The notes under the pieces are model-generated. The model searched no databases and was not told the origin of the DNA. It saw only the letters and a list, made by a program, of their open reading frames with translations. Source: Spirosoma aureum (lineage in GTDB: Bacteria > Bacteroidota > Bacteroidia > Cytophagales > Spirosomataceae). Taken from it: DNA of 64,000 bases. The translations under genes and the position numbers were made by a program. The stretch lies in contig NZ_CP050063.1 in NCBI RefSeq assembly GCF_011604685.1, positions 2,502,501-2,566,500 of the forward strand, read 5' to 3'. Positions 1 through 64,000 of this stretch are shown one piece after another (position 1 is the stretch's first letter; each line of letters opens with the position of its first letter).

Positions 1-2
1 CT

Positions 3-314
3 ACGTTCACGGCCGAACAGCGAACGAAAGAAATCGGTGTACGGAAAGTATTGGGCGCTTCGGTTACTGGTATTGTTACACTGCTCTCCAAAGACTTCCT
101 GAAACTGGTGTTGATTGCCATTGTCATTGCTTCTCCCATTGCCTGGTACGCCATGAGTCAATGGCTTCAGAATTTTGAGTTCAAAGTTGAGATCCAGTGG
201 TGGGTGTTTGCGCTGACGGGTCTGTTGATGGCCGTAATTGCTCTGTTGACGGTCAGTTTTCAGAGTATCAAAGCAGCTCTGGTCAATCCCGTAAAAAGCT
301 TGCGTAGTGAATAG
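3..314 (+). CDS. P1: ABC transporter permease, 3' end only
   Basis: This is the last 103 residues of an FtsX/MacB-type permease whose start lies left of the window. The reading frame is open from base 3. It begins inside the sixth membrane segment region (TFTAEQR), followed by the cytoplasmic motif KEIGVRKVLGAS, which in this superfamily lies in the loop that contacts the ATPase. Two more membrane helices follow, then the ending NPVKSLRSE. The stretch near 80-170 is almost the same DNA as the matching part of P8 (25315-25400), suggesting exchange between copies. Family assignment is certain from the C-terminal module; transported substrate is unknown. Confidence 0.93.
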   Translation, partial: TFTAEQRTKEIGVRKVLGASVTGIVTLLSKDFLKLVLIAIVIASPIAWYAMSQWLQNFEFKVEIQWWVFALTGLLMAVIALLTVSFQSIKAALVNPVKSLRSE

Positions 315-359
315 ACTGTAGTAAAGTATATTTTTTACCACAACTGAACGTCGAAGAAA

Positions 360-1082
360 ATGAACTGTAATTTTTTGATAACAGGATTGCTGGCGGTAAT
401 TGCCTCGTCATCAGGAATTGGAGCGCACGCACAGAATCGTGATGTAGAAAAATATAACAACTACTACATCGTCAATCATGATAAATCGGGAGCTATTAAA
501 GAAACGGTTCATACATTTTATGAGGGACACGAGTATCTATTTGCGTTGAGCAACGGCCTACTTGATGAATTTCGTGTTGATGAGAGGAAAATTCCTGCCG
601 ACAACTACGCATCCTACAATGGCGTCATTAATGCAATCAGGAAGCAACTGGCGAAAGACCAGTTAGAGGAGAGTAGGGATCGGGGAAAACGTGTTCATGA
701 GCAGGATTTTCAGGCAAATGTTAATACCCATTTTACGCTGAATGAAGTCAATAATGTCCATTCCGAAACCAGGTTTGATCAGGAGCAAACTCATACTAGC
801 CAGACGCTTACAGGCATAGGTCACAAAAACGTTGATGCCGATCAGACGATGATGAGCAACATGATCAATGACCTGATCAAGGACGGTATTGTATCGAGTC
901 AGAAAGAATTAATGTCGGTTACACTGTCTGCCACCGAGATGACGGTCAATGAAAAGAAGTTGCCCAGCGCCATTTTTAACCGATATAAAGAAAAGTATAG
1001 TACGTGGGCAGCTGGCAATTTTTCTTATGGCGGTAACCAGCAAAATCATAGTGGCATTCACATAAGAAAGCGCAATCACTAA
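360..1082 (+). CDS. Secreted protein of unknown function with a KLP-type repeat
   Basis: This 240-residue protein has a clear signal peptide (hydrophobic residues 5-20, cleavage probably after AHAQ near residue 25). It sits 45 bp after P1 and 25 bp before P2 in the same direction, so it is probably cotranscribed with them. Two segments look alike: FRVDERKIPADNYASY near residue 70 and MTVNEKKLPSAIFNRY near residue 198, the latter preceded by DLIKDGIV. This pattern (DL-IxDG followed by x-VNxKK-P and a tyrosine-lysine end) resembles the C-terminal region of some Bacteroidota BlaR1/M56-like proteins, from memory of those families. The middle is rich in charged residues, Asn and His. No enzyme motif is visible; a periplasmic or surface role is inferred. 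Confidence 0.75.
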   Translation: MNCNFLITGLLAVIASSSGIGAHAQNRDVEKYNNYYIVNHDKSGAIKETVHTFYEGHEYLFALSNGLLDEFRVDERKIPADNYASYNGVINAIRKQLAKDQLEESRDRGKRVHEQDFQANVNTHFTLNEVNNVHSETRFDQEQTHTSQTLTGIGHKNVDADQTMMSNMINDLIKDGIVSSQKELMSVTLSATEMTVNEKKLPSAIFNRYKEKYSTWAAGNFSYGGNQQNHSGIHIRKRNH

Positions 1083-1107
1083 AGCGTAAAACTTTCTAGT
1101 ATCCAGT

Positions 1108-3720
1108 ATGAACAAACCACCTCGCTGGCTCCAAAAACTCCTTCACTGGTGGGGTAATCCTACTACGGAGGAGGAAGTGCAGGGCGATCTGCTCGAACTC
1201 TATACCTACTGGGTAGAAACCGTAGGGGAGCGACGCGCCCGTTGGCGATATGGTTTGAGTGTGCTGAAACTGCTGCGGCCGCTCGCTAAACGAAAACAAT
1301 ACTATTCGCCCCCTTTTTACCTAAGTCCTACTATGATACGCAACTATTTCAAAATCGCTTTTCGCAATCTGGTCCGAAACAAAGCCTATTCGCTCATCAA
1401 TATTGGTGGGCTGGCTGTTGGTATGGCCGTGGCTATGCTTATTGGCTTATGGATCTGGGATGAGCTTTCCTATAATAAATACCACCAACACTACGACCGT
1501 ATTGCCCAGGTCATGCAAAACCAGACGTATAATGGGGTCGTTACCACGCAGGAGCACAATCCAATGCCATTGGGCAATGCACTGCGCCGGATTTATGGAA
1601 CGGATTTTACCTATGTGGCAATGTCGTCGGGTACTTTTTCTACGATCCTATCCGTTGGCGAAAAGAAATTTACCAAACTCGGAAATTATGCCGAACCTGA
1701 AATTGCCGAGATGCTGAGCCTGAAGATGGTGAGGGGAACACGGGCCGGGTTAAAAGATCCATCATCCATCTTGCTGTCTGAATCAGTAGCGAAGGCTTTC
1801 TTTGGGGAAAGCGATCCGATTGGTAAGCTGTTGAAAATCAATGACGAGTCGAGTGTGAAAGTGGCAGGAGTATATGAAGATTTTCCCCAAAACTCGCAAT
1901 TCAATGAGGTGTCATTTCTGGCACCCTGGGACATCATTGCCAGAGCAACCAAAAACAAAGACGATTGGGATAGCAATCAATTTCGCACGTACGTCCAACT
2001 GGCCGATAAGGCTGATCTGGATAACGTTTCGGCGAAGATCAAAGACATTAAATTAATAAACGGGCGGAAAGAAAGTCGGCTATATAAAGCTCAGATGTTC
2101 CTGCATCCGATGCGCAACTGGCATCTCTATTCCGAATTTGAAAATGGCGTGAGCATAGGCGGACGAATTCAGTACGTCTGGTTATTTGGTATAATCGGTG
2201 CGTTTGTCCTACTATTGGCCTGTATCAATTTCATGAATCTGAGTACAGCCCGCTCCGAAAAACGGGCCAAAGAAGTGGGCATCCGGAAAGCGATTGGATC
2301 AGTACGGGCTCAGTTGATCAGTCAGTTTTTCAGCGAATCGTTTTTGGTGGTTCTACTGGCATTTGCGCTGGCGATCGGACTAGTAGCTGTTTCGATGGCC
2401 GGTTTTAATGAGCTGGCGGGGAAAGAAATTGCCATGTTCTGGCTCTCCCCTTATTTCTGGCTGGTTAGTGTAGGATTTATTGCGCTGACGGGCTTTCTGG
2501 CCGGGAGCTACCCGGCTCTTTACCTGTCTTCTTTCCAGCCGATCAAAGCATTGAAAGGATATGGATTTCAGGTAGGTCGATTTGCCGCGCTGCCTCGCAA
2601 GGTGCTGGTTGTGATACAATTTACGGTATCGGTCACCCTCATCATCGGCACTATCATTGTTTATCGACAGATTCAATTCGCCCAAAGCCGCCCGATTGGA
2701 TACAGCCGGGCCGGTTTGATTATGATTCAAACGCCTACTCCCGATATTCATGAGCATTTTGAGGCCGTTCGGAATGAATTGCAACAGGCTGGCGCCGTTC
2801 TGGAAATGGCCGAATCACACAGCCCGTTAACCGACCTTTTTCTAACATTACCTGATTTTGACTGGCGGGGTAAAGACCCGAATCTACAAGCGAGTATTGG
2901 TACGATTAAAGTATCGCATGATTTCGGGAAAACCGTTGGCTGGCAGTTTACGCAGGGGCGGGATTTTTCAAGAAAATTTACGACCGATTCGGTAGGTATG
3001 GTGCTGAACGAATCGGCCGCGAAACTCATGGGCTTTACGAATCCGATTGGCGAACTTGTGAAAGGAGGTGGCTTTTTAAACGGGGAATCGTTCAAGGTTA
3101 TCGGTGTCATTAAGGATATGGTGATGGAATCACCCTATAAACCTGTAAGGCCCTCTGTTTTTGTGATCAATAAAAGAAAAGGCAATTTTGTCGTTCTGAA
3201 AATAGATCCGGCAGCCAGTGCCAGTGAAGCGTTGAGTAAAACCGAAGCAGTTTTCAAAAAGTATAATCCGGCTGCTCCGTTCGACTACAAATTTGTCGAT
3301 CAGGAGCATGCGTTAAAATTTGCCGCCGAAGAGCGGGTTGGCAAATTAGCTTCGGTGCTGGCTAGCCTCGCCATTTTCATCAGTTGTTTAGGACTTTTCG
3401 GCCTGGCCTCGTTCATGGCCGAGCAGCGCACCAAAGAAATTGGGGTACGCAAAGTGCTGGGCGCTTCAGTCTTGAATCTGTGGGGCCTGCTCTCCAAAGA
3501 CTTTGTGTTTCTGGTACTGATCGCCTTCTGTATCGCTACGCCAATTGCTTACTATTTTCTGCATAACTGGCTTCAGAAATACGAGTATCGTACCGAGATT
3601 TCGTGGTGGGTTTTTGCCCTGTCTGGCGTAGGCGCTCTGGCTATTACGCTATTGACGGTGAGTTTCCAGAGTATAAAAGCAGCTTTGGTGAATCCGGTCA
3701 AAAGTTTACGATCCGAATAG
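1108..3720 (+). CDS. P2: ABC permease with N-terminal prefix domain
   Basis: An 870-residue fused double FtsX/MacB permease. Residues 1-75 form a soluble prefix containing EEEVQGDLLELYTYW, more diverged than the prefix of P3-P6. The conserved core starts at Met76 (MIRNYFKIAFRNL). Predicted layout: TM1 about 95-117, first periplasmic MacB-type domain 118-355, TM2 about 357-376, coupling motif KEVGIRKAIGS near 385, TM3-TM4 to about 470, TM5 about 498-518, second periplasmic domain 520-745, TM6 about 750-770, motif KEIGVRKVLGAS near 776, TM7-TM8 and the SLRSE end. Its last module is about 96 percent identical in DNA to that of P5. P2, P4 and P5 form one core subfamily, recognisable by the WQF-x-x-GRDF motif in the second ectodomain. 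It is followed by a strong terminator at 3742. Confidence 0.95.
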   Translation: MNKPPRWLQKLLHWWGNPTTEEEVQGDLLELYTYWVETVGERRARWRYGLSVLKLLRPLAKRKQYYSPPFYLSPTMIRNYFKIAFRNLVRNKAYSLINIGGLAVGMAVAMLIGLWIWDELSYNKYHQHYDRIAQVMQNQTYNGVVTTQEHNPMPLGNALRRIYGTDFTYVAMSSGTFSTILSVGEKKFTKLGNYAEPEIAEMLSLKMVRGTRAGLKDPSSILLSESVAKAFFGESDPIGKLLKINDESSVKVAGVYEDFPQNSQFNEVSFLAPWDIIARATKNKDDWDSNQFRTYVQLADKADLDNVSAKIKDIKLINGRKESRLYKAQMFLHPMRNWHLYSEFENGVSIGGRIQYVWLFGIIGAFVLLLACINFMNLSTARSEKRAKEVGIRKAIGSVRAQLISQFFSESFLVVLLAFALAIGLVAVSMAGFNELAGKEIAMFWLSPYFWLVSVGFIALTGFLAGSYPALYLSSFQPIKALKGYGFQVGRFAALPRKVLVVIQFTVSVTLIIGTIIVYRQIQFAQSRPIGYSRAGLIMIQTPTPDIHEHFEAVRNELQQAGAVLEMAESHSPLTDLFLTLPDFDWRGKDPNLQASIGTIKVSHDFGKTVGWQFTQGRDFSRKFTTDSVGMVLNESAAKLMGFTNPIGELVKGGGFLNGESFKVIGVIKDMVMESPYKPVRPSVFVINKRKGNFVVLKIDPAASASEALSKTEAVFKKYNPAAPFDYKFVDQEHALKFAAEERVGKLASVLASLAIFISCLGLFGLASFMAEQRTKEIGVRKVLGASVLNLWGLLSKDFVFLVLIAFCIATPIAYYFLHNWLQKYEYRTEISWWVFALSGVGALAITLLTVSFQSIKAALVNPVKSLRSE

Positions 3721-3741
3721 ATACTATTCATTCCATTCGAA

Positions 3742-3770
3742 GGCACCGTACTGCAAACGGTGCCTTTTTT
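3742..3770 (+). terminator. Rho-independent terminator after P2
   Basis: An 8-bp perfect stem (GGCACCGT with ACGGTGCC, loop of 7) is followed directly by six T. It ends the transcription unit of P2 and separates it from the PadR promoter region. Confidence 0.85.
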
Positions 3771-3772
3771 AT

Positions 3773-3809
3773 TGTCCGTCAGCGTACGCAACTTGTCCGT
3801 TTTTGGACA
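3773..3809 (+). promoter_or_regulatory. Tandem TGTCC-N6-GGACA operator before the PadR gene (site A)
   Basis: A perfect dyad TGTCC-N6-GGACA lies at 3794-3809. A weaker copy starts 21 bp earlier (TGTCC at 3773, right half GTACG). The same pair occurs at 18741, 44233, 47025 and 60536, each before a -24/-12 type element. The centre of the strong dyad is about 74 bp from the GG of the promoter at 3874, one helical turn farther than at the other four sites. Probably an enhancer (upstream activator) site for an NtrC-type activator; the protein is not in this window. Confidence 0.7.
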
Positions 3810-3873
3810 GTGCTTCGTAGCGATAAATCCGGAATCTGGCGATTCCTGCTCAGAAAAGCCCCATTAGTCAGTT

Positions 3874-3890
3874 TGGCAAGGCATTTGACA
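3874..3890 (+). promoter_or_regulatory. Putative sigma-54 promoter of the PadR-P3 unit
   Basis: TGGCA-AGGCAT-TTGACA fits the -24/-12 layout (TGGCA-N6-TTG); the second dinucleotide is GA rather than the canonical GC. It lies about 50 bp before the PadR start codon and 74 bp after a TGTCC-N6-GGACA dyad. Confidence 0.6.
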
Positions 3891-3940
3891 TACAGAAATA
3901 GAGGAAATAAAAAGAGCGCTACAATTTTATCGATTACCTC

Positions 3941-4276
3941 ATGCGACGAAGTGACTTAGGTGAGTTTGAAGAGGTTGTTTTGCTGGCTGTAGCCGTACTT
4001 TCTCCCAAAGCTTATTCGGTGGTTATCGCTGAAGAGCTCGAACGGGAAACCAACCAGACTGTCAGTACGGGGGCCGTGCATGCCGCCCTGCAACGACTCG
4101 AACAGAAAGGGTATTTAACCTCCTATCTGGGCGAGGCAACGGCCGAACGGGGCGGACGACGGAAACGCCTGTTTACGGTTACGGCACTGGGCGGGCGGAT
4201 CATGAGCGAGGTGCATCTGGTTCGAAATCGGATGTGGGAGCGGATCATTCCTACTATTCGGCTGGAATGGAGCTAG
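3941..4276 (+). CDS. PadR-family transcriptional regulator
   Basis: A 111-residue winged-helix regulator. It begins RRSDLGEFEEVVLLAVA and contains the PadR pattern of a helix near 24-36 (YSVVIAEELERET), a recognition helix near 43-56 (TGAVHAALQRLEQKG) and a wing with GGRRKRLFTVT near 73-83. PadR proteins are usually local repressors that respond to toxic compounds, phenolics or antibiotics. The gene lies only 16 bp before P3 and is the first gene of the PadR-P3-P4-P5-P6 run, a common pairing with prefix-domain permeases in Bacteroidota. It therefore probably tunes this block. Its promoter looks sigma-54 dependent (3874), which is unusual for a small repressor. The ATG at 3941 fits the family start. 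Confidence 0.9.
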   Translation: MRRSDLGEFEEVVLLAVAVLSPKAYSVVIAEELERETNQTVSTGAVHAALQRLEQKGYLTSYLGEATAERGGRRKRLFTVTALGGRIMSEVHLVRNRMWERIIPTIRLEWS

Positions 4277-4292
4277 TAGCCCGTTGTGTGCT

Positions 4293-7043
4293 ATGAAATC
4301 GAAGCCCCCAAACCCCGGAAAAGGCCCATCATCCGTGAAACATCGGCCCGCGCCTGGATGGATAACTAAACTCATTGAGTGGCTGTGCGCCCCGCATCTG
4401 CGGGAAGAGGTGCTGGGCGATCTCCACGAACGCTATGCCTTACGAGTAGAGCGATTGGGTGAAGCCCAGGCCCGCCGACGGTATTGGCGGGAAGTGCTGG
4501 CCTATATGCGGCCTTCTGTGATTAAACGAAAATCAGCGGTCCGAGGATTCGGCCAATATCCTAACCCAACAGCTACAGACATGCTACGGAATTATGTCAA
4601 AATCGCTTTTCGAACCCTGAGCCGACATAAACTTTATACGGCCCTCAACGTGGCTGGTTTGACCTTCGGTATCACCTGTTTTCTGCTGATCGGATTATAC
4701 CTGTTCGATGAGTTGACGTTCGACCAGCAGCATAGCCGAACGAACCGGATTTACCGGGCCATTCAGCATAAAAAAACACCTACAGAAGACCTGACCATTG
4801 CGGCATCGAGTTACAAAGTAGCCGAAGAATCGAAGAAAAGCATTGGCGAAATCGAAAACTCGGCTCGGATTACCCGAACCGGAAGAGCCAATATAACAAA
4901 TCCGGAAAACAAGAATACGTTTCAGGAAACCGTCGTCTTTGGTAACCCAGGCTTGTTGGAGATTTTTGATTTTGAGGCCATTGATGGTGATAGTAAGTCG
5001 GCTTTGAACGAGCCTAATTCCATCATTCTTGCCGAAGAGTTGGCACAACGTCTTTTTAACACGACGCAGGTTGTCGGAAAAACCGTTGAGTTTGAATTTA
5101 TACCAGATAAGCCGCTGAAGATAACTGCCGTTCTGAAAAATCATCCCCGGAATTCAAGTTTCGATTTCAATCTGGTTATATCAGAAGCGACGATCAGCAG
5201 CGATCAGGATTTTGATGAAAGTACGTCTAACTGGGCGTCCCAAAATTTCATGACGTTCTTTTTGTTGAAAGATAAAGCCAATCCGGAGGTAGCCGCGTCG
5301 AAAATTACGCATTTACTCAATGCCAATGTCAAACTGGATGCAGGCACTTCTATGAGCTATAGCCTGCAACCGCTGGCTGACATTCACCTGTTTTCGGAGC
5401 ATATTATAGACGGTGCCAGAAATTCCAACGTAGAAGCAATGAGCCGGGGCGTTTTCCTCTACATCAAAATCTTTGCGATTGTGGCTCTGTTTGTCTTGCT
5501 CATTGCCTGCATCAATTACATGAATCTGGCCACAGCCAGGGCTTCCAACCGGTCGAAAGAAATTGGCGTTCGCAAAGCCAGTGGAGCGTTTCAGAGTCAT
5601 CTTATTCATCAGTTTCTAACTGAATCACTGGTTGTAACCGCCATCTCGTTTGGTTTGGCCGTAGTACTGGTGAATATACTGCTTCCTACCTTCAATGAAT
5701 TCACCAATAAAGAACTCTCGCTGGGTATTCATAGTGATTACCGTATCTGGATTTATACCCTGCTTGCTCTTGTTGTTACAGGTTTATTGTCAGGTAGTTA
5801 TCCATCATTTTTGTTGTCGAAGTTCAGCCCGCTGTTTTTGCTGAAAAATCTCAAGATCCAGAACAGGAGTGGTTTGTCGTTGCGGAAAGGATTGGTTGTT
5901 TTTCAGTTTACGATATCGGTCGTCATGATGATTGCTACCATCGTGCTTTTTCAGCAGGTCCAGTTTGTGAATAACAAGAATTTGGGCTTCGATAAAGAAT
6001 TATTGCTGGTAATCGATATCAATAGTAGTAAAGTACGAACTGATGCCGAAACGATCAAAAGCGAATTTAGACGAATCGCTGCGGTCAAAAATGTATCGGT
6101 TACCTCCAGAGTGCCGGGAGAATGGAAAACAATTCCAACGGTCAAAATCAGGACCGAAGGAAATACCGATGAACACAAAGTTGCTTACCTGATCGGTGCT
6201 GATGAAAACTTTGCCAAAACCTTTAATGTGCGTCTCTTGAACGGTCGGAATTTTGGTGGAATGAGTGATTCTACGTCTGTCATCCTCAACGAAACAGCTG
6301 CTAAGCTGCTCGGTATCAAGGAGGCCTCGGCACAACCAATTGAAATGCCAGCCAGAGCAATGGGAGGAAGCTATAATCCGCTCAACGAGACGAATCAGCC
6401 TTTTAAAGCAAGAGTCATCGGCATTGTAAACGATTTTCATTTTCAATCATTACGCGAAAAAATTGCTCCGATGGTATTGGCCTACCAGAAGAATCCGGTG
6501 CATAACATCGACTACTTTACCGCACGGATCGAAGGCCAGGATATTCCGGCTACACTGGCCAAAATGAATGATGTTCTGGTCAAAATTGACCCTACAAATC
6601 TGCTGGAGTATCACTTTCTGGATGAGCAACTGGCCCGTTTTTATGCCGAAGACCGACGCCGTGAAACCTTATTGATCTGGATTGCGCTGGCTACGATTTT
6701 CATCGCCTGTCTGGGGCTTTTTGGCCTGGCCACCTACGCTGCCGAACAACGGATTAAGGAAATTGGTGTTCGCAAAGTACTGGGAGCCAGTATTTTGAAT
6801 TTAACAGCTTTGTTGTCGAAAGATTTCCTGAAGCTGGTCCTGATCGCCAATGGCATTGCTTTTCCGCTAGGCTGGTGGGTAACGAATCAATGGCTAAACG
6901 AATTCGCTTACCACATCAGCGTCGAATGGTGGGTATTTGTTGTGGCCGGCGTAGTAGCGATTACCATTGCCCTGGCTACTGTCAGTTATCAGGCAATCAA
7001 AGCGGCTTTAATGAATCCAGTAAAATCCCTGCGCTCAGAATAA
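4293..7043 (+). CDS. P3: ABC permease with N-terminal prefix domain
   Basis: A 916-residue permease, the longest in the array. The ATG at 4293 is preferred over a TTG at 4284 because it is the only ATG that includes the whole prefix. Residues 1-96 are the cytoplasmic prefix with APHLREEVLGDLHERYAL near residue 37; the core begins at Met97. Motif SKEIGVRKASGAF near residue 420 and RIKEIGVRKVLGAS near 822 mark the two membrane halves. The second ectodomain has an insertion (IEMPARAMGGSYNPL near 685) before the conserved VIGIVNDFHFQSL. The core is unlike those of P2/P4/P5 although it shares their prefix. It follows the PadR gene closely and ends 47 bp before P4, consistent with one operon. Confidence 0.95.
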   Translation: MKSKPPNPGKGPSSVKHRPAPGWITKLIEWLCAPHLREEVLGDLHERYALRVERLGEAQARRRYWREVLAYMRPSVIKRKSAVRGFGQYPNPTATDMLRNYVKIAFRTLSRHKLYTALNVAGLTFGITCFLLIGLYLFDELTFDQQHSRTNRIYRAIQHKKTPTEDLTIAASSYKVAEESKKSIGEIENSARITRTGRANITNPENKNTFQETVVFGNPGLLEIFDFEAIDGDSKSALNEPNSIILAEELAQRLFNTTQVVGKTVEFEFIPDKPLKITAVLKNHPRNSSFDFNLVISEATISSDQDFDESTSNWASQNFMTFFLLKDKANPEVAASKITHLLNANVKLDAGTSMSYSLQPLADIHLFSEHIIDGARNSNVEAMSRGVFLYIKIFAIVALFVLLIACINYMNLATARASNRSKEIGVRKASGAFQSHLIHQFLTESLVVTAISFGLAVVLVNILLPTFNEFTNKELSLGIHSDYRIWIYTLLALVVTGLLSGSYPSFLLSKFSPLFLLKNLKIQNRSGLSLRKGLVVFQFTISVVMMIATIVLFQQVQFVNNKNLGFDKELLLVIDINSSKVRTDAETIKSEFRRIAAVKNVSVTSRVPGEWKTIPTVKIRTEGNTDEHKVAYLIGADENFAKTFNVRLLNGRNFGGMSDSTSVILNETAAKLLGIKEASAQPIEMPARAMGGSYNPLNETNQPFKARVIGIVNDFHFQSLREKIAPMVLAYQKNPVHNIDYFTARIEGQDIPATLAKMNDVLVKIDPTNLLEYHFLDEQLARFYAEDRRRETLLIWIALATIFIACLGLFGLATYAAEQRIKEIGVRKVLGASILNLTALLSKDFLKLVLIANGIAFPLGWWVTNQWLNEFAYHISVEWWVFVVAGVVAITIALATVSYQAIKAALMNPVKSLRSE

Positions 7044-7090
7044 AGAATGTCGAATTCCTGATCGGAACATGCAGGTTAGCATTATCCAGT

Positions 7091-9754
7091 ATGAATACAC
7101 CCCGAAACCGCGCTGACGGACCGCCCCGTTTTGCTGACCGCTTGCTCAGGCTCTTCTGCGCCCCGCATCTGCGGGAGGAGGTGCTGGGTGATCTGCATGA
7201 GCGGTATTACCTGAAGGCGCAGCGAATGGGTGAGGCCCAGGCCCGCCGACGGTATTGGCGGGAAGTACTGGCTTATGTACGACCTGCGATTATCAGACGA
7301 CAACGTAGTGACTATTCCCAACCAACAACTACAGTTATGCTACGCAACTATGTCAAAATTGCTTTTCGAACCCTTGTTAAAAACAAAGGGTACTCGTTCA
7401 TTAATATTGGAGGGTTGGCTGTTGGTATGGCCGTCGCGGTGCTGAATGGTTTATGGGTATGGGATGAGTTGACATTCAATACTTATCACAACAATTACAA
7501 CCGAATTGCCAAGGTTACGGAATTAGGTATACGGGATGAAGGGAAACGATATTCCAATAAGACTTTGCCCTACCCGCTGGCTACGGAACTTAAAACCAAT
7601 TACCCTGGCTATTTCAGACACATTCTCATTGCGCGGGAAGCAGAAGATTATATTCTGGCAGCTGGCGAAACAAAATTAAGTCAGAAAGGGCAGTTCATAG
7701 ATGGGGGCATTGCTGAAATGCTATCCTTAAAAATGCTCAAAGGTACCTGGGCGGGCCTGAACGATCCGAACTCGATCTTACTTTCGGCATCGACAGCCAG
7801 GGCTATCTTCGGAAAGGCTGATCCAATAAATAAGCTCGTAAAGATCAATGCCAGTATGGATGCCAAAGTAACTGGCGTTTATGAGGACTTACCCCATAAT
7901 ACCGAATTTCACGAGGTGAAATTTTTTGCTCCTTTTGATTTATGGACTTCTGTCAATCCCTGGGTAAAGCAGCAACAGTGGGATAATTGGTTCCTCTCTA
8001 TTTATGTCCAGCTTCAGCCACAAGTGGGGTTTGACCAGGTTTCTTCTAGTATTAAAGATATTGAAATCAATAAGCTTAAAAAGCTCGAGGGAACGCAGGA
8101 ACTATTGATGAGGCAACCGCAAATCAGTCTGCTCCCGATGAGTAAATGGCATTTGTATGGGAGCTATGATGTAGATGACACAGGACCTGTACAGATGGTA
8201 TGGCTAATTGGTCTGATTGGTGTCTTTGTCTTACTCCTGGCCTGCATCAATTTTATGAACCTGGCAACGGCCCGTTCGGCGAAGCGAGCTAAGGAAGTCG
8301 GTATTCGTAAGGCAGTAGGTTCGCAGCGTGGCCAATTAGTCAGCCAATTCTTTAGCGAGTCATTTCTGGTCATTTTTCTCGCCTTTACAGTAACTATCCT
8401 TCTGGTTACCGTGTCGTTGCCCTGGTTTAACGATCTGGCTGCCAAGCAGCTGAATTTCCCCTGGACTAATCCCTATTTCTGGCTCGCCGGTCTTGGTTTT
8501 GTGGGACTAACGGGCTTTCTGGCCGGGAGTTACCCCGCACTTTATTTATCTTCCTTTCAGCCAGTCAGGGTGTTGAAAGGTGCTCCTGGTTTAGGCGCAT
8601 CCGGGGTTGGGCGTTTGGCGGCTGTACCCCGAAAGGTACTGGTCGTGGTACAATTTACGGTTTCGGTTACCTTAGTTATCAGTACACTGATTGTTTATCG
8701 GCAAATTCAACATGCTAAAAACCGCCCGATTGGTTATAGCCGGGCAGGCTTATTGATGATTCAGGAAAAAACGGCCGATTTCGATGGTAAGTTTGATCTG
8801 ATCAGGCAGGAACTGAAAAATACAGGTTTCGTTTCCGAGGTAGCGGAGTCGAGGAGTTCGGTAACGAATATCACCATGTGGAATGGCGGCTTTTCCCGGA
8901 AAGGAAATGTAATCACCTGCCCTAATGGATGTGGTACACTGCCAGTCGGTACAGAATATGGCAAAACGGTAGGCTGGCAATTTACTGCAGGGCGCGACTT
9001 TGCCCGAACCTTCGCTAGCGATTCGTCGGGTTTCATTGTCAATGAATCGTTTGCCAAACTGACCGGGTTGAAAAATCCTGTAGGTGAAACCGTTGTGTGG
9101 GCGCCTGGATGGCGTAAGCCCAAGCCATTTACTATTCTGGGTGTCGTAAAAGACATGGTAGCCTTATCGCCCTACGAGCCAACGATACCGACTGTCTTCT
9201 TCCTGGAGAATGCTTATGACTGGATCAATATCCGAATCAATCCAAATGTGAGTGTAGCGGAAGTTCTGCCCAAACTGGAGGCTGTCTTTAAGAAGCTTAT
9301 TCCCTCGGCACCCTTCGACTACAAATTCGCTGATCAGGAGTATGCCCAAAAGTTCGCCAGAGAAGAACGAGTTAGTAATCTGGCCTTTGTTTTCACCATA
9401 ATTGCCATTTTTATTTCTTGCCTGGGCTTGTTTGGGCTGGCTTCGTTTATGGCCGAACAACGGACAAAAGAGATTGGTATCCGGAAAGTATTAGGCGCAT
9501 CGGTGTTCAGCGTCTGGGGATTACTCTCGAAAGATTTCGTCGAATTAGTCAGCATTGCTTTCGGTATCGCTACGCCATTTGCCTATTACTTCCTCAGTAA
9601 TTGGCTCCGGAATTTCACATATCGCACCGAACTGTCATGGTGGATTTTTGCCATCTCAGGCGTAGGGGCATTAGCTGTGACATTGCTGACGGTGAGTTTC
9701 CAGAGTATCAAAGCCGCCTTGATCAATCCTGTGAAATCACTGAGGTCAGAGTAG
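7091..9754 (+). CDS. P4: ABC permease with N-terminal prefix domain
   Basis: An 887-residue permease. The frame is open back to 6875, inside P3, but the ATG at 7091 gives the expected prefix start (MNTPRNRADGPPRFADRLL), very similar to the start of P5. The prefix covers residues 1-82 and the core starts at Met83. Coupling motifs are AKEVGIRKAVGS near 399 and TKEIGIRKVLGAS near 792. It belongs to the P2/P4/P5 core subfamily. Unusual for the array, the second ectodomain has two cysteines, Cys610 and Cys614 (CPNGC), which could form a disulfide in the periplasm. A segment of the prefix near 7230 is identical in DNA to P3 over about 33 bases. Confidence 0.94.
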   Translation: MNTPRNRADGPPRFADRLLRLFCAPHLREEVLGDLHERYYLKAQRMGEAQARRRYWREVLAYVRPAIIRRQRSDYSQPTTTVMLRNYVKIAFRTLVKNKGYSFINIGGLAVGMAVAVLNGLWVWDELTFNTYHNNYNRIAKVTELGIRDEGKRYSNKTLPYPLATELKTNYPGYFRHILIAREAEDYILAAGETKLSQKGQFIDGGIAEMLSLKMLKGTWAGLNDPNSILLSASTARAIFGKADPINKLVKINASMDAKVTGVYEDLPHNTEFHEVKFFAPFDLWTSVNPWVKQQQWDNWFLSIYVQLQPQVGFDQVSSSIKDIEINKLKKLEGTQELLMRQPQISLLPMSKWHLYGSYDVDDTGPVQMVWLIGLIGVFVLLLACINFMNLATARSAKRAKEVGIRKAVGSQRGQLVSQFFSESFLVIFLAFTVTILLVTVSLPWFNDLAAKQLNFPWTNPYFWLAGLGFVGLTGFLAGSYPALYLSSFQPVRVLKGAPGLGASGVGRLAAVPRKVLVVVQFTVSVTLVISTLIVYRQIQHAKNRPIGYSRAGLLMIQEKTADFDGKFDLIRQELKNTGFVSEVAESRSSVTNITMWNGGFSRKGNVITCPNGCGTLPVGTEYGKTVGWQFTAGRDFARTFASDSSGFIVNESFAKLTGLKNPVGETVVWAPGWRKPKPFTILGVVKDMVALSPYEPTIPTVFFLENAYDWINIRINPNVSVAEVLPKLEAVFKKLIPSAPFDYKFADQEYAQKFAREERVSNLAFVFTIIAIFISCLGLFGLASFMAEQRTKEIGIRKVLGASVFSVWGLLSKDFVELVSIAFGIATPFAYYFLSNWLRNFTYRTELSWWIFAISGVGALAVTLLTVSFQSIKAALINPVKSLRSE

Positions 9755-9764
9755 TGAGGTAAAC

Positions 9765-9849
9765 TGGATAAAAGCTACTGTAGAATGGCTAATTCCTGAT
9801 ACCGTAGTCTTGACGATCTTTTTTTTCATTCTATAGTAGTCTTTATCCA
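9765..9849 (+). repeat. Long imperfect inverted repeat between P4 and P5
   Basis: A 23-nt left arm (9765-9787, TGGATAAA...) and a 23-nt right arm (9827-9849) match at 20 of 23 positions; as RNA, 22 of 23 would pair counting two G-U pairs. The loop is 39 nt and ends in eight T. The right arm reaches the first base of the P5 start codon, so folding could hide the start of translation. It could also be a weak terminator or a small repeat element. Confidence 0.6.
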
Positions 9850-12491
9850 TGATGAATACACCCCGAAACCGACCCGGCCGCCCGGTCAAACCACCCCGCT
9901 TAGCTGATTGGCTGCTCAACTGGTTTTGCGCCCCGCATCTGCGGGAGGAGGTACTGGGCGATTTACATGAACGGTACGCCTTACGAATGGCGCGTTTGGG
10001 TGAAACCAAAGCCCAATGGCGCTACTGGCGTGAAGTGCTGGCTTATGTGCGGCCTGCTATGATCAAACGACAACCATCCGAATACCCTAAACCAACGAAT
10101 AGTGCCATGCTACGCAACTATTTAAAAATTGCCTTTCGCAATCTGGTCCGGCAAAAAGTATATTCCTTTATTAATATTGGCGGGCTGGCCGTCGGTATGA
10201 CTGTGGCTATACTCATTGGCCTGTGGATTTATGATGAATTGTCATTCAATAGATACCACCAGCACTACGATCGTATTGCCCAGGTCATGCAGCACCAAAC
10301 CATCAATGGAAATACCGCCACCGGACCCGCTATACCGATACCGCTGGCCAATGAGCTTCGCACGGCCTATGGTACTGATTTTAAGCATGTTTTGCTATCC
10401 TCCTGGACAGAAGGACATATTCTGTCGATCGGAACCAAAAAATTCTGGAAGAATGGTAATTATATAGAGCCGGAAGCGCCCGACATGTTTTCCTTAAAGA
10501 TGATCAAAGGCACGCGGGCAGGACTGAAAGAGCCGTATTCGATCATGATTTCTGAATCAGTAGCCAATGCGTTTTTTGGCACTGGCGACCCGATGGGTAA
10601 ACTACTGAAAATTGATAATCAGATAGCGGTTAAAGTCACCGGGGTTTATGAAGATTTACCCTATAACACCCAACTCAATAACCTCGATTACATGGTTCCC
10701 TGGCAGGTAAATGTAGCCATACGGGATTGGGTGAAAAACTCGCAGATAAAGTGGGATAATAATTCATTTCAACTGTTTGTTCAGCTTGCCGACCACGCAG
10801 ATATGGACCATGTCTCGGCAAAAATAAAAGACGCCAAGCTGGTTAAGGTAGGTGAAGTATTGGCTCAGTTTAAGCCCGAAATTTTTCTCCAGCCAATGAA
10901 AAACTGGCATTTGTATTCGGAGTTTAAAAATGGTGTAAACGTGGGCGGCCAAATCCAGTTTGTCTGGCTGTTTGGCATCATTGGCGTGTTTGTGCTCTTG
11001 CTGGCGTGCATCAATTTCATGAATCTAAGCACAGCCCGTTCTGAAAAACGCGCCAAAGAAGTGGGTATTCGCAAAGCGGTTGGCTCTATTCGTGGGCAAT
11101 TGATCGGGCAATTTTTTAGCGAATCCTTATTGGTTGTCCTGATTGCCTTTGTCCTGTCATTGCTGTTCGTACAACTCAGTTTGCCATTCTTTAATGAGGT
11201 TGCCGCTAAGAAAATGACCATTCTCTGGTCAACACCTTTGTTCTGGGTCGCCAGCATTGGATTTACATTGCTGACTGGCATCATAGCGGGCAGTTATCCG
11301 GCTTTCTATTTGTCTTCTTTCCAACCCGTTAAAGTGCTGAAAGGAACCTTTCAGGTTGGCCGATTTGCTTCGCTTCCCCGGAAAGTGCTGGTAGTCATTC
11401 AATTTACGGTATCGGTCACGTTGATTATCGGAACAATTATTGTGTTTCGCCAGATTCAATATGCTAAGAACAGACCCATGGGCTACAGCCGAAATGGGCT
11501 GTTATACGTGCAGACAACCACTGCTGATATCCACAATCATTACGATGCCTTTCGCAACGATTTACTGCAATCAGGAGCAGTAACAGAAATTGCCGAATCC
11601 GAAAGTCCGCTAACGGGAGTCTGGAATGTAAATGGTGGTTTTGACTGGGATGGAAAAGACCCGAATCAGCAACCCGATTTTGCGGTGGTTGGTGTAACCT
11701 ACGAGTTTGGAAAAACGATAGGCTGGCAATTTAAAGAAGGACGCGATTTCTCCCGAGCCTTCGGAACCGACTCCGCCAGTATGGTTATCAACGAAGCAGC
11801 CCTAAAATTTATGGGGTTGAAAAATCCGGTCGGCAAAATAATCAGAGAAGGAAGTCTGCGGTATAAAATCATCGGTGTGATTAAAGACATGGTGATGGAG
11901 TCGCCTTATGAACCCGCCAGACAAACGTTTTTTTACATAAGCAATTTCCCCAGCAACTTTATTAATATTCGGATGAACCCGACGATAAGCGCCAGTGAAG
12001 CGGTCAGTAAGATTGGGGACGTTTTTCAAAAATACAATCCGACTGCTCCCTTCGATTACAAATTTGCTGATGCCGAATACACCAAAAAATTTGCAGCAGA
12101 AGAGCACATTGGCACGCTGGCTTCGTTCTTTGCTATTCTCGCTATATTGATCAGTTGCCTGGGAATTTTCGGACTCGCTTCCTTTATTGCCGAACAGCGC
12201 ACTAAAGAAATTGGCGTTCGGAAAGTGCTGGGCGCTTCAGTCTTGAATCTGTGGGGTTTGCTCTCCAAAGACTTTGTGTTTCTGGTACTGATCGCCTTCG
12301 CTATCGCTACGCCAATTGCCTATTATTTTCTCAGTAATTGGCTCCAGAACTATACGTACCACACGGACATATCATGGTGGATTTTTGCGGCATCGGGTAG
12401 TGGTGCCTTGTTGATTACCTTGTTGACGGTCAGTTTCCAGAGTATCAAAGCAGCCCTGATGAATCCAGTCAAATCACTGCGGTCGGAGTGA
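9849..12491 (+). CDS. P5: ABC permease with N-terminal prefix domain
   Basis: An 880-residue permease. Two ATG codons are adjacent (9849 and 9852); either gives the same protein within one residue. The prefix (residues 1-86) contains APHLREEVLGDLHERYAL; the core starts at Met87 (MLRNYLKIAFRNL). Motifs are AKEVGIRKAVGS near 401 and TKEIGVRKVLGAS near 785. It is the nearest relative of P2 in this window: the first ectodomains share YHQHYDRIAQVMQ, and the last membrane module differs from that of P2 at only 4 of 98 bases (12222-12319 against 3451-3548). The start codon lies at the end of an inverted repeat, so translation may be controlled by RNA folding. Confidence 0.95.
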   Translation: MMNTPRNRPGRPVKPPRLADWLLNWFCAPHLREEVLGDLHERYALRMARLGETKAQWRYWREVLAYVRPAMIKRQPSEYPKPTNSAMLRNYLKIAFRNLVRQKVYSFINIGGLAVGMTVAILIGLWIYDELSFNRYHQHYDRIAQVMQHQTINGNTATGPAIPIPLANELRTAYGTDFKHVLLSSWTEGHILSIGTKKFWKNGNYIEPEAPDMFSLKMIKGTRAGLKEPYSIMISESVANAFFGTGDPMGKLLKIDNQIAVKVTGVYEDLPYNTQLNNLDYMVPWQVNVAIRDWVKNSQIKWDNNSFQLFVQLADHADMDHVSAKIKDAKLVKVGEVLAQFKPEIFLQPMKNWHLYSEFKNGVNVGGQIQFVWLFGIIGVFVLLLACINFMNLSTARSEKRAKEVGIRKAVGSIRGQLIGQFFSESLLVVLIAFVLSLLFVQLSLPFFNEVAAKKMTILWSTPLFWVASIGFTLLTGIIAGSYPAFYLSSFQPVKVLKGTFQVGRFASLPRKVLVVIQFTVSVTLIIGTIIVFRQIQYAKNRPMGYSRNGLLYVQTTTADIHNHYDAFRNDLLQSGAVTEIAESESPLTGVWNVNGGFDWDGKDPNQQPDFAVVGVTYEFGKTIGWQFKEGRDFSRAFGTDSASMVINEAALKFMGLKNPVGKIIREGSLRYKIIGVIKDMVMESPYEPARQTFFYISNFPSNFINIRMNPTISASEAVSKIGDVFQKYNPTAPFDYKFADAEYTKKFAAEEHIGTLASFFAILAILISCLGIFGLASFIAEQRTKEIGVRKVLGASVLNLWGLLSKDFVFLVLIAFAIATPIAYYFLSNWLQNYTYHTDISWWIFAASGSGALLITLLTVSFQSIKAALMNPVKSLRSE

Positions 12492-12588
12492 AAAACATGG
12501 ATCATGTAAACTGAACTGCGCGGGAGACAACCGAATTTGTATTATCAATTGGCCGCCGGACATCCTCATTAATTAGCCCAATTTCTTG

Positions 12589-15261
12589 ATGAACCAACCA
12601 CCCCGTTTCGCTGACCAATTGCTCAACTGGTTCTGCGCCCCGCATCTGCGGGAGGAGGTGCTGGGCGATCTCCACGAACGCTACGCCTTGCGGGTCGCGC
12701 GATGGGGCAAAGCGAAAGCCCGGCAACGCTACTGGTGGGATGTAATGGCTTATGTACGACCGTCGATCATCAACCGCAAACCCAGGATTAGCATGTCCTG
12801 GCAGACAGCCGCGCACCACTCGAATGGGCGGACAGGACGATTCGGCGACTATTCTCAATCCTATTTCCCCAATCCTATTATGATACGCAATTATTTCACG
12901 GTTGCCTGGCGCAATCTGATTCGTAATAAAGCCTTTTCGGCCATCAATATGTTGGGGCTGGCTTTGGGTATGGCCTGTAGTCTGCTGATTTTGCTGTGGG
13001 TGCAGGATGAACATAGTGTAGATGGTTTTCATGCGAATGGGAAGTACCTGTATCAGGTGTATGAACGTCAGCAATTTGATGGCAAAACGGAAGCAAGCTA
13101 TAGCACTCAGGGGCTGTTGGCCGACGAACTGAAACGGCTCATTCCGGAGGTGCAATATGCCAGTAGTCTGGAGTGGAACAATCCATTTACATTCCAGGTG
13201 GGCGATCGGATTAATAAGATGGAGGGAACATTTGCCGGGGCTGATTTTTTCAGGATGTTTAGTTATAAACTCCTGCAGGGAAATCCTGAAACGGCACTGG
13301 ATGCGCCCAATGGCATTGCGATTTCCCGAAAGATGGCCGATCAGTTTTTTGGAAGCCCGGAAAAAGCCATTGGAAAAGCGATTCGCTACGAAAATAAAGA
13401 TGACTTGACCGTAACCGCGGTATTTGACAATTTACCGGCTAATTCATCGCAGCAATTTGATTTTTTAAGAACCTGGAAAGACTATGTGAAAGTAAACGAT
13501 TGGGTAAATAACTGGAGCAACTACAATCCGTCTACGTTCATACAACTACGACCGGGTGCCGATCCGGCTAAAGTTGAAGCCAAAATCAAGGCGTTTACCT
13601 ATCGATTCAAACCCAAAAGTAAGGCAATTGTTGAAGAGCTGGCCCTGCAACCCTATCCGGAAAAATACCTTCATTCTACATTTAAAAATGGTCAGCTCGA
13701 TGGCGGCCGGATTGAGTATGTGCGTCTTTTTAGCCTTGTCGCCCTTTTCATCCTGATCATTGCCTGCATCAATTTCATGAATCTGGCCACGGCCCGGTCG
13801 GCTAAACGCGCCAAAGAAGTCGGTGTCCGGAAAGTGGTTGGAGCGGTTCGGTCGGCCTTGATGGGGCAATTTGTAGGTGAAGCGATGTTGCTCACCTTCT
13901 TCTCGATTATTATTGCTGTGAGTCTGGTTGCGCTGCTACTGCCAGCCTTCAATACACTGACCGGAAAGCAGTTAATATTGCCCGTTAGTCAGCCTGCATT
14001 CTGGGCAACACTGCTGGGTTTACTCACGTTAACGGGCTTTGTTTCGGGCAGTTATCCGGCTCTTTTTCTGTCGGCTATGAGCCCTATTCGGGTCCTGAAA
14101 GGAAGCCTTCGGTTCAGTCCGGGGGCAACGCTGTTTCGCAAAAGCCTTGTGGTGTTTCAGTTTGCCCTTTCCATGCTACTGATTGTCGGCATGATTGTCA
14201 TGTATCGGCAAATGGACTACATCCAGACGAAAAATCTCGGGTACAATCGGGAGAACCTAATTTATATTCCATTAGAAGGCGAATTGGGCCAGAAATACAC
14301 CCTCTTTAAAGAAGAAGCCGGTAAAATGGCGGGTGTCCTGACCATTTCGCGTATGCGGGGAACACCCACTGTGATTTCTCATCATACGGGCGATTTCGGC
14401 TGGCCCGGCAAAGATCCAAATCAGGCTATATCCTTTGCCGATGAGACAGTTGGCTATGATTTTGTGAAAACCATGAAGCTACAACTGAAAGAAGGACGCG
14501 ATTTCTCAAAAGCGTTTGGAACCGATTCGTTAGGGTTTCTGGTAAACGAGACGGCATTAGCAAAAATGGGCTATAAAAACCGCACTGTCGGATCGTCGAT
14601 CGGTCAACCGTTATCCTGGGGCCAGCGGCAAGGTACGATTATCGGCATCCTGAAAGACTTTCACTTCACATCAATGCACCAGGCCATTGAACCACTGATT
14701 GTTCGTCTGGACGAAAAACGGCAATGGGGAACGGTTCTGGTTCGTACGGAAGCGGGTAAAACCAAAGAGGCACTGGTCAGTTTAGAGAAAGTCTGCAAGG
14801 AACTGAATCCCAGGTTTCCGTTTACGTATCAGTTTTCTGACCAGGAGTTTACCCGGCTCTATCAAAGCGAGCAGATGGCCAGCCAACTGGCGAATTACTT
14901 TGCTATTCTGGCTATTTTCATCTCCTGCCTGGGTCTGTTTGGCCTGGCTACGTTCACGGCCGAGCAGCGCACGAAAGAAATTGGGGTACGCAAAGTGCTG
15001 GGCGCATCGGTAACTAGTGTCGTGACCCTGCTCTCCAGAGATTTCTTGAAGCCGGTATTGATCGCCATTCTCTGCACAACACCCGTTGCCTGGTATGCCA
15101 TGAGCCAGTGGTTGGAAAGCTTTGCCTACAAGATTGACATCGAGTGGTGGATGTTTGCGCTGGCAGGTTCCATCGCCATTGGCATTGCCCTGTTGACAAT
15201 TGGTTTTCAGAGCATCAAAGCGGCCCTGATGAATCCGGTCAAGAGTTTAAGGAGCGAATAA
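12589..15261 (+). CDS. P6: ABC permease, prefix domain fused to a P13-like core
   Basis: An 890-residue permease. The ATG at 12589 is chosen over the TTG one codon earlier. The prefix (residues 1-97) has the same APHLREEVLGDLHERYAL block as P3-P5 but carries an extra Ser/Gly/His-rich stretch (about residues 66-90) before the core at Met98. The core is closest to the prefix-less P13: both share NKAFSAIN, LGLALGMACSLLI, FKNGQ-DGGRIEYVRLFS and GYKNRT. Prefix and core therefore seem to be exchangeable parts. Motifs are AKEVGVRKVVGA near 406 and TKEIGVRKVLGAS near 795. It is the last gene of the PadR block; the AraC-type gene begins 24 bp later. Confidence 0.94.
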   Translation: MNQPPRFADQLLNWFCAPHLREEVLGDLHERYALRVARWGKAKARQRYWWDVMAYVRPSIINRKPRISMSWQTAAHHSNGRTGRFGDYSQSYFPNPIMIRNYFTVAWRNLIRNKAFSAINMLGLALGMACSLLILLWVQDEHSVDGFHANGKYLYQVYERQQFDGKTEASYSTQGLLADELKRLIPEVQYASSLEWNNPFTFQVGDRINKMEGTFAGADFFRMFSYKLLQGNPETALDAPNGIAISRKMADQFFGSPEKAIGKAIRYENKDDLTVTAVFDNLPANSSQQFDFLRTWKDYVKVNDWVNNWSNYNPSTFIQLRPGADPAKVEAKIKAFTYRFKPKSKAIVEELALQPYPEKYLHSTFKNGQLDGGRIEYVRLFSLVALFILIIACINFMNLATARSAKRAKEVGVRKVVGAVRSALMGQFVGEAMLLTFFSIIIAVSLVALLLPAFNTLTGKQLILPVSQPAFWATLLGLLTLTGFVSGSYPALFLSAMSPIRVLKGSLRFSPGATLFRKSLVVFQFALSMLLIVGMIVMYRQMDYIQTKNLGYNRENLIYIPLEGELGQKYTLFKEEAGKMAGVLTISRMRGTPTVISHHTGDFGWPGKDPNQAISFADETVGYDFVKTMKLQLKEGRDFSKAFGTDSLGFLVNETALAKMGYKNRTVGSSIGQPLSWGQRQGTIIGILKDFHFTSMHQAIEPLIVRLDEKRQWGTVLVRTEAGKTKEALVSLEKVCKELNPRFPFTYQFSDQEFTRLYQSEQMASQLANYFAILAIFISCLGLFGLATFTAEQRTKEIGVRKVLGASVTSVVTLLSRDFLKPVLIAILCTTPVAWYAMSQWLESFAYKIDIEWWMFALAGSIAIGIALLTIGFQSIKAALMNPVKSLRSE

Positions 15262-15285
15262 GCACTAATTTGTGTAAGTTAGTGC
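15262..15285 (+). promoter_or_regulatory. Inverted repeat filling the P6-AraC gap
   Basis: GCACTAA-N10-TTAGTGC occupies exactly the 24 bases between the P6 stop and the ATG at 15286; inside the spacer, TT and AA also pair. It could be an operator for autoregulation by the AraC-type protein, or an RNA hairpin that limits its translation. Confidence 0.55.
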
Positions 15286-16464
15286 ATGAACATAAGCTTC
15301 CATCTATTCGACCTCATTGTCATTCTGGGTATTACGCAGGGGTTGCTTTATGTTGTTTTGTTGCTGATTAAATACCGTCAATATGCCAGTAAACAGGTGC
15401 TGGCGCTGATTCTGGTTGTTTTTTGCATTCTCAGCGGGAAGATTCTGCTTCATACATTGGGTTTGTGGCAGAATCCTTCCCTGCGCTATTTTCCGCTGGC
15501 TTTCGACCTCACGCTACAGCCGCTGCTCTACCTGTATGTTGTTTCGTTGACACAAAGTAAGTTTACACTGAACCGATCATGGCTGATTCATTTTGTGCCG
15601 ACGCTGGTCTTTATGATTCATGCGGTACTGGTTTACAGCCAGACCCAAACAACTGATAATCTGGCTCTCAAAGATCAGATTGCCGAATCGCTGTACTTCA
15701 ATAACGTAAAGGAAGTAGAAGATCTATTGTCGGTATTACTGGGCGGAGTGTACGGATTTTTGGGTTTACATCGGTTAATGCGCTATCGAAACTGGTTGTT
15801 CGATACGGTTTCGAATCCAGCCTATCCAGCTTACCTGTGGCTTCGAAATATGCTGCTTGTGACCGGGGGCGTGTGGCTATTGCTCTCGCTGAATATTTTT
15901 CTGGATCTTGGTTTATCCTTTACGACTTATTCCTTCCTGCACTGGAAATTTTTCTATGTTTATCTGGCAGTAAATGTCTATTACCTCGGAATTACGGGCT
16001 ACCAGCAGCCGCCTTTCGAGGTTGCTTTCGATGAGTCGGCGATCGATTCCTTGCCGAAACGAACACTGGATGGGATAAGCCAGGATCAAATCCAGGACGT
16101 AAAGAACAAAATCGAAATGGCTATCGAGCAGGAGCGTGTTTTTTTAGATCCGGACCTTAGCCTGACGAGTCTTGCCCGTAAACTAAATCTTTCGCCGGGT
16201 ATTGTGTCCGGGGTTATTAACAGCGAATTTGATAAAAGCTTTCGCAGTCTGATCAATGAACGACGGGTCGACGAAGTAAAGCATCGGTTGACCGATCCGG
16301 CTTATCAGCACCTATCCATTCTGGGTATTGCATTAGAGTCGGGCTTTAACTCCGAAGCCAGTTTTTACCGTATTTTCAAAGCCACCACAGGTCTTTCGCC
16401 CCGGCAGTATAGTACACAAAAAACGCTCAAAATACCGATTGAGAGCTCTCAAAAGCCAAACTGA
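15286..16464 (+). CDS. AraC-family regulator with membrane N-terminal domain
   Basis: A 392-residue protein. Residues 1-250 hold about seven hydrophobic segments (for example LIVILGITQGLLYVVLLL near 10, VLALILVVFCIL near 38, LLYLYVV near 80, MLLVTGGVWLLLSL near 190). Residues 270-380 are an AraC-type double helix-turn-helix domain with SLTSLARKLNLSPGIVSGVIN near 295 and the signature LGIALESGFNSEASFYRIFKAT near 347. Such Bacteroidota proteins are membrane-bound sensors that regulate DNA directly. The gene follows P6 by 24 bp and precedes the C10 protease and NamZ-like genes by 70 bp and about 1 kb. Signal and target are unknown. Confidence 0.88.
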   Translation: MNISFHLFDLIVILGITQGLLYVVLLLIKYRQYASKQVLALILVVFCILSGKILLHTLGLWQNPSLRYFPLAFDLTLQPLLYLYVVSLTQSKFTLNRSWLIHFVPTLVFMIHAVLVYSQTQTTDNLALKDQIAESLYFNNVKEVEDLLSVLLGGVYGFLGLHRLMRYRNWLFDTVSNPAYPAYLWLRNMLLVTGGVWLLLSLNIFLDLGLSFTTYSFLHWKFFYVYLAVNVYYLGITGYQQPPFEVAFDESAIDSLPKRTLDGISQDQIQDVKNKIEMAIEQERVFLDPDLSLTSLARKLNLSPGIVSGVINSEFDKSFRSLINERRVDEVKHRLTDPAYQHLSILGIALESGFNSEASFYRIFKATTGLSPRQYSTQKTLKIPIESSQKPN

Positions 16465-16534
16465 GAGGTTTGAAAAGAATGATTTCGGTTGGTTTGCCTG
16501 ACAATTTAATCGTCAATCCAAACTCAATCGAACT

Positions 16535-17347
16535 ATGCAACGCTTCCTGTTAACGATCTTACTTGCCTGCTTTACCCAGGCTATTGCGTCGGCTCAATTA
16601 CAACAACCAACACAAAAGAATGCGCCGTTTCTATTGAAAACCCAGTGGGATCAATATGGTAGTTATGCCAGTTATACACCCGAAAATCACGTGCTGGGTT
16701 GCTGGAGTACCGCCCTTGCTCAAATCTTTTTTTACCATCAGTTACGACCGACCGGTATCGTGAATTACCAGTGTTCAAAAGGGTATAAAATTCAGGATAC
16801 CTTATCGAATCATGCCTTTTCGTGGGATCAGTTTGCATCACGTATTGAACCAACTACATCCGCCGATGCAAAAAACACGGTAGCCTTATTTTCGTACCTA
16901 ACCGCCGAAGCGATTCGCAAAGATTTTGGCACGAGTCGATACCTGGAGATGGTCAATCCGGTTGGGCAAATCAACAAACACTTTCCGTGTAACGCTGAAT
17001 TTTATGTGTCGTTCTCCGAGCCGATTCCCATTCCGCAAGCTCAGCTGGAAGCCATTGCCAAACAGGAAGATATTCGAAATGTGCTGAAACAAGACGATGT
17101 GGTAGGGCTGATCCGGAAGGAGATCGATGCCGGACGGCCCGTATATTTTCATTTCGGCAATTTCACAACCTACGGGCATTCGACCGTCATTGATGGTTAT
17201 CAACAGGAAAATGGCACATTCTGGGCTCACATCAATTATGGATCTGGTGGTCAACGTAATGGATGGTACGATTTGTTTAAGCCAATCGATGTAACTGACG
17301 ACATAAAACTCAGGGCCTTTGTCGCCATTAAGCCGAATCGGGAATAG
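16535..17347 (+). CDS. Secreted C10 (streptopain-like) cysteine protease
   Basis: A 270-residue protein with a signal peptide (residues 1-20, ending IASAQ). The C10 pattern is clear: Cys56 in GCWSTALAQIFFYHQ is the expected nucleophile, His215 in YGHSTVIDGYQ the catalytic histidine, and Asn234 in HINYGSGGQRNGWY the asparagine; the Trp that usually follows Asn is Tyr235 here. Streptopain-type enzymes usually carry a long propeptide, but here the catalytic Cys comes only about 35 residues after the signal peptide. The protein is therefore short and may lack self-inhibition, or may be an inhibitor or noncatalytic relative. It stands between the AraC-type regulator and the NamZ-like gene, all on the same strand. 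Confidence 0.82.
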   Translation: MQRFLLTILLACFTQAIASAQLQQPTQKNAPFLLKTQWDQYGSYASYTPENHVLGCWSTALAQIFFYHQLRPTGIVNYQCSKGYKIQDTLSNHAFSWDQFASRIEPTTSADAKNTVALFSYLTAEAIRKDFGTSRYLEMVNPVGQINKHFPCNAEFYVSFSEPIPIPQAQLEAIAKQEDIRNVLKQDDVVGLIRKEIDAGRPVYFHFGNFTTYGHSTVIDGYQQENGTFWAHINYGSGGQRNGWYDLFKPIDVTDDIKLRAFVAIKPNRE

Positions 17348-17470
17348 AGGGTGGATCGGTAAAAACGTGCCGGTCTTTACCAATAAAACGTTATCGTCGA
17401 CTCATTACATCTTGTACGCAAACGCTTTTATCCGCAATTTGCTATCAGACTGCCTGTATGCTGGATTTAC

Positions 17471-18706
17471 ATGAAAACTGGTTTCCTTTTCTTTCTCCCG
17501 TTGCTACTCGGATTTCTTTTTCCGATTAACCATTTAGCATTTGTCGATGGACCGGTTACTGCTGTTGGTGTGAACGCAAATCCAATCGTGACAGGTGCAG
17601 ACCAAATTTCGTCCTATCTGCCTTATCTAAAGGGGAAACGCATTGGAATGGTGGTGAATCAAACCTCCATTATTGGCCGTAAACCGAGCGTCGACAGCCT
17701 GGTCAGTCTGGGCGTAAACATCGTAATGATTTTCGGGCCTGAGCACGGCTTTCGCGGTAATGCCAGCAACGGCGATCATGTCGATGATAGTGTTGATTCC
17801 AGAACCGGCATTCCGATTGTTTCTTTATACGGCAAAAACAGGAAACCATCGAAGGAGCATCTGGCCAATATTGATTTACTGATTTTCGACATTCAGGATG
17901 TTGGTGCCCGTTTTTACACCTACATCAATACGCTTAACCATGTGATGGAAGCCTGTGCCGAAAATAACAAGGAGCTGATGATTCTGGACCGGCCTAATCC
18001 AAACGGCTTTATTGTCGATGGCCCTATTTTAGAGGATCATCTCCATTCGGGCATTGGTATGCATCGAATTCCCATTACGCATGGGCTTACCATGGCCGAA
18101 TTTGCTCAGATGATTAATGGCGAAGGATGGGGAATCCCGAAAAACCAGTGCAAACTTCGGATCGTAAAAGTAGCTAACTACACGCACGATATGCCGTATA
18201 CGTTACCCGTAATGCCCTCGCCTAACCTCAACACGCAGCAATCGGTCATGCTGTATCCCAGCATTTGCTGGTTCGAGGGAACAATTGTCAGTCAGGGGAG
18301 AGGGACCTATATGCCTTTTACGGTACTGGGTGCGCCCGCACTGAAAGGCATTTATCCCTTTTCGTTTCGGCCGGTCAGCCTGAAAGGCATGAGCGAAACG
18401 CCGTTACATCAGAATACCGATTGCTATGGGATTGATCTACGAAAATATGATATCACTATCCTGCGAAAAACGAAGAAGCTCAATCTGCAATGGCTAATGA
18501 AACTGTACAAGGCGTATCCCGACAAAGCCCGGTTTTTTGATAGGAGCCAGAGTACGCAGATGGGGAATTTCGCGTTTCTGGCTGGTACCGAAAACCTAAA
18601 ACAGCAAATTATTGCGGGTAAAAGTGAAAAGGAAATTCGCCAGAGCTGGGAACCGGGGCTGTCGGCATTTAAGCAAATGCGCAAAAAATACCTGATCTAT
18701 CCCTGA
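17471..18706 (+). CDS. namZ: DUF1343 / NamZ-type exo-beta-N-acetylmuramidase
   Basis: A 411-residue secreted protein with a hydrophobic signal segment (residues 3-18). It has the DUF1343 hallmarks: KGKRIGMVVNQTS near 54, GPEHGFRG at 89-96 with the conserved Glu91, DIQDVGARFYTYI near 142, and DRPNPNG near 174. Characterised NamZ proteins remove N-acetylmuramic acid from the ends of peptidoglycan fragments, so a role in cell-wall recycling or feeding on other bacteria is likely. The window shows no MurNAc transporter or kinase. A terminator and the next sigma-54-like promoter region follow within 130 bp. Confidence 0.88.
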   Translation: MKTGFLFFLPLLLGFLFPINHLAFVDGPVTAVGVNANPIVTGADQISSYLPYLKGKRIGMVVNQTSIIGRKPSVDSLVSLGVNIVMIFGPEHGFRGNASNGDHVDDSVDSRTGIPIVSLYGKNRKPSKEHLANIDLLIFDIQDVGARFYTYINTLNHVMEACAENNKELMILDRPNPNGFIVDGPILEDHLHSGIGMHRIPITHGLTMAEFAQMINGEGWGIPKNQCKLRIVKVANYTHDMPYTLPVMPSPNLNTQQSVMLYPSICWFEGTIVSQGRGTYMPFTVLGAPALKGIYPFSFRPVSLKGMSETPLHQNTDCYGIDLRKYDITILRKTKKLNLQWLMKLYKAYPDKARFFDRSQSTQMGNFAFLAGTENLKQQIIAGKSEKEIRQSWEPGLSAFKQMRKKYLIYP

Positions 18707-18740
18707 TCAGGTGTAAAGCAGGCTAAAGATGCTGCTTCTT

Positions 18741-18777
18741 CGTTCACAATCGGACGTAAAGTGTCCACTTTCGGACA
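18741..18777 (+). promoter_or_regulatory. Tandem TGTCC-N6-GGACA operator (site B)
   Basis: A perfect dyad lies at 18762-18777 and a partial one (CGTTC-N6-GGACG) starts 21 bp earlier at 18741. The centre of the perfect dyad is 62.5 bp from the GG of the promoter at 18831. A terminator stands between operator and promoter, so the operator can act only as DNA, not as part of the new transcript. Confidence 0.7.
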
Positions 18778-18791
18778 GCGTTATTCAGATG

Positions 18792-18825
18792 AAGGCCGTT
18801 TCTGACGTCAGAAACGGCCTTTTTC
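18792..18825 (+). terminator. Perfect 30-bp palindromic terminator
   Basis: AAGGCCGTTTCTGAC and its exact complement form a 30-bp palindrome (18792-18821) followed by three more T and a C. It should stop transcription from the NamZ-like gene in front of the next promoter. Confidence 0.85.
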
Positions 18826-18830
18826 GTTCA

Positions 18831-18846
18831 TGGCACGGCTGTTGAC
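18831..18846 (+). promoter_or_regulatory. Putative sigma-54 promoter of the 25-kb unit
   Basis: TGGCA-CGGCTG-TTGAC matches the -24/-12 layout with GA instead of GC at -12. It lies about 30 bp before the start codon at 18877, which itself has a good ribosome site (GCAGGAG). All permease genes from P7 to P15 follow in the same direction. Confidence 0.62.
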
Positions 18847-18876
18847 CAATCAGATTTAATTATCCTGCAGGAGTTC

Positions 18877-19506
18877 ATGAAACCTATTCTAATTCTTTTA
18901 ATGCTCGTTTCTGGCTTTATGTCGTTGGCGCAATCATCGTCGACGCTCAATACGGTCATAAACGAAGACGGTAAGGTAATGTCCATTCAGGTCGATGGCG
19001 AACGAAATGGGCGTGCAGTGAAGTATGATCGAACATTTGATGTAACTAAACTAAGCAGTTCAGAAAAGGATGCACTTAAAAACCGGGTTCTCGATTCGCT
19101 GGGAATCGGCCAATCAATCTCGATTCCGGAAGCCGTTGCCCATCGGGATCGCTCCCCCGGCGATTCGGAGGGGGTAGCTGTTCCGGCCAAACCGCGAGAG
19201 GCCCCATCGGTAACGATACCGAAGCCGCCTGTTCCGCCCATCCCTCCGGCAGACGCTGGCCAGACGGTTGTCACATTCCGTTGCGAAAGCTGTACCGGAA
19301 AAGTAAAGCTTGAAATTACCAGTCCAACTGAAGATTACTCCATTGAACGGGATGCAAAAGTGAATACCGACAAACGATTATTCCCGTACCAGATACCACT
19401 GAGTTCGGGAGAATATAACCTGAAATACTACCAGAACGGAGTACTGCAAATTCAGTCGAAGTTCACAGTGAAGTCGGGCGAAACAAATACGGTTGTCGTT
19501 AAATAA
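18877..19506 (+). CDS. Secreted protein, paralogue of the 38383 gene
   Basis: A 209-residue protein with a signal peptide (cleavage probably after SLAQ, residue 19). Residues 20-82 match the gene at 38383: I-x-N/D-x-DGK-x-x-SI-x-V-x-G, then YDRTFDV, then AL-x-x-x-x-LDSL. A proline-rich linker follows (about 95-130), then a distinct C-terminal domain that looks like short beta strands (VTFRCESCTGKVKLEI, then NLKYYQNGVLQIQSKFTVKSG), similar to a secretion-associated or cytochrome-like immunoglobulin fold. No enzyme motif is visible. It is the first gene behind the sigma-54-like promoter at 18831 and is followed by P7. Confidence 0.75.
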   Translation: MKPILILLMLVSGFMSLAQSSSTLNTVINEDGKVMSIQVDGERNGRAVKYDRTFDVTKLSSSEKDALKNRVLDSLGIGQSISIPEAVAHRDRSPGDSEGVAVPAKPREAPSVTIPKPPVPPIPPADAGQTVVTFRCESCTGKVKLEITSPTEDYSIERDAKVNTDKRLFPYQIPLSSGEYNLKYYQNGVLQIQSKFTVKSGETNTVVVK

Positions 19507-19520
19507 GTCAGTGTTTCGAT

Positions 19521-19572
19521 AAAATCAGTGCTTCGATTATCGTGAGGTTCACAAAATCGTAGCACTGATTTT
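19521..19572 (+). repeat. Extended hairpin before P7
   Basis: The arms AAAATCAGTGCT and AGCACTGATTTT pair perfectly, and inside them CGATT/AATCG and GTGA/TCAC continue the stem with small bulges. The result is a 52-nt hairpin ending in TTTT, 27 bp before the P7 start. It may attenuate transcription or stabilise RNA ends; it is not followed by a long T run. Confidence 0.6.
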
Positions 19573-19599
19573 GGCAGTATATAATAACCCTCGACCCCG

Positions 19600-22035
19600 A
19601 TGCTACAAAATTATTTTAAAATCGCCTGGCGGAATCTGGCCCGTAACAAAGCCTTTTCAGCGATCAACATCGTTGGGCTGGCTATGGGGTTGGCTACGTG
19701 TTTGCTTATCAGCCTGTTCGTTCTGGATGAGTTAAGCTACGACCGCTTCAACGAAAAGGCCGATCGTATTGTGCGCGTTATTTTTCGGGGATCGATCCAG
19801 GGCGAAAAAATGAACGAGGCACACGTTATGCCGCCTACTGCGCAAACGCTTAAAGCCGACTACCCCGAAGTGCAGGAAGCTACGCGGTTACGTCGTGGAG
19901 GAATGCCTTTTATCGTCTATGGTGACAAAACGTTCAGGGAAAGCGAGGTTGCTTTTGCCGACTCTAATTTCTTCCAGGTGTTTACGCTTCCGTTCGTAAA
20001 GGGTGATCCCAAAACAGCGTTGATCCAGCCCAATACCGTTGTTGTTACGCAGGAAGTAGCCCATAAATATTTCGGTAATGGTGATCCGATCGGGAAGGTG
20101 TTAACGGTTAAAAGCTTGAACACGCCCTACACAGTTACGGGAGTGATTGATAAGCTACCGGTTAACTCGCACTTTCATTTCGATATGTTCGCATCGATGG
20201 CCGGTTTCCCGGATGCGAAACAGCCTTCCTGGATGACGTCTGAATTTTTCACCTACCTGGTATTACCCAAAGGCTACGACTACAAACAGCTGGAGGCAAA
20301 ACTACCTCAGGTTGTCGAAAAGTACATGGGGCCGCAATTGCAGAAAGCCTTTGGAATGAGCTTTGCTCAATTTCGCAAAAAAGGCAACGACCTTGGTTTA
20401 TTTCTGCAACCGCTCACCACGATTCACCTGCATTCAGAACTAAGCGGTGAACTGGATGCCAACGGTGATATTCGGTACGTGTACATTTTTGGGGCCGTTG
20501 CGTTATTTATTCTGCTCATCGCCTGCATCAACTTCATGAACCTGTCTACGGCCGGGGCCTCAAAGCGAGGGCGGGAGGTTGGTATCCGAAAGGTAATGGG
20601 CTCGATGAAACTGGAACTGGTGGGGCAGTTTCTGCTCGAATCCTCGATACTAACGGCTGTTGCCTTACTGCTAGGTGTTGGACTGGTTTATCTGGTTTTG
20701 CCAGCCTTCAACGAACTGGCGGGCAAAACACTAAGCCTGCACTTGTTAGCGAATCCCTGGCTTCTGCCGGGCCTGTTGCTATTTGGGCTCTTTGTTAGTG
20801 TTCTGGCCGGGAGTTACCCCGCTTTTTTCCTGTCATCCTTCAAGCCGGTGTCTGTGCTGAAAGGTGGAAATTCGCTTGACCGGTTCACATCCGGTAAAAA
20901 AAGCTTTGGCCTGCGTAGCGGCCTGATTGTGTTTCAGTTCTTTATTTCCATTACGCTAACAGTAGGAACCATCATTGTTTATCAGCAACTGGCTTATATC
21001 CAGAACAAGAAATTAGGCTATAACAAAGACCAGGTTATCGTGCTGCCGGAAGCCTGGATGCTGGGCGATAAGAACGAAGTGTTCCGAAATCAACTCCTGC
21101 AAGACCCTCGGGTGGTGAATGTAAGCACATCAGGCTACCTGCCAGCTGGCCCAAGCTACAATAACAACTTCACGGTTTATCCCGAATCGAATGAAACCGA
21201 ATTGATAAAAACGCTCCGATACGATGTCGATTACAATTACATATCGACACTGGGCATGCAACTGGTGGCTGGCCGGAATTTCTCGAAAGACTATGGTACT
21301 GATTCGTCGGGAGCCATTCTAAACGAGACAACCGCTAAAGTACTCGGCTGGGGAAACAAGGCATTGGGTCACACGATCACGAACTCCGATAATCAGGGAA
21401 AGAAGACACAGCTACGAGTAATTGGGATCGTTAAGGATTTTCACTTCAAATCCATGCACGAACGGATTTCTCCACTTGTCATGGTGCTCAACAAGAATGC
21501 CGGAACCATGATTGTAAAGGCAAAGACCAAAGACATTACGGGTTTGCTGGCGGTCATGAAAAAGAACTGGGATGGCTTTAAAGTCGAAGGACCATTTACG
21601 TACTCATTTCTGGATGAACGATTTAATGACACCTACCGGGCCGAGAAGAAAATCGGTGAGATACTGGGCCTGTTCGCGGGATTAACCATTTTCGTGGCCT
21701 GCCTGGGACTGTTCGGCTTAGCTACCTTCACCGCCGAACAGCGCACGAAAGAAATCGGCGTTCGCAAAGTGCTGGGTGCGTCGGTTACCAGCATCGTGGC
21801 TTTACTCTCCAAAGACTTTTTAAAACTCGTTGCCCTTGCGATCGTGATTGCCGTGCCGGTAGCCTGGTACACCATGAACAATTGGTTGCAGGGATTTGCC
21901 TATAAAATCGACATTTCGTGGTGGATGTTTGCGCTGGCGGGTGTACTGGCTATTGCAATCGCTTTGTTAACCGTCAGTTTCCAGAGCGTAAAAGCGGCAT
22001 TGATGAATCCGGTGACGAGCTTACGGTCTGAATAG
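19600..22035 (+). CDS. P7: ABC permease without prefix
   Basis: An 811-residue permease starting directly with the core (MLQNYFKIAWRNLARNKAFS). Predicted order: TM1 about 20-42, ectodomain 1 about 45-290, TM2 about 293-313, motif REVGIRKVMGS near 322, TM3-TM4, TM5 about 441-462, ectodomain 2 about 465-688, TM6 about 690-710, motif TKEIGVRKVLGAS near 716, then TM7-TM8. The C-terminus is NPVTSLRSE, with Thr in place of the usual Lys. A GRNFSKDYGTDSSGAILNET stretch in ectodomain 2 fits the MacB-type periplasmic fold shared by the array. It may export or sense a lipoprotein, peptide or antibiotic; the substrate cannot be told from sequence. Confidence 0.95.
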   Translation: MLQNYFKIAWRNLARNKAFSAINIVGLAMGLATCLLISLFVLDELSYDRFNEKADRIVRVIFRGSIQGEKMNEAHVMPPTAQTLKADYPEVQEATRLRRGGMPFIVYGDKTFRESEVAFADSNFFQVFTLPFVKGDPKTALIQPNTVVVTQEVAHKYFGNGDPIGKVLTVKSLNTPYTVTGVIDKLPVNSHFHFDMFASMAGFPDAKQPSWMTSEFFTYLVLPKGYDYKQLEAKLPQVVEKYMGPQLQKAFGMSFAQFRKKGNDLGLFLQPLTTIHLHSELSGELDANGDIRYVYIFGAVALFILLIACINFMNLSTAGASKRGREVGIRKVMGSMKLELVGQFLLESSILTAVALLLGVGLVYLVLPAFNELAGKTLSLHLLANPWLLPGLLLFGLFVSVLAGSYPAFFLSSFKPVSVLKGGNSLDRFTSGKKSFGLRSGLIVFQFFISITLTVGTIIVYQQLAYIQNKKLGYNKDQVIVLPEAWMLGDKNEVFRNQLLQDPRVVNVSTSGYLPAGPSYNNNFTVYPESNETELIKTLRYDVDYNYISTLGMQLVAGRNFSKDYGTDSSGAILNETTAKVLGWGNKALGHTITNSDNQGKKTQLRVIGIVKDFHFKSMHERISPLVMVLNKNAGTMIVKAKTKDITGLLAVMKKNWDGFKVEGPFTYSFLDERFNDTYRAEKKIGEILGLFAGLTIFVACLGLFGLATFTAEQRTKEIGVRKVLGASVTSIVALLSKDFLKLVALAIVIAVPVAWYTMNNWLQGFAYKIDISWWMFALAGVLAIAIALLTVSFQSVKAALMNPVTSLRSE

Positions 22036-22152
22036 TGCCAGGCCGGGTAAGTAACAGCGAATACTGGATTTGTCCAGTCTAAGTCCTAATGTGGTAAGTG
22101 TTGATTATTAGGGATTTACGGGAATTTTTGTTGCCTTGACATTGCTGCCGCC

Positions 22153-23049
22153 ATGAAACGTCCACTATTCATTTCCATCCTGATACTGGCCATGACAGCT
22201 GTAACACAAGGACAGTCTGCGGAGTCGATGTACTTGAATCAGCCACGACCTGGTTTAGTGGCTCAGGTTTTTGCGCCGGATAAGGTGTCTCTCAAAGGTC
22301 AGTATGAATATGGCTCCGTTTTTTCGAGTGATGGGAAGGAATTCTATTACGCCGTAATCGTGAATAAAAAGCCCCAGATCAGGCTTTCAACGCTTAAAAA
22401 CGGAAAATGGACGGAGCCTTCGGTCATCCTGGCCAGTGACAGGTATGAATACAATGACCCATTCCTGTCGCCGGACGGGACGAAGCTGTTTTTTATCTCC
22501 GATCGGGCATTGGATGGGCAGGGCGACAAGAAAGATTTTGATATCTGGTACATCGATCGCAGGAAAGACGGCTGGTCGGAACCGGTCAATGCCGGTCGGG
22601 CTATAAACTCGGATAAAAACGAATACTACATGTCCTTTACGACTGATGGTACGATGTACTTTTCATCGAATGGAGCGACAAAGCCACCTAATGAACAGAA
22701 TTATGATATCTACGCTTCCCGATTTTCGGGTGGTGGATTTCAACCTTCCCAGAAGCTTGGGAGCTCGATAAACAGCGAACAGTACGAAGCGGACGTATTC
22801 GTTTCGCCCGATGAGAAGTACCTCATATTCTGCGGAGAAAGGTCGGATGGGTATGGAAAAGGAGACCTGTTCATCAGCTTTAAAGATGAAAAAGGGGCGT
22901 GGCAGAAAGCAAAGAACATGGGGAAAGAAATCAATACCGATCAGTACGAGTTTTGCCCGTTTGTTTCCAGCGATGGAAAGTACCTGTTTTTTAGCCGGAG
23001 CGGTGATATCTATTGGGTAAGCGCCGACATAATCAATACCCTGCGATAA
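22153..23049 (+). CDS. Secreted PD40 beta-propeller protein
   Basis: A 298-residue protein with a signal peptide (residues 1-20, ending VTQGQ). It carries repeated PD40/WD40-like blades: FSSDGKEFYYAV near 57, LSPDGTKLFFISDR near 105, FTTDGTMYFSSN near 160, VSPDEKYLIFCGERSDGYGKGDLF near 220 and VSSDGKYLFFSRSGDIYWV near 275. TolB-like propellers of this type serve as periplasmic or surface protein-binding scaffolds; OmpA-type C-terminal domains seen in longer homologues are absent. It is embedded between P7 and P8 with 34 bp to P8, so it is likely cotranscribed. Confidence 0.87.
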   Translation: MKRPLFISILILAMTAVTQGQSAESMYLNQPRPGLVAQVFAPDKVSLKGQYEYGSVFSSDGKEFYYAVIVNKKPQIRLSTLKNGKWTEPSVILASDRYEYNDPFLSPDGTKLFFISDRALDGQGDKKDFDIWYIDRRKDGWSEPVNAGRAINSDKNEYYMSFTTDGTMYFSSNGATKPPNEQNYDIYASRFSGGGFQPSQKLGSSINSEQYEADVFVSPDEKYLIFCGERSDGYGKGDLFISFKDEKGAWQKAKNMGKEINTDQYEFCPFVSSDGKYLFFSRSGDIYWVSADIINTLR

Positions 23050-23083
23050 GGCATGTGAGCTGGTCTTTGCAAAAAAAATAGTA

Positions 23084-25543
23084 ATGCTACGAAACTATCT
23101 TAAGATCGCTTTTCGCCGTCTTTGGACCGACAAGACAAACGCGGCTATCAATGTTCTGGGGTTAACCCTGGGCATAACGTGCTGCTTAGTGATCTATATT
23201 TTCGTGCGTTATGAATCTGGCTTTGATGGATTTCATACAAACGTAAGCCGGATATACCGGGTCGTTCACCACAACAAAACGGCCGACGGTGTCCAGCATT
23301 GGCCTACTACGGCCTATCCGTTAGCTGAAGCCATCCGTCAGAACATACCGGGCGTTGGCGTTACCCAAACGGCCGGACCGGATAGCCGGCTGATCAGTTC
23401 GGTCGATAGCCGGGGCGTTGTCCATCGCTTTGACGAGAAACGTGTCATGTTTGCCGATGCGAACTATCTGCGGACGTTCGATTTTGTGAACGTTTTTCCG
23501 GAAGGTATCTGGCTGGCGGGCAATGCCCGTACGGCCTTTCAGCAACCCAATAGCGTCGTGCTGACACAGAAAATGGCTGAGCGATACTTCTCCGGATACA
23601 CAGGACGTTTTGAGGAACTGCTGGGCAAGACATTGACACTCAACAACGGTGATCCGCTACTCGTATCAGGCATCATTCGCAACCCGCCCTCTACAACGAA
23701 CCTGCTGTTCGATATTTTAGTCAATTACCAGTTTTTTAAGGCCAACAATCCGTATCAGGCTACCAACTGGTCGGGCAATTATCGCGGAACGACCTATGTT
23801 ACGCTGCCCGCCGGGGCTGATCCAAAGGCCTTTGAACGTCAGTTACAGGCATTGCAAAAGAAATACATGAAAGTGGATGATATCCGCCGAATCAGTTATT
23901 TCCTTCAACCGATCACCAGTATCCACACCGAAACGCTGTATGGAAGTTCACAAGGGAGCTACATTGTTAGCCGCGATATGCTCTGGGGATTGGTCAGTCT
24001 GGCCGTTTTCCTGATTCTGATAGCCTCCTTCAACTTTATCAACCTGACCACGGCCCAGGCCATCCGCCGACGGAAAGAAGTAGGCGTCCGGAAAGTAGTG
24101 GGTGGTACACAAGTGCAATTGTTCAGTCAGTTTATTGGCGAAACCCTCATCATTGCTATTGTAGCCGGTGTGTTATCACTACTGATCCTTCATACATTAT
24201 TGAACTGGATCAACCAATCGCTGACAATCATTGATCTAAACCTCAGTGCCGATCCTACCATCTGGGCGTTCAGCGCCGGCCTGATTCTGGTCGTGGCGCT
24301 ACTGGCCGGATTTTATCCGGCAATTGTTCTATCCAATGCTCAACCCATCACCGCGTTAAAGAACACTACCCCCCAGCGACACGCCCGTTTTTCACTTCGG
24401 CAGGGATTAATTGTGCTGCAATTCTGCATCACCTATGCCCTGTTGGTTAGCACCTTTGTCGTCAGCCGGCAAATGAATTTATTCAGTAGTAAGGATTTAG
24501 GCTTTACGAAGGACGCTGTCATTACCATAAACGGACCACGCAATCAGGTTGCCGGGAAACTCGGTACGTTCCGGGAGGAATTGCTGCAAAGCCCTGCCAT
24601 TAAGGAAGTTAGTTTTGGTTCAGGGGCTCCAATTACCAATAATCATTATGGCACCGATTTTCGGCTAAAATCAGAAGCCGTTCAAATGAATCGGCAGGCC
24701 GAAGAGAAATTTGTTGATCTGGCCTATCAATCGCTTTTTGATCTGAAGCTCATTGCCGGAAGGTGGTTCACTCAGTCGAATAATCTGCCGGAAGGTTCGC
24801 GGTTCAATGCCTTTGTCGTCAATGAAACAATGGTAAAAATGCTCGGCCTGACTCCCGAACAGGCCATTGGTAAAACCATGATTATCAATGAAGGAGAAGC
24901 TCCTATACTGGGCGTAGTCAAAGATTTTCATAATGTTTCGTTGCAGCAAGCTATTACGCCATGTGTGTTAATGGTTTGGAATACAGGATTTTATGATGAA
25001 ATTCATTTGCGGGTACAAACGCAGAACAGCCGTTTATTAAACCTGCCGCAAACGCTCGGTTTTATTGAAAAAAACTGGAAGCAACTCTTTCCGGACGATG
25101 TGTACCAGTACACATTTTTGAACGAGTCTCTGGCGAAAAATTACATCATTGAGCAATTGGTATTCGACGCATTCCGGATTTTTGCTGCTATCTCGATTTT
25201 CATTTCGTGCCTTGGCCTATTCGGGCTCATCACGTTCGCAGCGAATCAACGAACCAAAGAAATCGGCGTCCGGAAAGTATTGGGTGCATCGGTGGCCAGC
25301 CTAGTAGGCTTGCTCTCCAAAGACTTCCTGAAACTGGTGTTGATCGCCATTGTTATTGCCTCGCCCCTGGCCTGGTATGCCATGAGTCAATGGTCACAAG
25401 GCTTTGCTTACAAGGCTGATATAGAGTGGTGGGTGTTCGTCCTGGCGGGGCTTCTGGCAGTGGGTATTGCCTTATTGACAGTTAGTTTTCAAAGCATTAA
25501 AGCAGCCCTGATGAATCCGGTGAACTCATTGAGAAGTGAATAA
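23084..25543 (+). CDS. P8: ABC permease, FINLTTAQ subfamily
   Basis: An 819-residue permease without prefix. TM2 is followed by NFINLTTAQAIRRRKEVGVRKVVGG (near 315-340); the F-I-N-L-x-TAQ-AIRR signature is shared only with P10 and P11. Ectodomain 1 is longer than average and contains the unusual ISSVDSRGVVHRFDEKRV stretch near 106. The last module returns to the array standard (TKEIGVRKVLGAS near 724) and in DNA nearly equals that of P1 (25315-25400). The C-terminus is NPVNSLRSE. It starts 34 bp after the PD40 gene and ends 26 bp before P9. Confidence 0.95.
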   Translation: MLRNYLKIAFRRLWTDKTNAAINVLGLTLGITCCLVIYIFVRYESGFDGFHTNVSRIYRVVHHNKTADGVQHWPTTAYPLAEAIRQNIPGVGVTQTAGPDSRLISSVDSRGVVHRFDEKRVMFADANYLRTFDFVNVFPEGIWLAGNARTAFQQPNSVVLTQKMAERYFSGYTGRFEELLGKTLTLNNGDPLLVSGIIRNPPSTTNLLFDILVNYQFFKANNPYQATNWSGNYRGTTYVTLPAGADPKAFERQLQALQKKYMKVDDIRRISYFLQPITSIHTETLYGSSQGSYIVSRDMLWGLVSLAVFLILIASFNFINLTTAQAIRRRKEVGVRKVVGGTQVQLFSQFIGETLIIAIVAGVLSLLILHTLLNWINQSLTIIDLNLSADPTIWAFSAGLILVVALLAGFYPAIVLSNAQPITALKNTTPQRHARFSLRQGLIVLQFCITYALLVSTFVVSRQMNLFSSKDLGFTKDAVITINGPRNQVAGKLGTFREELLQSPAIKEVSFGSGAPITNNHYGTDFRLKSEAVQMNRQAEEKFVDLAYQSLFDLKLIAGRWFTQSNNLPEGSRFNAFVVNETMVKMLGLTPEQAIGKTMIINEGEAPILGVVKDFHNVSLQQAITPCVLMVWNTGFYDEIHLRVQTQNSRLLNLPQTLGFIEKNWKQLFPDDVYQYTFLNESLAKNYIIEQLVFDAFRIFAAISIFISCLGLFGLITFAANQRTKEIGVRKVLGASVASLVGLLSKDFLKLVLIAIVIASPLAWYAMSQWSQGFAYKADIEWWVFVLAGLLAVGIALLTVSFQSIKAALMNPVNSLRSE

Positions 25544-25569
25544 TGCCTGGTGCCTAAACCCCAACAACT

Positions 25570-27960
25570 ATGCTACTTAATTATCTCAAAATTGCCTGGC
25601 GGAATCTTCGAAAGGATAAATTCTACAGTCTGATCAACATTCTGGGCCTGACCATCGGTGTCACATGCGGCTTATTATTGTTGCTGTATGTTACTGACGA
25701 ACTGAGCTATGACCGCTACCATGCGAATGCAAACCAGATATATCGCATCGTTTCGCACATTACCGAGCCCGACAAAGTCAATCGCTGGAGCAGTACACAG
25801 CCGCCTTTAGCCAAACAACTGAAGCAGGATTATCCGTTTGTCAAAAATTACGTTCGATTCTTTCCCTATGGTCGGATGATGTTTCGGCAAGGTGAGAAGC
25901 GGTTTTACGAAGATGAGATCTATGCCGCCGATTCAACGGTGTTCGATGTATTTAGCTATAAGTTTATCGAAGGTGACGCCAAAACGGCTCTCGATCAGCC
26001 CGGTAGCGTGGTATTGACTCAAAAGGTGGCTCAGAAATTTTTTGGCACCGGTAGTGCGCTGGGTCAGTCGCTTCAAACCAATGATACGACGTTCTATAAA
26101 GTAACGGGTGTGCTGGAAGATGTGCCGAAGAACTCTCACTTCACGTTCAACGCCCTGTTATCTACGGGCCAGAACGAACGCCAGGCAACTGGCTGGGGTG
26201 GTTTTTACATATACAGTTATCTGGTATTGCCCGAAAATTTCGATACCAAAATTCTCGAAAGCAAGTTTCCTGAGGTCTACGACAAATACATAGGGCCGAT
26301 TTTTAAGCGAATGGGCATTAAAATCACCTATGAATTGCAACCACTGACCCGTATTCACCTGTACTCAAATCTCGAAGGCGAATCGAATGGGAACATTGGC
26401 TACGTGTATACGTTCAGTGCGGTGGCCTTTTTTATGTTGCTGCTGGCGAGTATCAACTACATGAATTTAGCCACGGCCCGGTCGGCCAAACGCGCCAAAG
26501 AAGTAGGGCTTCGAAAAGTGATGGGATCAGTACGAGGTCGGCTGATGGCGCAGTTCATCACCGAATCGGTGCTGATGACGGTTCTCTCGCTGGTAGCCAG
26601 TCTGATTCTGGTTGTCTTACTGCTTCCTTTCTTTAATAGTGTTTCGGGGAAAGAAATCCGGTTTGGGGAATTGTTACAACCGCAGTTTATGCTCATTGCC
26701 CTGGCCATCGTCGTGTTTACGGGCTTCATCAGTGGCAGCTATCCTGCTTTTTACTTATCCTCTTTTGAACCGGCGGCAGTACTCAAAGGCTCATTCAATG
26801 CCAAAGGGGGCAGTTTCTTCCGAAAAACGTTGGTGGTTGCCCAGTTTGCTATTTCGCTGACGATGCTTATCTGCACCTGGATTGTGTATAAGCAGCTAAA
26901 CTTCATGCAGGATCATGATTTAGGCTACGACCGGGAACAGGTGTTGACGATCGATTATCAGGATAGGCAACCCAGAGCGCGGTTCAATGTGCTACGGAAT
27001 GACCTGTTGGCTAATCCGAACATTCGGGAAGTAGCCTCTGCCTCGGCGCCAACCAGCAACATTGGCAGCCGGGTTATCTTCACCGTCGAGTCCAATACCG
27101 GCTTGAAGGAAATGGGATTCAAGCCTTTCCAGATCGACTACGATTACCTGAAAACGATGGGTATGAAAGTCGTAGCGGGTCGTGATTTCTCCGAAAAAAT
27201 CCCGGCAGATACCCTGAACTCGGTTATTATCAATCAGGCCGTGGTAGAACGGATGGGCTGGAAAGAACCCTTGGGTAAAAAGGTTATTCTGGGAAGCCTT
27301 CCTCAGGGCAATCAGCAGGGCCCGCCCCCGCCCACAGCACAGGTGATCGGGGTAATCAAGGATTTTCATCAGCAGTCGCTTTACAACCCCATTGAACCGA
27401 TGATTCTGATGTGTCGCCGGGCCAATCCGGTCATTCACATTAAAATACAGCCGAAAAATGCGGACAAAACCGTAGCGTTCATTGGCCAGAAATGGCGTGA
27501 AACCTATCCGGATCGATTGTTTGAATACCGGTTTCTGGATCAGGATTTTGAGTCGGCATACCACGCTGATGAACTACGGGGCCGGATTTTCTCGACCTTC
27601 TCGGGCCTGACCATTCTCATTGCCTGTCTGGGCCTGTTTGGATTGGCTACATTCACGACGGAGCAACGGGTGAAGGAAATTGGCGTGCGCAAGGTGTTGG
27701 GTGCATCGATTTCCAGCGTTGTCCTGCTGTTGTCGAAAGACTTTACCAAACTGGTGTTATTCTCATTTCCTATCGCCATTCCGATTGCCTGGTATTCCAT
27801 GTATAAATGGCTACAGAACTTTCCCTACAAAACCGACATCGGCGTATGGGTTTTTGTGGTGGCCTGCCTGCTCACGCTGGGAATCTGCTGGGCAACCGTG
27901 ATCTACCAGAGTGTGAAAGCGGCTTTAACGAATCCAGTGAAGAGTTTACGATCTGAATAA
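25570..27960 (+). CDS. P9: ABC permease without prefix
   Basis: A 796-residue permease. TM2 runs into SINYMNLATARSAKRAKEVGLRKVMGS (near 295-321). Ectodomain 2 contains a Gln/Gly/Pro-rich insertion (GNQQGPPPPTAQ near 580) before VIGVIKDFHQQSL. The last module departs from its neighbours: TTEQRVKEIGVRKVLGAS, then the helices have VLFSFPIAIPIAWYSMYKW and ATVIYQSVKAALTNP instead of VSFQSIKAALMNP. Only 13 bp separate its stop from P10. Confidence 0.95.
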   Translation: MLLNYLKIAWRNLRKDKFYSLINILGLTIGVTCGLLLLLYVTDELSYDRYHANANQIYRIVSHITEPDKVNRWSSTQPPLAKQLKQDYPFVKNYVRFFPYGRMMFRQGEKRFYEDEIYAADSTVFDVFSYKFIEGDAKTALDQPGSVVLTQKVAQKFFGTGSALGQSLQTNDTTFYKVTGVLEDVPKNSHFTFNALLSTGQNERQATGWGGFYIYSYLVLPENFDTKILESKFPEVYDKYIGPIFKRMGIKITYELQPLTRIHLYSNLEGESNGNIGYVYTFSAVAFFMLLLASINYMNLATARSAKRAKEVGLRKVMGSVRGRLMAQFITESVLMTVLSLVASLILVVLLLPFFNSVSGKEIRFGELLQPQFMLIALAIVVFTGFISGSYPAFYLSSFEPAAVLKGSFNAKGGSFFRKTLVVAQFAISLTMLICTWIVYKQLNFMQDHDLGYDREQVLTIDYQDRQPRARFNVLRNDLLANPNIREVASASAPTSNIGSRVIFTVESNTGLKEMGFKPFQIDYDYLKTMGMKVVAGRDFSEKIPADTLNSVIINQAVVERMGWKEPLGKKVILGSLPQGNQQGPPPPTAQVIGVIKDFHQQSLYNPIEPMILMCRRANPVIHIKIQPKNADKTVAFIGQKWRETYPDRLFEYRFLDQDFESAYHADELRGRIFSTFSGLTILIACLGLFGLATFTTEQRVKEIGVRKVLGASISSVVLLLSKDFTKLVLFSFPIAIPIAWYSMYKWLQNFPYKTDIGVWVFVVACLLTLGICWATVIYQSVKAALTNPVKSLRSE

Positions 27961-27973
27961 GGACGCGATAATT

Positions 27974-30400
27974 ATGCTAAAAAGTTATTTCACTACCGCA
28001 CTACGTGCCCTCAGGCGCAACTGGAATTATACCATAATCAACATCCTCGGGCTGACATTTGGCCTGGCCTGTTGTTTGATCCTGTTTCTGGCAATTCGCT
28101 ACGAACTGAGCTACGATCAGCATCATGCCAATGCTGATCGAACCTACCGGCTCATTACCTATAATAAACGGTCGAAAGGCGATGATCGAAACGTGGGTAT
28201 ACCCTTACCCGCTTTGGCCGCTTTGCGGAACGACTTTCCTGAGTTAAAGCATCAGGTCACCATGGCTTATGAGCTGTATGGCGCATTGCTCAAAGTCAGC
28301 GACCACAAAGCCAGTAAGTTCCAGGAAGCGGGCGGAGTTATCGCCTTTGTCGAACCTGAATATTTCCACTTGTTCGATTTTCAATGGAAAGCAGGAAATC
28401 CGGCAACAGCCGTAAAAAATCCTAATACGGTGGTTCTGTCGGAGCGGATGGCGCACAAATATTTTGGTAGCGCTGATCCCGTGGGAAAAACAATTCGCAT
28501 CGAAAATAAGATGGATTTTGTCGTAACGGGTGTGGTGCAGACACCTCCCGTTACGAGTAGTTTGCCCTTCGAAGTGTTGCTGTCATTCTCTTCCCTGAAA
28601 CAGTATGGGGCTAACGGCGGCTGGGACGAATGGGGATCAACCTACAGCGGTGCCCAGATTTATCTGGCCTTGCCAGAAACGGTTGCCTCGGCGCAGATGG
28701 AACGGCAACTGGTTCCATTTATCCGGAAATACATGAAGCCGGAAGAAGCGAAAGACATTCAGTACGAACTGCAACCACTCACGAACATTCATTTTGACAC
28801 GCGCACGGGCAATTCCGCCAACCGCACAGTGAGCCGGCAGATGATCTGGTCAATGGCGCTAATCGGGTTATTTGTTCTGATAACAGCCTGTGTCAACTTT
28901 ATCAATCTGGCCACGGCACAGGCAATCCGCCGGGCGAAGGAAGTGGGCGTACGCAAAGTGCTGGGTAGTTCGCGCGTACAACTGGTCCGGCAGTTTCTGG
29001 GCGAAACGGGATTTTTGACCACACTGGCCGTTGGACTGGCGTTTCTAGTCGCTAGTCTAGCGCTGCCGTATGTATCGGAACTGCTGGATATCAAAGCCTC
29101 GGCACTGGTGCTGTTCGATCCCGTCGTTATTGGTTTTATCTTCTTATTGACACTCCTGACAACGGTGCTTTCTGGTTTTTACCCCGCATTAGTGTTGTCG
29201 GGTTATCAGCCCGTTTTGGCGCTGCGTGGAAAAGTCCGGATGGCGGGCAGCAGTCAGTTGACATTGCGCCGGAGCCTGATTGTATTTCAGTTTGCCATTT
29301 CGCAGATGCTGATCATCGGGACCATCATTGCCTATAGTCAGATGAAGTACGTCCGTACTGCCGATCTGGGCTATAACAAAGAAGCCGTCCTGACAATACC
29401 GGTGCCGGAACGTAAACCGGGGCAACTGGAAAATCTGAAGGCCAAACTGGCCATATTGCCCAACGTAAAGTCGCTCAGTTATAGCATTTCGGTGCCTTCC
29501 TCAGATGGCAACTGGTGGACGAGCTTTAGCTATGAGAATGAGCCAAAACCGGCCGATTTTAGTGTTGTAATGCGCCCCGCCGATACATCGTATTTCAGTA
29601 CGTACGGCCTGAAATTGATTGCCGGTCGGATGTATCAACCTGCCGACACCATGCGGGAGTATGTGGTGAATGAGTCATTTGTCAAGAGAATGGGCCTTCG
29701 CGATGCGCGCCAGATCCTGGGTAAATACATAGCGCTGGGCGGGCCGGAAAATCCCAAAAAACAAATTGTTGGGGTTGTCAAAGATTTCAACACGTTTTCG
29801 CTACACCAGCAAACAAACGCCTGTTTATTAACCAGTAATCGCGGAGCCTACAACGTTCTCGGGATTAAGTTATCGACCCAACAGGGCGGTACGGAGGGTA
29901 TCAGCAGTTTTATCCGTGAGGTTGAAACCAGTTGGAATGCGACTTTCCCCGATTTTGTGTTCAGCTATGAGTTTCTGGATCAGCGCCTTGCCAATTTCTA
30001 CAAGAGTGAGGAGCGCATGTACTCGCTGTTTCGGCTGCTGGCGGGCATTGCTATTTTCATCGGTTGTTTAGGCCTCTACGGTGTCGTTGCGTTTATGGCC
30101 GAATCGCGAACGAAAGAAGTGGGCATTCGAAAAGTGCTGGGTGCATCGATGACCCATATTTTCGGTTTGTTCTCCGTCGATTTTGTTCGGCTTGTATTAA
30201 TTGCTTTGGTGCTGGCCTCGCCCGTTGCCTGGTATGTGATGGACAAGTGGCTGGCCGATTTTCCCTATAAGGTCGATATTTCGTGGTGGATGTTTGCCCT
30301 GACGGGCGTACTGGCTGTTGCCATTGCGCTCCTGACGGTCAGCTTCCAAAGTATTAAATCGGCCCTGATGAATCCTGTGAAATCCTTACGATCCGAATAA
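27974..30400 (+). CDS. P10: ABC permease, FINLATAQ subfamily
   Basis: An 808-residue permease, the tandem twin of P11. Both start MLxxYFTTA(L/F)RAL(R/K)RNWNY, both have TACVNFINLATAQAIRRAKEVGVRKVLGSSR (near 305-330), both replace the usual AEQRTKEIGVRK by AESRTKEVGIRK near 711, and both have HIFGLFS-x-DFVRLVLIAL in the next helix. The two differ mainly in the ectodomains and a short insertion in P11. Only 9 bp separate P10 from P11, with no promoter between them. Confidence 0.95.
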   Translation: MLKSYFTTALRALRRNWNYTIINILGLTFGLACCLILFLAIRYELSYDQHHANADRTYRLITYNKRSKGDDRNVGIPLPALAALRNDFPELKHQVTMAYELYGALLKVSDHKASKFQEAGGVIAFVEPEYFHLFDFQWKAGNPATAVKNPNTVVLSERMAHKYFGSADPVGKTIRIENKMDFVVTGVVQTPPVTSSLPFEVLLSFSSLKQYGANGGWDEWGSTYSGAQIYLALPETVASAQMERQLVPFIRKYMKPEEAKDIQYELQPLTNIHFDTRTGNSANRTVSRQMIWSMALIGLFVLITACVNFINLATAQAIRRAKEVGVRKVLGSSRVQLVRQFLGETGFLTTLAVGLAFLVASLALPYVSELLDIKASALVLFDPVVIGFIFLLTLLTTVLSGFYPALVLSGYQPVLALRGKVRMAGSSQLTLRRSLIVFQFAISQMLIIGTIIAYSQMKYVRTADLGYNKEAVLTIPVPERKPGQLENLKAKLAILPNVKSLSYSISVPSSDGNWWTSFSYENEPKPADFSVVMRPADTSYFSTYGLKLIAGRMYQPADTMREYVVNESFVKRMGLRDARQILGKYIALGGPENPKKQIVGVVKDFNTFSLHQQTNACLLTSNRGAYNVLGIKLSTQQGGTEGISSFIREVETSWNATFPDFVFSYEFLDQRLANFYKSEERMYSLFRLLAGIAIFIGCLGLYGVVAFMAESRTKEVGIRKVLGASMTHIFGLFSVDFVRLVLIALVLASPVAWYVMDKWLADFPYKVDISWWMFALTGVLAVAIALLTVSFQSIKSALMNPVKSLRSE

Positions 30401-30409
30401 TCGCTTTTT

Positions 30410-32875
30410 ATGTTACGCAACTATTTCACAACTGCTTTTCGCGCGCTGAAGCGCAACTGGAACTACTCGGTCATCAACGTGTTAGGTCTGACATTGAGTC
30501 TGGCCTGCTGCCTGCTTCTCTTTCTGGCGATTCGTTATGAGCTGAGCTTTGACCGGCATAATGCATACGCTGATCAAACCTACCGGATAGTCTCGTTCAA
30601 TAAAAAATCGAACAACGACCGGCGGAGTGCGGGCATACCCCTTCCCGCACTGGCTGCCTTACGAACCGACTTCCCGAGCCTGAAACATGATGTTACGATG
30701 GTTCACCGAATTGCCAATGTAGTCGTAACGGTGAATGATAAAGCAAATCGGGCCACTAAAAAATTTCAGGAGGGCGATGGCATTCTGGCTTTTGTCGAAC
30801 CCGAATATTTTCGATTGTTCGATTATACCTGGAAAAGCGGCAGTCCGCAAACATCCATCTCCAATCCAAATACGGTTGTATTGAGCGAGCACATGGCTCA
30901 AAAATATTTCGGTGCGGGCAACCCAATCGGCAAGACCCTGCGCGTCGAAAATAAGATGGATTTTGTCGTTACAGGCGTTGTGGAGGAGCCCCCCGTTACG
31001 AGTAGTGTACCGTTTGACGTATTACTATCCTTTGCATCGCTGAAACAGTACGGGGCTTATACGAACTGGGATGATTGGCAGTCGACCTACGGCGGAGCGC
31101 AGATTTATATGAAACTGCCCGGTACGCCGGATGATCAGGCCATTGAGTCCGCAAAAATGACACAGCAATTAGCCGCTTTTGTCAAAAAATACCATAAGTC
31201 CGACGATGCCCGCGACCTGAGCTATGAACTACAACCGCTGACCCAAATTCATTTCGATACCCGCACCGACAATTATGCCAAGCGAACCGTCAGCAAGGAA
31301 ATGATTTGGGCGATGGGCCTGATCGGATTATTCATTCTGATCACGGCCTGTGTAAACTTTATCAATCTGGCTACGGCACAGGCGATCCGTCGGGCGAAAG
31401 AAGTGGGTGTTCGTAAAGTGTTGGGTAGCTCGCGTGGCCAACTGGTCCGCCAGTTTCTGGGAGAAACGGGTGTCCTGACAGGCATGGCAGTGGTTTTATC
31501 ACTACTTCTGGCACAGATATCGCTGCCCTACGTGGGTGAGTTGCTCAACATTAAGCCGGGTGCGGCAACCCTGTTCGACCCGGTTGTGATTGCTTTTTTG
31601 GTTACGTTGGGCTTACTCACTACCGGCCTTGCCGGATTTTATCCCGCTTTAGTGTTATCGGGTTATCAACCCATCCTGGCCCTGAAGGGTAAAATTCGGG
31701 CGTCGGGTCAGGGTGGTTCGTCGGGCATCAACCAGCTGACCCTGCGTCGGGGACTGATTGTGGGTCAATTTGCCATTTCGCAGATACTGATCATCGGAAC
31801 CATCATTGCCTACAGCCAGATGAAATACTTCCGCTCGGCCGATCTGGGCTATAGCCGGGATGCAGTAGTGAGCGTATTGATACCCGAGAAAAAACCGGGG
31901 CAGTTAGAAAGTTTGAAAGCCAAACTGACCGGACTGCCCGGCATACAGTCGTTGAGTTATGGCATGACGACACCTTCATCAAGTAGCAACTGGACTACGG
32001 GTTTTCGTTTTGAGAATGATGAGAAAGAGCCTGATTATGGGATTCTTATGCGTCCGGCCGATACGGCTTATCTGCATACCTACGGCCTGAAGCTGATTGC
32101 CGGACGGATGTACCAACCGGGCGATACAATGCGGGAGTTTGTGATCAATGAGGCTTTTATGAAGCGGCTGGGTTTCCAGAAGCCAGAGCAGGTCATTGGG
32201 AAGTTCATGCGGGTTAACGGCGAAGATCTGAAAAAGCCAATTGTGGGTGTAGTGAAGGATTTCAACGCCTTTTCGTTGCACCAGCGAATCGAGCCGAGTG
32301 TGCTAACCTCTTACCGTGATCAATATCGAAGCCTGGGCATCAAACTCTCCATGCAAAAAGGTGGTGCAGAGGCCGTGAGCGGCTTGCTGAAGGAAGTGGA
32401 AACGGCCTGGAATGCCACCTTCCCCGACTTTGTGTTCAAGTACAGTTTCCTGGACGAAACCCTGGCTAATTTCTACAAGAGCGAGGAGCGCATGTATTCA
32501 TTGTTCCAGTTGCTGGCAGGCATTGCCATCTTCATTGGTTGCCTGGGGCTTTATGGCGTTGTTGCCTTCATGGCTGAGTCGCGCACAAAAGAGGTAGGTA
32601 TCCGGAAAGCACTAGGGGCTTCCACCGCCCACATTTTTGGCTTATTCTCGTTCGATTTTGTTCGGTTGGTTTTAATCGCGTTGGTGATTGCTTCGCCCAT
32701 TGCCTGGTATGTGATGAATAAGTGGCTGGCCGACTTTGCCTATAAAATTGACATTTCGTGGTGGATGTTCGCCCTGGCTGGTTTGCTGGCTGTTGGCATT
32801 GCGCTATTGACGGTGAGTTTCCAGAGTATTAAAGCCGCCCTGATGAACCCCGTAAAGAGTCTGAGAGCCGAGTAA
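30410..32875 (+). CDS. P11: ABC permease, twin of P10
   Basis: An 821-residue permease, closely similar to P10 along its whole length, by eye about two thirds identical or better. It has a 13-residue longer sequence, partly from an insertion in ectodomain 1 (VTVNDKANRATKKF near 106) and a Gly/Ser-rich linker before TM5 (SGQGGSSGINQ near 432). The C-terminus is NPVKSLRAE. Its 3' flank ATGTAGAGACTGTCC is close to the 3' flank of P15 (44184-44199), a hint that whole gene-plus-flank units have been copied. Confidence 0.95.
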   Translation: MLRNYFTTAFRALKRNWNYSVINVLGLTLSLACCLLLFLAIRYELSFDRHNAYADQTYRIVSFNKKSNNDRRSAGIPLPALAALRTDFPSLKHDVTMVHRIANVVVTVNDKANRATKKFQEGDGILAFVEPEYFRLFDYTWKSGSPQTSISNPNTVVLSEHMAQKYFGAGNPIGKTLRVENKMDFVVTGVVEEPPVTSSVPFDVLLSFASLKQYGAYTNWDDWQSTYGGAQIYMKLPGTPDDQAIESAKMTQQLAAFVKKYHKSDDARDLSYELQPLTQIHFDTRTDNYAKRTVSKEMIWAMGLIGLFILITACVNFINLATAQAIRRAKEVGVRKVLGSSRGQLVRQFLGETGVLTGMAVVLSLLLAQISLPYVGELLNIKPGAATLFDPVVIAFLVTLGLLTTGLAGFYPALVLSGYQPILALKGKIRASGQGGSSGINQLTLRRGLIVGQFAISQILIIGTIIAYSQMKYFRSADLGYSRDAVVSVLIPEKKPGQLESLKAKLTGLPGIQSLSYGMTTPSSSSNWTTGFRFENDEKEPDYGILMRPADTAYLHTYGLKLIAGRMYQPGDTMREFVINEAFMKRLGFQKPEQVIGKFMRVNGEDLKKPIVGVVKDFNAFSLHQRIEPSVLTSYRDQYRSLGIKLSMQKGGAEAVSGLLKEVETAWNATFPDFVFKYSFLDETLANFYKSEERMYSLFQLLAGIAIFIGCLGLYGVVAFMAESRTKEVGIRKALGASTAHIFGLFSFDFVRLVLIALVIASPIAWYVMNKWLADFAYKIDISWWMFALAGLLAVGIALLTVSFQSIKAALMNPVKSLRAE

Positions 32876-32924
32876 TGTAGAGACTGTCCCGGCCCATTTG
32901 CACTTCGACAAAACCTAAACAACC

Positions 32925-35363
32925 ATGCTACGAAACTACCTTAAAATCGCACTTCGTAATCTGGCGAAACACCGGACCAACACGGCTATCAATATTGCGG
33001 GGTTGGCTATTGGCATGGCTTGCTGCCTGCTGATTGTACTGTACGTATCCGATGAATTGAGTTATGATCGTCATTGGGCAAATGGTGATCGGATTTACCG
33101 CATGGCGCTGGAACGCAACTATCCGGGGCGGAGTACGAAATACGCCATTATTCCACCATCCTACGCGCAATCGGTTAAAAAGGAAATTTCTGAAATCGAG
33201 CAGACTACGCGCGTTTTTGATTTTGGCGGGAACAACAATCCGACTCTGTTCAAAATCGACGGACGGACGGTGGAGGAGCGGGGTGTTCTGGGTGTGGATT
33301 CAACTTTTTTTCAGGTGTTTCAGATGCCGTTGCTGCGTGGCAGGGCCAGTCAGGCGCTAACCCGGCCCAATACGGTCGTTTTAACAGAACGCACGGCCCG
33401 GCGGCTATTTGGCACGGCCAACCCGATCGGAAAGGTGCTGGAGATTATCCAGGGGCCTAAACTTGAAGTAACAGGCATCTGTGCTGACCCTATTCGCAAT
33501 GCCCATTTTACGTTCAATTTCCTGGTGTCGACGCGGGGGCAGCAGGAAGAGCGACCTAACCACATCAGTTTTGCGGCTCATACGTATTTGTTGCTTCGCC
33601 CAAATACGACCCCCGAAACAGTTCAGGCAAAATTGCCCGCCGTTGTAGAGAAATACGCGGCTGGTGAAGTTGAACGGAATTTTGGCGTGTCCTACAAAGC
33701 GTACGTAAAAGCGGGCAACGGATATTTTTATTTCCTGCAACCGCTTCGGAGCATACACCTTGACTCGCACCTGGAAGCAGAGTATCACCCTAATGGAAGT
33801 CGCTCACTGGTGTCAATTTTTTCGGTGATTGCGGCTTTCGTACTGGTCATTGCCTGTATCAATTTTATGAATCTGGCCACCGCCCGTTCATCAGAGCGGG
33901 CACGTGAGGTAGGCATTCGCAAATCGCTTGGCTCAACGACTGGCCAGCTGGCGACTCAATTTCTGACCGAATCGGTGTTGTTGAGCCTGTTCAGTCTGGT
34001 CGTGTCCATTCTGATTGTGGCTGTCGTGCTTACGCCATTCAATAATCTGGCTGGTAAGCCGCTCACATTGTGGTCGATCGTTCGGTGGGAAACGCTGCCG
34101 TTATTGGTAGGTGGTGCGTTATTCGTTGGTCTGCTGGCGGGTAGCTATCCGGCAGGCGTCCTGTCGAAATTCGAACCGATCAAAGTATTAAAAGGTAAAT
34201 TCTCGTCGACCCGGCAGGGGCACTGGCTGCGAAATGGACTGGTCGTATTTCAGTTTGCCGTATCAGTACTGCTGATCGTGAGCACCATCGTTGTATTTAG
34301 CCAGTTGAATTTTATCCAGCAAAAAGAACTGGGTTTCACAAAAGAGTCGGTCGTTAAGTTAAAAGGCGCGTTTTTCCTCGACAAAAATACGGAAGCTTTC
34401 AAGCAGGAGGTATCCCAGCTTGCGGGCGTAGCGGGCGTTGGAGGTACGTCAAGTGCACCGGGCGATGAAGGATTTTTTGGCATCACATTCCGGAAAAACG
34501 GCGAAACTGAAACCGTTACGGGGAGGGGATGTGTCGTTGATGAAAACTATCTGCAAACACTTCAGATGGATATGTTGGCCGGTCGTCCGTTCCATCGATC
34601 GGGCAATGATTCGCTATCGGTTATTCTGAACGAAGAAGCGGTTCGGCAAATAGGCTTGACGAACCCCATCGGGAAGCAACTGATCAGTCCTGACAACTTC
34701 GTGCAACAGGGTGGCCCACCGGTAACCTACACCGTGGTTGGCGTGGTTCGTAATTTTCATTTTGGCTCACTACATCAGCGCATTAGTCCACTCTTTGTGC
34801 TGAATGACCGGGTGTTTCGCCGGACCAATAATGAACTCGTTATTCGTATAAAGGCCGATGAACCAACGGCAGTCGTGAGCCAGATCGAGCGTGTCTGGAA
34901 ACGCTATCTGCCCGATCAGCCTTTTCATTTCTCGTTCCTGGATACCGACTGGAGTGCGTTGTATCAGTCAGAGCAGGTGGCTCAGCGAATTTTCGGACTG
35001 TTTGCCATGCTGGCGATTTTTATTGCCTGTATGGGTTTGCTTGGGCTGGCGATGTACGTTATCCGGTTGCGCACGAAGGAAATTGGCATTCGGAAAGTGC
35101 TGGGTGCGTCGGTGCCAGGATTGGTTGCGCTTCTTTCCAAAGATTTTCTGGTATTGGTTCTGGTGGCCATTCTGATTGCATCGCCCATCGCCTGGTATGC
35201 CATGAGCCAATGGCTGTCGGACTTTGCCTATCGGATCGATATGCCCTGGTGGGCGTTTGGGCTGGCGGGTTTACTGGCTGTGGGCATTGCGCTATTGACG
35301 GTGAGCTTCCAGAGCATCAAAGCCGCCTTGATGAATCCGGTGAAATCCCTGAGAAGCGAGTAA
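32925..35363 (+). CDS. P12: ABC permease without prefix
   Basis: An 812-residue permease. The first coupling motif is SSERAREVGIRKSLGS near 324. In the last module the stretch before the second motif is MYVIRLRTKEIGIRKVLGAS (near 708-727), replacing the usual AEQRTKEIGVRK. Ectodomain 2 includes VRNFHFGSLHQRISPLF, the conserved turn of this fold, with Asn where others have Asp. It follows P11 by 49 bp and precedes the head-GIN gene by 28 bp. Confidence 0.95.
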   Translation: MLRNYLKIALRNLAKHRTNTAINIAGLAIGMACCLLIVLYVSDELSYDRHWANGDRIYRMALERNYPGRSTKYAIIPPSYAQSVKKEISEIEQTTRVFDFGGNNNPTLFKIDGRTVEERGVLGVDSTFFQVFQMPLLRGRASQALTRPNTVVLTERTARRLFGTANPIGKVLEIIQGPKLEVTGICADPIRNAHFTFNFLVSTRGQQEERPNHISFAAHTYLLLRPNTTPETVQAKLPAVVEKYAAGEVERNFGVSYKAYVKAGNGYFYFLQPLRSIHLDSHLEAEYHPNGSRSLVSIFSVIAAFVLVIACINFMNLATARSSERAREVGIRKSLGSTTGQLATQFLTESVLLSLFSLVVSILIVAVVLTPFNNLAGKPLTLWSIVRWETLPLLVGGALFVGLLAGSYPAGVLSKFEPIKVLKGKFSSTRQGHWLRNGLVVFQFAVSVLLIVSTIVVFSQLNFIQQKELGFTKESVVKLKGAFFLDKNTEAFKQEVSQLAGVAGVGGTSSAPGDEGFFGITFRKNGETETVTGRGCVVDENYLQTLQMDMLAGRPFHRSGNDSLSVILNEEAVRQIGLTNPIGKQLISPDNFVQQGGPPVTYTVVGVVRNFHFGSLHQRISPLFVLNDRVFRRTNNELVIRIKADEPTAVVSQIERVWKRYLPDQPFHFSFLDTDWSALYQSEQVAQRIFGLFAMLAIFIACMGLLGLAMYVIRLRTKEIGIRKVLGASVPGLVALLSKDFLVLVLVAILIASPIAWYAMSQWLSDFAYRIDMPWWAFGLAGLLAVGIALLTVSFQSIKAALMNPVKSLRSE

Positions 35364-35391
35364 AGAAATAGGTCTTTATAAAACACATGAC

Positions 35392-35928
35392 ATGCAAAAA
35401 CACACGAGTTTAGGAACGCTCATTCTGCTTCTGGTAACGCTTGTCAAAGGGTATGGACAAGCAACAGAAACGCGATCCATTCAATCTTTTGACGGGATTA
35501 AAACGGATGGGTTAGTACAAGTGTACCTTCAGCAGGCCGAAAAAGAAGGCCTTCAACTGTCGGTTAAAGGAATTGGTCTGAAGGATATTATTACTAACGT
35601 AGAGAATAACGTATTGACCGTAAAAACGGAGGGTGACTATAACGGCGAAGAGATTAAGGTGTACGTGACCTATCGACAGCTGAAAAGCATTGCGGTTGGT
35701 GGCGCTTCCAAATTATTCGGAAAGTCTACCATTAAAAGTAAAACGCTCGCCATAGCTACCAGTGGAGCCGGAGACGCTTTTTTAACGGTTGATGTGGATG
35801 ATCTCCAGATCGCGATGACGGGAGCCGGAAATCTGACGATCGGAGGCCGGGCGAAATCCGAGAAGATTGTAACAACAGGTCCGATCAATGGCCGCCTGAA
35901 TAAGAGCGGGTTAATCACCACTAAATAG
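35392..35928 (+). CDS. Secreted head-GIN (DUF2807) domain protein
   Basis: A 178-residue protein with a signal peptide (about residues 1-23, ending KGYGQ). After it comes RSIQSFDGIKTDGLVQVYLQQ, the usual opening of the DUF2807 or putative auto-transporter adhesin head-GIN domain, then beta-helix-like strands with SGAGDAFLTVDVDDLQIAMTGAGNLTIGG near 122-150. Homologues are usually somewhat longer, so this may be a reduced version. Such domains often accompany PadR, PspC and envelope-stress genes in Bacteroidota. It is embedded between P12 and P13 and likely cotranscribed. It is structurally reminiscent of the TSGGS-repeat protein at 60748. Confidence 0.86.
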   Translation: MQKHTSLGTLILLLVTLVKGYGQATETRSIQSFDGIKTDGLVQVYLQQAEKEGLQLSVKGIGLKDIITNVENNVLTVKTEGDYNGEEIKVYVTYRQLKSIAVGGASKLFGKSTIKSKTLAIATSGAGDAFLTVDVDDLQIAMTGAGNLTIGGRAKSEKIVTTGPINGRLNKSGLITTK

Positions 35929-35970
35929 TTCGCCAATCAGCCACTCACTATACCTGAACTTACTAAAACG

Positions 35971-38370
35971 ATGCTTTTTAACTATTTTAAAATCGCCTGG
36001 CGAAACATCATTCGGAATAAAGCCTTCTCGGCCATCAATATTCTGGGGCTGGCCCTTGGCATGGCCTGTAGCTTATTGATTTTCCTCTGGATTCAGGATG
36101 AGCTGAGCATCGATAATTACCATGCCAACGGCCCTCAGTTGTATAACGTGATGCAACGTCAGCTATACGATGGGAAGGTAGAAGCGGGCCGTTTTACGCC
36201 GGGGGTGTTGCCCGATGAGTTGAAAAAGCAATTCCCCGAAATTGTATATGCAGCAGGCTATACGGGTTGGGAAGCTCAGATGACATTTGCCGTTGGCGAT
36301 AAGATTAACAAAGAAACCGGCCATTGGGCGGGAGCCGACTGGTTCAAGATGTTCAGTATACCACTTCTGGCCGGTACACCCAATACGGCTCTGAGTTCGC
36401 CGAGTGGTATTGCTATTTCCAGAAAAGTAGCTGAGTCCTATTTCGGCAATTCGGTAGCAGCTCTGGGGAAAAGCATCCGAATCGACAATCGGGATGATTT
36501 TCAGGTTACGGCCGTTTTTGAAAATCTGCCGGAAAACTCATCGGATAACTATGATTTTTTGCTCAACTGGCAGAATTGCCTGGCGCGCAATCCCTGGATG
36601 AAAGAGTGGGGAAATAACGGTCCGCATACGCGTATCATGCTTCGACCTGATGCGAACGTAGCAAACCTCGACGCTAAGCTCAAACCGTTTTTGCGGAAGT
36701 ATAATAAGGACATTGGCAAAAACTTCGATGCGCAGTTATTTCTACAGGCTTATCCCGACGGTTATCTGTATTCCAACTTTAAGAATGGCCAACAGGATGG
36801 CGGACGCATCGAATATGTACGATTGTTTAGTATTGTTGCCGTTTTTCTCTTGCTGATTGCCTGCATCAATTTCATGAATCTGGCCACGGCTCGTTCGATC
36901 AAACGGGCGAAAGAAGTGGGCGTTCGAAAAGTGATTGGCGCCGTACGAAGTTTACTGGTCGGGCAGTTTATTGGCGAAGCGTTATTGTTTACCGTTCTGG
37001 CTTTAGGGTTTGCGTTATTTCTTGCTTTCTTCCTGCTGCCTTCATTCAACTCATTAACGGGAAAACACATCAGTCTGCAAACGACGCAACCATCGTTCTG
37101 GGTCATATTGATCAGTATGGCATTGCTCACCGGCTTACTTGCCGGAAGTTATCCTGCCTTGTTTCTATCGTCGCTTGAGCCGGTTCGGGTACTGAAGGGC
37201 TCGCTAAAATTCGGCTCTGGCGCACGACTATTCCGGCAGGGACTGGTTGTGTTTCAGTTTGTGCTGTCGATGCTGCTCATTGTGGGTACGATCATTGTGT
37301 ATCGGCAGGTCAACTATGTGCAAACCACAAACCTTGGATATGAGCGCGAGAACCTGATTTATGTTCCGGTTGAGGGCGAACTGTCAACCCTGTCGACCTA
37401 TAAAACTTTCAAGGATGAGTTGTTACGCCAGCCCGGAATTCTGGCCGTATCGTCCATGCAGGAAGCTCCGACAAATATCGGAAGCAGTACGGGTGGAGTA
37501 ACCTGGCCGGGGAAAGATCCGAACGTCAATATTGAAATTACGCAGACAGCTGTCGGCTACGATCTGATAAAGACTCTGAAGGTAAACGTAACGGGCCGCG
37601 ATTTTTCACCCGAATTTGGTACAGATACCAGCAATTACCTCATCAACGAAGCCACGGCCAGGCGCATTGGGTATAAAAACCGCACCGGCGGACTGGCCGG
37701 GTCGCTCGTTGGGCAGCCCATTACGATGTGGGGTAAGCCGGGAAAAATAATTGGTGTTATGGAAGACTTTCACTTTCAGTCGCTGCACATTCCAATCGCG
37801 CCATTGATCATCCGGTTAAATACTAATCCCGGCTCCCAGAATTTCCTGATTCGTACGCAACCGGGGCAAACTAAGCAGGCGCTGGCTAGTGTGGAAACGT
37901 TGTGGAAACAACTGAATCCGAAATTTCCATTTTCGTACCGGTTTGCCGACGATGAATATCAGAAGCTCTATAAAAGCGAAGCCGTTGTAGGCATGCTGGC
38001 GAATTATTTCGCGTTTTTAGCCATCTTCATTTCCTGCCTGGGGTTGTTTGGCCTATCCGCATTTACGGCCGAACAGCGTACCAAAGAAATTGGCGTCCGC
38101 AAAGTACTCGGCGCTTCCGTTGGTGGTATTGTAGGCTTGCTTTCTAAAGACTTCCTGAAACTGGTACTGATCGCTATTGTCATAGCGTCGCCCCTGGCCT
38201 GGTATGCCATGAACCGGTGGTTGCAGGGCTTTGCCTATAAGCTTGCCATCGAGTGGTGGATATTCGCGCTGGCGGGTGTGCTGGCCGTGGGGATCGCTTT
38301 AGTAACAATAAGTTTCCAGAGCATTAAAGCGGCTCTGATGAATCCGGTAAAATCATTGAAAACTGAATAA
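35971..38370 (+). CDS. P13: ABC permease, prefix-less sister of P6
   Basis: A 799-residue permease starting MLFNYFKIAWRNIIRNKAFS. Its core is closest to that of P6: LGLALGMACSLLI in TM1, FKNGQQDGGRIEYVRLFS before TM2, AKEVGVRKVIGAVRS near 311, and TWPGKDPN and RIGYKNRTGG in ectodomain 2. Unlike P6 it has no prefix. The C-terminus is SLKTE rather than SLRSE. It follows the head-GIN gene by 42 bp and precedes the second secreted paralogue by 12 bp. Confidence 0.95.
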   Translation: MLFNYFKIAWRNIIRNKAFSAINILGLALGMACSLLIFLWIQDELSIDNYHANGPQLYNVMQRQLYDGKVEAGRFTPGVLPDELKKQFPEIVYAAGYTGWEAQMTFAVGDKINKETGHWAGADWFKMFSIPLLAGTPNTALSSPSGIAISRKVAESYFGNSVAALGKSIRIDNRDDFQVTAVFENLPENSSDNYDFLLNWQNCLARNPWMKEWGNNGPHTRIMLRPDANVANLDAKLKPFLRKYNKDIGKNFDAQLFLQAYPDGYLYSNFKNGQQDGGRIEYVRLFSIVAVFLLLIACINFMNLATARSIKRAKEVGVRKVIGAVRSLLVGQFIGEALLFTVLALGFALFLAFFLLPSFNSLTGKHISLQTTQPSFWVILISMALLTGLLAGSYPALFLSSLEPVRVLKGSLKFGSGARLFRQGLVVFQFVLSMLLIVGTIIVYRQVNYVQTTNLGYERENLIYVPVEGELSTLSTYKTFKDELLRQPGILAVSSMQEAPTNIGSSTGGVTWPGKDPNVNIEITQTAVGYDLIKTLKVNVTGRDFSPEFGTDTSNYLINEATARRIGYKNRTGGLAGSLVGQPITMWGKPGKIIGVMEDFHFQSLHIPIAPLIIRLNTNPGSQNFLIRTQPGQTKQALASVETLWKQLNPKFPFSYRFADDEYQKLYKSEAVVGMLANYFAFLAIFISCLGLFGLSAFTAEQRTKEIGVRKVLGASVGGIVGLLSKDFLKLVLIAIVIASPLAWYAMNRWLQGFAYKLAIEWWIFALAGVLAVGIALVTISFQSIKAALMNPVKSLKTE

Positions 38371-38382
38371 ACAACAATTCGT

Positions 38383-38997
38383 ATGAAAACGCTCGTAACA
38401 ACTTTATTCGCCCTTACTGCATCGCTGGCACTGGCTCAGCAGAAGAACTCAATCAGTCGAAGCATTAACGATGATGGCAAAACCTTATCGATTCGGGTAA
38501 ACGGCACTATGGATGGCAAACCGATTGACTATGACCGCACTTTCGATGTCTCCAGGTTAAGTCGGGATGAGCGTAATGCACTCCGCGAGCATATTCTGGA
38601 TTCGCTGAACGTGGGAATGCCCGAGCCGCCCAAACGGCCTATTGCTCCACGGGCAGCACTGGCCCCGCGTGAGCCGAGGACTCCCAGAACCCCATCGGCT
38701 CCAACTCCCCCAACTTCGCCCGAACCTATGACCATCATCAGTAGTGATCAATCCATTGTATCGGTGAGTAGTGGTGATAATCAGGCGGTGGCAGTAGGGG
38801 GCAAGAATCCCTATACCAAAGAGGTGAAATACAATTCAGAATCCGGGCAACTATTCCTGCGCTATCGGTTTAATAAAGATGGCGAAGAGTTCACGTATGA
38901 ACGTAAAGTAGATGCCCATGATAAATCGCAGCAGGAACGGCAGCAGATCATCGATGGGATTGAAAAAGAAATAGGCGTCCCTAAAAATAGTAAATAA
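38383..38997 (+). CDS. Secreted protein, paralogue of the 18877 gene
   Basis: A 204-residue protein with a signal peptide ending ALAQ (residue 18). Residues 19-80 match the 18877 protein (SINDDGKTLSIRVNG, DYDRTFDVSRLS, ALREHILDSL). A Pro/Ala/Arg-rich linker (about 83-120) follows. The C-terminal half then repeats the theme of the N-terminal domain in a diverged form: LFLRYRFNKDGEEFTYERKVDAHD resembles the start plus YDRTFDV. It lies 12 bp from both P13 and P14 and is surely in the same transcript. Function is unknown; it is probably periplasmic. Confidence 0.75.
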   Translation: MKTLVTTLFALTASLALAQQKNSISRSINDDGKTLSIRVNGTMDGKPIDYDRTFDVSRLSRDERNALREHILDSLNVGMPEPPKRPIAPRAALAPREPRTPRTPSAPTPPTSPEPMTIISSDQSIVSVSSGDNQAVAVGGKNPYTKEVKYNSESGQLFLRYRFNKDGEEFTYERKVDAHDKSQQERQQIIDGIEKEIGVPKNSK

Positions 38998-39009
38998 CGA
39001 ATACGCTCA

Positions 39010-41400
39010 ATGATCCGGAATTATCTGAAAATCGCCTGGCGAAATCTTGTCAACCAACGGGTTTACAGTCTGCTCAATTTGTCGGGTTTAAGCCTTGGCC
39101 TTACCTGCGTATCGATTATTGCGCTGTACCTTAAAAATGAAGTAACCTTCGATGGATTTCACGAAAAGGCGGACCGTATTTACCGGTTGACGAATACTAC
39201 AACCAATGCCAGCGGTACAGAAATCAAACACCGGACAGGTAATACCGGCGCTGTTCAAGGGCCCGCTTTTGCCACCAGCATTCCCGAAATTGAGTCGGTA
39301 ACACGGATGATGGGCGTTTCGTTTAACGTTCGTCAGGGCAACCAAGGCTTCTTTCAGAATGCACACTATGTAGATAGTAATTTCTTTCAGACGTTTTCGC
39401 TGCCTCTTCTAGAAGGTACACCCCGATCAGCACTTGCAGGGGTTAATTCGGTGGTATTGACCGAAAAAGGAGCCAAGAAGTATTTTGGAACCACGTACGC
39501 GCTGGGCCAGCGACTTAGTTTAGAGATCAACGGGAAGTTTGAACCGTTTGTCGTTACGGGAGTTGCCTATAATCCACGACCAAATTCGTCGCTGCAATTT
39601 GAGATGCTGCTGCCATTTAACAACTACAAAGACGATCAATGGCTCAGTCAGTATCTCGCCACGTTTTTCGTGCTGAGGCCAGGCGTATCGACAGCAAACG
39701 TGGAGCAGAAGATGGCTCAGACATTTGCTGTCCTGGGCCGGGAGCAGGTAGCCAAAGCAGCTCAGGAGCGCGGTTATCAGGAACAGCGGTTATTCGGGCT
39801 GCAACCCCTTGCCGACATTCATTTAACGGTGAGCTATGGTGGCGGCAATGAACTCGCTTCGCCCAATAGTCCCATGGTTCTGTATCTGCTGGGGGGAATA
39901 GCCATTTTTATCCTGACCATTGCCTGCATCAATTTTGTTAATCTGACCATTGCCCGTTCACTGCGACGGGCGCGGGAAGTGGGCGTTCGGAAGGTAATCG
40001 GCGGAAAGCGAAGCCAGTTGATCAAGCAGTTTTTAGGCGAATCATTTCTGCTGAGCACACTTGCATTCGGTCTGGCCCTGGTGCTGGCGCAGCTTATTTT
40101 ACCATACGTCAACGCAATTGTAGGCCAAAATCTTAGTCTGTCATATCTGTTTGATACCCGGTTGGTGCTGCTTTACGTGGGCCTGCTGGTCATCACCGCA
40201 CTGTTGGCCGGATCATATCCCGCCTTCGTCCTGTCGAAGTTCAATCCGTCGCGCGTATTGTCCGGACGGGTTGGGCTTCCGGGGAAAAACTACCTCAGCC
40301 AGGGATTGGTTGTCGTGCAGTTTGCGCTGTCGGTTATTCTGATCGTAGCAACGCTGGCCGTTTTTGCCCAATTTGACTTTCTGACCACAAAGGAACTTGG
40401 CTATAATCCAGAGCATCTGGTTCGGATTGAACTTCCTCCACAACGGGAGGGTAATGACAATTTTGCCCGACTATTCCGGCAGAAACTCGCCAGCCAGCCA
40501 GATGTTGTCAGCGTTACGGCTAAAGACCGGCTTGATGAATACACCAGCGTACGGACTGCCGACAAAGAGCTGGACGTCAATTACCTGCGCATTGATGACA
40601 ATTATTTGCCGACGCTGGGTATTAAACTGGCTCAGGGTCGAAATTTTTCGACGGCGTATGCATCGGATACACTCGACAACGCGCTGGTCAACGAAAGCTT
40701 TGTTCGCGAAGCAGGCTGGAAAAATCCCATCGGGCAACGGGTCTTTTTCCCGGATCGTACGAACAAGGCGTACCGGGTTGTGGGCGTCGTGCGGGATTAT
40801 CATTTTTCGTCGTTGCATGAAGCAATCAGGCCACAGGTTTTCATTGGCGATTCGGATCTGGGATTTGGTGAGGTATGGGTCAGAATACGACCCGGCAATA
40901 GCGCCCGAACACTGACCATGCTCGACCATATGTACCACGAGATTGTTCCGCAGCATTATTATCACTACCAGTTTATGGATACAATTCTTGCGCAGCAGTA
41001 TGAGCTGGAAACGCGTCTACGGCAAATCATCAGCTGGGCCGCCGGTTTATGCCTGTTCATCTCGTGCCTGGGTTTGTTTGGTATTGCCACGTTCTCGGCC
41101 GAACGACGTACGAAAGAAATTGGGGTTCGTAAAGTGCTCGGTGCATCGACTGCCGAAGTGGCGACCCTGCTTTCGCGCGATTTGCTTTGGTTGCTGCTGC
41201 CTGCCATCCTGATAGCCATACCTATAGCCTGGCTATCACTGAATAACTGGCTGGAAATGTATCCGTTCCACGTAAATCTGAGTGTGTGGCTGTTCATAGG
41301 GGCGGCTTGTTTTACTGTGTTTATTGCTTTGGCAACCGTGAGTTTTCAGAGTGTAAAAGCCGCGTTGATGAATCCTGTGAAAAGCTTGCGAAGTGAATAG
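39010..41400 (+). CDS. P14: ABC permease without prefix
   Basis: A 796-residue permease. TM1 region reads LSGLSLGLTCVSIIALYLKNEVTF, more diverged than its neighbours. The first coupling motif is RRAREVGVRKVIGGKRS near 319, the second RRTKEIGVRKVLGAS near 700, preceded by FSAE. The last helices have LLWLLLPAILIAIPIAWLSLNNW, and the final helix FIGAACFTVFIALATVSFQSVK. Ectodomain 2 is short and lacks the usual tryptophan-rich GKDP stretch. It ends 39 bp before a 98-residue gene. Confidence 0.95.
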   Translation: MIRNYLKIAWRNLVNQRVYSLLNLSGLSLGLTCVSIIALYLKNEVTFDGFHEKADRIYRLTNTTTNASGTEIKHRTGNTGAVQGPAFATSIPEIESVTRMMGVSFNVRQGNQGFFQNAHYVDSNFFQTFSLPLLEGTPRSALAGVNSVVLTEKGAKKYFGTTYALGQRLSLEINGKFEPFVVTGVAYNPRPNSSLQFEMLLPFNNYKDDQWLSQYLATFFVLRPGVSTANVEQKMAQTFAVLGREQVAKAAQERGYQEQRLFGLQPLADIHLTVSYGGGNELASPNSPMVLYLLGGIAIFILTIACINFVNLTIARSLRRAREVGVRKVIGGKRSQLIKQFLGESFLLSTLAFGLALVLAQLILPYVNAIVGQNLSLSYLFDTRLVLLYVGLLVITALLAGSYPAFVLSKFNPSRVLSGRVGLPGKNYLSQGLVVVQFALSVILIVATLAVFAQFDFLTTKELGYNPEHLVRIELPPQREGNDNFARLFRQKLASQPDVVSVTAKDRLDEYTSVRTADKELDVNYLRIDDNYLPTLGIKLAQGRNFSTAYASDTLDNALVNESFVREAGWKNPIGQRVFFPDRTNKAYRVVGVVRDYHFSSLHEAIRPQVFIGDSDLGFGEVWVRIRPGNSARTLTMLDHMYHEIVPQHYYHYQFMDTILAQQYELETRLRQIISWAAGLCLFISCLGLFGIATFSAERRTKEIGVRKVLGASTAEVATLLSRDLLWLLLPAILIAIPIAWLSLNNWLEMYPFHVNLSVWLFIGAACFTVFIALATVSFQSVKAALMNPVKSLRSE

Positions 41401-41439
41401 AGTTTAATTGATTCTCTTACTATCTAAATCTAAACAACC

Positions 41440-41736
41440 ATGGCACACATTGCTATTCCCATTCCCTCGACGCCCGGCAAACAGGACATCGAAATCGATG
41501 TAACGATCAATGGTAAAAAACATGAACTACACTATCGGGTGGAGCTTTTTTACTGGGGCGATTGCACGATTCCAACCTTCGACCGGGTGGACTGTCTGCG
41601 CGAAATGATCTCCCATTACGATCAGGATTGGACGCTCTACTACATTGGTGCACCAACCGATGATTTTGTGCCCATCGCATTTGTGAAAAAGGGCGATCGG
41701 GAAATCCAGCGTAAGCTGTTAACCGGAGCTATCTGA
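41440..41736 (+). CDS. Small cytoplasmic protein of unknown function
   Basis: A 98-residue protein without signal peptide or membrane segment. It is acidic and aromatic-rich: DIEIDVTINGKKHELHYRVELFYWGDC near 18-44, then REMISHYDQDWTLYYIGAPTDDFVPIAFVKK. It looks like a small alpha-beta fold, but no family is recognised. It sits between P14 (39 bp) and P15 (43 bp) in the same direction, so it is likely a member of the long transcript. Confidence 0.7.
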   Translation: MAHIAIPIPSTPGKQDIEIDVTINGKKHELHYRVELFYWGDCTIPTFDRVDCLREMISHYDQDWTLYYIGAPTDDFVPIAFVKKGDREIQRKLLTGAI

Positions 41737-41779
41737 GCCTATAGACCCAACATCTACTCAATCAAACTGTTAAAAAGCC

Positions 41780-44185
41780 ATGTTCCGCAACTACATCAAA
41801 ATTGCTTTTCGCAATCTGTCGAAACACAAAACCTTCAGTTTTATTAACATTACGGGTGTAGCTGTGGGGCTGGCTTGTTTCCTGCTTATTGCGCTTTACG
41901 TACGGGATGAACTAAGTTACGACCGCTATAACGCCAATACCGACCGTATCTTCCGCGTCACCAGAACGTTTCTATCATCAGAAGGAACTGCTTCTCTGAA
42001 ACTGGCACAGGCCGCTCCACCATTCGGGCCTTTGATCAAACAGGATTTTCCCGACGTAGAGCAGGTTGTTCGAACGCTTGATAACAATGGGTTGCTGCGC
42101 TACGGCGAACATTCGTTCAATGAGGAGAATATGTATCTTGCTGAACCCAATCTGTTCAAGGTATTGAGTTTCCAGCTTGTCAGTGGTAATCCCGATCATG
42201 CACTCGTAAATCCATTTTCGATTATGTTCTCCCGGCCAATGGCGGAGAAATATTTCGGTAAGGAAAACCCGATTGGCAAGACTGTACGACTCAATAACCA
42301 GTATGATCTGACCGTAACGGGAGTCTATGAGCCATTGCCCGCACAGGCTCATTTTCATCCCAGTTTTCTGATGTCATTTTCGACGTTGAACGACCCCCGT
42401 TTTTACGGTGCCGAGGGATTGCGGACTAACTGGAGCAACAACTCGTTCAATACCTATCTGTTACTGAAACCGGGTGCCAATCCAAAACGTGTTGAAGCCG
42501 CTTTCCCTGAATTTCAGAACAAACACGTTCCGGCAGAAGGAGGGAATAAACCCTCGACATGGTCGGTGCTGAACTTGCAGAATATTGCCGATATTCACCT
42601 ACGTTCGCACACCGATTCGGAACTGGAAGCAACCGGCGACATAAAATACATTTATCTATTTTCGGCAATCGGCCTGTTCATATTGCTGATTGCCTGCATC
42701 AATTACATGAATCTGGCAACAGCTCGCTCGGCTGGGCGGGCAAGGGAGGTGGGTATGCGCAAGGTTGTAGGGGCCTTGCGCTCCCAACTTATCAGCCAGT
42801 TTCTGAGCGAGTCGATTATTTTGGTTCTGTTTGCCCTGGGCGTCGCTATTGTTCTGGTACTGATTTGCCTGCCCGCACTGAATAGCTTTACACACAAGCA
42901 ACTCGAATTTAGCCAACTCCTCGATCCGGTCTTCCTAAGCATTCTGGTCGCTATTACCTTGTTGACCGGTTTGGTTGCGGGGAGCTATCCCGCATTCTTT
43001 CTGACCTCGTTCCGGCCGCTGGGTGTATTAAAAGGGCAGATTACGTCGGCTATGCGTACCGGCAAATTACGCCAGACACTGGTTGTTACGCAGTTTGCCA
43101 TTGCCGTTGCGCTGATCATCAGCACGGCGGTGGTCTACAATCAGATGAAATACATTCAGGATTACCGGTTAGGCTATAAGAAAGATCAGGTGCTGTTGCT
43201 GCCCGATGTGGGCGATTCAACAACGAATTATGAGACCCTTAAACAGCAACTGAAAGAAACGGGTATTGTAGGCGAGGTGGGTCGTTCGTCGCGGATACCG
43301 TCGGGCCGTTTGCTGGACTCCTATGATGCCTATGCCGAAAAAGGCGATACGATGGCCCCGGTTACGATTAATCTGCGCGGTTTGCGGGTAGACTACGACT
43401 TCATTCCGGCCTACCAGATAGGCATGGCGGCTGGCCGTAATTTCTCCCCTTCATATTCGACCGATACGTCAATGATCGTGTTGAACGAAACAGCGGTCCG
43501 GTTGTTAGGCTGGACGCCCCAGCAGGCTATTGGCAAGTCGTTTCGCTATGGCCCCGCAAATGGCCAGATCATCGGCGTAACGAAAGATTACCACTTTGAG
43601 TCGCTGCATCAGAAGGTAGCAGCCATTGCCATGGTCATGTCAACCGAAGATTTCAACTGGTTATCCATTCCGATTCAGGGGAATGTGCCTGCCGGAGTCC
43701 GACACGTTGAATCAGTCTGGAAGCGGTTTTTTCCACAACGGCCGTTCGACTACCAGTTTCTGGACGAGCGGTTTGGTCGGCTTTACGCCCGTGAACAAAC
43801 GCAACAGACGTTATTCAGTATTTTTGCCAGCGTTGCCATTCTGATTTCGTGTCTGGGTTTGTTTGGTTTGTCCATGTTCATGGCTGAGCAACGTACCAAA
43901 GAAATTGGCGTTCGGAAAGTACTCGGCGCGTCAGTATCCAGTCTGGTTGCTTTGTTGTCGCAGGATTTTCTGAAACTGGTTGGGATTGCTATTCTGATTG
44001 CGTCGCCCCTCGCAGGCTGGGCTATGGCGCAGTGGCTCAAAGGCTTCGCCTATCATACGGTACTCAGTTGGTGGGTGTTCGGATTGGCGGCCATCCTGGC
44101 GGTCAGTATTGCCCTTTTTACTGTCAGCTTTCAAAGCATAAAAGCCGCATTGGTCAATCCGGTGAAGAGTTTACGAAGTGAATGA
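41780..44185 (+). CDS. P15: ABC permease without prefix
   Basis: An 801-residue permease. Motifs are GRAREVGMRKVVGA near 319 and TKEIGVRKVLGAS near 706, preceded by LSMFMAEQR. Ectodomain 2 contains SRIPSGRLLDSYDAYAEKGD, a stretch not seen in the other copies, then AGRNFSPSYSTDTSMIVLNET. The seventh helix is followed by PLAGWAMAQW, without the usual PIAWY. It is the last gene of the long unit starting at 18877; the dyads and promoter of P16 follow. Confidence 0.95.
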   Translation: MFRNYIKIAFRNLSKHKTFSFINITGVAVGLACFLLIALYVRDELSYDRYNANTDRIFRVTRTFLSSEGTASLKLAQAAPPFGPLIKQDFPDVEQVVRTLDNNGLLRYGEHSFNEENMYLAEPNLFKVLSFQLVSGNPDHALVNPFSIMFSRPMAEKYFGKENPIGKTVRLNNQYDLTVTGVYEPLPAQAHFHPSFLMSFSTLNDPRFYGAEGLRTNWSNNSFNTYLLLKPGANPKRVEAAFPEFQNKHVPAEGGNKPSTWSVLNLQNIADIHLRSHTDSELEATGDIKYIYLFSAIGLFILLIACINYMNLATARSAGRAREVGMRKVVGALRSQLISQFLSESIILVLFALGVAIVLVLICLPALNSFTHKQLEFSQLLDPVFLSILVAITLLTGLVAGSYPAFFLTSFRPLGVLKGQITSAMRTGKLRQTLVVTQFAIAVALIISTAVVYNQMKYIQDYRLGYKKDQVLLLPDVGDSTTNYETLKQQLKETGIVGEVGRSSRIPSGRLLDSYDAYAEKGDTMAPVTINLRGLRVDYDFIPAYQIGMAAGRNFSPSYSTDTSMIVLNETAVRLLGWTPQQAIGKSFRYGPANGQIIGVTKDYHFESLHQKVAAIAMVMSTEDFNWLSIPIQGNVPAGVRHVESVWKRFFPQRPFDYQFLDERFGRLYAREQTQQTLFSIFASVAILISCLGLFGLSMFMAEQRTKEIGVRKVLGASVSSLVALLSQDFLKLVGIAILIASPLAGWAMAQWLKGFAYHTVLSWWVFGLAAILAVSIALFTVSFQSIKAALVNPVKSLRSE

Positions 44186-44232
44186 TGTAGAGGCTGTCCG
44201 CCGGAATATTCCGACCAGTTTCTACAACAAAC

Positions 44233-44271
44233 TGTCCGCAAATGGTCAGCGATGCCGTCCGTTTGCGGACA
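44233..44271 (+). promoter_or_regulatory. Tandem TGTCC-N6-GGACA operator (site C)
   Basis: Two dyads, TGTCC-GCAAAT-GGTCA (44233) and CGTCC-GTTTGC-GGACA (44256), lie 23 bp apart. Their outer arms also pair with each other (13 of 14), so the pair is a larger dyad. The centre of the second dyad is 60.5 bp from the GG of the promoter at 44323. The arrangement is nearly copied at 47025 before P17. A terminator role for the hairpin is an alternative, as TTTGTTT follows. Confidence 0.7.
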
Positions 44272-44322
44272 GTTTGTTTCGTGGTAAGGCTCACAATGAG
44301 TTAAAACGCCCGATTGACGTTA

Positions 44323-44338
44323 TGGCATAGGAGTTGAG
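44323..44338 (+). promoter_or_regulatory. Putative sigma-54 promoter of P16
   Basis: TGGCA-TAGGAG-TTGAG fits the -24/-12 layout with GA at -12. The start codon of P16 is 187 bp downstream, so the transcript would have an unusually long leader. Confidence 0.55.
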
Positions 44339-44421
44339 CTTGAAATACTAGTCTGATTATCTGGCGGATAGGAAACTTATTCGCACCGGGGGCACCGTTA
44401 ACTACTTAGCAAAAAAAAGCG

Positions 44422-44520
44422 ATGGTGGGTCGTGACATTCCGGGTAAACAACTGGTTACGCTGTAATTCGACGATCAGGAAAAGCTGTATGACCTGTTCG
44501 ATTAACCTCAACTAAAAACC
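44422..44520 (+). pseudogene. Possible remnant of a sulfatase C-terminus
   Basis: One frame reads MVGRDIPGKQLVTL-stop-FDDQEKLYDLFD-stop-PQLKTNN. The FDD-x-x-x-LYDL-x-x-x-P pattern resembles the end of sulfatase-type enzymes (a YF-D-x-x-ELYDL-x-x-DP motif, from memory). Two TAA codons (44464 and 44503) break it and no start or upstream domain is present. The match is short and could be chance. Confidence 0.22.
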
Positions 44521-44524
44521 AACA

Positions 44525-46978
44525 ATGATCGTAAACTACCTGAAAATCACCCTGCGCAATCTGCGTAAAAATCGGGTGTTCTCGCTCATCAATAGTGCGG
44601 GCCTGGCTCTCGGCATTGCCGCTTTTGTGCTGATTCTGGAATACGTTGCCTACGAACGGAGCGTGAACAGCTTTCATGCGAATCTGCCCACACTGTACCG
44701 AATGCTGTCGCAAACCAAATCGGGCGATATCTGGGTCGATATGGCTCCGGCTGTGGCACCGTTGGCCAAACAACAGTTCCCTGAAGTGAAGAATTTTTGC
44801 CGGATAGCTGAAAACTCCGCCAATGGTATTGTTTCGGTTTTGAGCAATGATCAGGATAACCAGGACCCAAAATCATTTCGGGAGAGTAAGCTGGGCTATG
44901 CCGATGCCAGTTTTTTCACGCTCTTTACGTTTCCATTGGTGCAGGGAACAGCCGCATCAGCGATAAATCAGCCGAATACCGTTGCGCTTTCCCAGTCGCA
45001 GGCCCGGAAGTATTTTGGCAATGCAAAAGCATTAGGCCGCACCCTGACGCTCAACAATCAGTTTGGAAAAACATTATATACGGTTACGGCTGTGTATGCC
45101 GACATTCCCCAAAATTCCGATCTGGTTTTTGATGCCGTTTTTTCGCTGCAAACGCTGGCCAATCCGGCAAACCTGAATGGAAATACGTGGGCACGGCTCG
45201 ACGGTTTCGACGGTTCTTATCTGACCACGTTTCTGCAACTTCCGGCGGATGGCGATTACAAAGCTCTGGAGGCAAAATTTAACGCATACAAGAAAAAAAT
45301 AAAGCCCGAAGACGAAAGTGTATTTCTGTTGCAACCCGCCAAAAACATTCATCTGGCAGCTTCGCTCGATGATCCATATCGTACGAGTGGTAGCCTGGGA
45401 TTTGTGTATCTGCTGAGTGGCATTGCTAGCTTAATTCTGCTGATCGCCTGGTTCAACTATGTAAATCTGTCTACTGCCGGAGCGTTGAAGCGGGCAAAAG
45501 AAGTGGGCGTTCGGAAAGTGATTGGAGCTAGACAGGGTCAGCTGATCGGACAGTTTCTGGGTGAATCACTGCTTTTGAATATCGTTGGATTTGCACTGGG
45601 AATTGGCCTCGTCACCTCATTGCAAGGAGTCTTCAACGATTTTGTGAAGAAAGATTTATCAATGACTATGCTGAGTAACAGTGGCTTCTGGCTGGTTGGG
45701 TTGGGGTTACTGGTGGTGGGTGCACTGGCGTCGGGTGGGTACGTGGCCTTTGCCCTCACATCGTTTCGGCCGGTGCAGACCCTAAAAGGTGCTTATCAGA
45801 CTGGCAAGGGGAACTGGCTACGCAAAACGCTGGTGATCGCTCAGTTCAGCGCGTCGGTAGCGTTGGTAATCGCAACGATGGTGTTATATCGGCAGTTGCA
45901 ATATATGCAGGATAAAGATCTGGGGGTTAAATTATCTCAGCGTGTGGTTATTCAGGGGCCACAGGTCAAGATAAATGATTCGTTTTCGTCGGGGACAACA
46001 CGTCTGGAAAATGAATTAAGTCAGTTACCGTACGTAAAAAACTTTTGCCAGACAGGCATTGTGCCCGGTAACTTCTACAACTTCACAGCTGGCGGTATCA
46101 CCAAGCAAAACGCACGACCCGGCGATGATAAGAAAAGCTATTCAATGGGAATTATTGATGACCGTTACCTGCCAACGTATGAAATCGGGCTGGCCGCCGG
46201 GCGGAACTTCACCCAGCGCGAAGCCGAATTAGGCTGGGAAAAGAGTGCTAAACTGCTGGTCAATGAAACAGCTGTTCGCCAGTTAGGCTTTACATCGGCT
46301 CAACAGGCAGTGGGTAAATTGATCAACTGGGGGCAACCCTACGAAATTGTGGGCGTCGTCCGCGATTACCATCATCAGGGTTTACAACAGGCTATTGAGC
46401 CGGTTATTTTTATGCCCCGCCGTTCGGTAAGTGACCTGACTATTCAACTAGCTACCGATCCCGTCCAGGGTGGTCGATTGACGGAGAAAATAGCGGAGTT
46501 GGAGCGGATTTATAAAGCCAGCTATCCGGGCAATCCATTCGAGTATTACTTCGTGGATGAACATTATAACGAACAATACCAGAGTGAGCTGCAGTACGGC
46601 CAGGTTTTCACGATAGCCTCAGCCCTAGCCATCTTTATTGCCTGTCTGGGTTTGTTCGGTCTGGCTGCCTATACCACTGAACAACGCACAAAGGAGATTG
46701 GGGTGCGCAAAGTGCTGGGTGCATCGGTGAGCAGTATTGTTACACTACTCTCCAAAGACTTTCTGAAACTAGTCTTTATCGCCATTGTTATTGCAGCGCC
46801 CCTGGCCTGGTGGGGTATGAATAACTGGTTGCAGAACTTTGCGTACAAGGTTGATCTGGAGTGGTGGGTATTTGCCCTGGCCGGTTTGCTGGCTGCCGGC
46901 ATTGCCGTTCTGACGGTGAGTTTCCAGAGCGTCAAAGCGGCCCTGATGAATCCGGTGAAGAGTTTGCGATCGGAGTAA
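44525..46978 (+). CDS. P16: ABC permease without prefix
   Basis: An 817-residue permease with its own sigma-54-like promoter. The start is MIVNYLKITLRNLRKNRVFS, and TM1 (AGLALGIAAFVLILEYVAYERSV) is atypical in having Glu-Tyr near its end. TM2 leads to AWFNYVNLSTAGALKRAKEVGVRKVIGA (near 305-333); the second motif TKEIGVRKVLGAS is near 722. TM5 is followed by DKDLGVKLSQRVVIQGPQ, replacing the usual NKxLGYxxxxVL. A terminator is not evident; P17 has its own promoter 139 bp downstream. Confidence 0.95.
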   Translation: MIVNYLKITLRNLRKNRVFSLINSAGLALGIAAFVLILEYVAYERSVNSFHANLPTLYRMLSQTKSGDIWVDMAPAVAPLAKQQFPEVKNFCRIAENSANGIVSVLSNDQDNQDPKSFRESKLGYADASFFTLFTFPLVQGTAASAINQPNTVALSQSQARKYFGNAKALGRTLTLNNQFGKTLYTVTAVYADIPQNSDLVFDAVFSLQTLANPANLNGNTWARLDGFDGSYLTTFLQLPADGDYKALEAKFNAYKKKIKPEDESVFLLQPAKNIHLAASLDDPYRTSGSLGFVYLLSGIASLILLIAWFNYVNLSTAGALKRAKEVGVRKVIGARQGQLIGQFLGESLLLNIVGFALGIGLVTSLQGVFNDFVKKDLSMTMLSNSGFWLVGLGLLVVGALASGGYVAFALTSFRPVQTLKGAYQTGKGNWLRKTLVIAQFSASVALVIATMVLYRQLQYMQDKDLGVKLSQRVVIQGPQVKINDSFSSGTTRLENELSQLPYVKNFCQTGIVPGNFYNFTAGGITKQNARPGDDKKSYSMGIIDDRYLPTYEIGLAAGRNFTQREAELGWEKSAKLLVNETAVRQLGFTSAQQAVGKLINWGQPYEIVGVVRDYHHQGLQQAIEPVIFMPRRSVSDLTIQLATDPVQGGRLTEKIAELERIYKASYPGNPFEYYFVDEHYNEQYQSELQYGQVFTIASALAIFIACLGLFGLAAYTTEQRTKEIGVRKVLGASVSSIVTLLSKDFLKLVFIAIVIAAPLAWWGMNNWLQNFAYKVDLEWWVFALAGLLAAGIAVLTVSFQSVKAALMNPVKSLRSE

Positions 46979-47024
46979 GATAAGGATCAACCCATCGCTT
47001 TTCGATCCGATCTGTCGAGAAACC

Positions 47025-47063
47025 TGTCCGCAAATGGCCAGAGAAACCGTCCGTTTGCGGACA
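47025..47063 (+). promoter_or_regulatory. Tandem TGTCC-N6-GGACA operator (site D)
   Basis: TGTCC-GCAAAT-GGCCA (47025) and CGTCC-GTTTGC-GGACA (47048) lie 23 bp apart, almost the same as site C. The centre of the second dyad is 62.5 bp from the GG of the promoter at 47117. Confidence 0.7.
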
Positions 47064-47116
47064 ATAGAGTAAAGGTTGTTAAGGTAATATGCTGATAATT
47101 AGGCTTGTTGTGATTG

Positions 47117-47132
47117 TGGTACGGCGTTTGGA
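47117..47132 (+). promoter_or_regulatory. Putative sigma-54 promoter of P17
   Basis: TGGTA-CGGCGT-TTGGA fits the -24/-12 spacing with one change in each half. The P17 ATG follows about 40 bp downstream. Confidence 0.55.
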
Positions 47133-47172
47133 ATAGTCCCTATATCGAGTTATACCTAAGCTACTTGCAACT

Positions 47173-49557
47173 ATGCTACGTAATTACATCAAAATAACCG
47201 TTCGCACGCTCTGGAAAAACAAGCTGTTCAGTGGTCTCAATATAGTTGGCCTCGGAATCGGCATGGCCGCCGTATGGTTGATGGCGCTGTATGTAATCGA
47301 TGAATTGAGCTACGACCGGTTTCATACCAAAGCCGACCGCATCGTTCGGGTGGTTCATTATGCGCAGTGGCCAGGTGGTAATCTAAAACTGGCACCCACA
47401 TCGGCCCCCTACGCGTCAGCCCTGCAAAATGATTATCCGGAAATTGAAAAAACGGTTCGTATCAACCCCGAAGGAGGAGGAACGATTACGTTCAGGGACA
47501 AAAAAATGGAGGTAGGCGATATCTTTTTTGCCGATAAAACAATCTTCGATGTCTTCACTTTTCCGTTACTCTATGGCGATCCGAAGTCGGCGCTGAGTAA
47601 ACCCCAAAGCATTGTACTGACAAAGAGCGTTGCCGAAAATTTGTTTGGTGATTCCCGCAAAGCGATTGGTCAGACCATTGAGTTTGGTAATCATTTCCCG
47701 AATACCATTACGGGCGTAATGGACGATGTTCCGTCTAATTCGCACCTGCAATTCAGGGCATTGCGGTCCTTGCCGACGAATTACACAAACGGCTGGGAAA
47801 ATTTTGAATTGTACACCTATCTGCTGCTGACAGAAGGGAGCAGCCATAAGGCGCTGGAGGCTAAGCTGCCGGGTTTTTATCAGAAATACATAAAAAAAGA
47901 AATGGGGGAGCTTGACTATCGTATGGAGCTTCAGCCACTGACTTCGATCCATCTACGCTCGCATCTCGATTATGAAATCGGCCCCAATGGTAATGTGGCA
48001 ACCGTCTCAATTTTCGGAATAGTGGCCGCCCTGATTTTATTGATTGCCTGCATCAATTACGTGAATTTATATACGGCCCGCTCGCTCAAGCGTACTCGTG
48101 AAGTAGGTGTCCGGAAAGCAATCGGTTCATACCGATTACAGCTCATCGGGCAGTTCCTGACGGAGTCCATGCTGATGACGTTCATGGCTGCCCTGGTCGG
48201 TTTTAGTCTGGTGATTATGGCACTGCCTTATTTTAACCAGATGGCCGACAAAACGCTGTCGATTGGAGGAATAGGGGAGAGGCTGTTTATTGTTGCCTTA
48301 TTTTCAATACTTGTTGGGGTGTTAAGCGGTCTGTATCCCGCATTGTTACTCGCCAACTTTCGGCCGGTAGCCGCCCTGAAAGGTATAGTCGGAAATCAAC
48401 TGGGAAGCATCACCTTCAAACAGTCGCTGGTGGTCTTTCAGTTTGTAGCAACGGTGGTATTGATTGCCTGCTCGGGTGTGGTTTATCGCCAAATGGAATT
48501 CGTTCTGCATAAGAATCTGGGATTCAACAAAGAGCAGGTACTTACTTTTCATATAGATAATGAGGAAGTTCGTCAAAGAGTCGATGCGCTGAAAGAACGG
48601 TTAACGCAAAGTCCATTGATTGAAAGTGTAGCGGCCGCCAGCAATCCATTGGGCAATAACAGCATTGGCGGAGCCGGTATGTTCTTCGAGCAGAACGGCG
48701 CAATGCCATCCGGTACGCAAATTGTTCAGAAGTTTTCGGTGGATTCAGACTACCTGAAAACGCTGCAAATCAAACTTCTGAGCGGTCGTAGCTTCTCAGA
48801 ATCGTTTAAGAGCGATTTGGGAGGTGCCATGCTGATCAACGAAACCCTGATGAAGCAACTGGGCTGGAAAGAGCCAATAGGCAAACGGGTGAAATATTAC
48901 ATTGATAACGAGAAACACACGGCCGAAGCTCGGGTCGTGGGTGTTGTAAAGGATTTTCATACCTACTCGTTGCAGCACAAGATCGAACCGTTGGTATTAC
49001 AGATGCCTCAACCCGCCGATAAGGACAATGTGTTCGTTCGGATTCAGCCCGCCAAAACGAAGGAAGCGCTAGCCTACATCCAGTCTGTTTATCGAACGTT
49101 TGATCCGACGGCAACACTGGATTTTCATTTTCTCGACGAAAACTTCTCTAAACAGTATAAAGCGGAGCAGAAGCAGGGTGCAGTCTTATTATCCTTTACA
49201 ATTCTGGCCGTTTTAATCGCCTGTCTGGGCCTATTTGGCCTGGCCGCTTTTGCTGCTGAACAGCGAAACAAGGAAATTGGCGTTCGTAAAGTACTAGGAG
49301 CATCGGTGAGTAGCATCGTCATTCTGCTCTCCCGCGATTTTCTGAAACTGGTCCTGATTTCCATCGTGGTCGCTACGCCCCTGGCCTGGTATGCCATGAG
49401 TCGATGGCTTCAGGATTTTGCCTACCGTATTACGATCGAGTGGTGGGTATTTGCATCAGCGGGTTTACTGGCTATAATCATCGCTCTGGCAACGGTGAGT
49501 TTTCAGTCCATCAAAGCTGCGTTGATGAATCCGGTGAAGAGTTTGAGGGCCGAGTAA
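47173..49557 (+). CDS. P17: ABC permease without prefix
   Basis: A 794-residue permease. TM1 (IVGLGIGMAAVWLMALYVIDEL) and the segment NYVNLYTARSLKRTREVGVRKAIGS (near 290-316) set it apart from its neighbours. The second motif has Asn for Thr (RNKEIGVRKVLGAS near 698), and the C-terminus is NPVKSLRAE. Ectodomain 2 contains a Gly-rich GNNSIGGAGMFFEQNG stretch near 494. Its stop lies 21 bp from the end of the opposite-strand Uma2-like gene. Confidence 0.95.
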   Translation: MLRNYIKITVRTLWKNKLFSGLNIVGLGIGMAAVWLMALYVIDELSYDRFHTKADRIVRVVHYAQWPGGNLKLAPTSAPYASALQNDYPEIEKTVRINPEGGGTITFRDKKMEVGDIFFADKTIFDVFTFPLLYGDPKSALSKPQSIVLTKSVAENLFGDSRKAIGQTIEFGNHFPNTITGVMDDVPSNSHLQFRALRSLPTNYTNGWENFELYTYLLLTEGSSHKALEAKLPGFYQKYIKKEMGELDYRMELQPLTSIHLRSHLDYEIGPNGNVATVSIFGIVAALILLIACINYVNLYTARSLKRTREVGVRKAIGSYRLQLIGQFLTESMLMTFMAALVGFSLVIMALPYFNQMADKTLSIGGIGERLFIVALFSILVGVLSGLYPALLLANFRPVAALKGIVGNQLGSITFKQSLVVFQFVATVVLIACSGVVYRQMEFVLHKNLGFNKEQVLTFHIDNEEVRQRVDALKERLTQSPLIESVAAASNPLGNNSIGGAGMFFEQNGAMPSGTQIVQKFSVDSDYLKTLQIKLLSGRSFSESFKSDLGGAMLINETLMKQLGWKEPIGKRVKYYIDNEKHTAEARVVGVVKDFHTYSLQHKIEPLVLQMPQPADKDNVFVRIQPAKTKEALAYIQSVYRTFDPTATLDFHFLDENFSKQYKAEQKQGAVLLSFTILAVLIACLGLFGLAAFAAEQRNKEIGVRKVLGASVSSIVILLSRDFLKLVLISIVVATPLAWYAMSRWLQDFAYRITIEWWVFASAGLLAIIIALATVSFQSIKAALMNPVKSLRAE

Positions 49558-49578
49558 AGTCGGGCGAACAGCTCTTTA

Positions 49579-50028
49579 TTATAAGGCAAACTGTCCCAGA
49601 TCAAGATGGAGCACTTCGGAAAAGGATGAACGAGTAGCTACGCCACCATCGCCCTTTCGGTAACGGGACCATTGATGGGTTTTATAATTGTAGACAAACC
49701 CTTCCTGAATCCCATAATCGTGGTCTTCGATCAGCCGGACTACTTTCAGCAGGTCGTTTCGTTCACCGTTGGTCTGACAGACCTCAATAATAAGGCGGGT
49801 TTGTTCGGCCGTGTGGTCGAACAGGAGCACATCAGGAACCGGATTGCCATATCCCTCAGCCAGCATGGTTTCGGCCAGCGGCTCATACGGAATGCTTTGG
49901 TCCTTGTAATACAAAATGCCCAGTTCGACATGGAGCCTTGAAATAACCTGCTGATGCTTTAAAGGCGCATTTACGCCCATGTCATCGTCATGAACGAACG
50001 TTGGCGATAAAGGATTTGGTGGGTACAT
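49579..50028 (-). CDS. Uma2-like putative PD-(D/E)xK nuclease-fold protein
   Basis: A 149-residue protein on the strand opposite to the whole permease array. NPVPDVLLFDHT near 62 followed by RLIIEVCQTNGERNDLLKVVRLIEDHDYGIQEGFVYNYKTHQWSRY near 77-122 follows the layout of Uma2/DUF820 proteins: PDV, then hydrophobic-EV, then D-x-x-K, then a GxxEyW-like segment. Candidate metal-binding residues are Asp near 66 and Glu near 81. Uma2 proteins are common in Bacteroidota and cyanobacteria; biological role is mostly unknown and some may be mobile-element associated. It separates P17 from P18, so P18 cannot share the P17 transcript without reading through antisense to it. Confidence 0.6.
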   Translation of the reverse strand: MYPPNPLSPTFVHDDDMGVNAPLKHQQVISRLHVELGILYYKDQSIPYEPLAETMLAEGYGNPVPDVLLFDHTAEQTRLIIEVCQTNGERNDLLKVVRLIEDHDYGIQEGFVYNYKTHQWSRYRKGDGGVATRSSFSEVLHLDLGQFAL

Positions 50029-50076
50029 TAGCTGACCGGGTTAAGTTGGTAACTATCTCAAAGATACACTAAAAAT

Positions 50077-52452
50077 ATGCTACGCAATTTCCTGAAAACG
50101 GCACTTCGAAACCTCTGGAAACATAAGCTGTTTTCGTTTATAAACATCTTTGGGCTGGCATCGGGGATGTTGGTTTGTTTGCTGGCAATGATCGATATCA
50201 AAGGTGCTTTTGAGTACGATTCATTCCACCCGCACCCGGATCGGACGTATCGCATCCTAACCGACGTAACCGCCCGTAATAACGATGAACAGGGATTTGC
50301 CACATCGCCTATGCCATTGGCTCAGGCATTAAAACAGGACTACCCTTTCGTAGAAGAAGCAACCCGGGTAATTCGAAATAATGGCGATTTTACGGCCAAT
50401 CGTAAACAATTGCCGGTGATATACAGCGCCGTTGATCCGGGCTTCTTTAAAATTTTCGGTTTTCGGCTGGCCAAAGGTCAGGCCACCATTGCACCACAAA
50501 CCGTTGTGCTGACGCAAAAGACCGCAAAACGGTTTTTTGGCACGGCAAATCCTATCGGTAAAACCATGGAGCATCCGGAACTGGGTGCACTGACTATTAC
50601 GGGCGTTTTTGCCGAACCAGTTGCCAAATCGCATCTCAACTTCGACGCGTTGGTATCCATGGCGACTTTTTCCAGTCCTAACTGGAAACGATCGTCGACC
50701 GACTGGAAGACGTATTCGCGGGGTTATACCTACGTTTTGCTAAAAGCCAATACGCCGGTAGAGACACTGGATGGCGTCTTGCCAAAACTGGCTGGCCGGG
50801 TCACCAAAGATGTACGATTCACTACCGAGAAAGGCTATACGTTTCGTAGTCAGTCGCTGGCAGCGCTTTCGCCTTCACGCGAAGAGTTGATGTACTCGAC
50901 CTATGAACCAACGGCCGGAAAGCTGGAAACGGAGCTGGGGGTGGGCCTGCTTACACTACTGTTAGCTGCTTTTAACTACATCAACCTGACACTGGCCCGT
51001 TCGTTGAGCCGCGCCCGCGAAGTTGGCATCCGGAAAGTGGCAGGAGCGTTGCGCTGGCAGTTGATGGGGCAGTTCATGGCCGAATCAGCCGTATTGTCGC
51101 TATTGGGACTTGGTCTGGCCTACGGAATGCTTCAGTTGGTAAAACCGATGCCATTTGTGCAGCAATGGCTCATTGGCGGAGTGCAGTGGGAGGGCGACAC
51201 GCGAATGTGGCTGATCTTCATCACATTCAGCGTTGCGACTGGTTTGCTGGCTGGCCTGCTGCCTGCAAGGGTTCTGTCGGGATTTCAACCGGCGCAGGTA
51301 CTGCGAAGCCAGACCGGTTTGCGCGTATTTCGGGGTATTACCCTTCGTAAGTCGTTGATAGTCGCACAGTTTTCTATTTCCCTATTTGCCATGATCGCGT
51401 TGCTGGCCCTGGCGCGGCAACAACATTTCATGGGCACTGCCGATTATGGATTTCAGCGTAAAGATGTATTTGTTGTGCCACTCAATGGCTTCCCGGCGGG
51501 GCATTTATCCGCCGAGATTAATCGGTTGGCAGGGGTAGAGCGGGTAGCCGCAACGTCTACCCTGTTTGGCGATCATGGCGGTGGCTGGCAGGTTGTTCGA
51601 CGCCAACAGGCAAAGAGCGATTCGGCCCAAGCTCATGTCCTGGCTGCCGATGCGAATCTGGTTCCCGTTACGGGACTGAAACTGCTGGCAGGTAAGAATT
51701 TGCCCACGTCGGTAGCTGACTCGTCGTCCCGATTCGTACTGATCAATGAAGAGGCTGTGCGGTCATTCAGATTGGGCGAAGCAGGAGCGGCCGTTGGGCA
51801 GACGCTTTGGTTGAATGATAGCACAGAAGTGCGGATTGCCGGGGTTCTGAAAGACTTTCAGTTTACAACAATGGCAATGAAAATCAGCCCGCTTGTCCTT
51901 CGTTATCAACCGCAGCAGTTTCGGTACCTCAATGTAAAAGTTGCGGGTGGAAATCACGAAGCTATTCACGATGACATTGCCCGTATCTGGAAGCGCCTGA
52001 ATCCGTATGAACCGTTTGCGGGTGTATGGTACGATGACTTCCTGAGTAATCGGAATAATATTTCTGACGACGTAAGTTTCATGGCGTTACTAATTGGATT
52101 GGCCGTGGCGATTGCCTGTCTGGGTTTGCTGGGAATGGTTACCTACACAACCGAGTTGCGCACGAAAGAGGTTGGCGTACGGAAAGTTATGGGGGCACGA
52201 GTTGATCAGGTCGTCTGGCTTTTGTCGTGGGATTTTCTGAAATTACTGCTGATTGCGGGGGCGATTGCATTACCCCTTGGTTATCTGGCTGCGAGCTTTT
52301 TCCTGATGACCTTTGCCTATCATGTCTCGATAGGAGTCGGAACGCTCGGCTTGTGTTTTGGAACGATGCTGATTTTAGGCGCTTTAACCATTGGCTGGCG
52401 TACATACCGGACGGCTTTGGCGAATCCGGCAACTAGTTTGCGGACTGAATAG
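50077..52452 (+). CDS. P18: most diverged ABC permease of the array
   Basis: A 791-residue permease, the shortest and most distant copy. The first motif is SRAREVGIRKVAGALR near 310, the second TKEVGVRKVMGAR near 696, lacking the GAS of all other copies. The last helices (IAGAIALPLGYLAASFFLMTF and LCFGTMLILGALTIGW) do not resemble the standard module, yet the end RTALANPATSLRTE still fits the common C-terminal pattern. It begins 48 bp downstream of the divergent Uma2-like gene; no sigma-54-like promoter is visible there. The OmpA gene follows 26 bp after its stop. Confidence 0.93.
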   Translation: MLRNFLKTALRNLWKHKLFSFINIFGLASGMLVCLLAMIDIKGAFEYDSFHPHPDRTYRILTDVTARNNDEQGFATSPMPLAQALKQDYPFVEEATRVIRNNGDFTANRKQLPVIYSAVDPGFFKIFGFRLAKGQATIAPQTVVLTQKTAKRFFGTANPIGKTMEHPELGALTITGVFAEPVAKSHLNFDALVSMATFSSPNWKRSSTDWKTYSRGYTYVLLKANTPVETLDGVLPKLAGRVTKDVRFTTEKGYTFRSQSLAALSPSREELMYSTYEPTAGKLETELGVGLLTLLLAAFNYINLTLARSLSRAREVGIRKVAGALRWQLMGQFMAESAVLSLLGLGLAYGMLQLVKPMPFVQQWLIGGVQWEGDTRMWLIFITFSVATGLLAGLLPARVLSGFQPAQVLRSQTGLRVFRGITLRKSLIVAQFSISLFAMIALLALARQQHFMGTADYGFQRKDVFVVPLNGFPAGHLSAEINRLAGVERVAATSTLFGDHGGGWQVVRRQQAKSDSAQAHVLAADANLVPVTGLKLLAGKNLPTSVADSSSRFVLINEEAVRSFRLGEAGAAVGQTLWLNDSTEVRIAGVLKDFQFTTMAMKISPLVLRYQPQQFRYLNVKVAGGNHEAIHDDIARIWKRLNPYEPFAGVWYDDFLSNRNNISDDVSFMALLIGLAVAIACLGLLGMVTYTTELRTKEVGVRKVMGARVDQVVWLLSWDFLKLLLIAGAIALPLGYLAASFFLMTFAYHVSIGVGTLGLCFGTMLILGALTIGWRTYRTALANPATSLRTE

Positions 52453-52478
52453 GATGGAGGAGGTTGGGCAATTTGCCA

Positions 52479-53567
52479 ATGAAATACACAACCGTACTTT
52501 TCGGAATTCTGCTCTGGTTTGCAACTGAGCAGATACAAGCCCAGCCGGGCCTGAGGGGTGAGTATTATAACGGCACCAACTTCGACCGGAAAGTCGGAAC
52601 ACGGATAGATCCAGCCATTCGGTTCAATTGGCGAGATCGTACTCCGGCAAGGGGCGTCGACAAATCCTATTATTCCATTCGCTGGACGGGCAAACTGCTG
52701 GCTCCGACCACCGGACAATACGGATTTTATGCGAAAGTAGATGATGGCATTCGGGTTTGGGTAGGCAATAAGAAAGTAATCGATTCCTGGCAACTAAATG
52801 ACTCCAAAAGCTTTACAGGTACCGTAATTCTACAGGCTGGTCAATACTATGATTTGCGAGTCGATTATTTTAATGCCATGCTTGAGGGTGAAATTGAGCT
52901 TTACTGGCAAAAGCCCGACGCAAAAAAACTAGTTTCGGACCGATTCAATACCCCCAGCGAGCCGATAACAGCAGAATATTTCTTTCAAAAAAAGCCAGTA
53001 GCCATTGCCGCGCCCAAGCCGGTTCCGGTGTCGCCTAAAGCATCGCCGGTTCAGACTCCGAAACAAACAGTTACCACGCCTGGCAGAATTGCCAAATTGG
53101 CTCCCAGGCCAGTTCGTCCGTCGGTTGTAAAGCCAGGAGCGGGACCTAAGCCCGTATCAACTACTAAAGCGTCAACGAACTCACCAGCACCCGAGCGGTC
53201 AGTTGAGCCAGAATTGAAACTGACAATTGGTGAAACAGTCGTGTTGCGTACAGTTCAGTTTGAGCAGAGCAGTTATACCTTATTACCTGAATCGACAGCC
53301 GAGTTGAATCGATTGGTGCAGGCTCTGAAAACAAATCCGAACTGGATGATTGACATAGAAGGGCATACCGACAATGTCGGTGATCCCCGTTTGAATCTGG
53401 CACTTTCTGAAAACCGCGCTAAAGTTGTTGCCAGCTATCTGAGTCGGCGGGGCATACATGACAATCGTATTGAGACAAAAGGCTATGGTGGAACACAACC
53501 CATTGCTGACAACACGACCGAAACAGAGCGGGTCAAGAATCGACGTGTAGCCATCAAAATCCACTAA
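52479..53567 (+). CDS. PA14-OmpA envelope protein
   Basis: A 362-residue protein from the ATG at 52479 (a TTG at 52464 would add five residues without signal-peptide benefit). The signal peptide ends QIQAQ near residue 22. Residues 25-150 are a PA14 carbohydrate-binding beta-barrel (LRGEYYNGTNF, YYSIRWTGKLLAPTTGQYGFYAKVDDGIRVWV, YDLRVDYF). A Pro/Lys/Thr-rich linker (about 175-245) follows. Residues 250-362 are an OmpA domain that binds peptidoglycan (VQFEQSSYTLL, then IEGHTDNVGDPRLNLALSENRA). It probably links the outer membrane to the wall and binds a surface sugar. It is the last gene before a strong bidirectional terminator. Confidence 0.9.
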   Translation: MKYTTVLFGILLWFATEQIQAQPGLRGEYYNGTNFDRKVGTRIDPAIRFNWRDRTPARGVDKSYYSIRWTGKLLAPTTGQYGFYAKVDDGIRVWVGNKKVIDSWQLNDSKSFTGTVILQAGQYYDLRVDYFNAMLEGEIELYWQKPDAKKLVSDRFNTPSEPITAEYFFQKKPVAIAAPKPVPVSPKASPVQTPKQTVTTPGRIAKLAPRPVRPSVVKPGAGPKPVSTTKASTNSPAPERSVEPELKLTIGETVVLRTVQFEQSSYTLLPESTAELNRLVQALKTNPNWMIDIEGHTDNVGDPRLNLALSENRAKVVASYLSRRGIHDNRIETKGYGGTQPIADNTTETERVKNRRVAIKIH

Positions 53568-53574
53568 AAATGGC

Positions 53575-53616
53575 AATGCCGTGGAGCCAGTTATTCTCAA
53601 CTGACTCCACGGCATT
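53575..53616. terminator. Bidirectional terminator between OmpA and SusD genes
   Basis: An 18-bp stem with one mismatch (AATGCCGTGGAG... with its complement), loop ATTCTC, lies in the 63-bp gap between convergent genes. It can serve both strands, although T tracts are weak on the plus strand. Confidence 0.75.
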
Positions 53617-53630
53617 ACTACACTCGTAGG

Positions 53631-55067
53631 CTACTTATAAATAGCCGGAGCGTCGAACGTTGGCGGCACCGGCTTAGGTGTACTTGGGTTGGAATTGATC
53701 TCATTTTGCGGATAAATGAACCGCCACGGGAGCGCCGTACCCGTGTTGGGTGTCAGCTTGATCCCATACGCTTCGGTGCGGGTCCGGCGCTCGTCGTTCC
53801 AGCCCAGGTGCTGGCCATAGAACGAAACGTAGCGTTCCTGCAAAATTTCCCGAAGCAGTGCATTGTCGGCCGTGATGCCATCGGCATTTTCAATACCACC
53901 AGCCGCAAAGTCTGCCGCTACGTACGGTTCATATTTGTAGGCTCCGGCTGTGAGATAGGTCGTGGTGATATACCCACCCGTATTCAGAAAAGCCCGGTAC
54001 GCATTCAGGTGCCCCAAAGCAGTCGTAAATCCTTTTCCCGAACGTAAGGCCATTTCGGCCAGTGTCAGAATGTTTTCCTGGTACGTTACGAGCGGAAAAC
54101 TGGCGCTCTGAGCAAAGAAACCAGCGGCTGCCGTTGTATTGGGCTCAATTTTGCCAGGGCTGTTGATGCCGTTCTCTAAATAATAGAACTTGAACCGAGC
54201 CGTCTCAATGGTTTTCGCATTGCCTCTATACCGTGCATTGGTCGGATTCAGTAAACTGACGTTATAAGCGCCAACCGCGTTAATGTCGCCGGTTCGTGAA
54301 CTGGCCAGAAACGAGAAGTACGCATTTTGGTTCACATTGGTGGTTGTACCGTGAGGTGCATACAGCGAATTGGCATAGGCACTAACCCCCGTTTGAGCGG
54401 CCGTATAAGCCGCATCATACTGTTTCGTATCGGTCAGCAATCGGGCTTTCAGCGTGTAGGCAACCTGCGTCCATTTCGTGGCATCGCCCGCAAAGTGAAT
54501 ATCTTCAGTACTAACCGTGCCTACTCCTGATTTCAGATCCGTAATAGCATCGTCGAGCAGCGCCAGTAATTTGGTGTATACCGTTGCCTGTGGTTCAAAG
54601 GCGGGATTCGGGAATTTGGTAATGTCGCCCGCCTGATCAAACGGAATATCACCCCAAAGTTCGGTACCCGTTGCCAGCGCATTGGCCCGCAAAATTTTGG
54701 CAATGGCCGCCATTTTCCGGTTTCCAAGCGCCGTTGCCTGATTGATGGTCAGGAGCGCATTGGCATTTGTTCCGGTGAAAACCAGATTCCAGTCACCATC
54801 ATAGACGCCCGCCGATACGTTGTAGTTGTGGTAATCCAGCCATTGCCGGTCGGCACCAGAAGCGTACCCATCCCAGATGGTTGTCAGTCGACTGGCCATC
54901 CCTTCCTGGGTAGCCATGTTCGCAATCTCAGTGCCGGTCAGCAACAGGCTGGCCGTTGAGTTGGTCGGGTTGTTTGGATCTACGTTCAGATTCTCAACAA
55001 TAGACGAGCAGGAGAAAAGCTGTAGACCAAACAATATCGAAAAAATGGATTTATAGGCTCGATTCAT
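53631..55067 (-). CDS. SusD/RagB-family nutrient-binding lipoprotein
   Basis: A 478-residue outer-membrane lipoprotein. The lipobox LFSC puts the acylated cysteine at residue 20. The sequence NPNNPTNSTASLLLTGTEIA near 31, KILRANALATGTELWGDIPFDQAG near 125, and LLRE-ILQERYVSFYGQHLGWNDERRT near 400 follow the SusD-like-2 group that pairs with a SusC porin. It captures a nutrient at the cell surface and passes it to the SusC protein encoded 22 bp upstream. No glycoside hydrolase is adjacent; an S41 protease lies across the divergent promoter region, so the substrate could be a peptide as well as a glycan. Confidence 0.92.
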   Translation of the reverse strand: MNRAYKSIFSILFGLQLFSCSSIVENLNVDPNNPTNSTASLLLTGTEIANMATQEGMASRLTTIWDGYASGADRQWLDYHNYNVSAGVYDGDWNLVFTGTNANALLTINQATALGNRKMAAIAKILRANALATGTELWGDIPFDQAGDITKFPNPAFEPQATVYTKLLALLDDAITDLKSGVGTVSTEDIHFAGDATKWTQVAYTLKARLLTDTKQYDAAYTAAQTGVSAYANSLYAPHGTTTNVNQNAYFSFLASSRTGDINAVGAYNVSLLNPTNARYRGNAKTIETARFKFYYLENGINSPGKIEPNTTAAAGFFAQSASFPLVTYQENILTLAEMALRSGKGFTTALGHLNAYRAFLNTGGYITTTYLTAGAYKYEPYVAADFAAGGIENADGITADNALLREILQERYVSFYGQHLGWNDERRTRTEAYGIKLTPNTGTALPWRFIYPQNEINSNPSTPKPVPPTFDAPAIYK

Positions 55068-55089
55068 GATAGATACTTCTTCGTGAGAA

Positions 55090-58000
55090 TTAGTAATTGA
55101 TTTTTATACTGACCAGCAGTGATTTGGTATTGGGGCTATTGAAATAATCCTGCCCCCGCGAGTTGCTGGCTCCGTTAAGCGCCGTTTCCGGATCAACACC
55201 GACCATTTTCGTCCACAGAACGGGATTGCGGCCCGTAACGGTCACGTCAATCGATTGCAGACGGCTCTTCTGACGGAACTTTGGCGAACTGATCGAATAG
55301 CCCAGCGATACTTCGCGTAATCGGGTCCAGCTGGCATCCGTAATGAACTGCTCGACCAATGTGCTGAAACCACCGCCAATGGAGGTATAGTACGACTGAT
55401 CGAGGAGTACCGGACCCGCACCGAAGTCCTGAATATTACCCCGAACGGTACTTCCGGCCGTAATGGTTTTGCCTGCATAGTTCTTCAGATCCTGCGTCAG
55501 TGTCACGTCGTTTCCGACATCCCGGTGTGTACCAAAATTATAGAGCGTGCCCCGTGTGCCGTTGTAGAAATCACCACCCTGAAAAGTCTCGAAAAGAACA
55601 TTCAGTGAGACTTTCTTGTAGGAAAAATTAGTGCCGAAACCACCGCGATAGTCGGGGTTCGGGTCGCCAATCACGCCAAACTGCGACGCTACCTGTGGGA
55701 AACCATTGGCATTGAGTTGGAGTGCACCCGTTTCGGTTCGCTGGTAAACACCACCATAGAGCGCCGACATGGCATACCCCACTTTCGCTACGGTGCTGGC
55801 TGTAGTGCTGAAGCCCCCCAGTGTAATGATGTCGGTTCCGGCCAGGTTCGTCACGCGGTTAATATTCCGGCTGACATTGCCGAAGACGTTCCAGTTGAAG
55901 TCTTTATTCGTCAGCAGGTTATAGTGTAATTCCAGTTCCCAGCCTTTGTTGGACATCGACCCTGCATTCGTGTATTTCGACGTGTATCCCGTCGATCCGG
56001 CAGCGGCTACGTCGAGCAGCAGGTCCTTGATTTCATTCTGATAGTAGGTAAAGCCAGCCGTCAGTTTGTTGTTGAAGAACCGCAGATCAGTACCTAACTC
56101 CCATTCGGTTTTCCGTTCAGGTCGCAGAAACGGATCGCCCTGACGACTGCTTCGTACATACGCCCCATTGCCATAGCCTGCGCCACTGAGTGTATTGGCC
56201 CAGCTGCTAAACGACGCATTGACGTACGTTGTCGTGTTTCGATACGCATCGGGCTGAACACCCACAACTCCGTAGGAAGCCCGTAATTTACCGAAAGACA
56301 GAATGCTTTTATCGCGCAGCATCGGTAATTGGGTGAACTGCCAGGCCACATCAGCAGAGGGGTAATAGAAGGTCGATTTTGTCTGACTGCCAAAGGTCGA
56401 TCCCGCTTCCCCGGCTACCGACGCATTCACAAACAGCTGATTGTAGAAGCCCACATTCAGGGTCGAATAGAGCCGGGCCATTCGACGATTTGTGGTTGTC
56501 CGGTAAGGGGCATCATTGACGGCCAGCGAATTGCCAAAGTTGGCGGGGGCATCCGGAACAATGAACGTGTTCATGTTTGCCCCGATATTGAGATACTTCC
56601 GATCGTTGATGTTAAAGCCTACGATCAGCGTTGTGTTGATGTTCTTGCCAAAGTCTTTAAAGATACGGCCAATGAGGTCGCCGTTCATTTCCGATTCTTT
56701 GTAAATCTCTTCGTTGTACGTGCCCAAACCGCTGTTTGATGCCGAGTTTACGGGGTAGTTCGTAATGCGGTGATCCGTGTTCGCATCAAGACCCCCACGA
56801 AGTGTTATGTCGAACCAGCTGGCTGGCGTGATGAGCAGTTCTGAACTCAAAATGAAGCGATCTACTTCCGAAAAGTTGGTCAGCTCATTGATGGCCCACA
56901 ACGGATCGTTATAGATTGGATTGGCTAAAGCACCCAGGTAGTTTCGATAGGCGCGTTGCCGGTTAGGAATGGCACTGGCCGTTGGCGAAGCGAAATAATT
57001 ACCTTTATAGGCACGACTGTCGAAATCGGGAGACGTGCGTAACATCCCGATATAGAGCCCATTAACGCTATTGCTGCGCTGAATCCGGTTGGATGTTGTG
57101 CGGGCGTAGGTCGCATTCGTAGTGGCTTTGATGATGTCGTTGAAGCGACGTTCAGAGTTAAACCGAAGCGTGGTTCGATTGTAATCACTTTGCCCGTTGA
57201 TGATACCCTTTTGACGCAGATCGCCCACACTCAGGTAAAAGTTGCTTTTGTCGTTTCCACCACTGATCGCCAGGTTATTATCGATGTAAGTACCTGTCCG
57301 GAAAACGGCATCTTTGCGCTCCTCCTGAAAAGTTTGTTTCGAATTTTTGGTGATAATAGGATAGAAGGTCTGCCCATTATAGGCTTCAAAGCGCGCGCCG
57401 TTCATATTAACGACATCGTCGCCCCCGGCCCGGTTCGCAATTTTATCGCCCCATGAATTCTGGCTGGTTGGGTTATACACCCCGTCTGCTCCCTGTCCAT
57501 AGGTGTTTTGCAATGGGTGCAGTAAGTTTGGCTTATCGAACGATACCGTAGAACTATAGGAAATGTTGACCTTATCGCTGTTGGCACCTTTCTTCGTCGT
57601 GATTACCACTACGCCATTGGCAGCACGGGAACCCCACAGAGCAGCAGCCGATGCACCTTTCAGAATTTGCATCGAGGCAATGTCGTCGGGATTAATATCA
57701 TTTAGCCGCGACTGCTGCGTTACGCCTGCCACACCATCGCCAAGCGTCGAGTTACTAATGGGGATACCATCCACAATGACCAGCGGCTGCGTTGAGCCGG
57801 TAATGGTGTTTTGCCCTCGAATCTGGATGTAGGAGCCCGCTCCCGGATCACCGGCAGAGCGGGTAATCTGCACCCCGGCGGCTTTTCCGGACATACCGTT
57901 AATAACCCCCGTTTCACCGGATCGAACCAGGTCTTTCGCTTCGATTTTAGACGCTGTCGCTCCTCGTTTATCGGCGTTTTCCTTGAATCCCAGCGCACTG

Positions 58001-58335
58001 ACAATGACTTCGTCCAGCGATGTGGCGTCATTTTGTAAGCGTACCGAAATAGAACTCTGAGCCCCAATCGGCACCTCAGTGGTTTTCATGCCAATGAAGG
58101 AGAAAATCAGAACACCATTTTTAATTAAATTATCAGGAACTGAAATGGTGTACGCCCCTTCTGCATTGGTCGATGCACCAACGATTGTTCCCTTTACAAC
58201 TACGTTCACACCGGGTGTGGGCGAGTTATCTTCTCCAGATGTGACTATACCTTTAATGGTCCGGCTCTGTGCAACGAGCTGGATAGGTAAATACAAGGAG
58301 AAAAACAGCATCAATAGTAAACTTCTGTTTCGCAT
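55090..58335 (-). CDS. SusC/RagA-family TonB-dependent outer-membrane porin
   Basis: A 1081-residue outer-membrane transporter. The signal peptide ends LVAQ near residue 22. A carboxypeptidase-D regulatory-like domain (about 26-110, GIVTSGEDNSPTPGVNVVVKG) precedes the plug (SLDEVIVSALG near 130, QIRGQNTITGSTQPLVIVDGIPI near 176, LKGASAAALWGSRAANGVVVITTKKG near 230). The rest is beta barrel, ending with the typical C-terminal aromatic (VSIKINY). It imports a surface-captured ligand with TonB-ExbBD energy and forms an operon with the SusD gene. No sigma-factor or anti-sigma gene accompanies it, and no extra STN domain is present. Confidence 0.94.
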   Translation of the reverse strand: MRNRSLLLMLFFSLYLPIQLVAQSRTIKGIVTSGEDNSPTPGVNVVVKGTIVGASTNAEGAYTISVPDNLIKNGVLIFSFIGMKTTEVPIGAQSSISVRLQNDATSLDEVIVSALGFKENADKRGATASKIEAKDLVRSGETGVINGMSGKAAGVQITRSAGDPGAGSYIQIRGQNTITGSTQPLVIVDGIPISNSTLGDGVAGVTQQSRLNDINPDDIASMQILKGASAAALWGSRAANGVVVITTKKGANSDKVNISYSSTVSFDKPNLLHPLQNTYGQGADGVYNPTSQNSWGDKIANRAGGDDVVNMNGARFEAYNGQTFYPIITKNSKQTFQEERKDAVFRTGTYIDNNLAISGGNDKSNFYLSVGDLRQKGIINGQSDYNRTTLRFNSERRFNDIIKATTNATYARTTSNRIQRSNSVNGLYIGMLRTSPDFDSRAYKGNYFASPTASAIPNRQRAYRNYLGALANPIYNDPLWAINELTNFSEVDRFILSSELLITPASWFDITLRGGLDANTDHRITNYPVNSASNSGLGTYNEEIYKESEMNGDLIGRIFKDFGKNINTTLIVGFNINDRKYLNIGANMNTFIVPDAPANFGNSLAVNDAPYRTTTNRRMARLYSTLNVGFYNQLFVNASVAGEAGSTFGSQTKSTFYYPSADVAWQFTQLPMLRDKSILSFGKLRASYGVVGVQPDAYRNTTTYVNASFSSWANTLSGAGYGNGAYVRSSRQGDPFLRPERKTEWELGTDLRFFNNKLTAGFTYYQNEIKDLLLDVAAAGSTGYTSKYTNAGSMSNKGWELELHYNLLTNKDFNWNVFGNVSRNINRVTNLAGTDIITLGGFSTTASTVAKVGYAMSALYGGVYQRTETGALQLNANGFPQVASQFGVIGDPNPDYRGGFGTNFSYKKVSLNVLFETFQGGDFYNGTRGTLYNFGTHRDVGNDVTLTQDLKNYAGKTITAGSTVRGNIQDFGAGPVLLDQSYYTSIGGGFSTLVEQFITDASWTRLREVSLGYSISSPKFRQKSRLQSIDVTVTGRNPVLWTKMVGVDPETALNGASNSRGQDYFNSPNTKSLLVSIKINY

Positions 58336-58733
58336 CTCACTTAGTTTTAGATTAAAAAAGTACTATTTTGACTGATTATTGAACGGATACCGGAACTGAT
58401 TGCCTTGGGCTACCAGCAGCTAAACCAGAGCTGGCTATTAAGACCTTTTTCCGAATACGGGCAAAAAACCAACAGCCATCTGGCGTCAGAGTAAATGTTA
58501 TTCGGATGTATATGGATGAAAAGGAATGAACAGGTAGTGGTGCTTTTAATCCAAATATAATGTGGTATTTATCTAATAGTCAAGATAAAATATTATATTC
58601 TTATAATTTTGCCAATTATATTATATTTAAAACTCAAATATTTAAAATATTCTATTAATTACGCTTCGTCTGTTGAGAATTGATTTGATTTTAAGGTAAT
58701 TGGCATCACCAATCAGACTCGCCTTATGTAGCT
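58336..58733. other. AT-rich divergent intergenic region, SusC / S41 protease
   Basis: This 398-bp gap contains the promoters of two divergent genes. The part from about 58550 to 58680 is strongly AT-rich. A small dyad TTTATCT-N8-AGATAAA spans 58568-58589. No convincing -33/-7 Bacteroidota promoter, -24/-12 element or TGTCC dyad could be assigned. Confidence 0.55.
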
Positions 58734-60491
58734 ATGAATAAGCTTTTAATTGCACTATTTCTATTTCTTGATTTGCGTATCGCTACGGCTCAATCTGGAT
58801 TGACTGCCACGCAGGCTTATGATTATCTTCAGGGCGAACGTGCCCGGGCTCGCGTGCCCCAGAATGGAATGGACAAGCCTCCCGTTGATAGTCTTAAAAA
58901 GGCTGAGCAGATTTTACTGGATGCATTAACTTACTATCATCGACCAGACGTGCAGGACTTAGCTAAAGGAAGTTCCAGTCTGTTTTATCGAAAAAGTGAT
59001 ATTTCATTCGACCTGGCCCGTATTCAGGCTAAACTGGGAAATAATGAAGCCGCAGCAAAAACGCTGATCTATCCGTTGACAGGAAAATTCGCTTCGGCCT
59101 ATGCAGGCTATATCACCGAAATGAATGAATTTGAGGAAGTTCGAAAAGATCCGTCCATTAAGTCTATGTTGGCAAAAGGACAGGCTGCTGCTCGATTGTT
59201 TAATTCTACGGCGCTGAAAACACCCTATAAAGCCAACATTAGCGAAGACGAAAAAGTAGCTGGTCTTTCAAAGTTGTGGTCGGAAGCTAAATACAACTTT
59301 GCCTACTTCGACCATATTCCGGACATCGACTGGGATAAATTATACCTGGAATATCTTCCTAAAATTCGCGCTACCCGTTCAACGGTCGATTATTTACATG
59401 TACTCGAATCGTTCTGTGCCCAATTGCACGATGGCCACACCGATGTTTGGGCCAGTGACCCAATACTTGCCGATTCGGTAGCCCGGCGTCCGCCCATTCG
59501 CCCGATGCTGGTAGAAGACAAGGTGCTGGTTCTGGATGTAACCCAGGATAGTCTCGAAAAAACGGGTATCCGGCCGATGCTCGAAATCATACGGATTGAC
59601 GGTACACCCGTCCGGGAGTATGCTGATCGCTATGTGCGGCCTTATCAGAGTGGGTCAACACCACAGAACATAGATGTTGGTACGTACAGCTATCGGCTGC
59701 TAAGAGGGCCTAAAGATAAGCCTGTTACTCTTGAATTTCGTGACCAATCAGGGCAAACGTTCAGCCGCCAGTTGCCGCGCTCGGGTTATACAAAACTGAA
59801 ATCATTGCCAGCCTTTACCTTTCGTATTTTACCCGGAAATGTTGCCTATGTTCAATTGAATAACTTCGAGAACGACAAGGCACTGAAGGGATTCGAAGCG
59901 GCTTTTGATTCAATTGCTGTTACGAACGCGCTTATTCTTGACATCCGGCAAAACGGCGGTGGCGATAGCGGATATGGCTGGGCTATTCTGGGTTTTCTGA
60001 CTGACAAACCAATGCAGACCGGGTCGTATTCTTCGCGTCTATACAGTCCTCTGCGCCGGGCACGAGGTGAAACGGTTGTGTTCGAGCCCGTCGAAACAAA
60101 CGAACACGGCTGGCCTGCCAATGGTAAAAAGCTGTATAAAAAGCCTGTAGTTGTACTCACCAGCGGTCAGACGTTTTCGGCAGCTGAAGATTTTGCGGTA
60201 GTGTTCGATGTCATGAAACGAGGTGCAATCATTGGTGAACCTACGGGTGGTAGTACGGGGCAACCGCTGGCGTTTTCACTGCCAGGTGGTGTTATGGCGC
60301 GGGTTTGTACAAAACGGGATATGTACCCCGACGGTACGGAATGGAATGCGAAAGGGATTCAGCCAACCGTGTTGGTCAGGCCGAGAGTTGCCGACTGGCA
60401 GGCTGGCCGCGATACAGTTCTGGAAGCCGCACTTGCCCATTTGGGTGTGCAGAAAGATCCGGTAAAAAATAAAAAAAAGGCTAAAAAGTAG
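58734..60491 (+). CDS. S41-family secreted peptidase
   Basis: A 585-residue protein with a signal peptide (residues 1-19, ending TATAQ-like). Residues 20-190 are helical with no known domain, perhaps TPR-like (AEQILLDALTYYHRPD near 55). Residues 190-260 form the N-terminal S41 part (FCAQLHDGHTDVW near 224), followed by a PDZ-like part (about 260-350). The protease core has NVAYVQLNNFEND near 370, ALILDIRQNGGGDSGYG near 400, and VVLTSGQTFSAAEDFAV with the predicted nucleophile Ser482. The S41 family cleaves exposed C-terminal peptides or tags. It lies divergent from the SusCD pair and ends just before the operator of the 60748 gene. The last residues are a Lys-rich tail. Confidence 0.9.
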   Translation: MNKLLIALFLFLDLRIATAQSGLTATQAYDYLQGERARARVPQNGMDKPPVDSLKKAEQILLDALTYYHRPDVQDLAKGSSSLFYRKSDISFDLARIQAKLGNNEAAAKTLIYPLTGKFASAYAGYITEMNEFEEVRKDPSIKSMLAKGQAAARLFNSTALKTPYKANISEDEKVAGLSKLWSEAKYNFAYFDHIPDIDWDKLYLEYLPKIRATRSTVDYLHVLESFCAQLHDGHTDVWASDPILADSVARRPPIRPMLVEDKVLVLDVTQDSLEKTGIRPMLEIIRIDGTPVREYADRYVRPYQSGSTPQNIDVGTYSYRLLRGPKDKPVTLEFRDQSGQTFSRQLPRSGYTKLKSLPAFTFRILPGNVAYVQLNNFENDKALKGFEAAFDSIAVTNALILDIRQNGGGDSGYGWAILGFLTDKPMQTGSYSSRLYSPLRRARGETVVFEPVETNEHGWPANGKKLYKKPVVVLTSGQTFSAAEDFAVVFDVMKRGAIIGEPTGGSTGQPLAFSLPGGVMARVCTKRDMYPDGTEWNAKGIQPTVLVRPRVADWQAGRDTVLEAALAHLGVQKDPVKNKKKAKK

Positions 60492-60535
60492 CCGGATTTT
60501 TACCGGTTCCAATAGACAGGATAGCCCCCAGATAC

Positions 60536-60572
60536 TGTCCATCATCGAACAATGTCTGTCCGATGATGGACA
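60536..60572 (+). promoter_or_regulatory. Tandem TGTCC-N6-GGACA operator (site E)
   Basis: TGTCC-ATCATC-GAACA (60536) and a perfect TGTCC-GATGAT-GGACA (60557) lie 21 bp apart; outer arms ACTGTCCATCATCG and CGATGATGGACAGT are fully complementary. The second dyad centre is 62.5 bp from the GG of the promoter at 60626. The hairpin could also help terminate the S41 gene. Confidence 0.72.
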
Positions 60573-60625
60573 GTTTAAAATAGATGCGTTACTTAAGAGG
60601 TTGATTTTCAGTGCTATTTTTGATA

Positions 60626-60641
60626 TGGCACGGCACTTGCA
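60626..60641 (+). promoter_or_regulatory. Canonical sigma-54 promoter of the 60748 gene
   Basis: TGGCACGGCACTTGCA matches the full -24/-12 consensus (TGGCACG-N4-TTGCA), including the invariant GG and GC 10 bp apart. It is the best of the five in the window and validates reading the other four as relatives. Confidence 0.8.
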
Positions 60642-60747
60642 AACCTGTTGAAACAAAGATGGTAGGCTAATCGAGCAAGGAAAAAACATACGTCGTGCAA
60701 CCTTCTCCTGTTCGACTACATCTTTACTACATACAAAACGAAACCAC

Positions 60748-61797
60748 ATGAAACGCAACCAGTTTCTACTAACCCTTTTGAGTGCAACGACACTCGCGCT
60801 CACATCGCCCGCCCAAAATCGGAACGACGACCGCGATACCCCTTATCAAACCAAAACCTTTTCGGGGAAAATCAACGCCGTTCGGGCTGAAACGTCGGGT
60901 GGTAGCCTCACCATCGAAGGCGGCACCGATAATAATGCAAAAGTTGAGATGTTTGTTCGGGCCAACAACTGGAACGACAAACTCGACAAAGCGGAGATCG
61001 AAGAACGGCTCAAAGATTACGATATCTCGATTGCCCAGGAAGGCAGCACCATCGTGGCAACGGCAAAACGTCGTAATAATGATCGTGACTGGAAAAAATC
61101 GTTAAGTATCGGGTTTAAGTTCTACACACCCCGCAATGTATCGACAGATTTGCGTACATCCGGCGGTTCGATTCATATGGCAACTCTCACCGGAACGCAG
61201 AAGTTTCGCACCAGCGGTGGTAGCCTGCACCTGAGCGATATCGAAGGCGACATCAATGGTCAGACATCGGGCGGATCGATTCACATGGATCGTTGCCGTA
61301 AAGATATCGACCTGCAAACATCGGGTGGGTCGATTGAAGCGAAGGAATCGACCGGCAAAATGCGTCTGCATACATCGGGTGGAAGCATTCGGCTAACTGA
61401 CCTGAAAGGCAGTGTTGATGCACAAACCAGCGGAGGTAGCGTGAACGGTAATGATATCGAAGGCGATATCAAGGCAGGTACTTCCGGCGGTTCGGTTCGG
61501 CTTGCGGGCGTGTCGGGTAGCATCGATGCGAATACAAGCGCGGGCAGTGTTGACGTAGAGATCGTCAAACTGGGCGACTATGTTCGGCTAAGCACCAGCG
61601 CAGGTGGCGTTCGCGTAAAAATGCCTATGGACAAAGGCATGGACCTGAATCTGAGCGGCAACCGGGTCAATATTCCTGAGTCGCTATCTAAGTTTGATGG
61701 CAATATTGAAAAAGATCGCGTTCGCGGAAAACTAAACGGCGGTGGGATCGCGGTCAACATTTCGGCGAGCAGCGGTAGCGTTTCGATTAACCGTTAA
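60748..61797 (+). CDS. Secreted TSGGS-repeat beta-helix protein (DUF4097-like)
   Basis: A 349-residue protein with a signal peptide (about 1-24, ending SPAQ). From residue 50 to the end the motif TSGGS or a variant recurs 11 times, about every 18-21 residues in the central part; each starts a short strand pair such as SIHMxxL or SVRLAGV. This is the DUF4097-type right-handed beta-helix or solenoid, related to the head-GIN protein at 35392. Such proteins are found next to PadR/PspC or anti-sigma genes and are thought to act at the surface or periplasm; the true role is unknown. Transcription probably starts at the sigma-54 promoter 110 bp upstream and ends at the 61851 terminator. Confidence 0.88.
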   Translation: MKRNQFLLTLLSATTLALTSPAQNRNDDRDTPYQTKTFSGKINAVRAETSGGSLTIEGGTDNNAKVEMFVRANNWNDKLDKAEIEERLKDYDISIAQEGSTIVATAKRRNNDRDWKKSLSIGFKFYTPRNVSTDLRTSGGSIHMATLTGTQKFRTSGGSLHLSDIEGDINGQTSGGSIHMDRCRKDIDLQTSGGSIEAKESTGKMRLHTSGGSIRLTDLKGSVDAQTSGGSVNGNDIEGDIKAGTSGGSVRLAGVSGSIDANTSAGSVDVEIVKLGDYVRLSTSAGGVRVKMPMDKGMDLNLSGNRVNIPESLSKFDGNIEKDRVRGKLNGGGIAVNISASSGSVSINR

Positions 61798-61850
61798 TAC
61801 ACTCACAGTCTGAAAAGACATAGTTCGATCTGATTGTGTGATAACTTTGA

Positions 61851-61881
61851 GGCCCGCCGAACATCCGGCGGGCCTTATTTT
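61851..61881 (+). terminator. Terminator of the 60748 gene
   Basis: GGCCCGCCG and CGGCGGGCC form a perfect 9-bp stem with a 6-nt loop, then TTATTTTT-like bases. The T-rich tail ends directly at the ATG of the next gene (61882), so that gene has little space for its own leader. Confidence 0.82.
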
Positions 61882-62229
61882 ATGTCCACCAGTTTCTTTG
61901 ACCGCCAATTGGGTATTAATCTGGGCCTGACGTTCCTGAGTAGTGCCATCATTCTGTTTTGCATTAAAACTACGCCAACGATTCATCTGCCCTATTTTAT
62001 AACGCCTGCCCTGGCGGCTGGTTTGGGTTTTCTGGAGCCGCGCCGGGGCTGGATGCTGGCCATTGTGCAGGCCGTCGTTATCTGGCTTGGCTATATGATT
62101 TTTGTGCCAACGCCCGATGGCCCTGCCGACCGGGATATTGAAAACTTCGGCCTATATGGCTCTATGATTCTGACGTTTGTGGGTAGCTTCATTGGCGGTC
62201 TGCTCAAGCGGGCATTAGACCGGGGGTGA
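61882..62229 (+). CDS. Small membrane protein with about four helices
   Basis: A 115-residue hydrophobic protein. The ATG at 61882 is preferred; an open frame upstream (TTG at 61834) would translate through the terminator hairpin. Hydrophobic segments lie at about 12-30, 36-50, 58-76 and 93-108, with GFLEPRRGWMLAIVQ between the second and third. No family is recognised. Because the terminator abuts the start codon, expression may depend on read-through or a promoter inside the preceding gene. Confidence 0.65.
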   Translation: MSTSFFDRQLGINLGLTFLSSAIILFCIKTTPTIHLPYFITPALAAGLGFLEPRRGWMLAIVQAVVIWLGYMIFVPTPDGPADRDIENFGLYGSMILTFVGSFIGGLLKRALDRG

Positions 62230-62285
62230 CTTGTAGACCTTGAACCATAGAGCGTATTTTTGGTTATCTCTGAAAAAGGAAATAC

Positions 62286-62549
62286 ATGGATTCACTCGTT
62301 TTTCATATTGATGCTGACAAAGTCGATACTTATCTACTGGATAGTATTAAAGCTTATTTTGGGAATCGGCGGATCGAGATTATAGTAAAGCCGGAAGATA
62401 CATTGACGGATATAGTGGCGAAAAATGAATTGGCCAATCATGATTACGCATTGCCTTACGAAGACATTAGACGAATTGCCGACGCTCTGGAGCGAAATGA
62501 GCCTATTGATGTCGTTTCGGAAGTGAAGAAGTTTATGGCTTCAAAATGA
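62286..62549 (+). CDS. Small acidic protein, possible orphan antitoxin
   Basis: An 87-residue protein (MDSLVFHIDADKVDTYLLDSIK...). The start strand (LVFHI), a helix (LLDSIKAYFG), a strand (RIEIIV) and a helical acidic tail (ALPYEDIRRIADALERNEPIDVVSEVKKFMA) resemble the layout of RelB/Phd-type antitoxins. No toxin gene lies on either side, so the label is a suggestion only. Confidence 0.55.
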   Translation: MDSLVFHIDADKVDTYLLDSIKAYFGNRRIEIIVKPEDTLTDIVAKNELANHDYALPYEDIRRIADALERNEPIDVVSEVKKFMASK

Positions 62550-62573
62550 AGGCAACCCGTATTTAAACATCGG

Positions 62574-63017
62574 TCAATAGCGAAGCAGATAAGGCAAGTT
62601 GCCTGCAATCCGGAATTCATCCAGTACATCAACAAAATTGCCAACTGTTGATTCTGGGCAGGGTCGTACAACAATCGCCAGTTCACCGGGCGTTAGCGCT
62701 TCTTTTCTATGGCGAAACAAGGCTTCGCGTAGCTTGGTCGAGTGCCGATGAGCGGTAACAAAGTTTGCCCGACAAACAGACCCGCCTGGAAAATGGCAGA
62801 ACTGAATTGTATCCCGATCAACCAGTATAATTTCCAGCACCCATTTCGACCGTTCAGGGATAATCCCTTTCCTGCAGCCCGGCACGTCCCAGCCACTAAC
62901 TACAGTCGGTTGTTGAACTGCCTTTACCCACACAAAAAAGACGATCAGCAACAGGGCAATACTGACAAAGGGTGTCATGTCAATACGGGGTAACGAACGA
63001 TTTCGGCGATTGCGCAT
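62574..63017 (-). CDS. ExbD/TolR-like protein with Ser in place of the key Asp
   Basis: A 147-residue protein. Residues 11-16 RIDMTP and a single helix (about 17-36, FVSIALLLIVFFVWVKAV) match the ExbD/TolR start. In E. coli ExbD the motif TPFID carries Asp25, essential for proton use; here the aligned residue is Ser19 (TPFVS). The periplasmic domain ends VGNFVDVLDEFRIAGNLPYLLRY, typical of ExbD-like proteins. It lies 21 bp after the companion gene at 63039-63602 and no ExbB gene is present, so it may have another role such as a structural or regulatory TolR-like protein. Confidence 0.78.
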   Translation of the reverse strand: MRNRRNRSLPRIDMTPFVSIALLLIVFFVWVKAVQQPTVVSGWDVPGCRKGIIPERSKWVLEIILVDRDTIQFCHFPGGSVCRANFVTAHRHSTKLREALFRHRKEALTPGELAIVVRPCPESTVGNFVDVLDEFRIAGNLPYLLRY

Positions 63018-63038
63018 AAAAGTAGCTTTTTCGATTGG

Positions 63039-63602
63039 TCAACTGTTTGGCTGTGAACTGAAATAAGCTGGTTTTTTTAGATACACGGGCTCTCTGAAAA
63101 ACGAGGATGGATACCGGATAAACAGCCGTTCATAATGCTGGATCATTAGCTGATCATCGCTGGTGAGGTCGGATAGGAGCAGATAGGGTAGATTGCCGAC
63201 AAGTTTTAGTGCTTTCAGCGTGTTGGCCACATTTCCGAAAGTGGCAAAGGAAGTCGGCTTAATTACGACTGCTACATCGCCATTCGCTGAATTTTTCACG
63301 GTTTCCAGCAATTTATTCAGGCCTTCTGGTCCGTAACCAGTTTGCTGTAATTCCGACTTATCGTTCCCGTGCCAATACTGCATAAAACCAATTCGGTCTT
63401 TATCCAGTAAGAATAGCGTTACTACTTTCTGGGGATAAACCGGCGATTCATAATTATGACAACCCGATGGCACTGTAACACCCATGATAACCGGGCGCTG
63501 AATGGCTTTCTGAAACACGAAGAACACGATCAGTAACAAGGCAATACTGACAAACGGTGTGAAGTCGATTCGGACCGGGATATAGGATCGGCGGGTTATC
63601 AT
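63039..63602 (-). CDS. ExbD/TolR-like protein, paralogue of the next gene
   Basis: A 187-residue protein with the same start (RIDFTPFVSIALLLIVFF) and the same Ser19 in place of the essential Asp. The periplasmic part includes SANGDVAVVIKPTSFATFGNVANTLKALKLVGNLPYLLL near 105-145. A C-terminal extension of about 40 residues (DDQLMIQHYERLFIRYPSSFF...) is not seen in its neighbour. The two genes form an operon and probably a heteromeric unit. A 99-bp divergent region separates it from the gene at 63702. Confidence 0.78.
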   Translation of the reverse strand: MITRRSYIPVRIDFTPFVSIALLLIVFFVFQKAIQRPVIMGVTVPSGCHNYESPVYPQKVVTLFLLDKDRIGFMQYWHGNDKSELQQTGYGPEGLNKLLETVKNSANGDVAVVIKPTSFATFGNVANTLKALKLVGNLPYLLLSDLTSDDQLMIQHYERLFIRYPSSFFREPVYLKKPAYFSSQPNS

Positions 63603-63701
63603 AGCGATCAGGTTTTTTAGCCGATTGATGTCTTATTGGCTGTATTTCCATAAACCCACTCTGGTTTTCGTACCTTTACTGTTATTATCCTATTGGTAGA
63701 T

Positions 63702-64000
63702 ATGGATATGAGCACGTACGAACGTAATGCGAACCGACTAACCGTTTTTCTATTACTTGTGGAGATTGGTTTGGCCGTCGCCGGAACAATAAAACTATCA
63801 GGACCCATCCCAATTCACTTTAAAGGGAACGGCGAACCCAATCGCTGGGGTAATCCGTCAACGTTACTGGTGATCGCCTTTGTCGGTTGTTGTTTAGTCG
63901 GCTTATTGTGGATTATTCGCCATTCGTCCACCGAACTGATGAATATTTCTGGTTCGCCTACGTCAGAGAACAGGGCCAATCAACAACAGAATACCAACCA
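63702..64000 (+). CDS. DUF1648-type membrane protein, 5' part
   Basis: A reading frame starts with ATG at 63702 (or 63708) and is open to the window end (99 residues visible). It shows a helix LLLVEIGLAVAGTI, then IPIHFKGNGEPNRWGNPSTLLVIAFVGCCLVGLLWIIRHS. The IP-x-HF-x-x-x-G-x-P-x-x-WG pattern is the DUF1648 signature seen at the start of SdpI-like membrane proteins. It is divergent from the ExbD-like operon. The Gln/Asn-rich tail suggests the protein may end soon after the window. Confidence 0.65.
   Translation, partial: MDMSTYERNANRLTVFLLLVEIGLAVAGTIKLSGPIPIHFKGNGEPNRWGNPSTLLVIAFVGCCLVGLLWIIRHSSTELMNISGSPTSENRANQQQNTN

Follow-up and report, generated by a model that had tools for sequence, protein, structure and literature searches.

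The 64,000-nt stretch of the Spirosoma aureum genome analysed here (the window; contig NZ_CP050063.1, positions 2,502,501 to 2,566,500) contains five copies of one regulatory module, in which a pair of TGTCC-N6-GGACA dyads precedes a -24/-12-like element at a phased distance. We think it highly likely that these modules are tandem-dyad sigma-54 promoters run by an NtrC-type response regulator (gene at genome position 2425453) together with a histidine kinase (gene at 2421558), and that this pair activates an ancestral operon and about 30 promoters. One two-component system would, very probably, switch on dozens of related permease genes jointly.

Module geometry, abundance and target genes

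Inspection of the window sequence places modules A to E, all on the plus strand, at 3773, 18741, 44233, 47025 and 60536, exactly where a previous sequence-only reading had put them. That reading described the dyads of each pair uniformly, and this needs qualification: the proximal dyads of A (3794..3809), B (18762..18777) and E (60557..60572) are exact, but those of C (44256..44271) and D (47048..47063) have one mismatch each. Distal dyads are present at all five modules but are imperfect, with one mismatch at C (44233..44248), D (47025..47040) and E (60536..60551), two in ten positions at A (3773..3788), and three, by eye, in the dyad-like sequence at B (18741..18756). The distal-to-proximal step is 21-23 bp, as reported before. 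The -24/-12-like elements lie at 3874..3889, 18831..18846, 44323..44338, 47117..47132 (TGGTA) and 60626..60641, at 74, 63, 61, 63 and 63 bp, respectively, from the centre of the proximal dyad to the middle of the -24 GG; these values exceed the earlier ones by 0.5 through convention only. The element at 60626 has the maximum score against TGGCACG-N4-TTGCA and is indeed the full sigma-54 consensus.

Whether such geometry could be random had been set as a test beforehand, and shuffled sequence gives far fewer modules than the window. Nine dyads with at most one mismatch occur in the window versus 1.56 expected, a number reached in none of 100 shuffles; one of the nine, at 56497, stands outside any module. 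When a dyad was required to be followed by TGGYA-N6-TTG at 56-78 bp, the window had five matches, versus means of 0.005 (at most one mismatch) and 0.055 (at most two mismatches) in 200 dinucleotide shuffles. Genome-wide, the exact dyad occurs 28 times versus five for a reversed control, and the combined search for dyad and promoter, which the sequence-only reading had called for, yielded 23 matches versus none. The 8.9-Mb genome has at least 31 such modules; the proposal of a regulon is supported, but the regulon is much larger than the five modules on which it was based.

The geometry was computed directly for 28 modules. The distance from proximal dyad centre to -24 GG is 61-65 or 72-74 bp, never between, and the 72-74 bp class consists mostly of PadR operons. 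All 28 have a -24/-12-like element at one of these distances; it scores at least 19 in 27 modules versus 5.6% of random stretches, and at least 20 in 25 modules versus 1.7%, where the random stretches were scanned over as many offsets but on one strand and the module orientation was itself chosen by score. The two -24 positions are G in 28 and 27 modules, and the -12 positions are T, T and G in 28, 27 and 28. The base after TTG is variable (T in nine, A in seven, G in six and C in six modules), such that the motif is TTG plus any base rather than TTGC, unlike the GC expected at -12. In one of the 28 modules (6311493) the promoter is poor (TGACA), and another, at 7951417, has a near-equal score on the other strand (21.8 versus 21.9).

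Additional components of the module were also sought. A genome search lacking the left arm (GGACA-N35-65-TGGYA-N6-TTG) gave 41 matches, 22 of them in 21 known modules when counted by coordinate; the other 19 are no more than the reversed control gave (19), and we rejected them as extra modules. A conserved terminator hairpin in the spacer was likewise rejected: strong folding was found in just two of the 28 spacers (2469601, z -5.3; 2521262, z -6.7; a third reaches z -2.8), so a hairpin is not a general part of the module. The consensus of an IHF site is WATCARNNNNTTR; an IHF-like match to it, sought post hoc, lies between enhancer and promoter in 6/28 of the S. aureum modules and 9/27 modules of relatives, against means of 0.25 and 0.19, respectively, in 500 single-base shuffles.

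The genes downstream of the modules are coherent in kind. Module A is followed by a gene for a PadR-family regulator (3941..4276, plus strand; Pfam PF03551) and then by one for a MacB/FtsX-type permease with permease prefix domain 2, identified by profile matches (4284..7043, plus strand). The first gene after module B (18877..19506, plus strand) encodes a 209-aa protein without a Pfam match whose start looks, by eye, like a signal peptide; permeases come after it. Modules C and D precede a MacB/FtsX-type permease (44525..46978) and a permease (47173..49557), and module E precedes a Toastrack (DUF4097) protein (60748..61797), all on the plus strand; the Toastrack protein has a signal-peptide-like start by eye and is LiaG-like, at a score below the cut-off. 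Model NF038404 for permease prefix domain 2 (cut-off 35) matches two of four permeases tested, with scores of 84.2 and 92.8; these are the two that flank the window's padR, and the other two gave no match. The array has 41 permeases, including 4284-7043. Across the genome, a permease operon lies downstream of 22 of the 28 modules, in 14 cases via PadR, as assigned by a simple gene picker that may lose genes to antisense ORFs, as happened with permease 4284-7043. Some modules also precede unrelated exported proteins. No module was found at one permease-linked padR, at 4649345.

The candidate activator and its relatives

The genome has a single rpoN (one Sigma54_DBD match, 1.1e-54) and ten strong sigma-54 activators, and the modules are predicted from their sequence to depend on sigma-54. 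An NtrC-type gene near another copy of the module, which the sequence-only reading had sought, does exist, outside the window and about 76 kb to its left: a response regulator gene on the minus strand (genome 2425453-2426829) and the first module of the array are 1.9 kb apart, with a glycosyltransferase gene in between. The regulator has Response_reg, Sigma54_activat and HTH_8 domains, all over cut-off, and its sigma-54 contact loop has GAFTDA in place of GAFTGA, as do 76 of 80 orthologues. A gene for a membrane histidine kinase, in which Pfam HisKA has no match, lies at 2421558-2422940 on the same strand as the regulator gene. The pairing of this kinase with the regulator is putative, as are its signal and biological role. 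With one rpoN, ten activators and a regulator gene close to a module, an NtrC-type activator acting at sigma-54 promoters, as originally suggested, is the best reading of the modules.

The TGTCC dyads might instead be read by another of the ten activators at genuine sigma-54 promoters. The recognition helix of the closest paralogue (106384-107754) is very similar, with the segment ALYRRLEKFG identical in both proteins. However, the separate cluster that houses this paralogue (HlyD-TolC-ABC-permease-permease-regulator-kinase) has another dyad, TGTGC-N6-GCACA, placed 61 bp before a -24/-12-like element. In the stretches examined around all ten activators, a TGTCC module lies near the 2425453 regulator alone, and the orthologues of this regulator carry one across genera. 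We therefore consider it unlikely that another activator reads the dyads; the 2425453 regulator is the predicted TGTCC-binding protein.

Other genomes of the family have the same two phased spacing classes, across genera, and PadR, permease, ABC ATPase, HlyD or Toastrack genes lie downstream of 38 of 40 modules picked from 11 other genomes. In relatives, the dyad is directly upstream of the orthologue of the 2425453 regulator, opposite HlyD-ABC-permease genes. The 450 bp upstream were compared at 29 orthologue loci (L123-L150 and L155; 60-91% identity): the exact dyad found most often there is TGTCC, at 15 loci, with the next best at two. All 80 loci (1.38 Mb) together contain 21 TGTCC dyads, and 19 of these fall in the upstream stretches of the 29. 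When all 21 exact dyads were scored in both directions, promoters facing away from the regulator reached 21.0-22.5, and those in the opposite direction at most 20.2. At the other 51 loci (51-60% identity), TGTTC (7) and GTATC (5) are the most frequent dyads, and the recognition helix differs; the dyad shifts along with the regulator's recognition helix. Among 200 family genomes, 94 have both module and regulator, four only the module, 22 only the regulator and 80 neither, with a regulator cut-off (1e-175) chosen after viewing the table and with counts that ignore kinship. In a class-wide scan, the strict module was found in seven of 247 genomes, S. aureum included; the hits in genomes G050 and G235 may be due to chance.

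That padR immediately follows 14 of the 28 modules raises the alternative that the dyads are autoregulatory PadR operators and that the sigma-54-like elements are coincidental. At the other 14 modules no padR was recognised, although the gene-calling script can miss genes; the dyad in relatives adjoins an NtrC-type regulator gene, and the -24/-12 element is phased relative to the dyad. Moreover, no module was found at 6443123 or 7896494, the two top-scoring PadR matches, which have no MacB_PCD match within 10 kb. We rejected this explanation as very improbable, given the modules without padR, the dyad beside an NtrC-type gene and the phasing of dyad and promoter. Finally, the modules might be functionless by-products of recent permease-operon duplication: both the permeases and the PadR genes are paralogous, and PadR operons make up most of the 72-74 bp class. 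We give this almost no credence. The dyad-promoter spacers have diverged (median pairwise identity 0.34, with 0/378 pairs above 0.6 among 28 modules) while dyads, -24/-12 elements and phase were kept, so that the geometry does not stem from recent copying; in addition, unrelated exported proteins are also preceded by modules, and other genera show the same spacing classes.

Relation to described systems

A 2025 paper (PMC12316311) reported that sigma-54 promoters are enriched at COG0577 permeases in Bacteroidia. This enrichment resembles the S. aureum set in the kind of target gene and the sigma factor; it is a class-wide statistic that, in the available text of the paper, names no enhancer or activator for the permeases and no PadR. 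The claim that no description was known consequently holds only in part. No account of this enhancer, of the activator or of a PadR/permease regulon turned up in a literature search.

The closest parallel to the regulator by score is PrsR, the top-scoring NCBIfam model, from the PrsK-PrsR/sigma-54 regulon of PEP-CTERM genes (Haft 2006, PMC1569441; PMC9850573). As outlined in the available text, that regulon is likewise run by an NtrC-type two-component pair dedicated to it, and its target promoters are scattered, with a sometimes repeated enhancer motif and a mean 62.8-nt spacer to the -24/-12 element. However, its enhancer ends in TTTACA, not GGACA, its targets are PEP-CTERM genes rather than PadR/permease operons, and the S. 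aureum regulator (367.8 versus a TIGR02915 cut-off of 502.6) and kinase (81.6 versus a TIGR02916 cut-off of 300) both score too low. TGTCC-N6-GGACA satisfies the GlrR/QseF enhancer consensus as excerpted from PMC8745638, TGTC-N10-GACA, but the regulator scores 291.8 against the NF011695 cut-off of 763, and the targets found are permease operons. All four permeases tested match the ADOP model (TIGR03434) over its full length and share its tandem paralogues and PadR neighbours, but their 264-298 bits fall short of its cut-off, 622.3. Because these scores lie below the model cut-offs, we rejected assignment to PrsR, GlrR or ADOP. HAAS-PadR systems with MacB/FtsX fusions and Toastrack (PMC11237479) are similar in having PadR beside prefix-domain permeases, and Toastrack proteins fall within the same regulon here; the available text of that paper does not mention sigma-54 control of these genes. 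It suggests that the HAAS-PadR pair replaces two-component signalling, whereas in S. aureum it would act downstream of such signalling.

Proposed mechanism and significance

We propose that the membrane histidine kinase (2421558-2422940) partners the NtrC-type regulator (2425453-2426829), and that each sigma-54 promoter carries its tandem enhancer dyads on a fixed helix face. The phosphorylated activator would bind the dyads, oligomerise and remodel sigma-54 polymerase at TGG(C/T)A-N6-TTG, switching on an ancestral HlyD-ABC ATPase-permease operon; spread of the module would have extended control to about 30 promoters, which would serve PadR-permease operons, permease units without PadR and a small number of exported proteins. 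Biologically, the system most likely responds to envelope or antimicrobial stress. More tentatively, an intramembrane-type kinase and a GAFTDA-class activator could run a genome-wide permease programme in which about 40 ATPase-less permeases of one array share the single ABC ATPase (gene at 2430148) encoded at its head, PadR is a second, operon-specific gate, and enhancer and recognition helix have coevolved across Bacteroidota.

A candidate activator, a candidate enhancer and a candidate promoter are now available for a very large paralogous gene set, and the signal for the permease set could be sought via one deletion and one reporter. One circuit would join PadR-permease operons, Toastrack proteins and an HlyD-ABC exporter. 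The dyad variants that track the recognition helix (TGTCC, TGTTC/TGTAC, GTATC and TGTGC) are a data set for Fis-type DNA recognition; if true, coevolution of enhancer and helix would amount to a natural code for Fis-type HTH specificity.

A genome-wide module with two promoter distances

The sequence-only reading had described five copies of a module in which tandem TGTCC-N6-GGACA dyads precede a -24/-12-like (sigma-54-type) element, TGG(C/T)A-N6-TTG, and all five (A to E) were found in the window. Searching for a dyad with at most two mismatches followed by TGGYA-N6-TTG at 56-78 bp gave a count of five, whereas 200 dinucleotide shuffles of the window averaged 0.055 and never exceeded one. Modules extend beyond the window, which covers bases 2502501-2566500 of one 8.9-Mb contig: the exact dyad occurs 28 times in the whole genome, as against 5 occurrences of the reversed pattern. 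These dyads form 26 modules (two pairs share one module each), and window modules C and D, counted despite one mismatch each, bring the set to 28.

All 28 modules have a -24/-12-like element downstream. The centre of the proximal dyad, the one nearer the promoter, lies 61-65 bp from the -24 GG in 13 modules and 72-74 bp in 15, with none between. The second dyad is 21-23 bp further upstream, with at most two mismatches in 24 of 28 modules versus about 0.3% by chance. On an ad hoc scale on which 5.6% of random one-strand stretches reach 19 and 1.7% reach 20, the element scores at least 19 in 27 modules and at least 20 in 25, each module being oriented by whichever strand scored better; at 7951417 both strands score nearly alike, and the element at 6311493 is missing its second G. 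Spacers between dyad and promoter are unrelated in sequence (median identity 0.34). In module B the spacer (window 18778-18830) carries a strong hairpin and a run of T, so that enhancer and promoter are separated by what resembles an intrinsic terminator. Twenty-five modules lie outside every ORF called by our simple gene-picking script, and the other three fall within ORFs that look like overcalls. Three further, more degenerate modules each precede a PadR-permease operon (PadR at 6806874, 4313865 and 1049602), for a genome total of at least 31.

Genes behind the modules and the permease array

Fourteen of the 28 modules precede PadR and then a permease, among them window module A, whose permease was missed by the script but is present. 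Five precede a permease directly, two another ORF and then permeases, and one an HlyD-ABC-permeases unit. Exported-looking proteins follow the other six: a Toastrack protein, a 238-aa protein and four paralogues that are each about 125 aa long. The paralogues (genome 3955114, 4226697, 6045767 and 7047575) each lie immediately behind a module; the one member tested had weak DUF3244 similarity, under the cut-off. Eleven of the genome's 18 PadR matches lie behind one of the 28 modules and three behind a degenerate module; at the other four (6443123, 7896494, 7359513 and 4649345) a module was sought and none was seen, and the last of these does adjoin a permease. Three extra PadR genes with modules were recognised by sequence similarity only.

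The permease array (genome 2431159-2554952) holds 41 permeases, 40 counted by the script plus one at window 4284-7043. Among the ORFs called in it, a single relative of the HlyD-linked ATPase was found. The genome has 130 MacB_PCD domain matches, up to two per protein. Between permease units lie a Peptidase C10 protein (window 16535-17347) and a NamZ exo-muramidase (17471-18706), and within one unit a second Toastrack-type protein (DUF2807; window 35392-35928). Two genes of 147-149 aa, similar by eye, lie on the opposite strand inside the array (window 49579-50028, minus; genome 2459285-2459728, minus), and eight tandem small proteins of 112-206 aa, also similar by eye, follow shortly past it (genome 2572482-2576002).

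A candidate activator and its relatives

The genome has one rpoN copy and 15 Sigma54_activat matches over the cut-off, ten of them strong. The NtrC-type protein that the sequence-only reading had proposed now has a candidate: a search beside other module copies found an NtrC-type gene (genome 2425453-2426829, minus; receiver, AAA+ and HTH_8). The module at 2428727, which precedes the HlyD-ABC-permeases unit, is 1.9 kb away from it. On the same strand as this gene lies a kinase (2421558-2422940, minus) with HATPase over the cut-off, PAS just under it and no HisKA match; by visual inspection, the kinase has two membrane helices with hardly any periplasmic loop. A second, paralogous HlyD-TolC-ABC-permease-permease-regulator-kinase cluster lies within genome 97001-117000 (regulator 106384-107754), and its activator goes with a distinct dyad, TGTGC-N6-GCACA, located 61 bp upstream of a -24/-12-like element. 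GAFTDA replaces GAFTGA in this paralogue and in 76 of the 80 best regulator-orthologue loci; the -12 elements of the genome read TTG-N, and the two features may be coupled.

Among these 80, Spirosoma supplies the closest named orthologues, with identities of up to 91%. Named relatives show the ancestral gene order, with the kinase beside the regulator and HlyD divergent: by hand count, a related kinase is next to or close to the regulator and shares its strand in 22 of 27 loci examined (absent in five), and a divergent HlyD relative on its other side in 17 of 27. Upstream of the 29 closer loci (L123-L150 and L155; 60-91% identity), TGTCC is the most frequent exact dyad, in 15 loci, the next being in 2. 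The full set of 80 loci contains 21 exact TGTCC dyads, of which 19 sit within 450 bp before the regulator gene; promoter scores for the 21 are 21.0-22.5 away from the regulator and at most 20.2 towards it. Allowing one mismatch, a dyad occurs in those 450 bp in 21 of 21 loci (L131-L150 and L155) and in none of the eight L123-L130. A glycosyltransferase gene adjoins the regulator in all four loci examined of these eight; two of the eight have an exact dyad 1.9-2.0 kb upstream. With the search confined to the orientation pointing away from the regulator, a dyad with at most one mismatch is followed at 60-66 or 71-76 bp by a promoter-like element in 27 of the 29 loci; L127 (712 bp upstream covered) and L130 have none. 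Among the remaining 51 loci (51-60% identity), the most frequent exact dyads are TGTTC (7) and GTATC (5), many loci having no exact dyad of these classes, and recognition helices of the TRASLYRR/TRSSLYRR and TRTALYRR types replace SRQALYRR/SRAALYRR.

Family-wide occurrence and proposed role

Strict modules occur in 98 of 200 genomes of the same family, with 517 matches versus 7 in the reversed control (summed by hand). Module and regulator co-occur in 94 genomes, with module only in 4, regulator only in 22 and neither in 80; regulator calls required an E-value of 1e-175 or lower, a threshold set after the table was seen, and counts are uncorrected for kinship. Spans of the 150 matches listed are 73 (4), 81-85 (73) or 92-95 (73) bases, with none between; the pattern ended at 95, where 21 fall, and the last class may be incomplete. 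In forty hand-picked modules from 11 genomes of seven other genera, the dyad stands 53, 62-65 or 72-75 bp from the GG. PadR is the first gene recognised behind 22 of these modules, a permease behind 12, an ABC ATPase behind two, and HlyD and Toastrack behind one each; for two modules no gene was recognised.

Once phosphorylated, NtrC-type activators occupy tandem sites some 100 bp upstream, from which they reach polymerase via DNA looping; a fixed helical phase with an optional bend site fits such activation. IHF-like sequences occur in 6 of 28 spacers here and 9 of 27 in relatives (single-base-shuffle means 0.25 and 0.19), as matches to an IHF consensus that were noticed after the sequences were inspected. 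A TTGATAATCAG-like element recurs between dyad and promoter (for example, genome 2428743-2428796) and is IHF-like in some spacers. PadR would repress inside each activated operon.

Among the matches listed in searches of the open-access literature, none describes this enhancer or its candidate activator. Priority for a sigma-54 link with FtsX-like permeases is claimed in PMC12316311, and PrsK-PrsR, as portrayed in PMC1569441, is the nearest working model. PMC11237479 sets HAAS-PadR, MacB/FtsX fusions and Toastrack in an envelope-stress context, and PMC9723704 likewise ties Flavobacterium sigma-54 promoters to envelope stress, although the main text of the latter does not mention permease, PadR or FtsX. 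The HlyD protein and ATPase match DarC/DarD models below the cut-off and RND_mfp over it. Exporter-like HlyD and ATPase, permeases with prefix domains and Toastrack proteins together point to a probable role for the proposed regulon in envelope stress.
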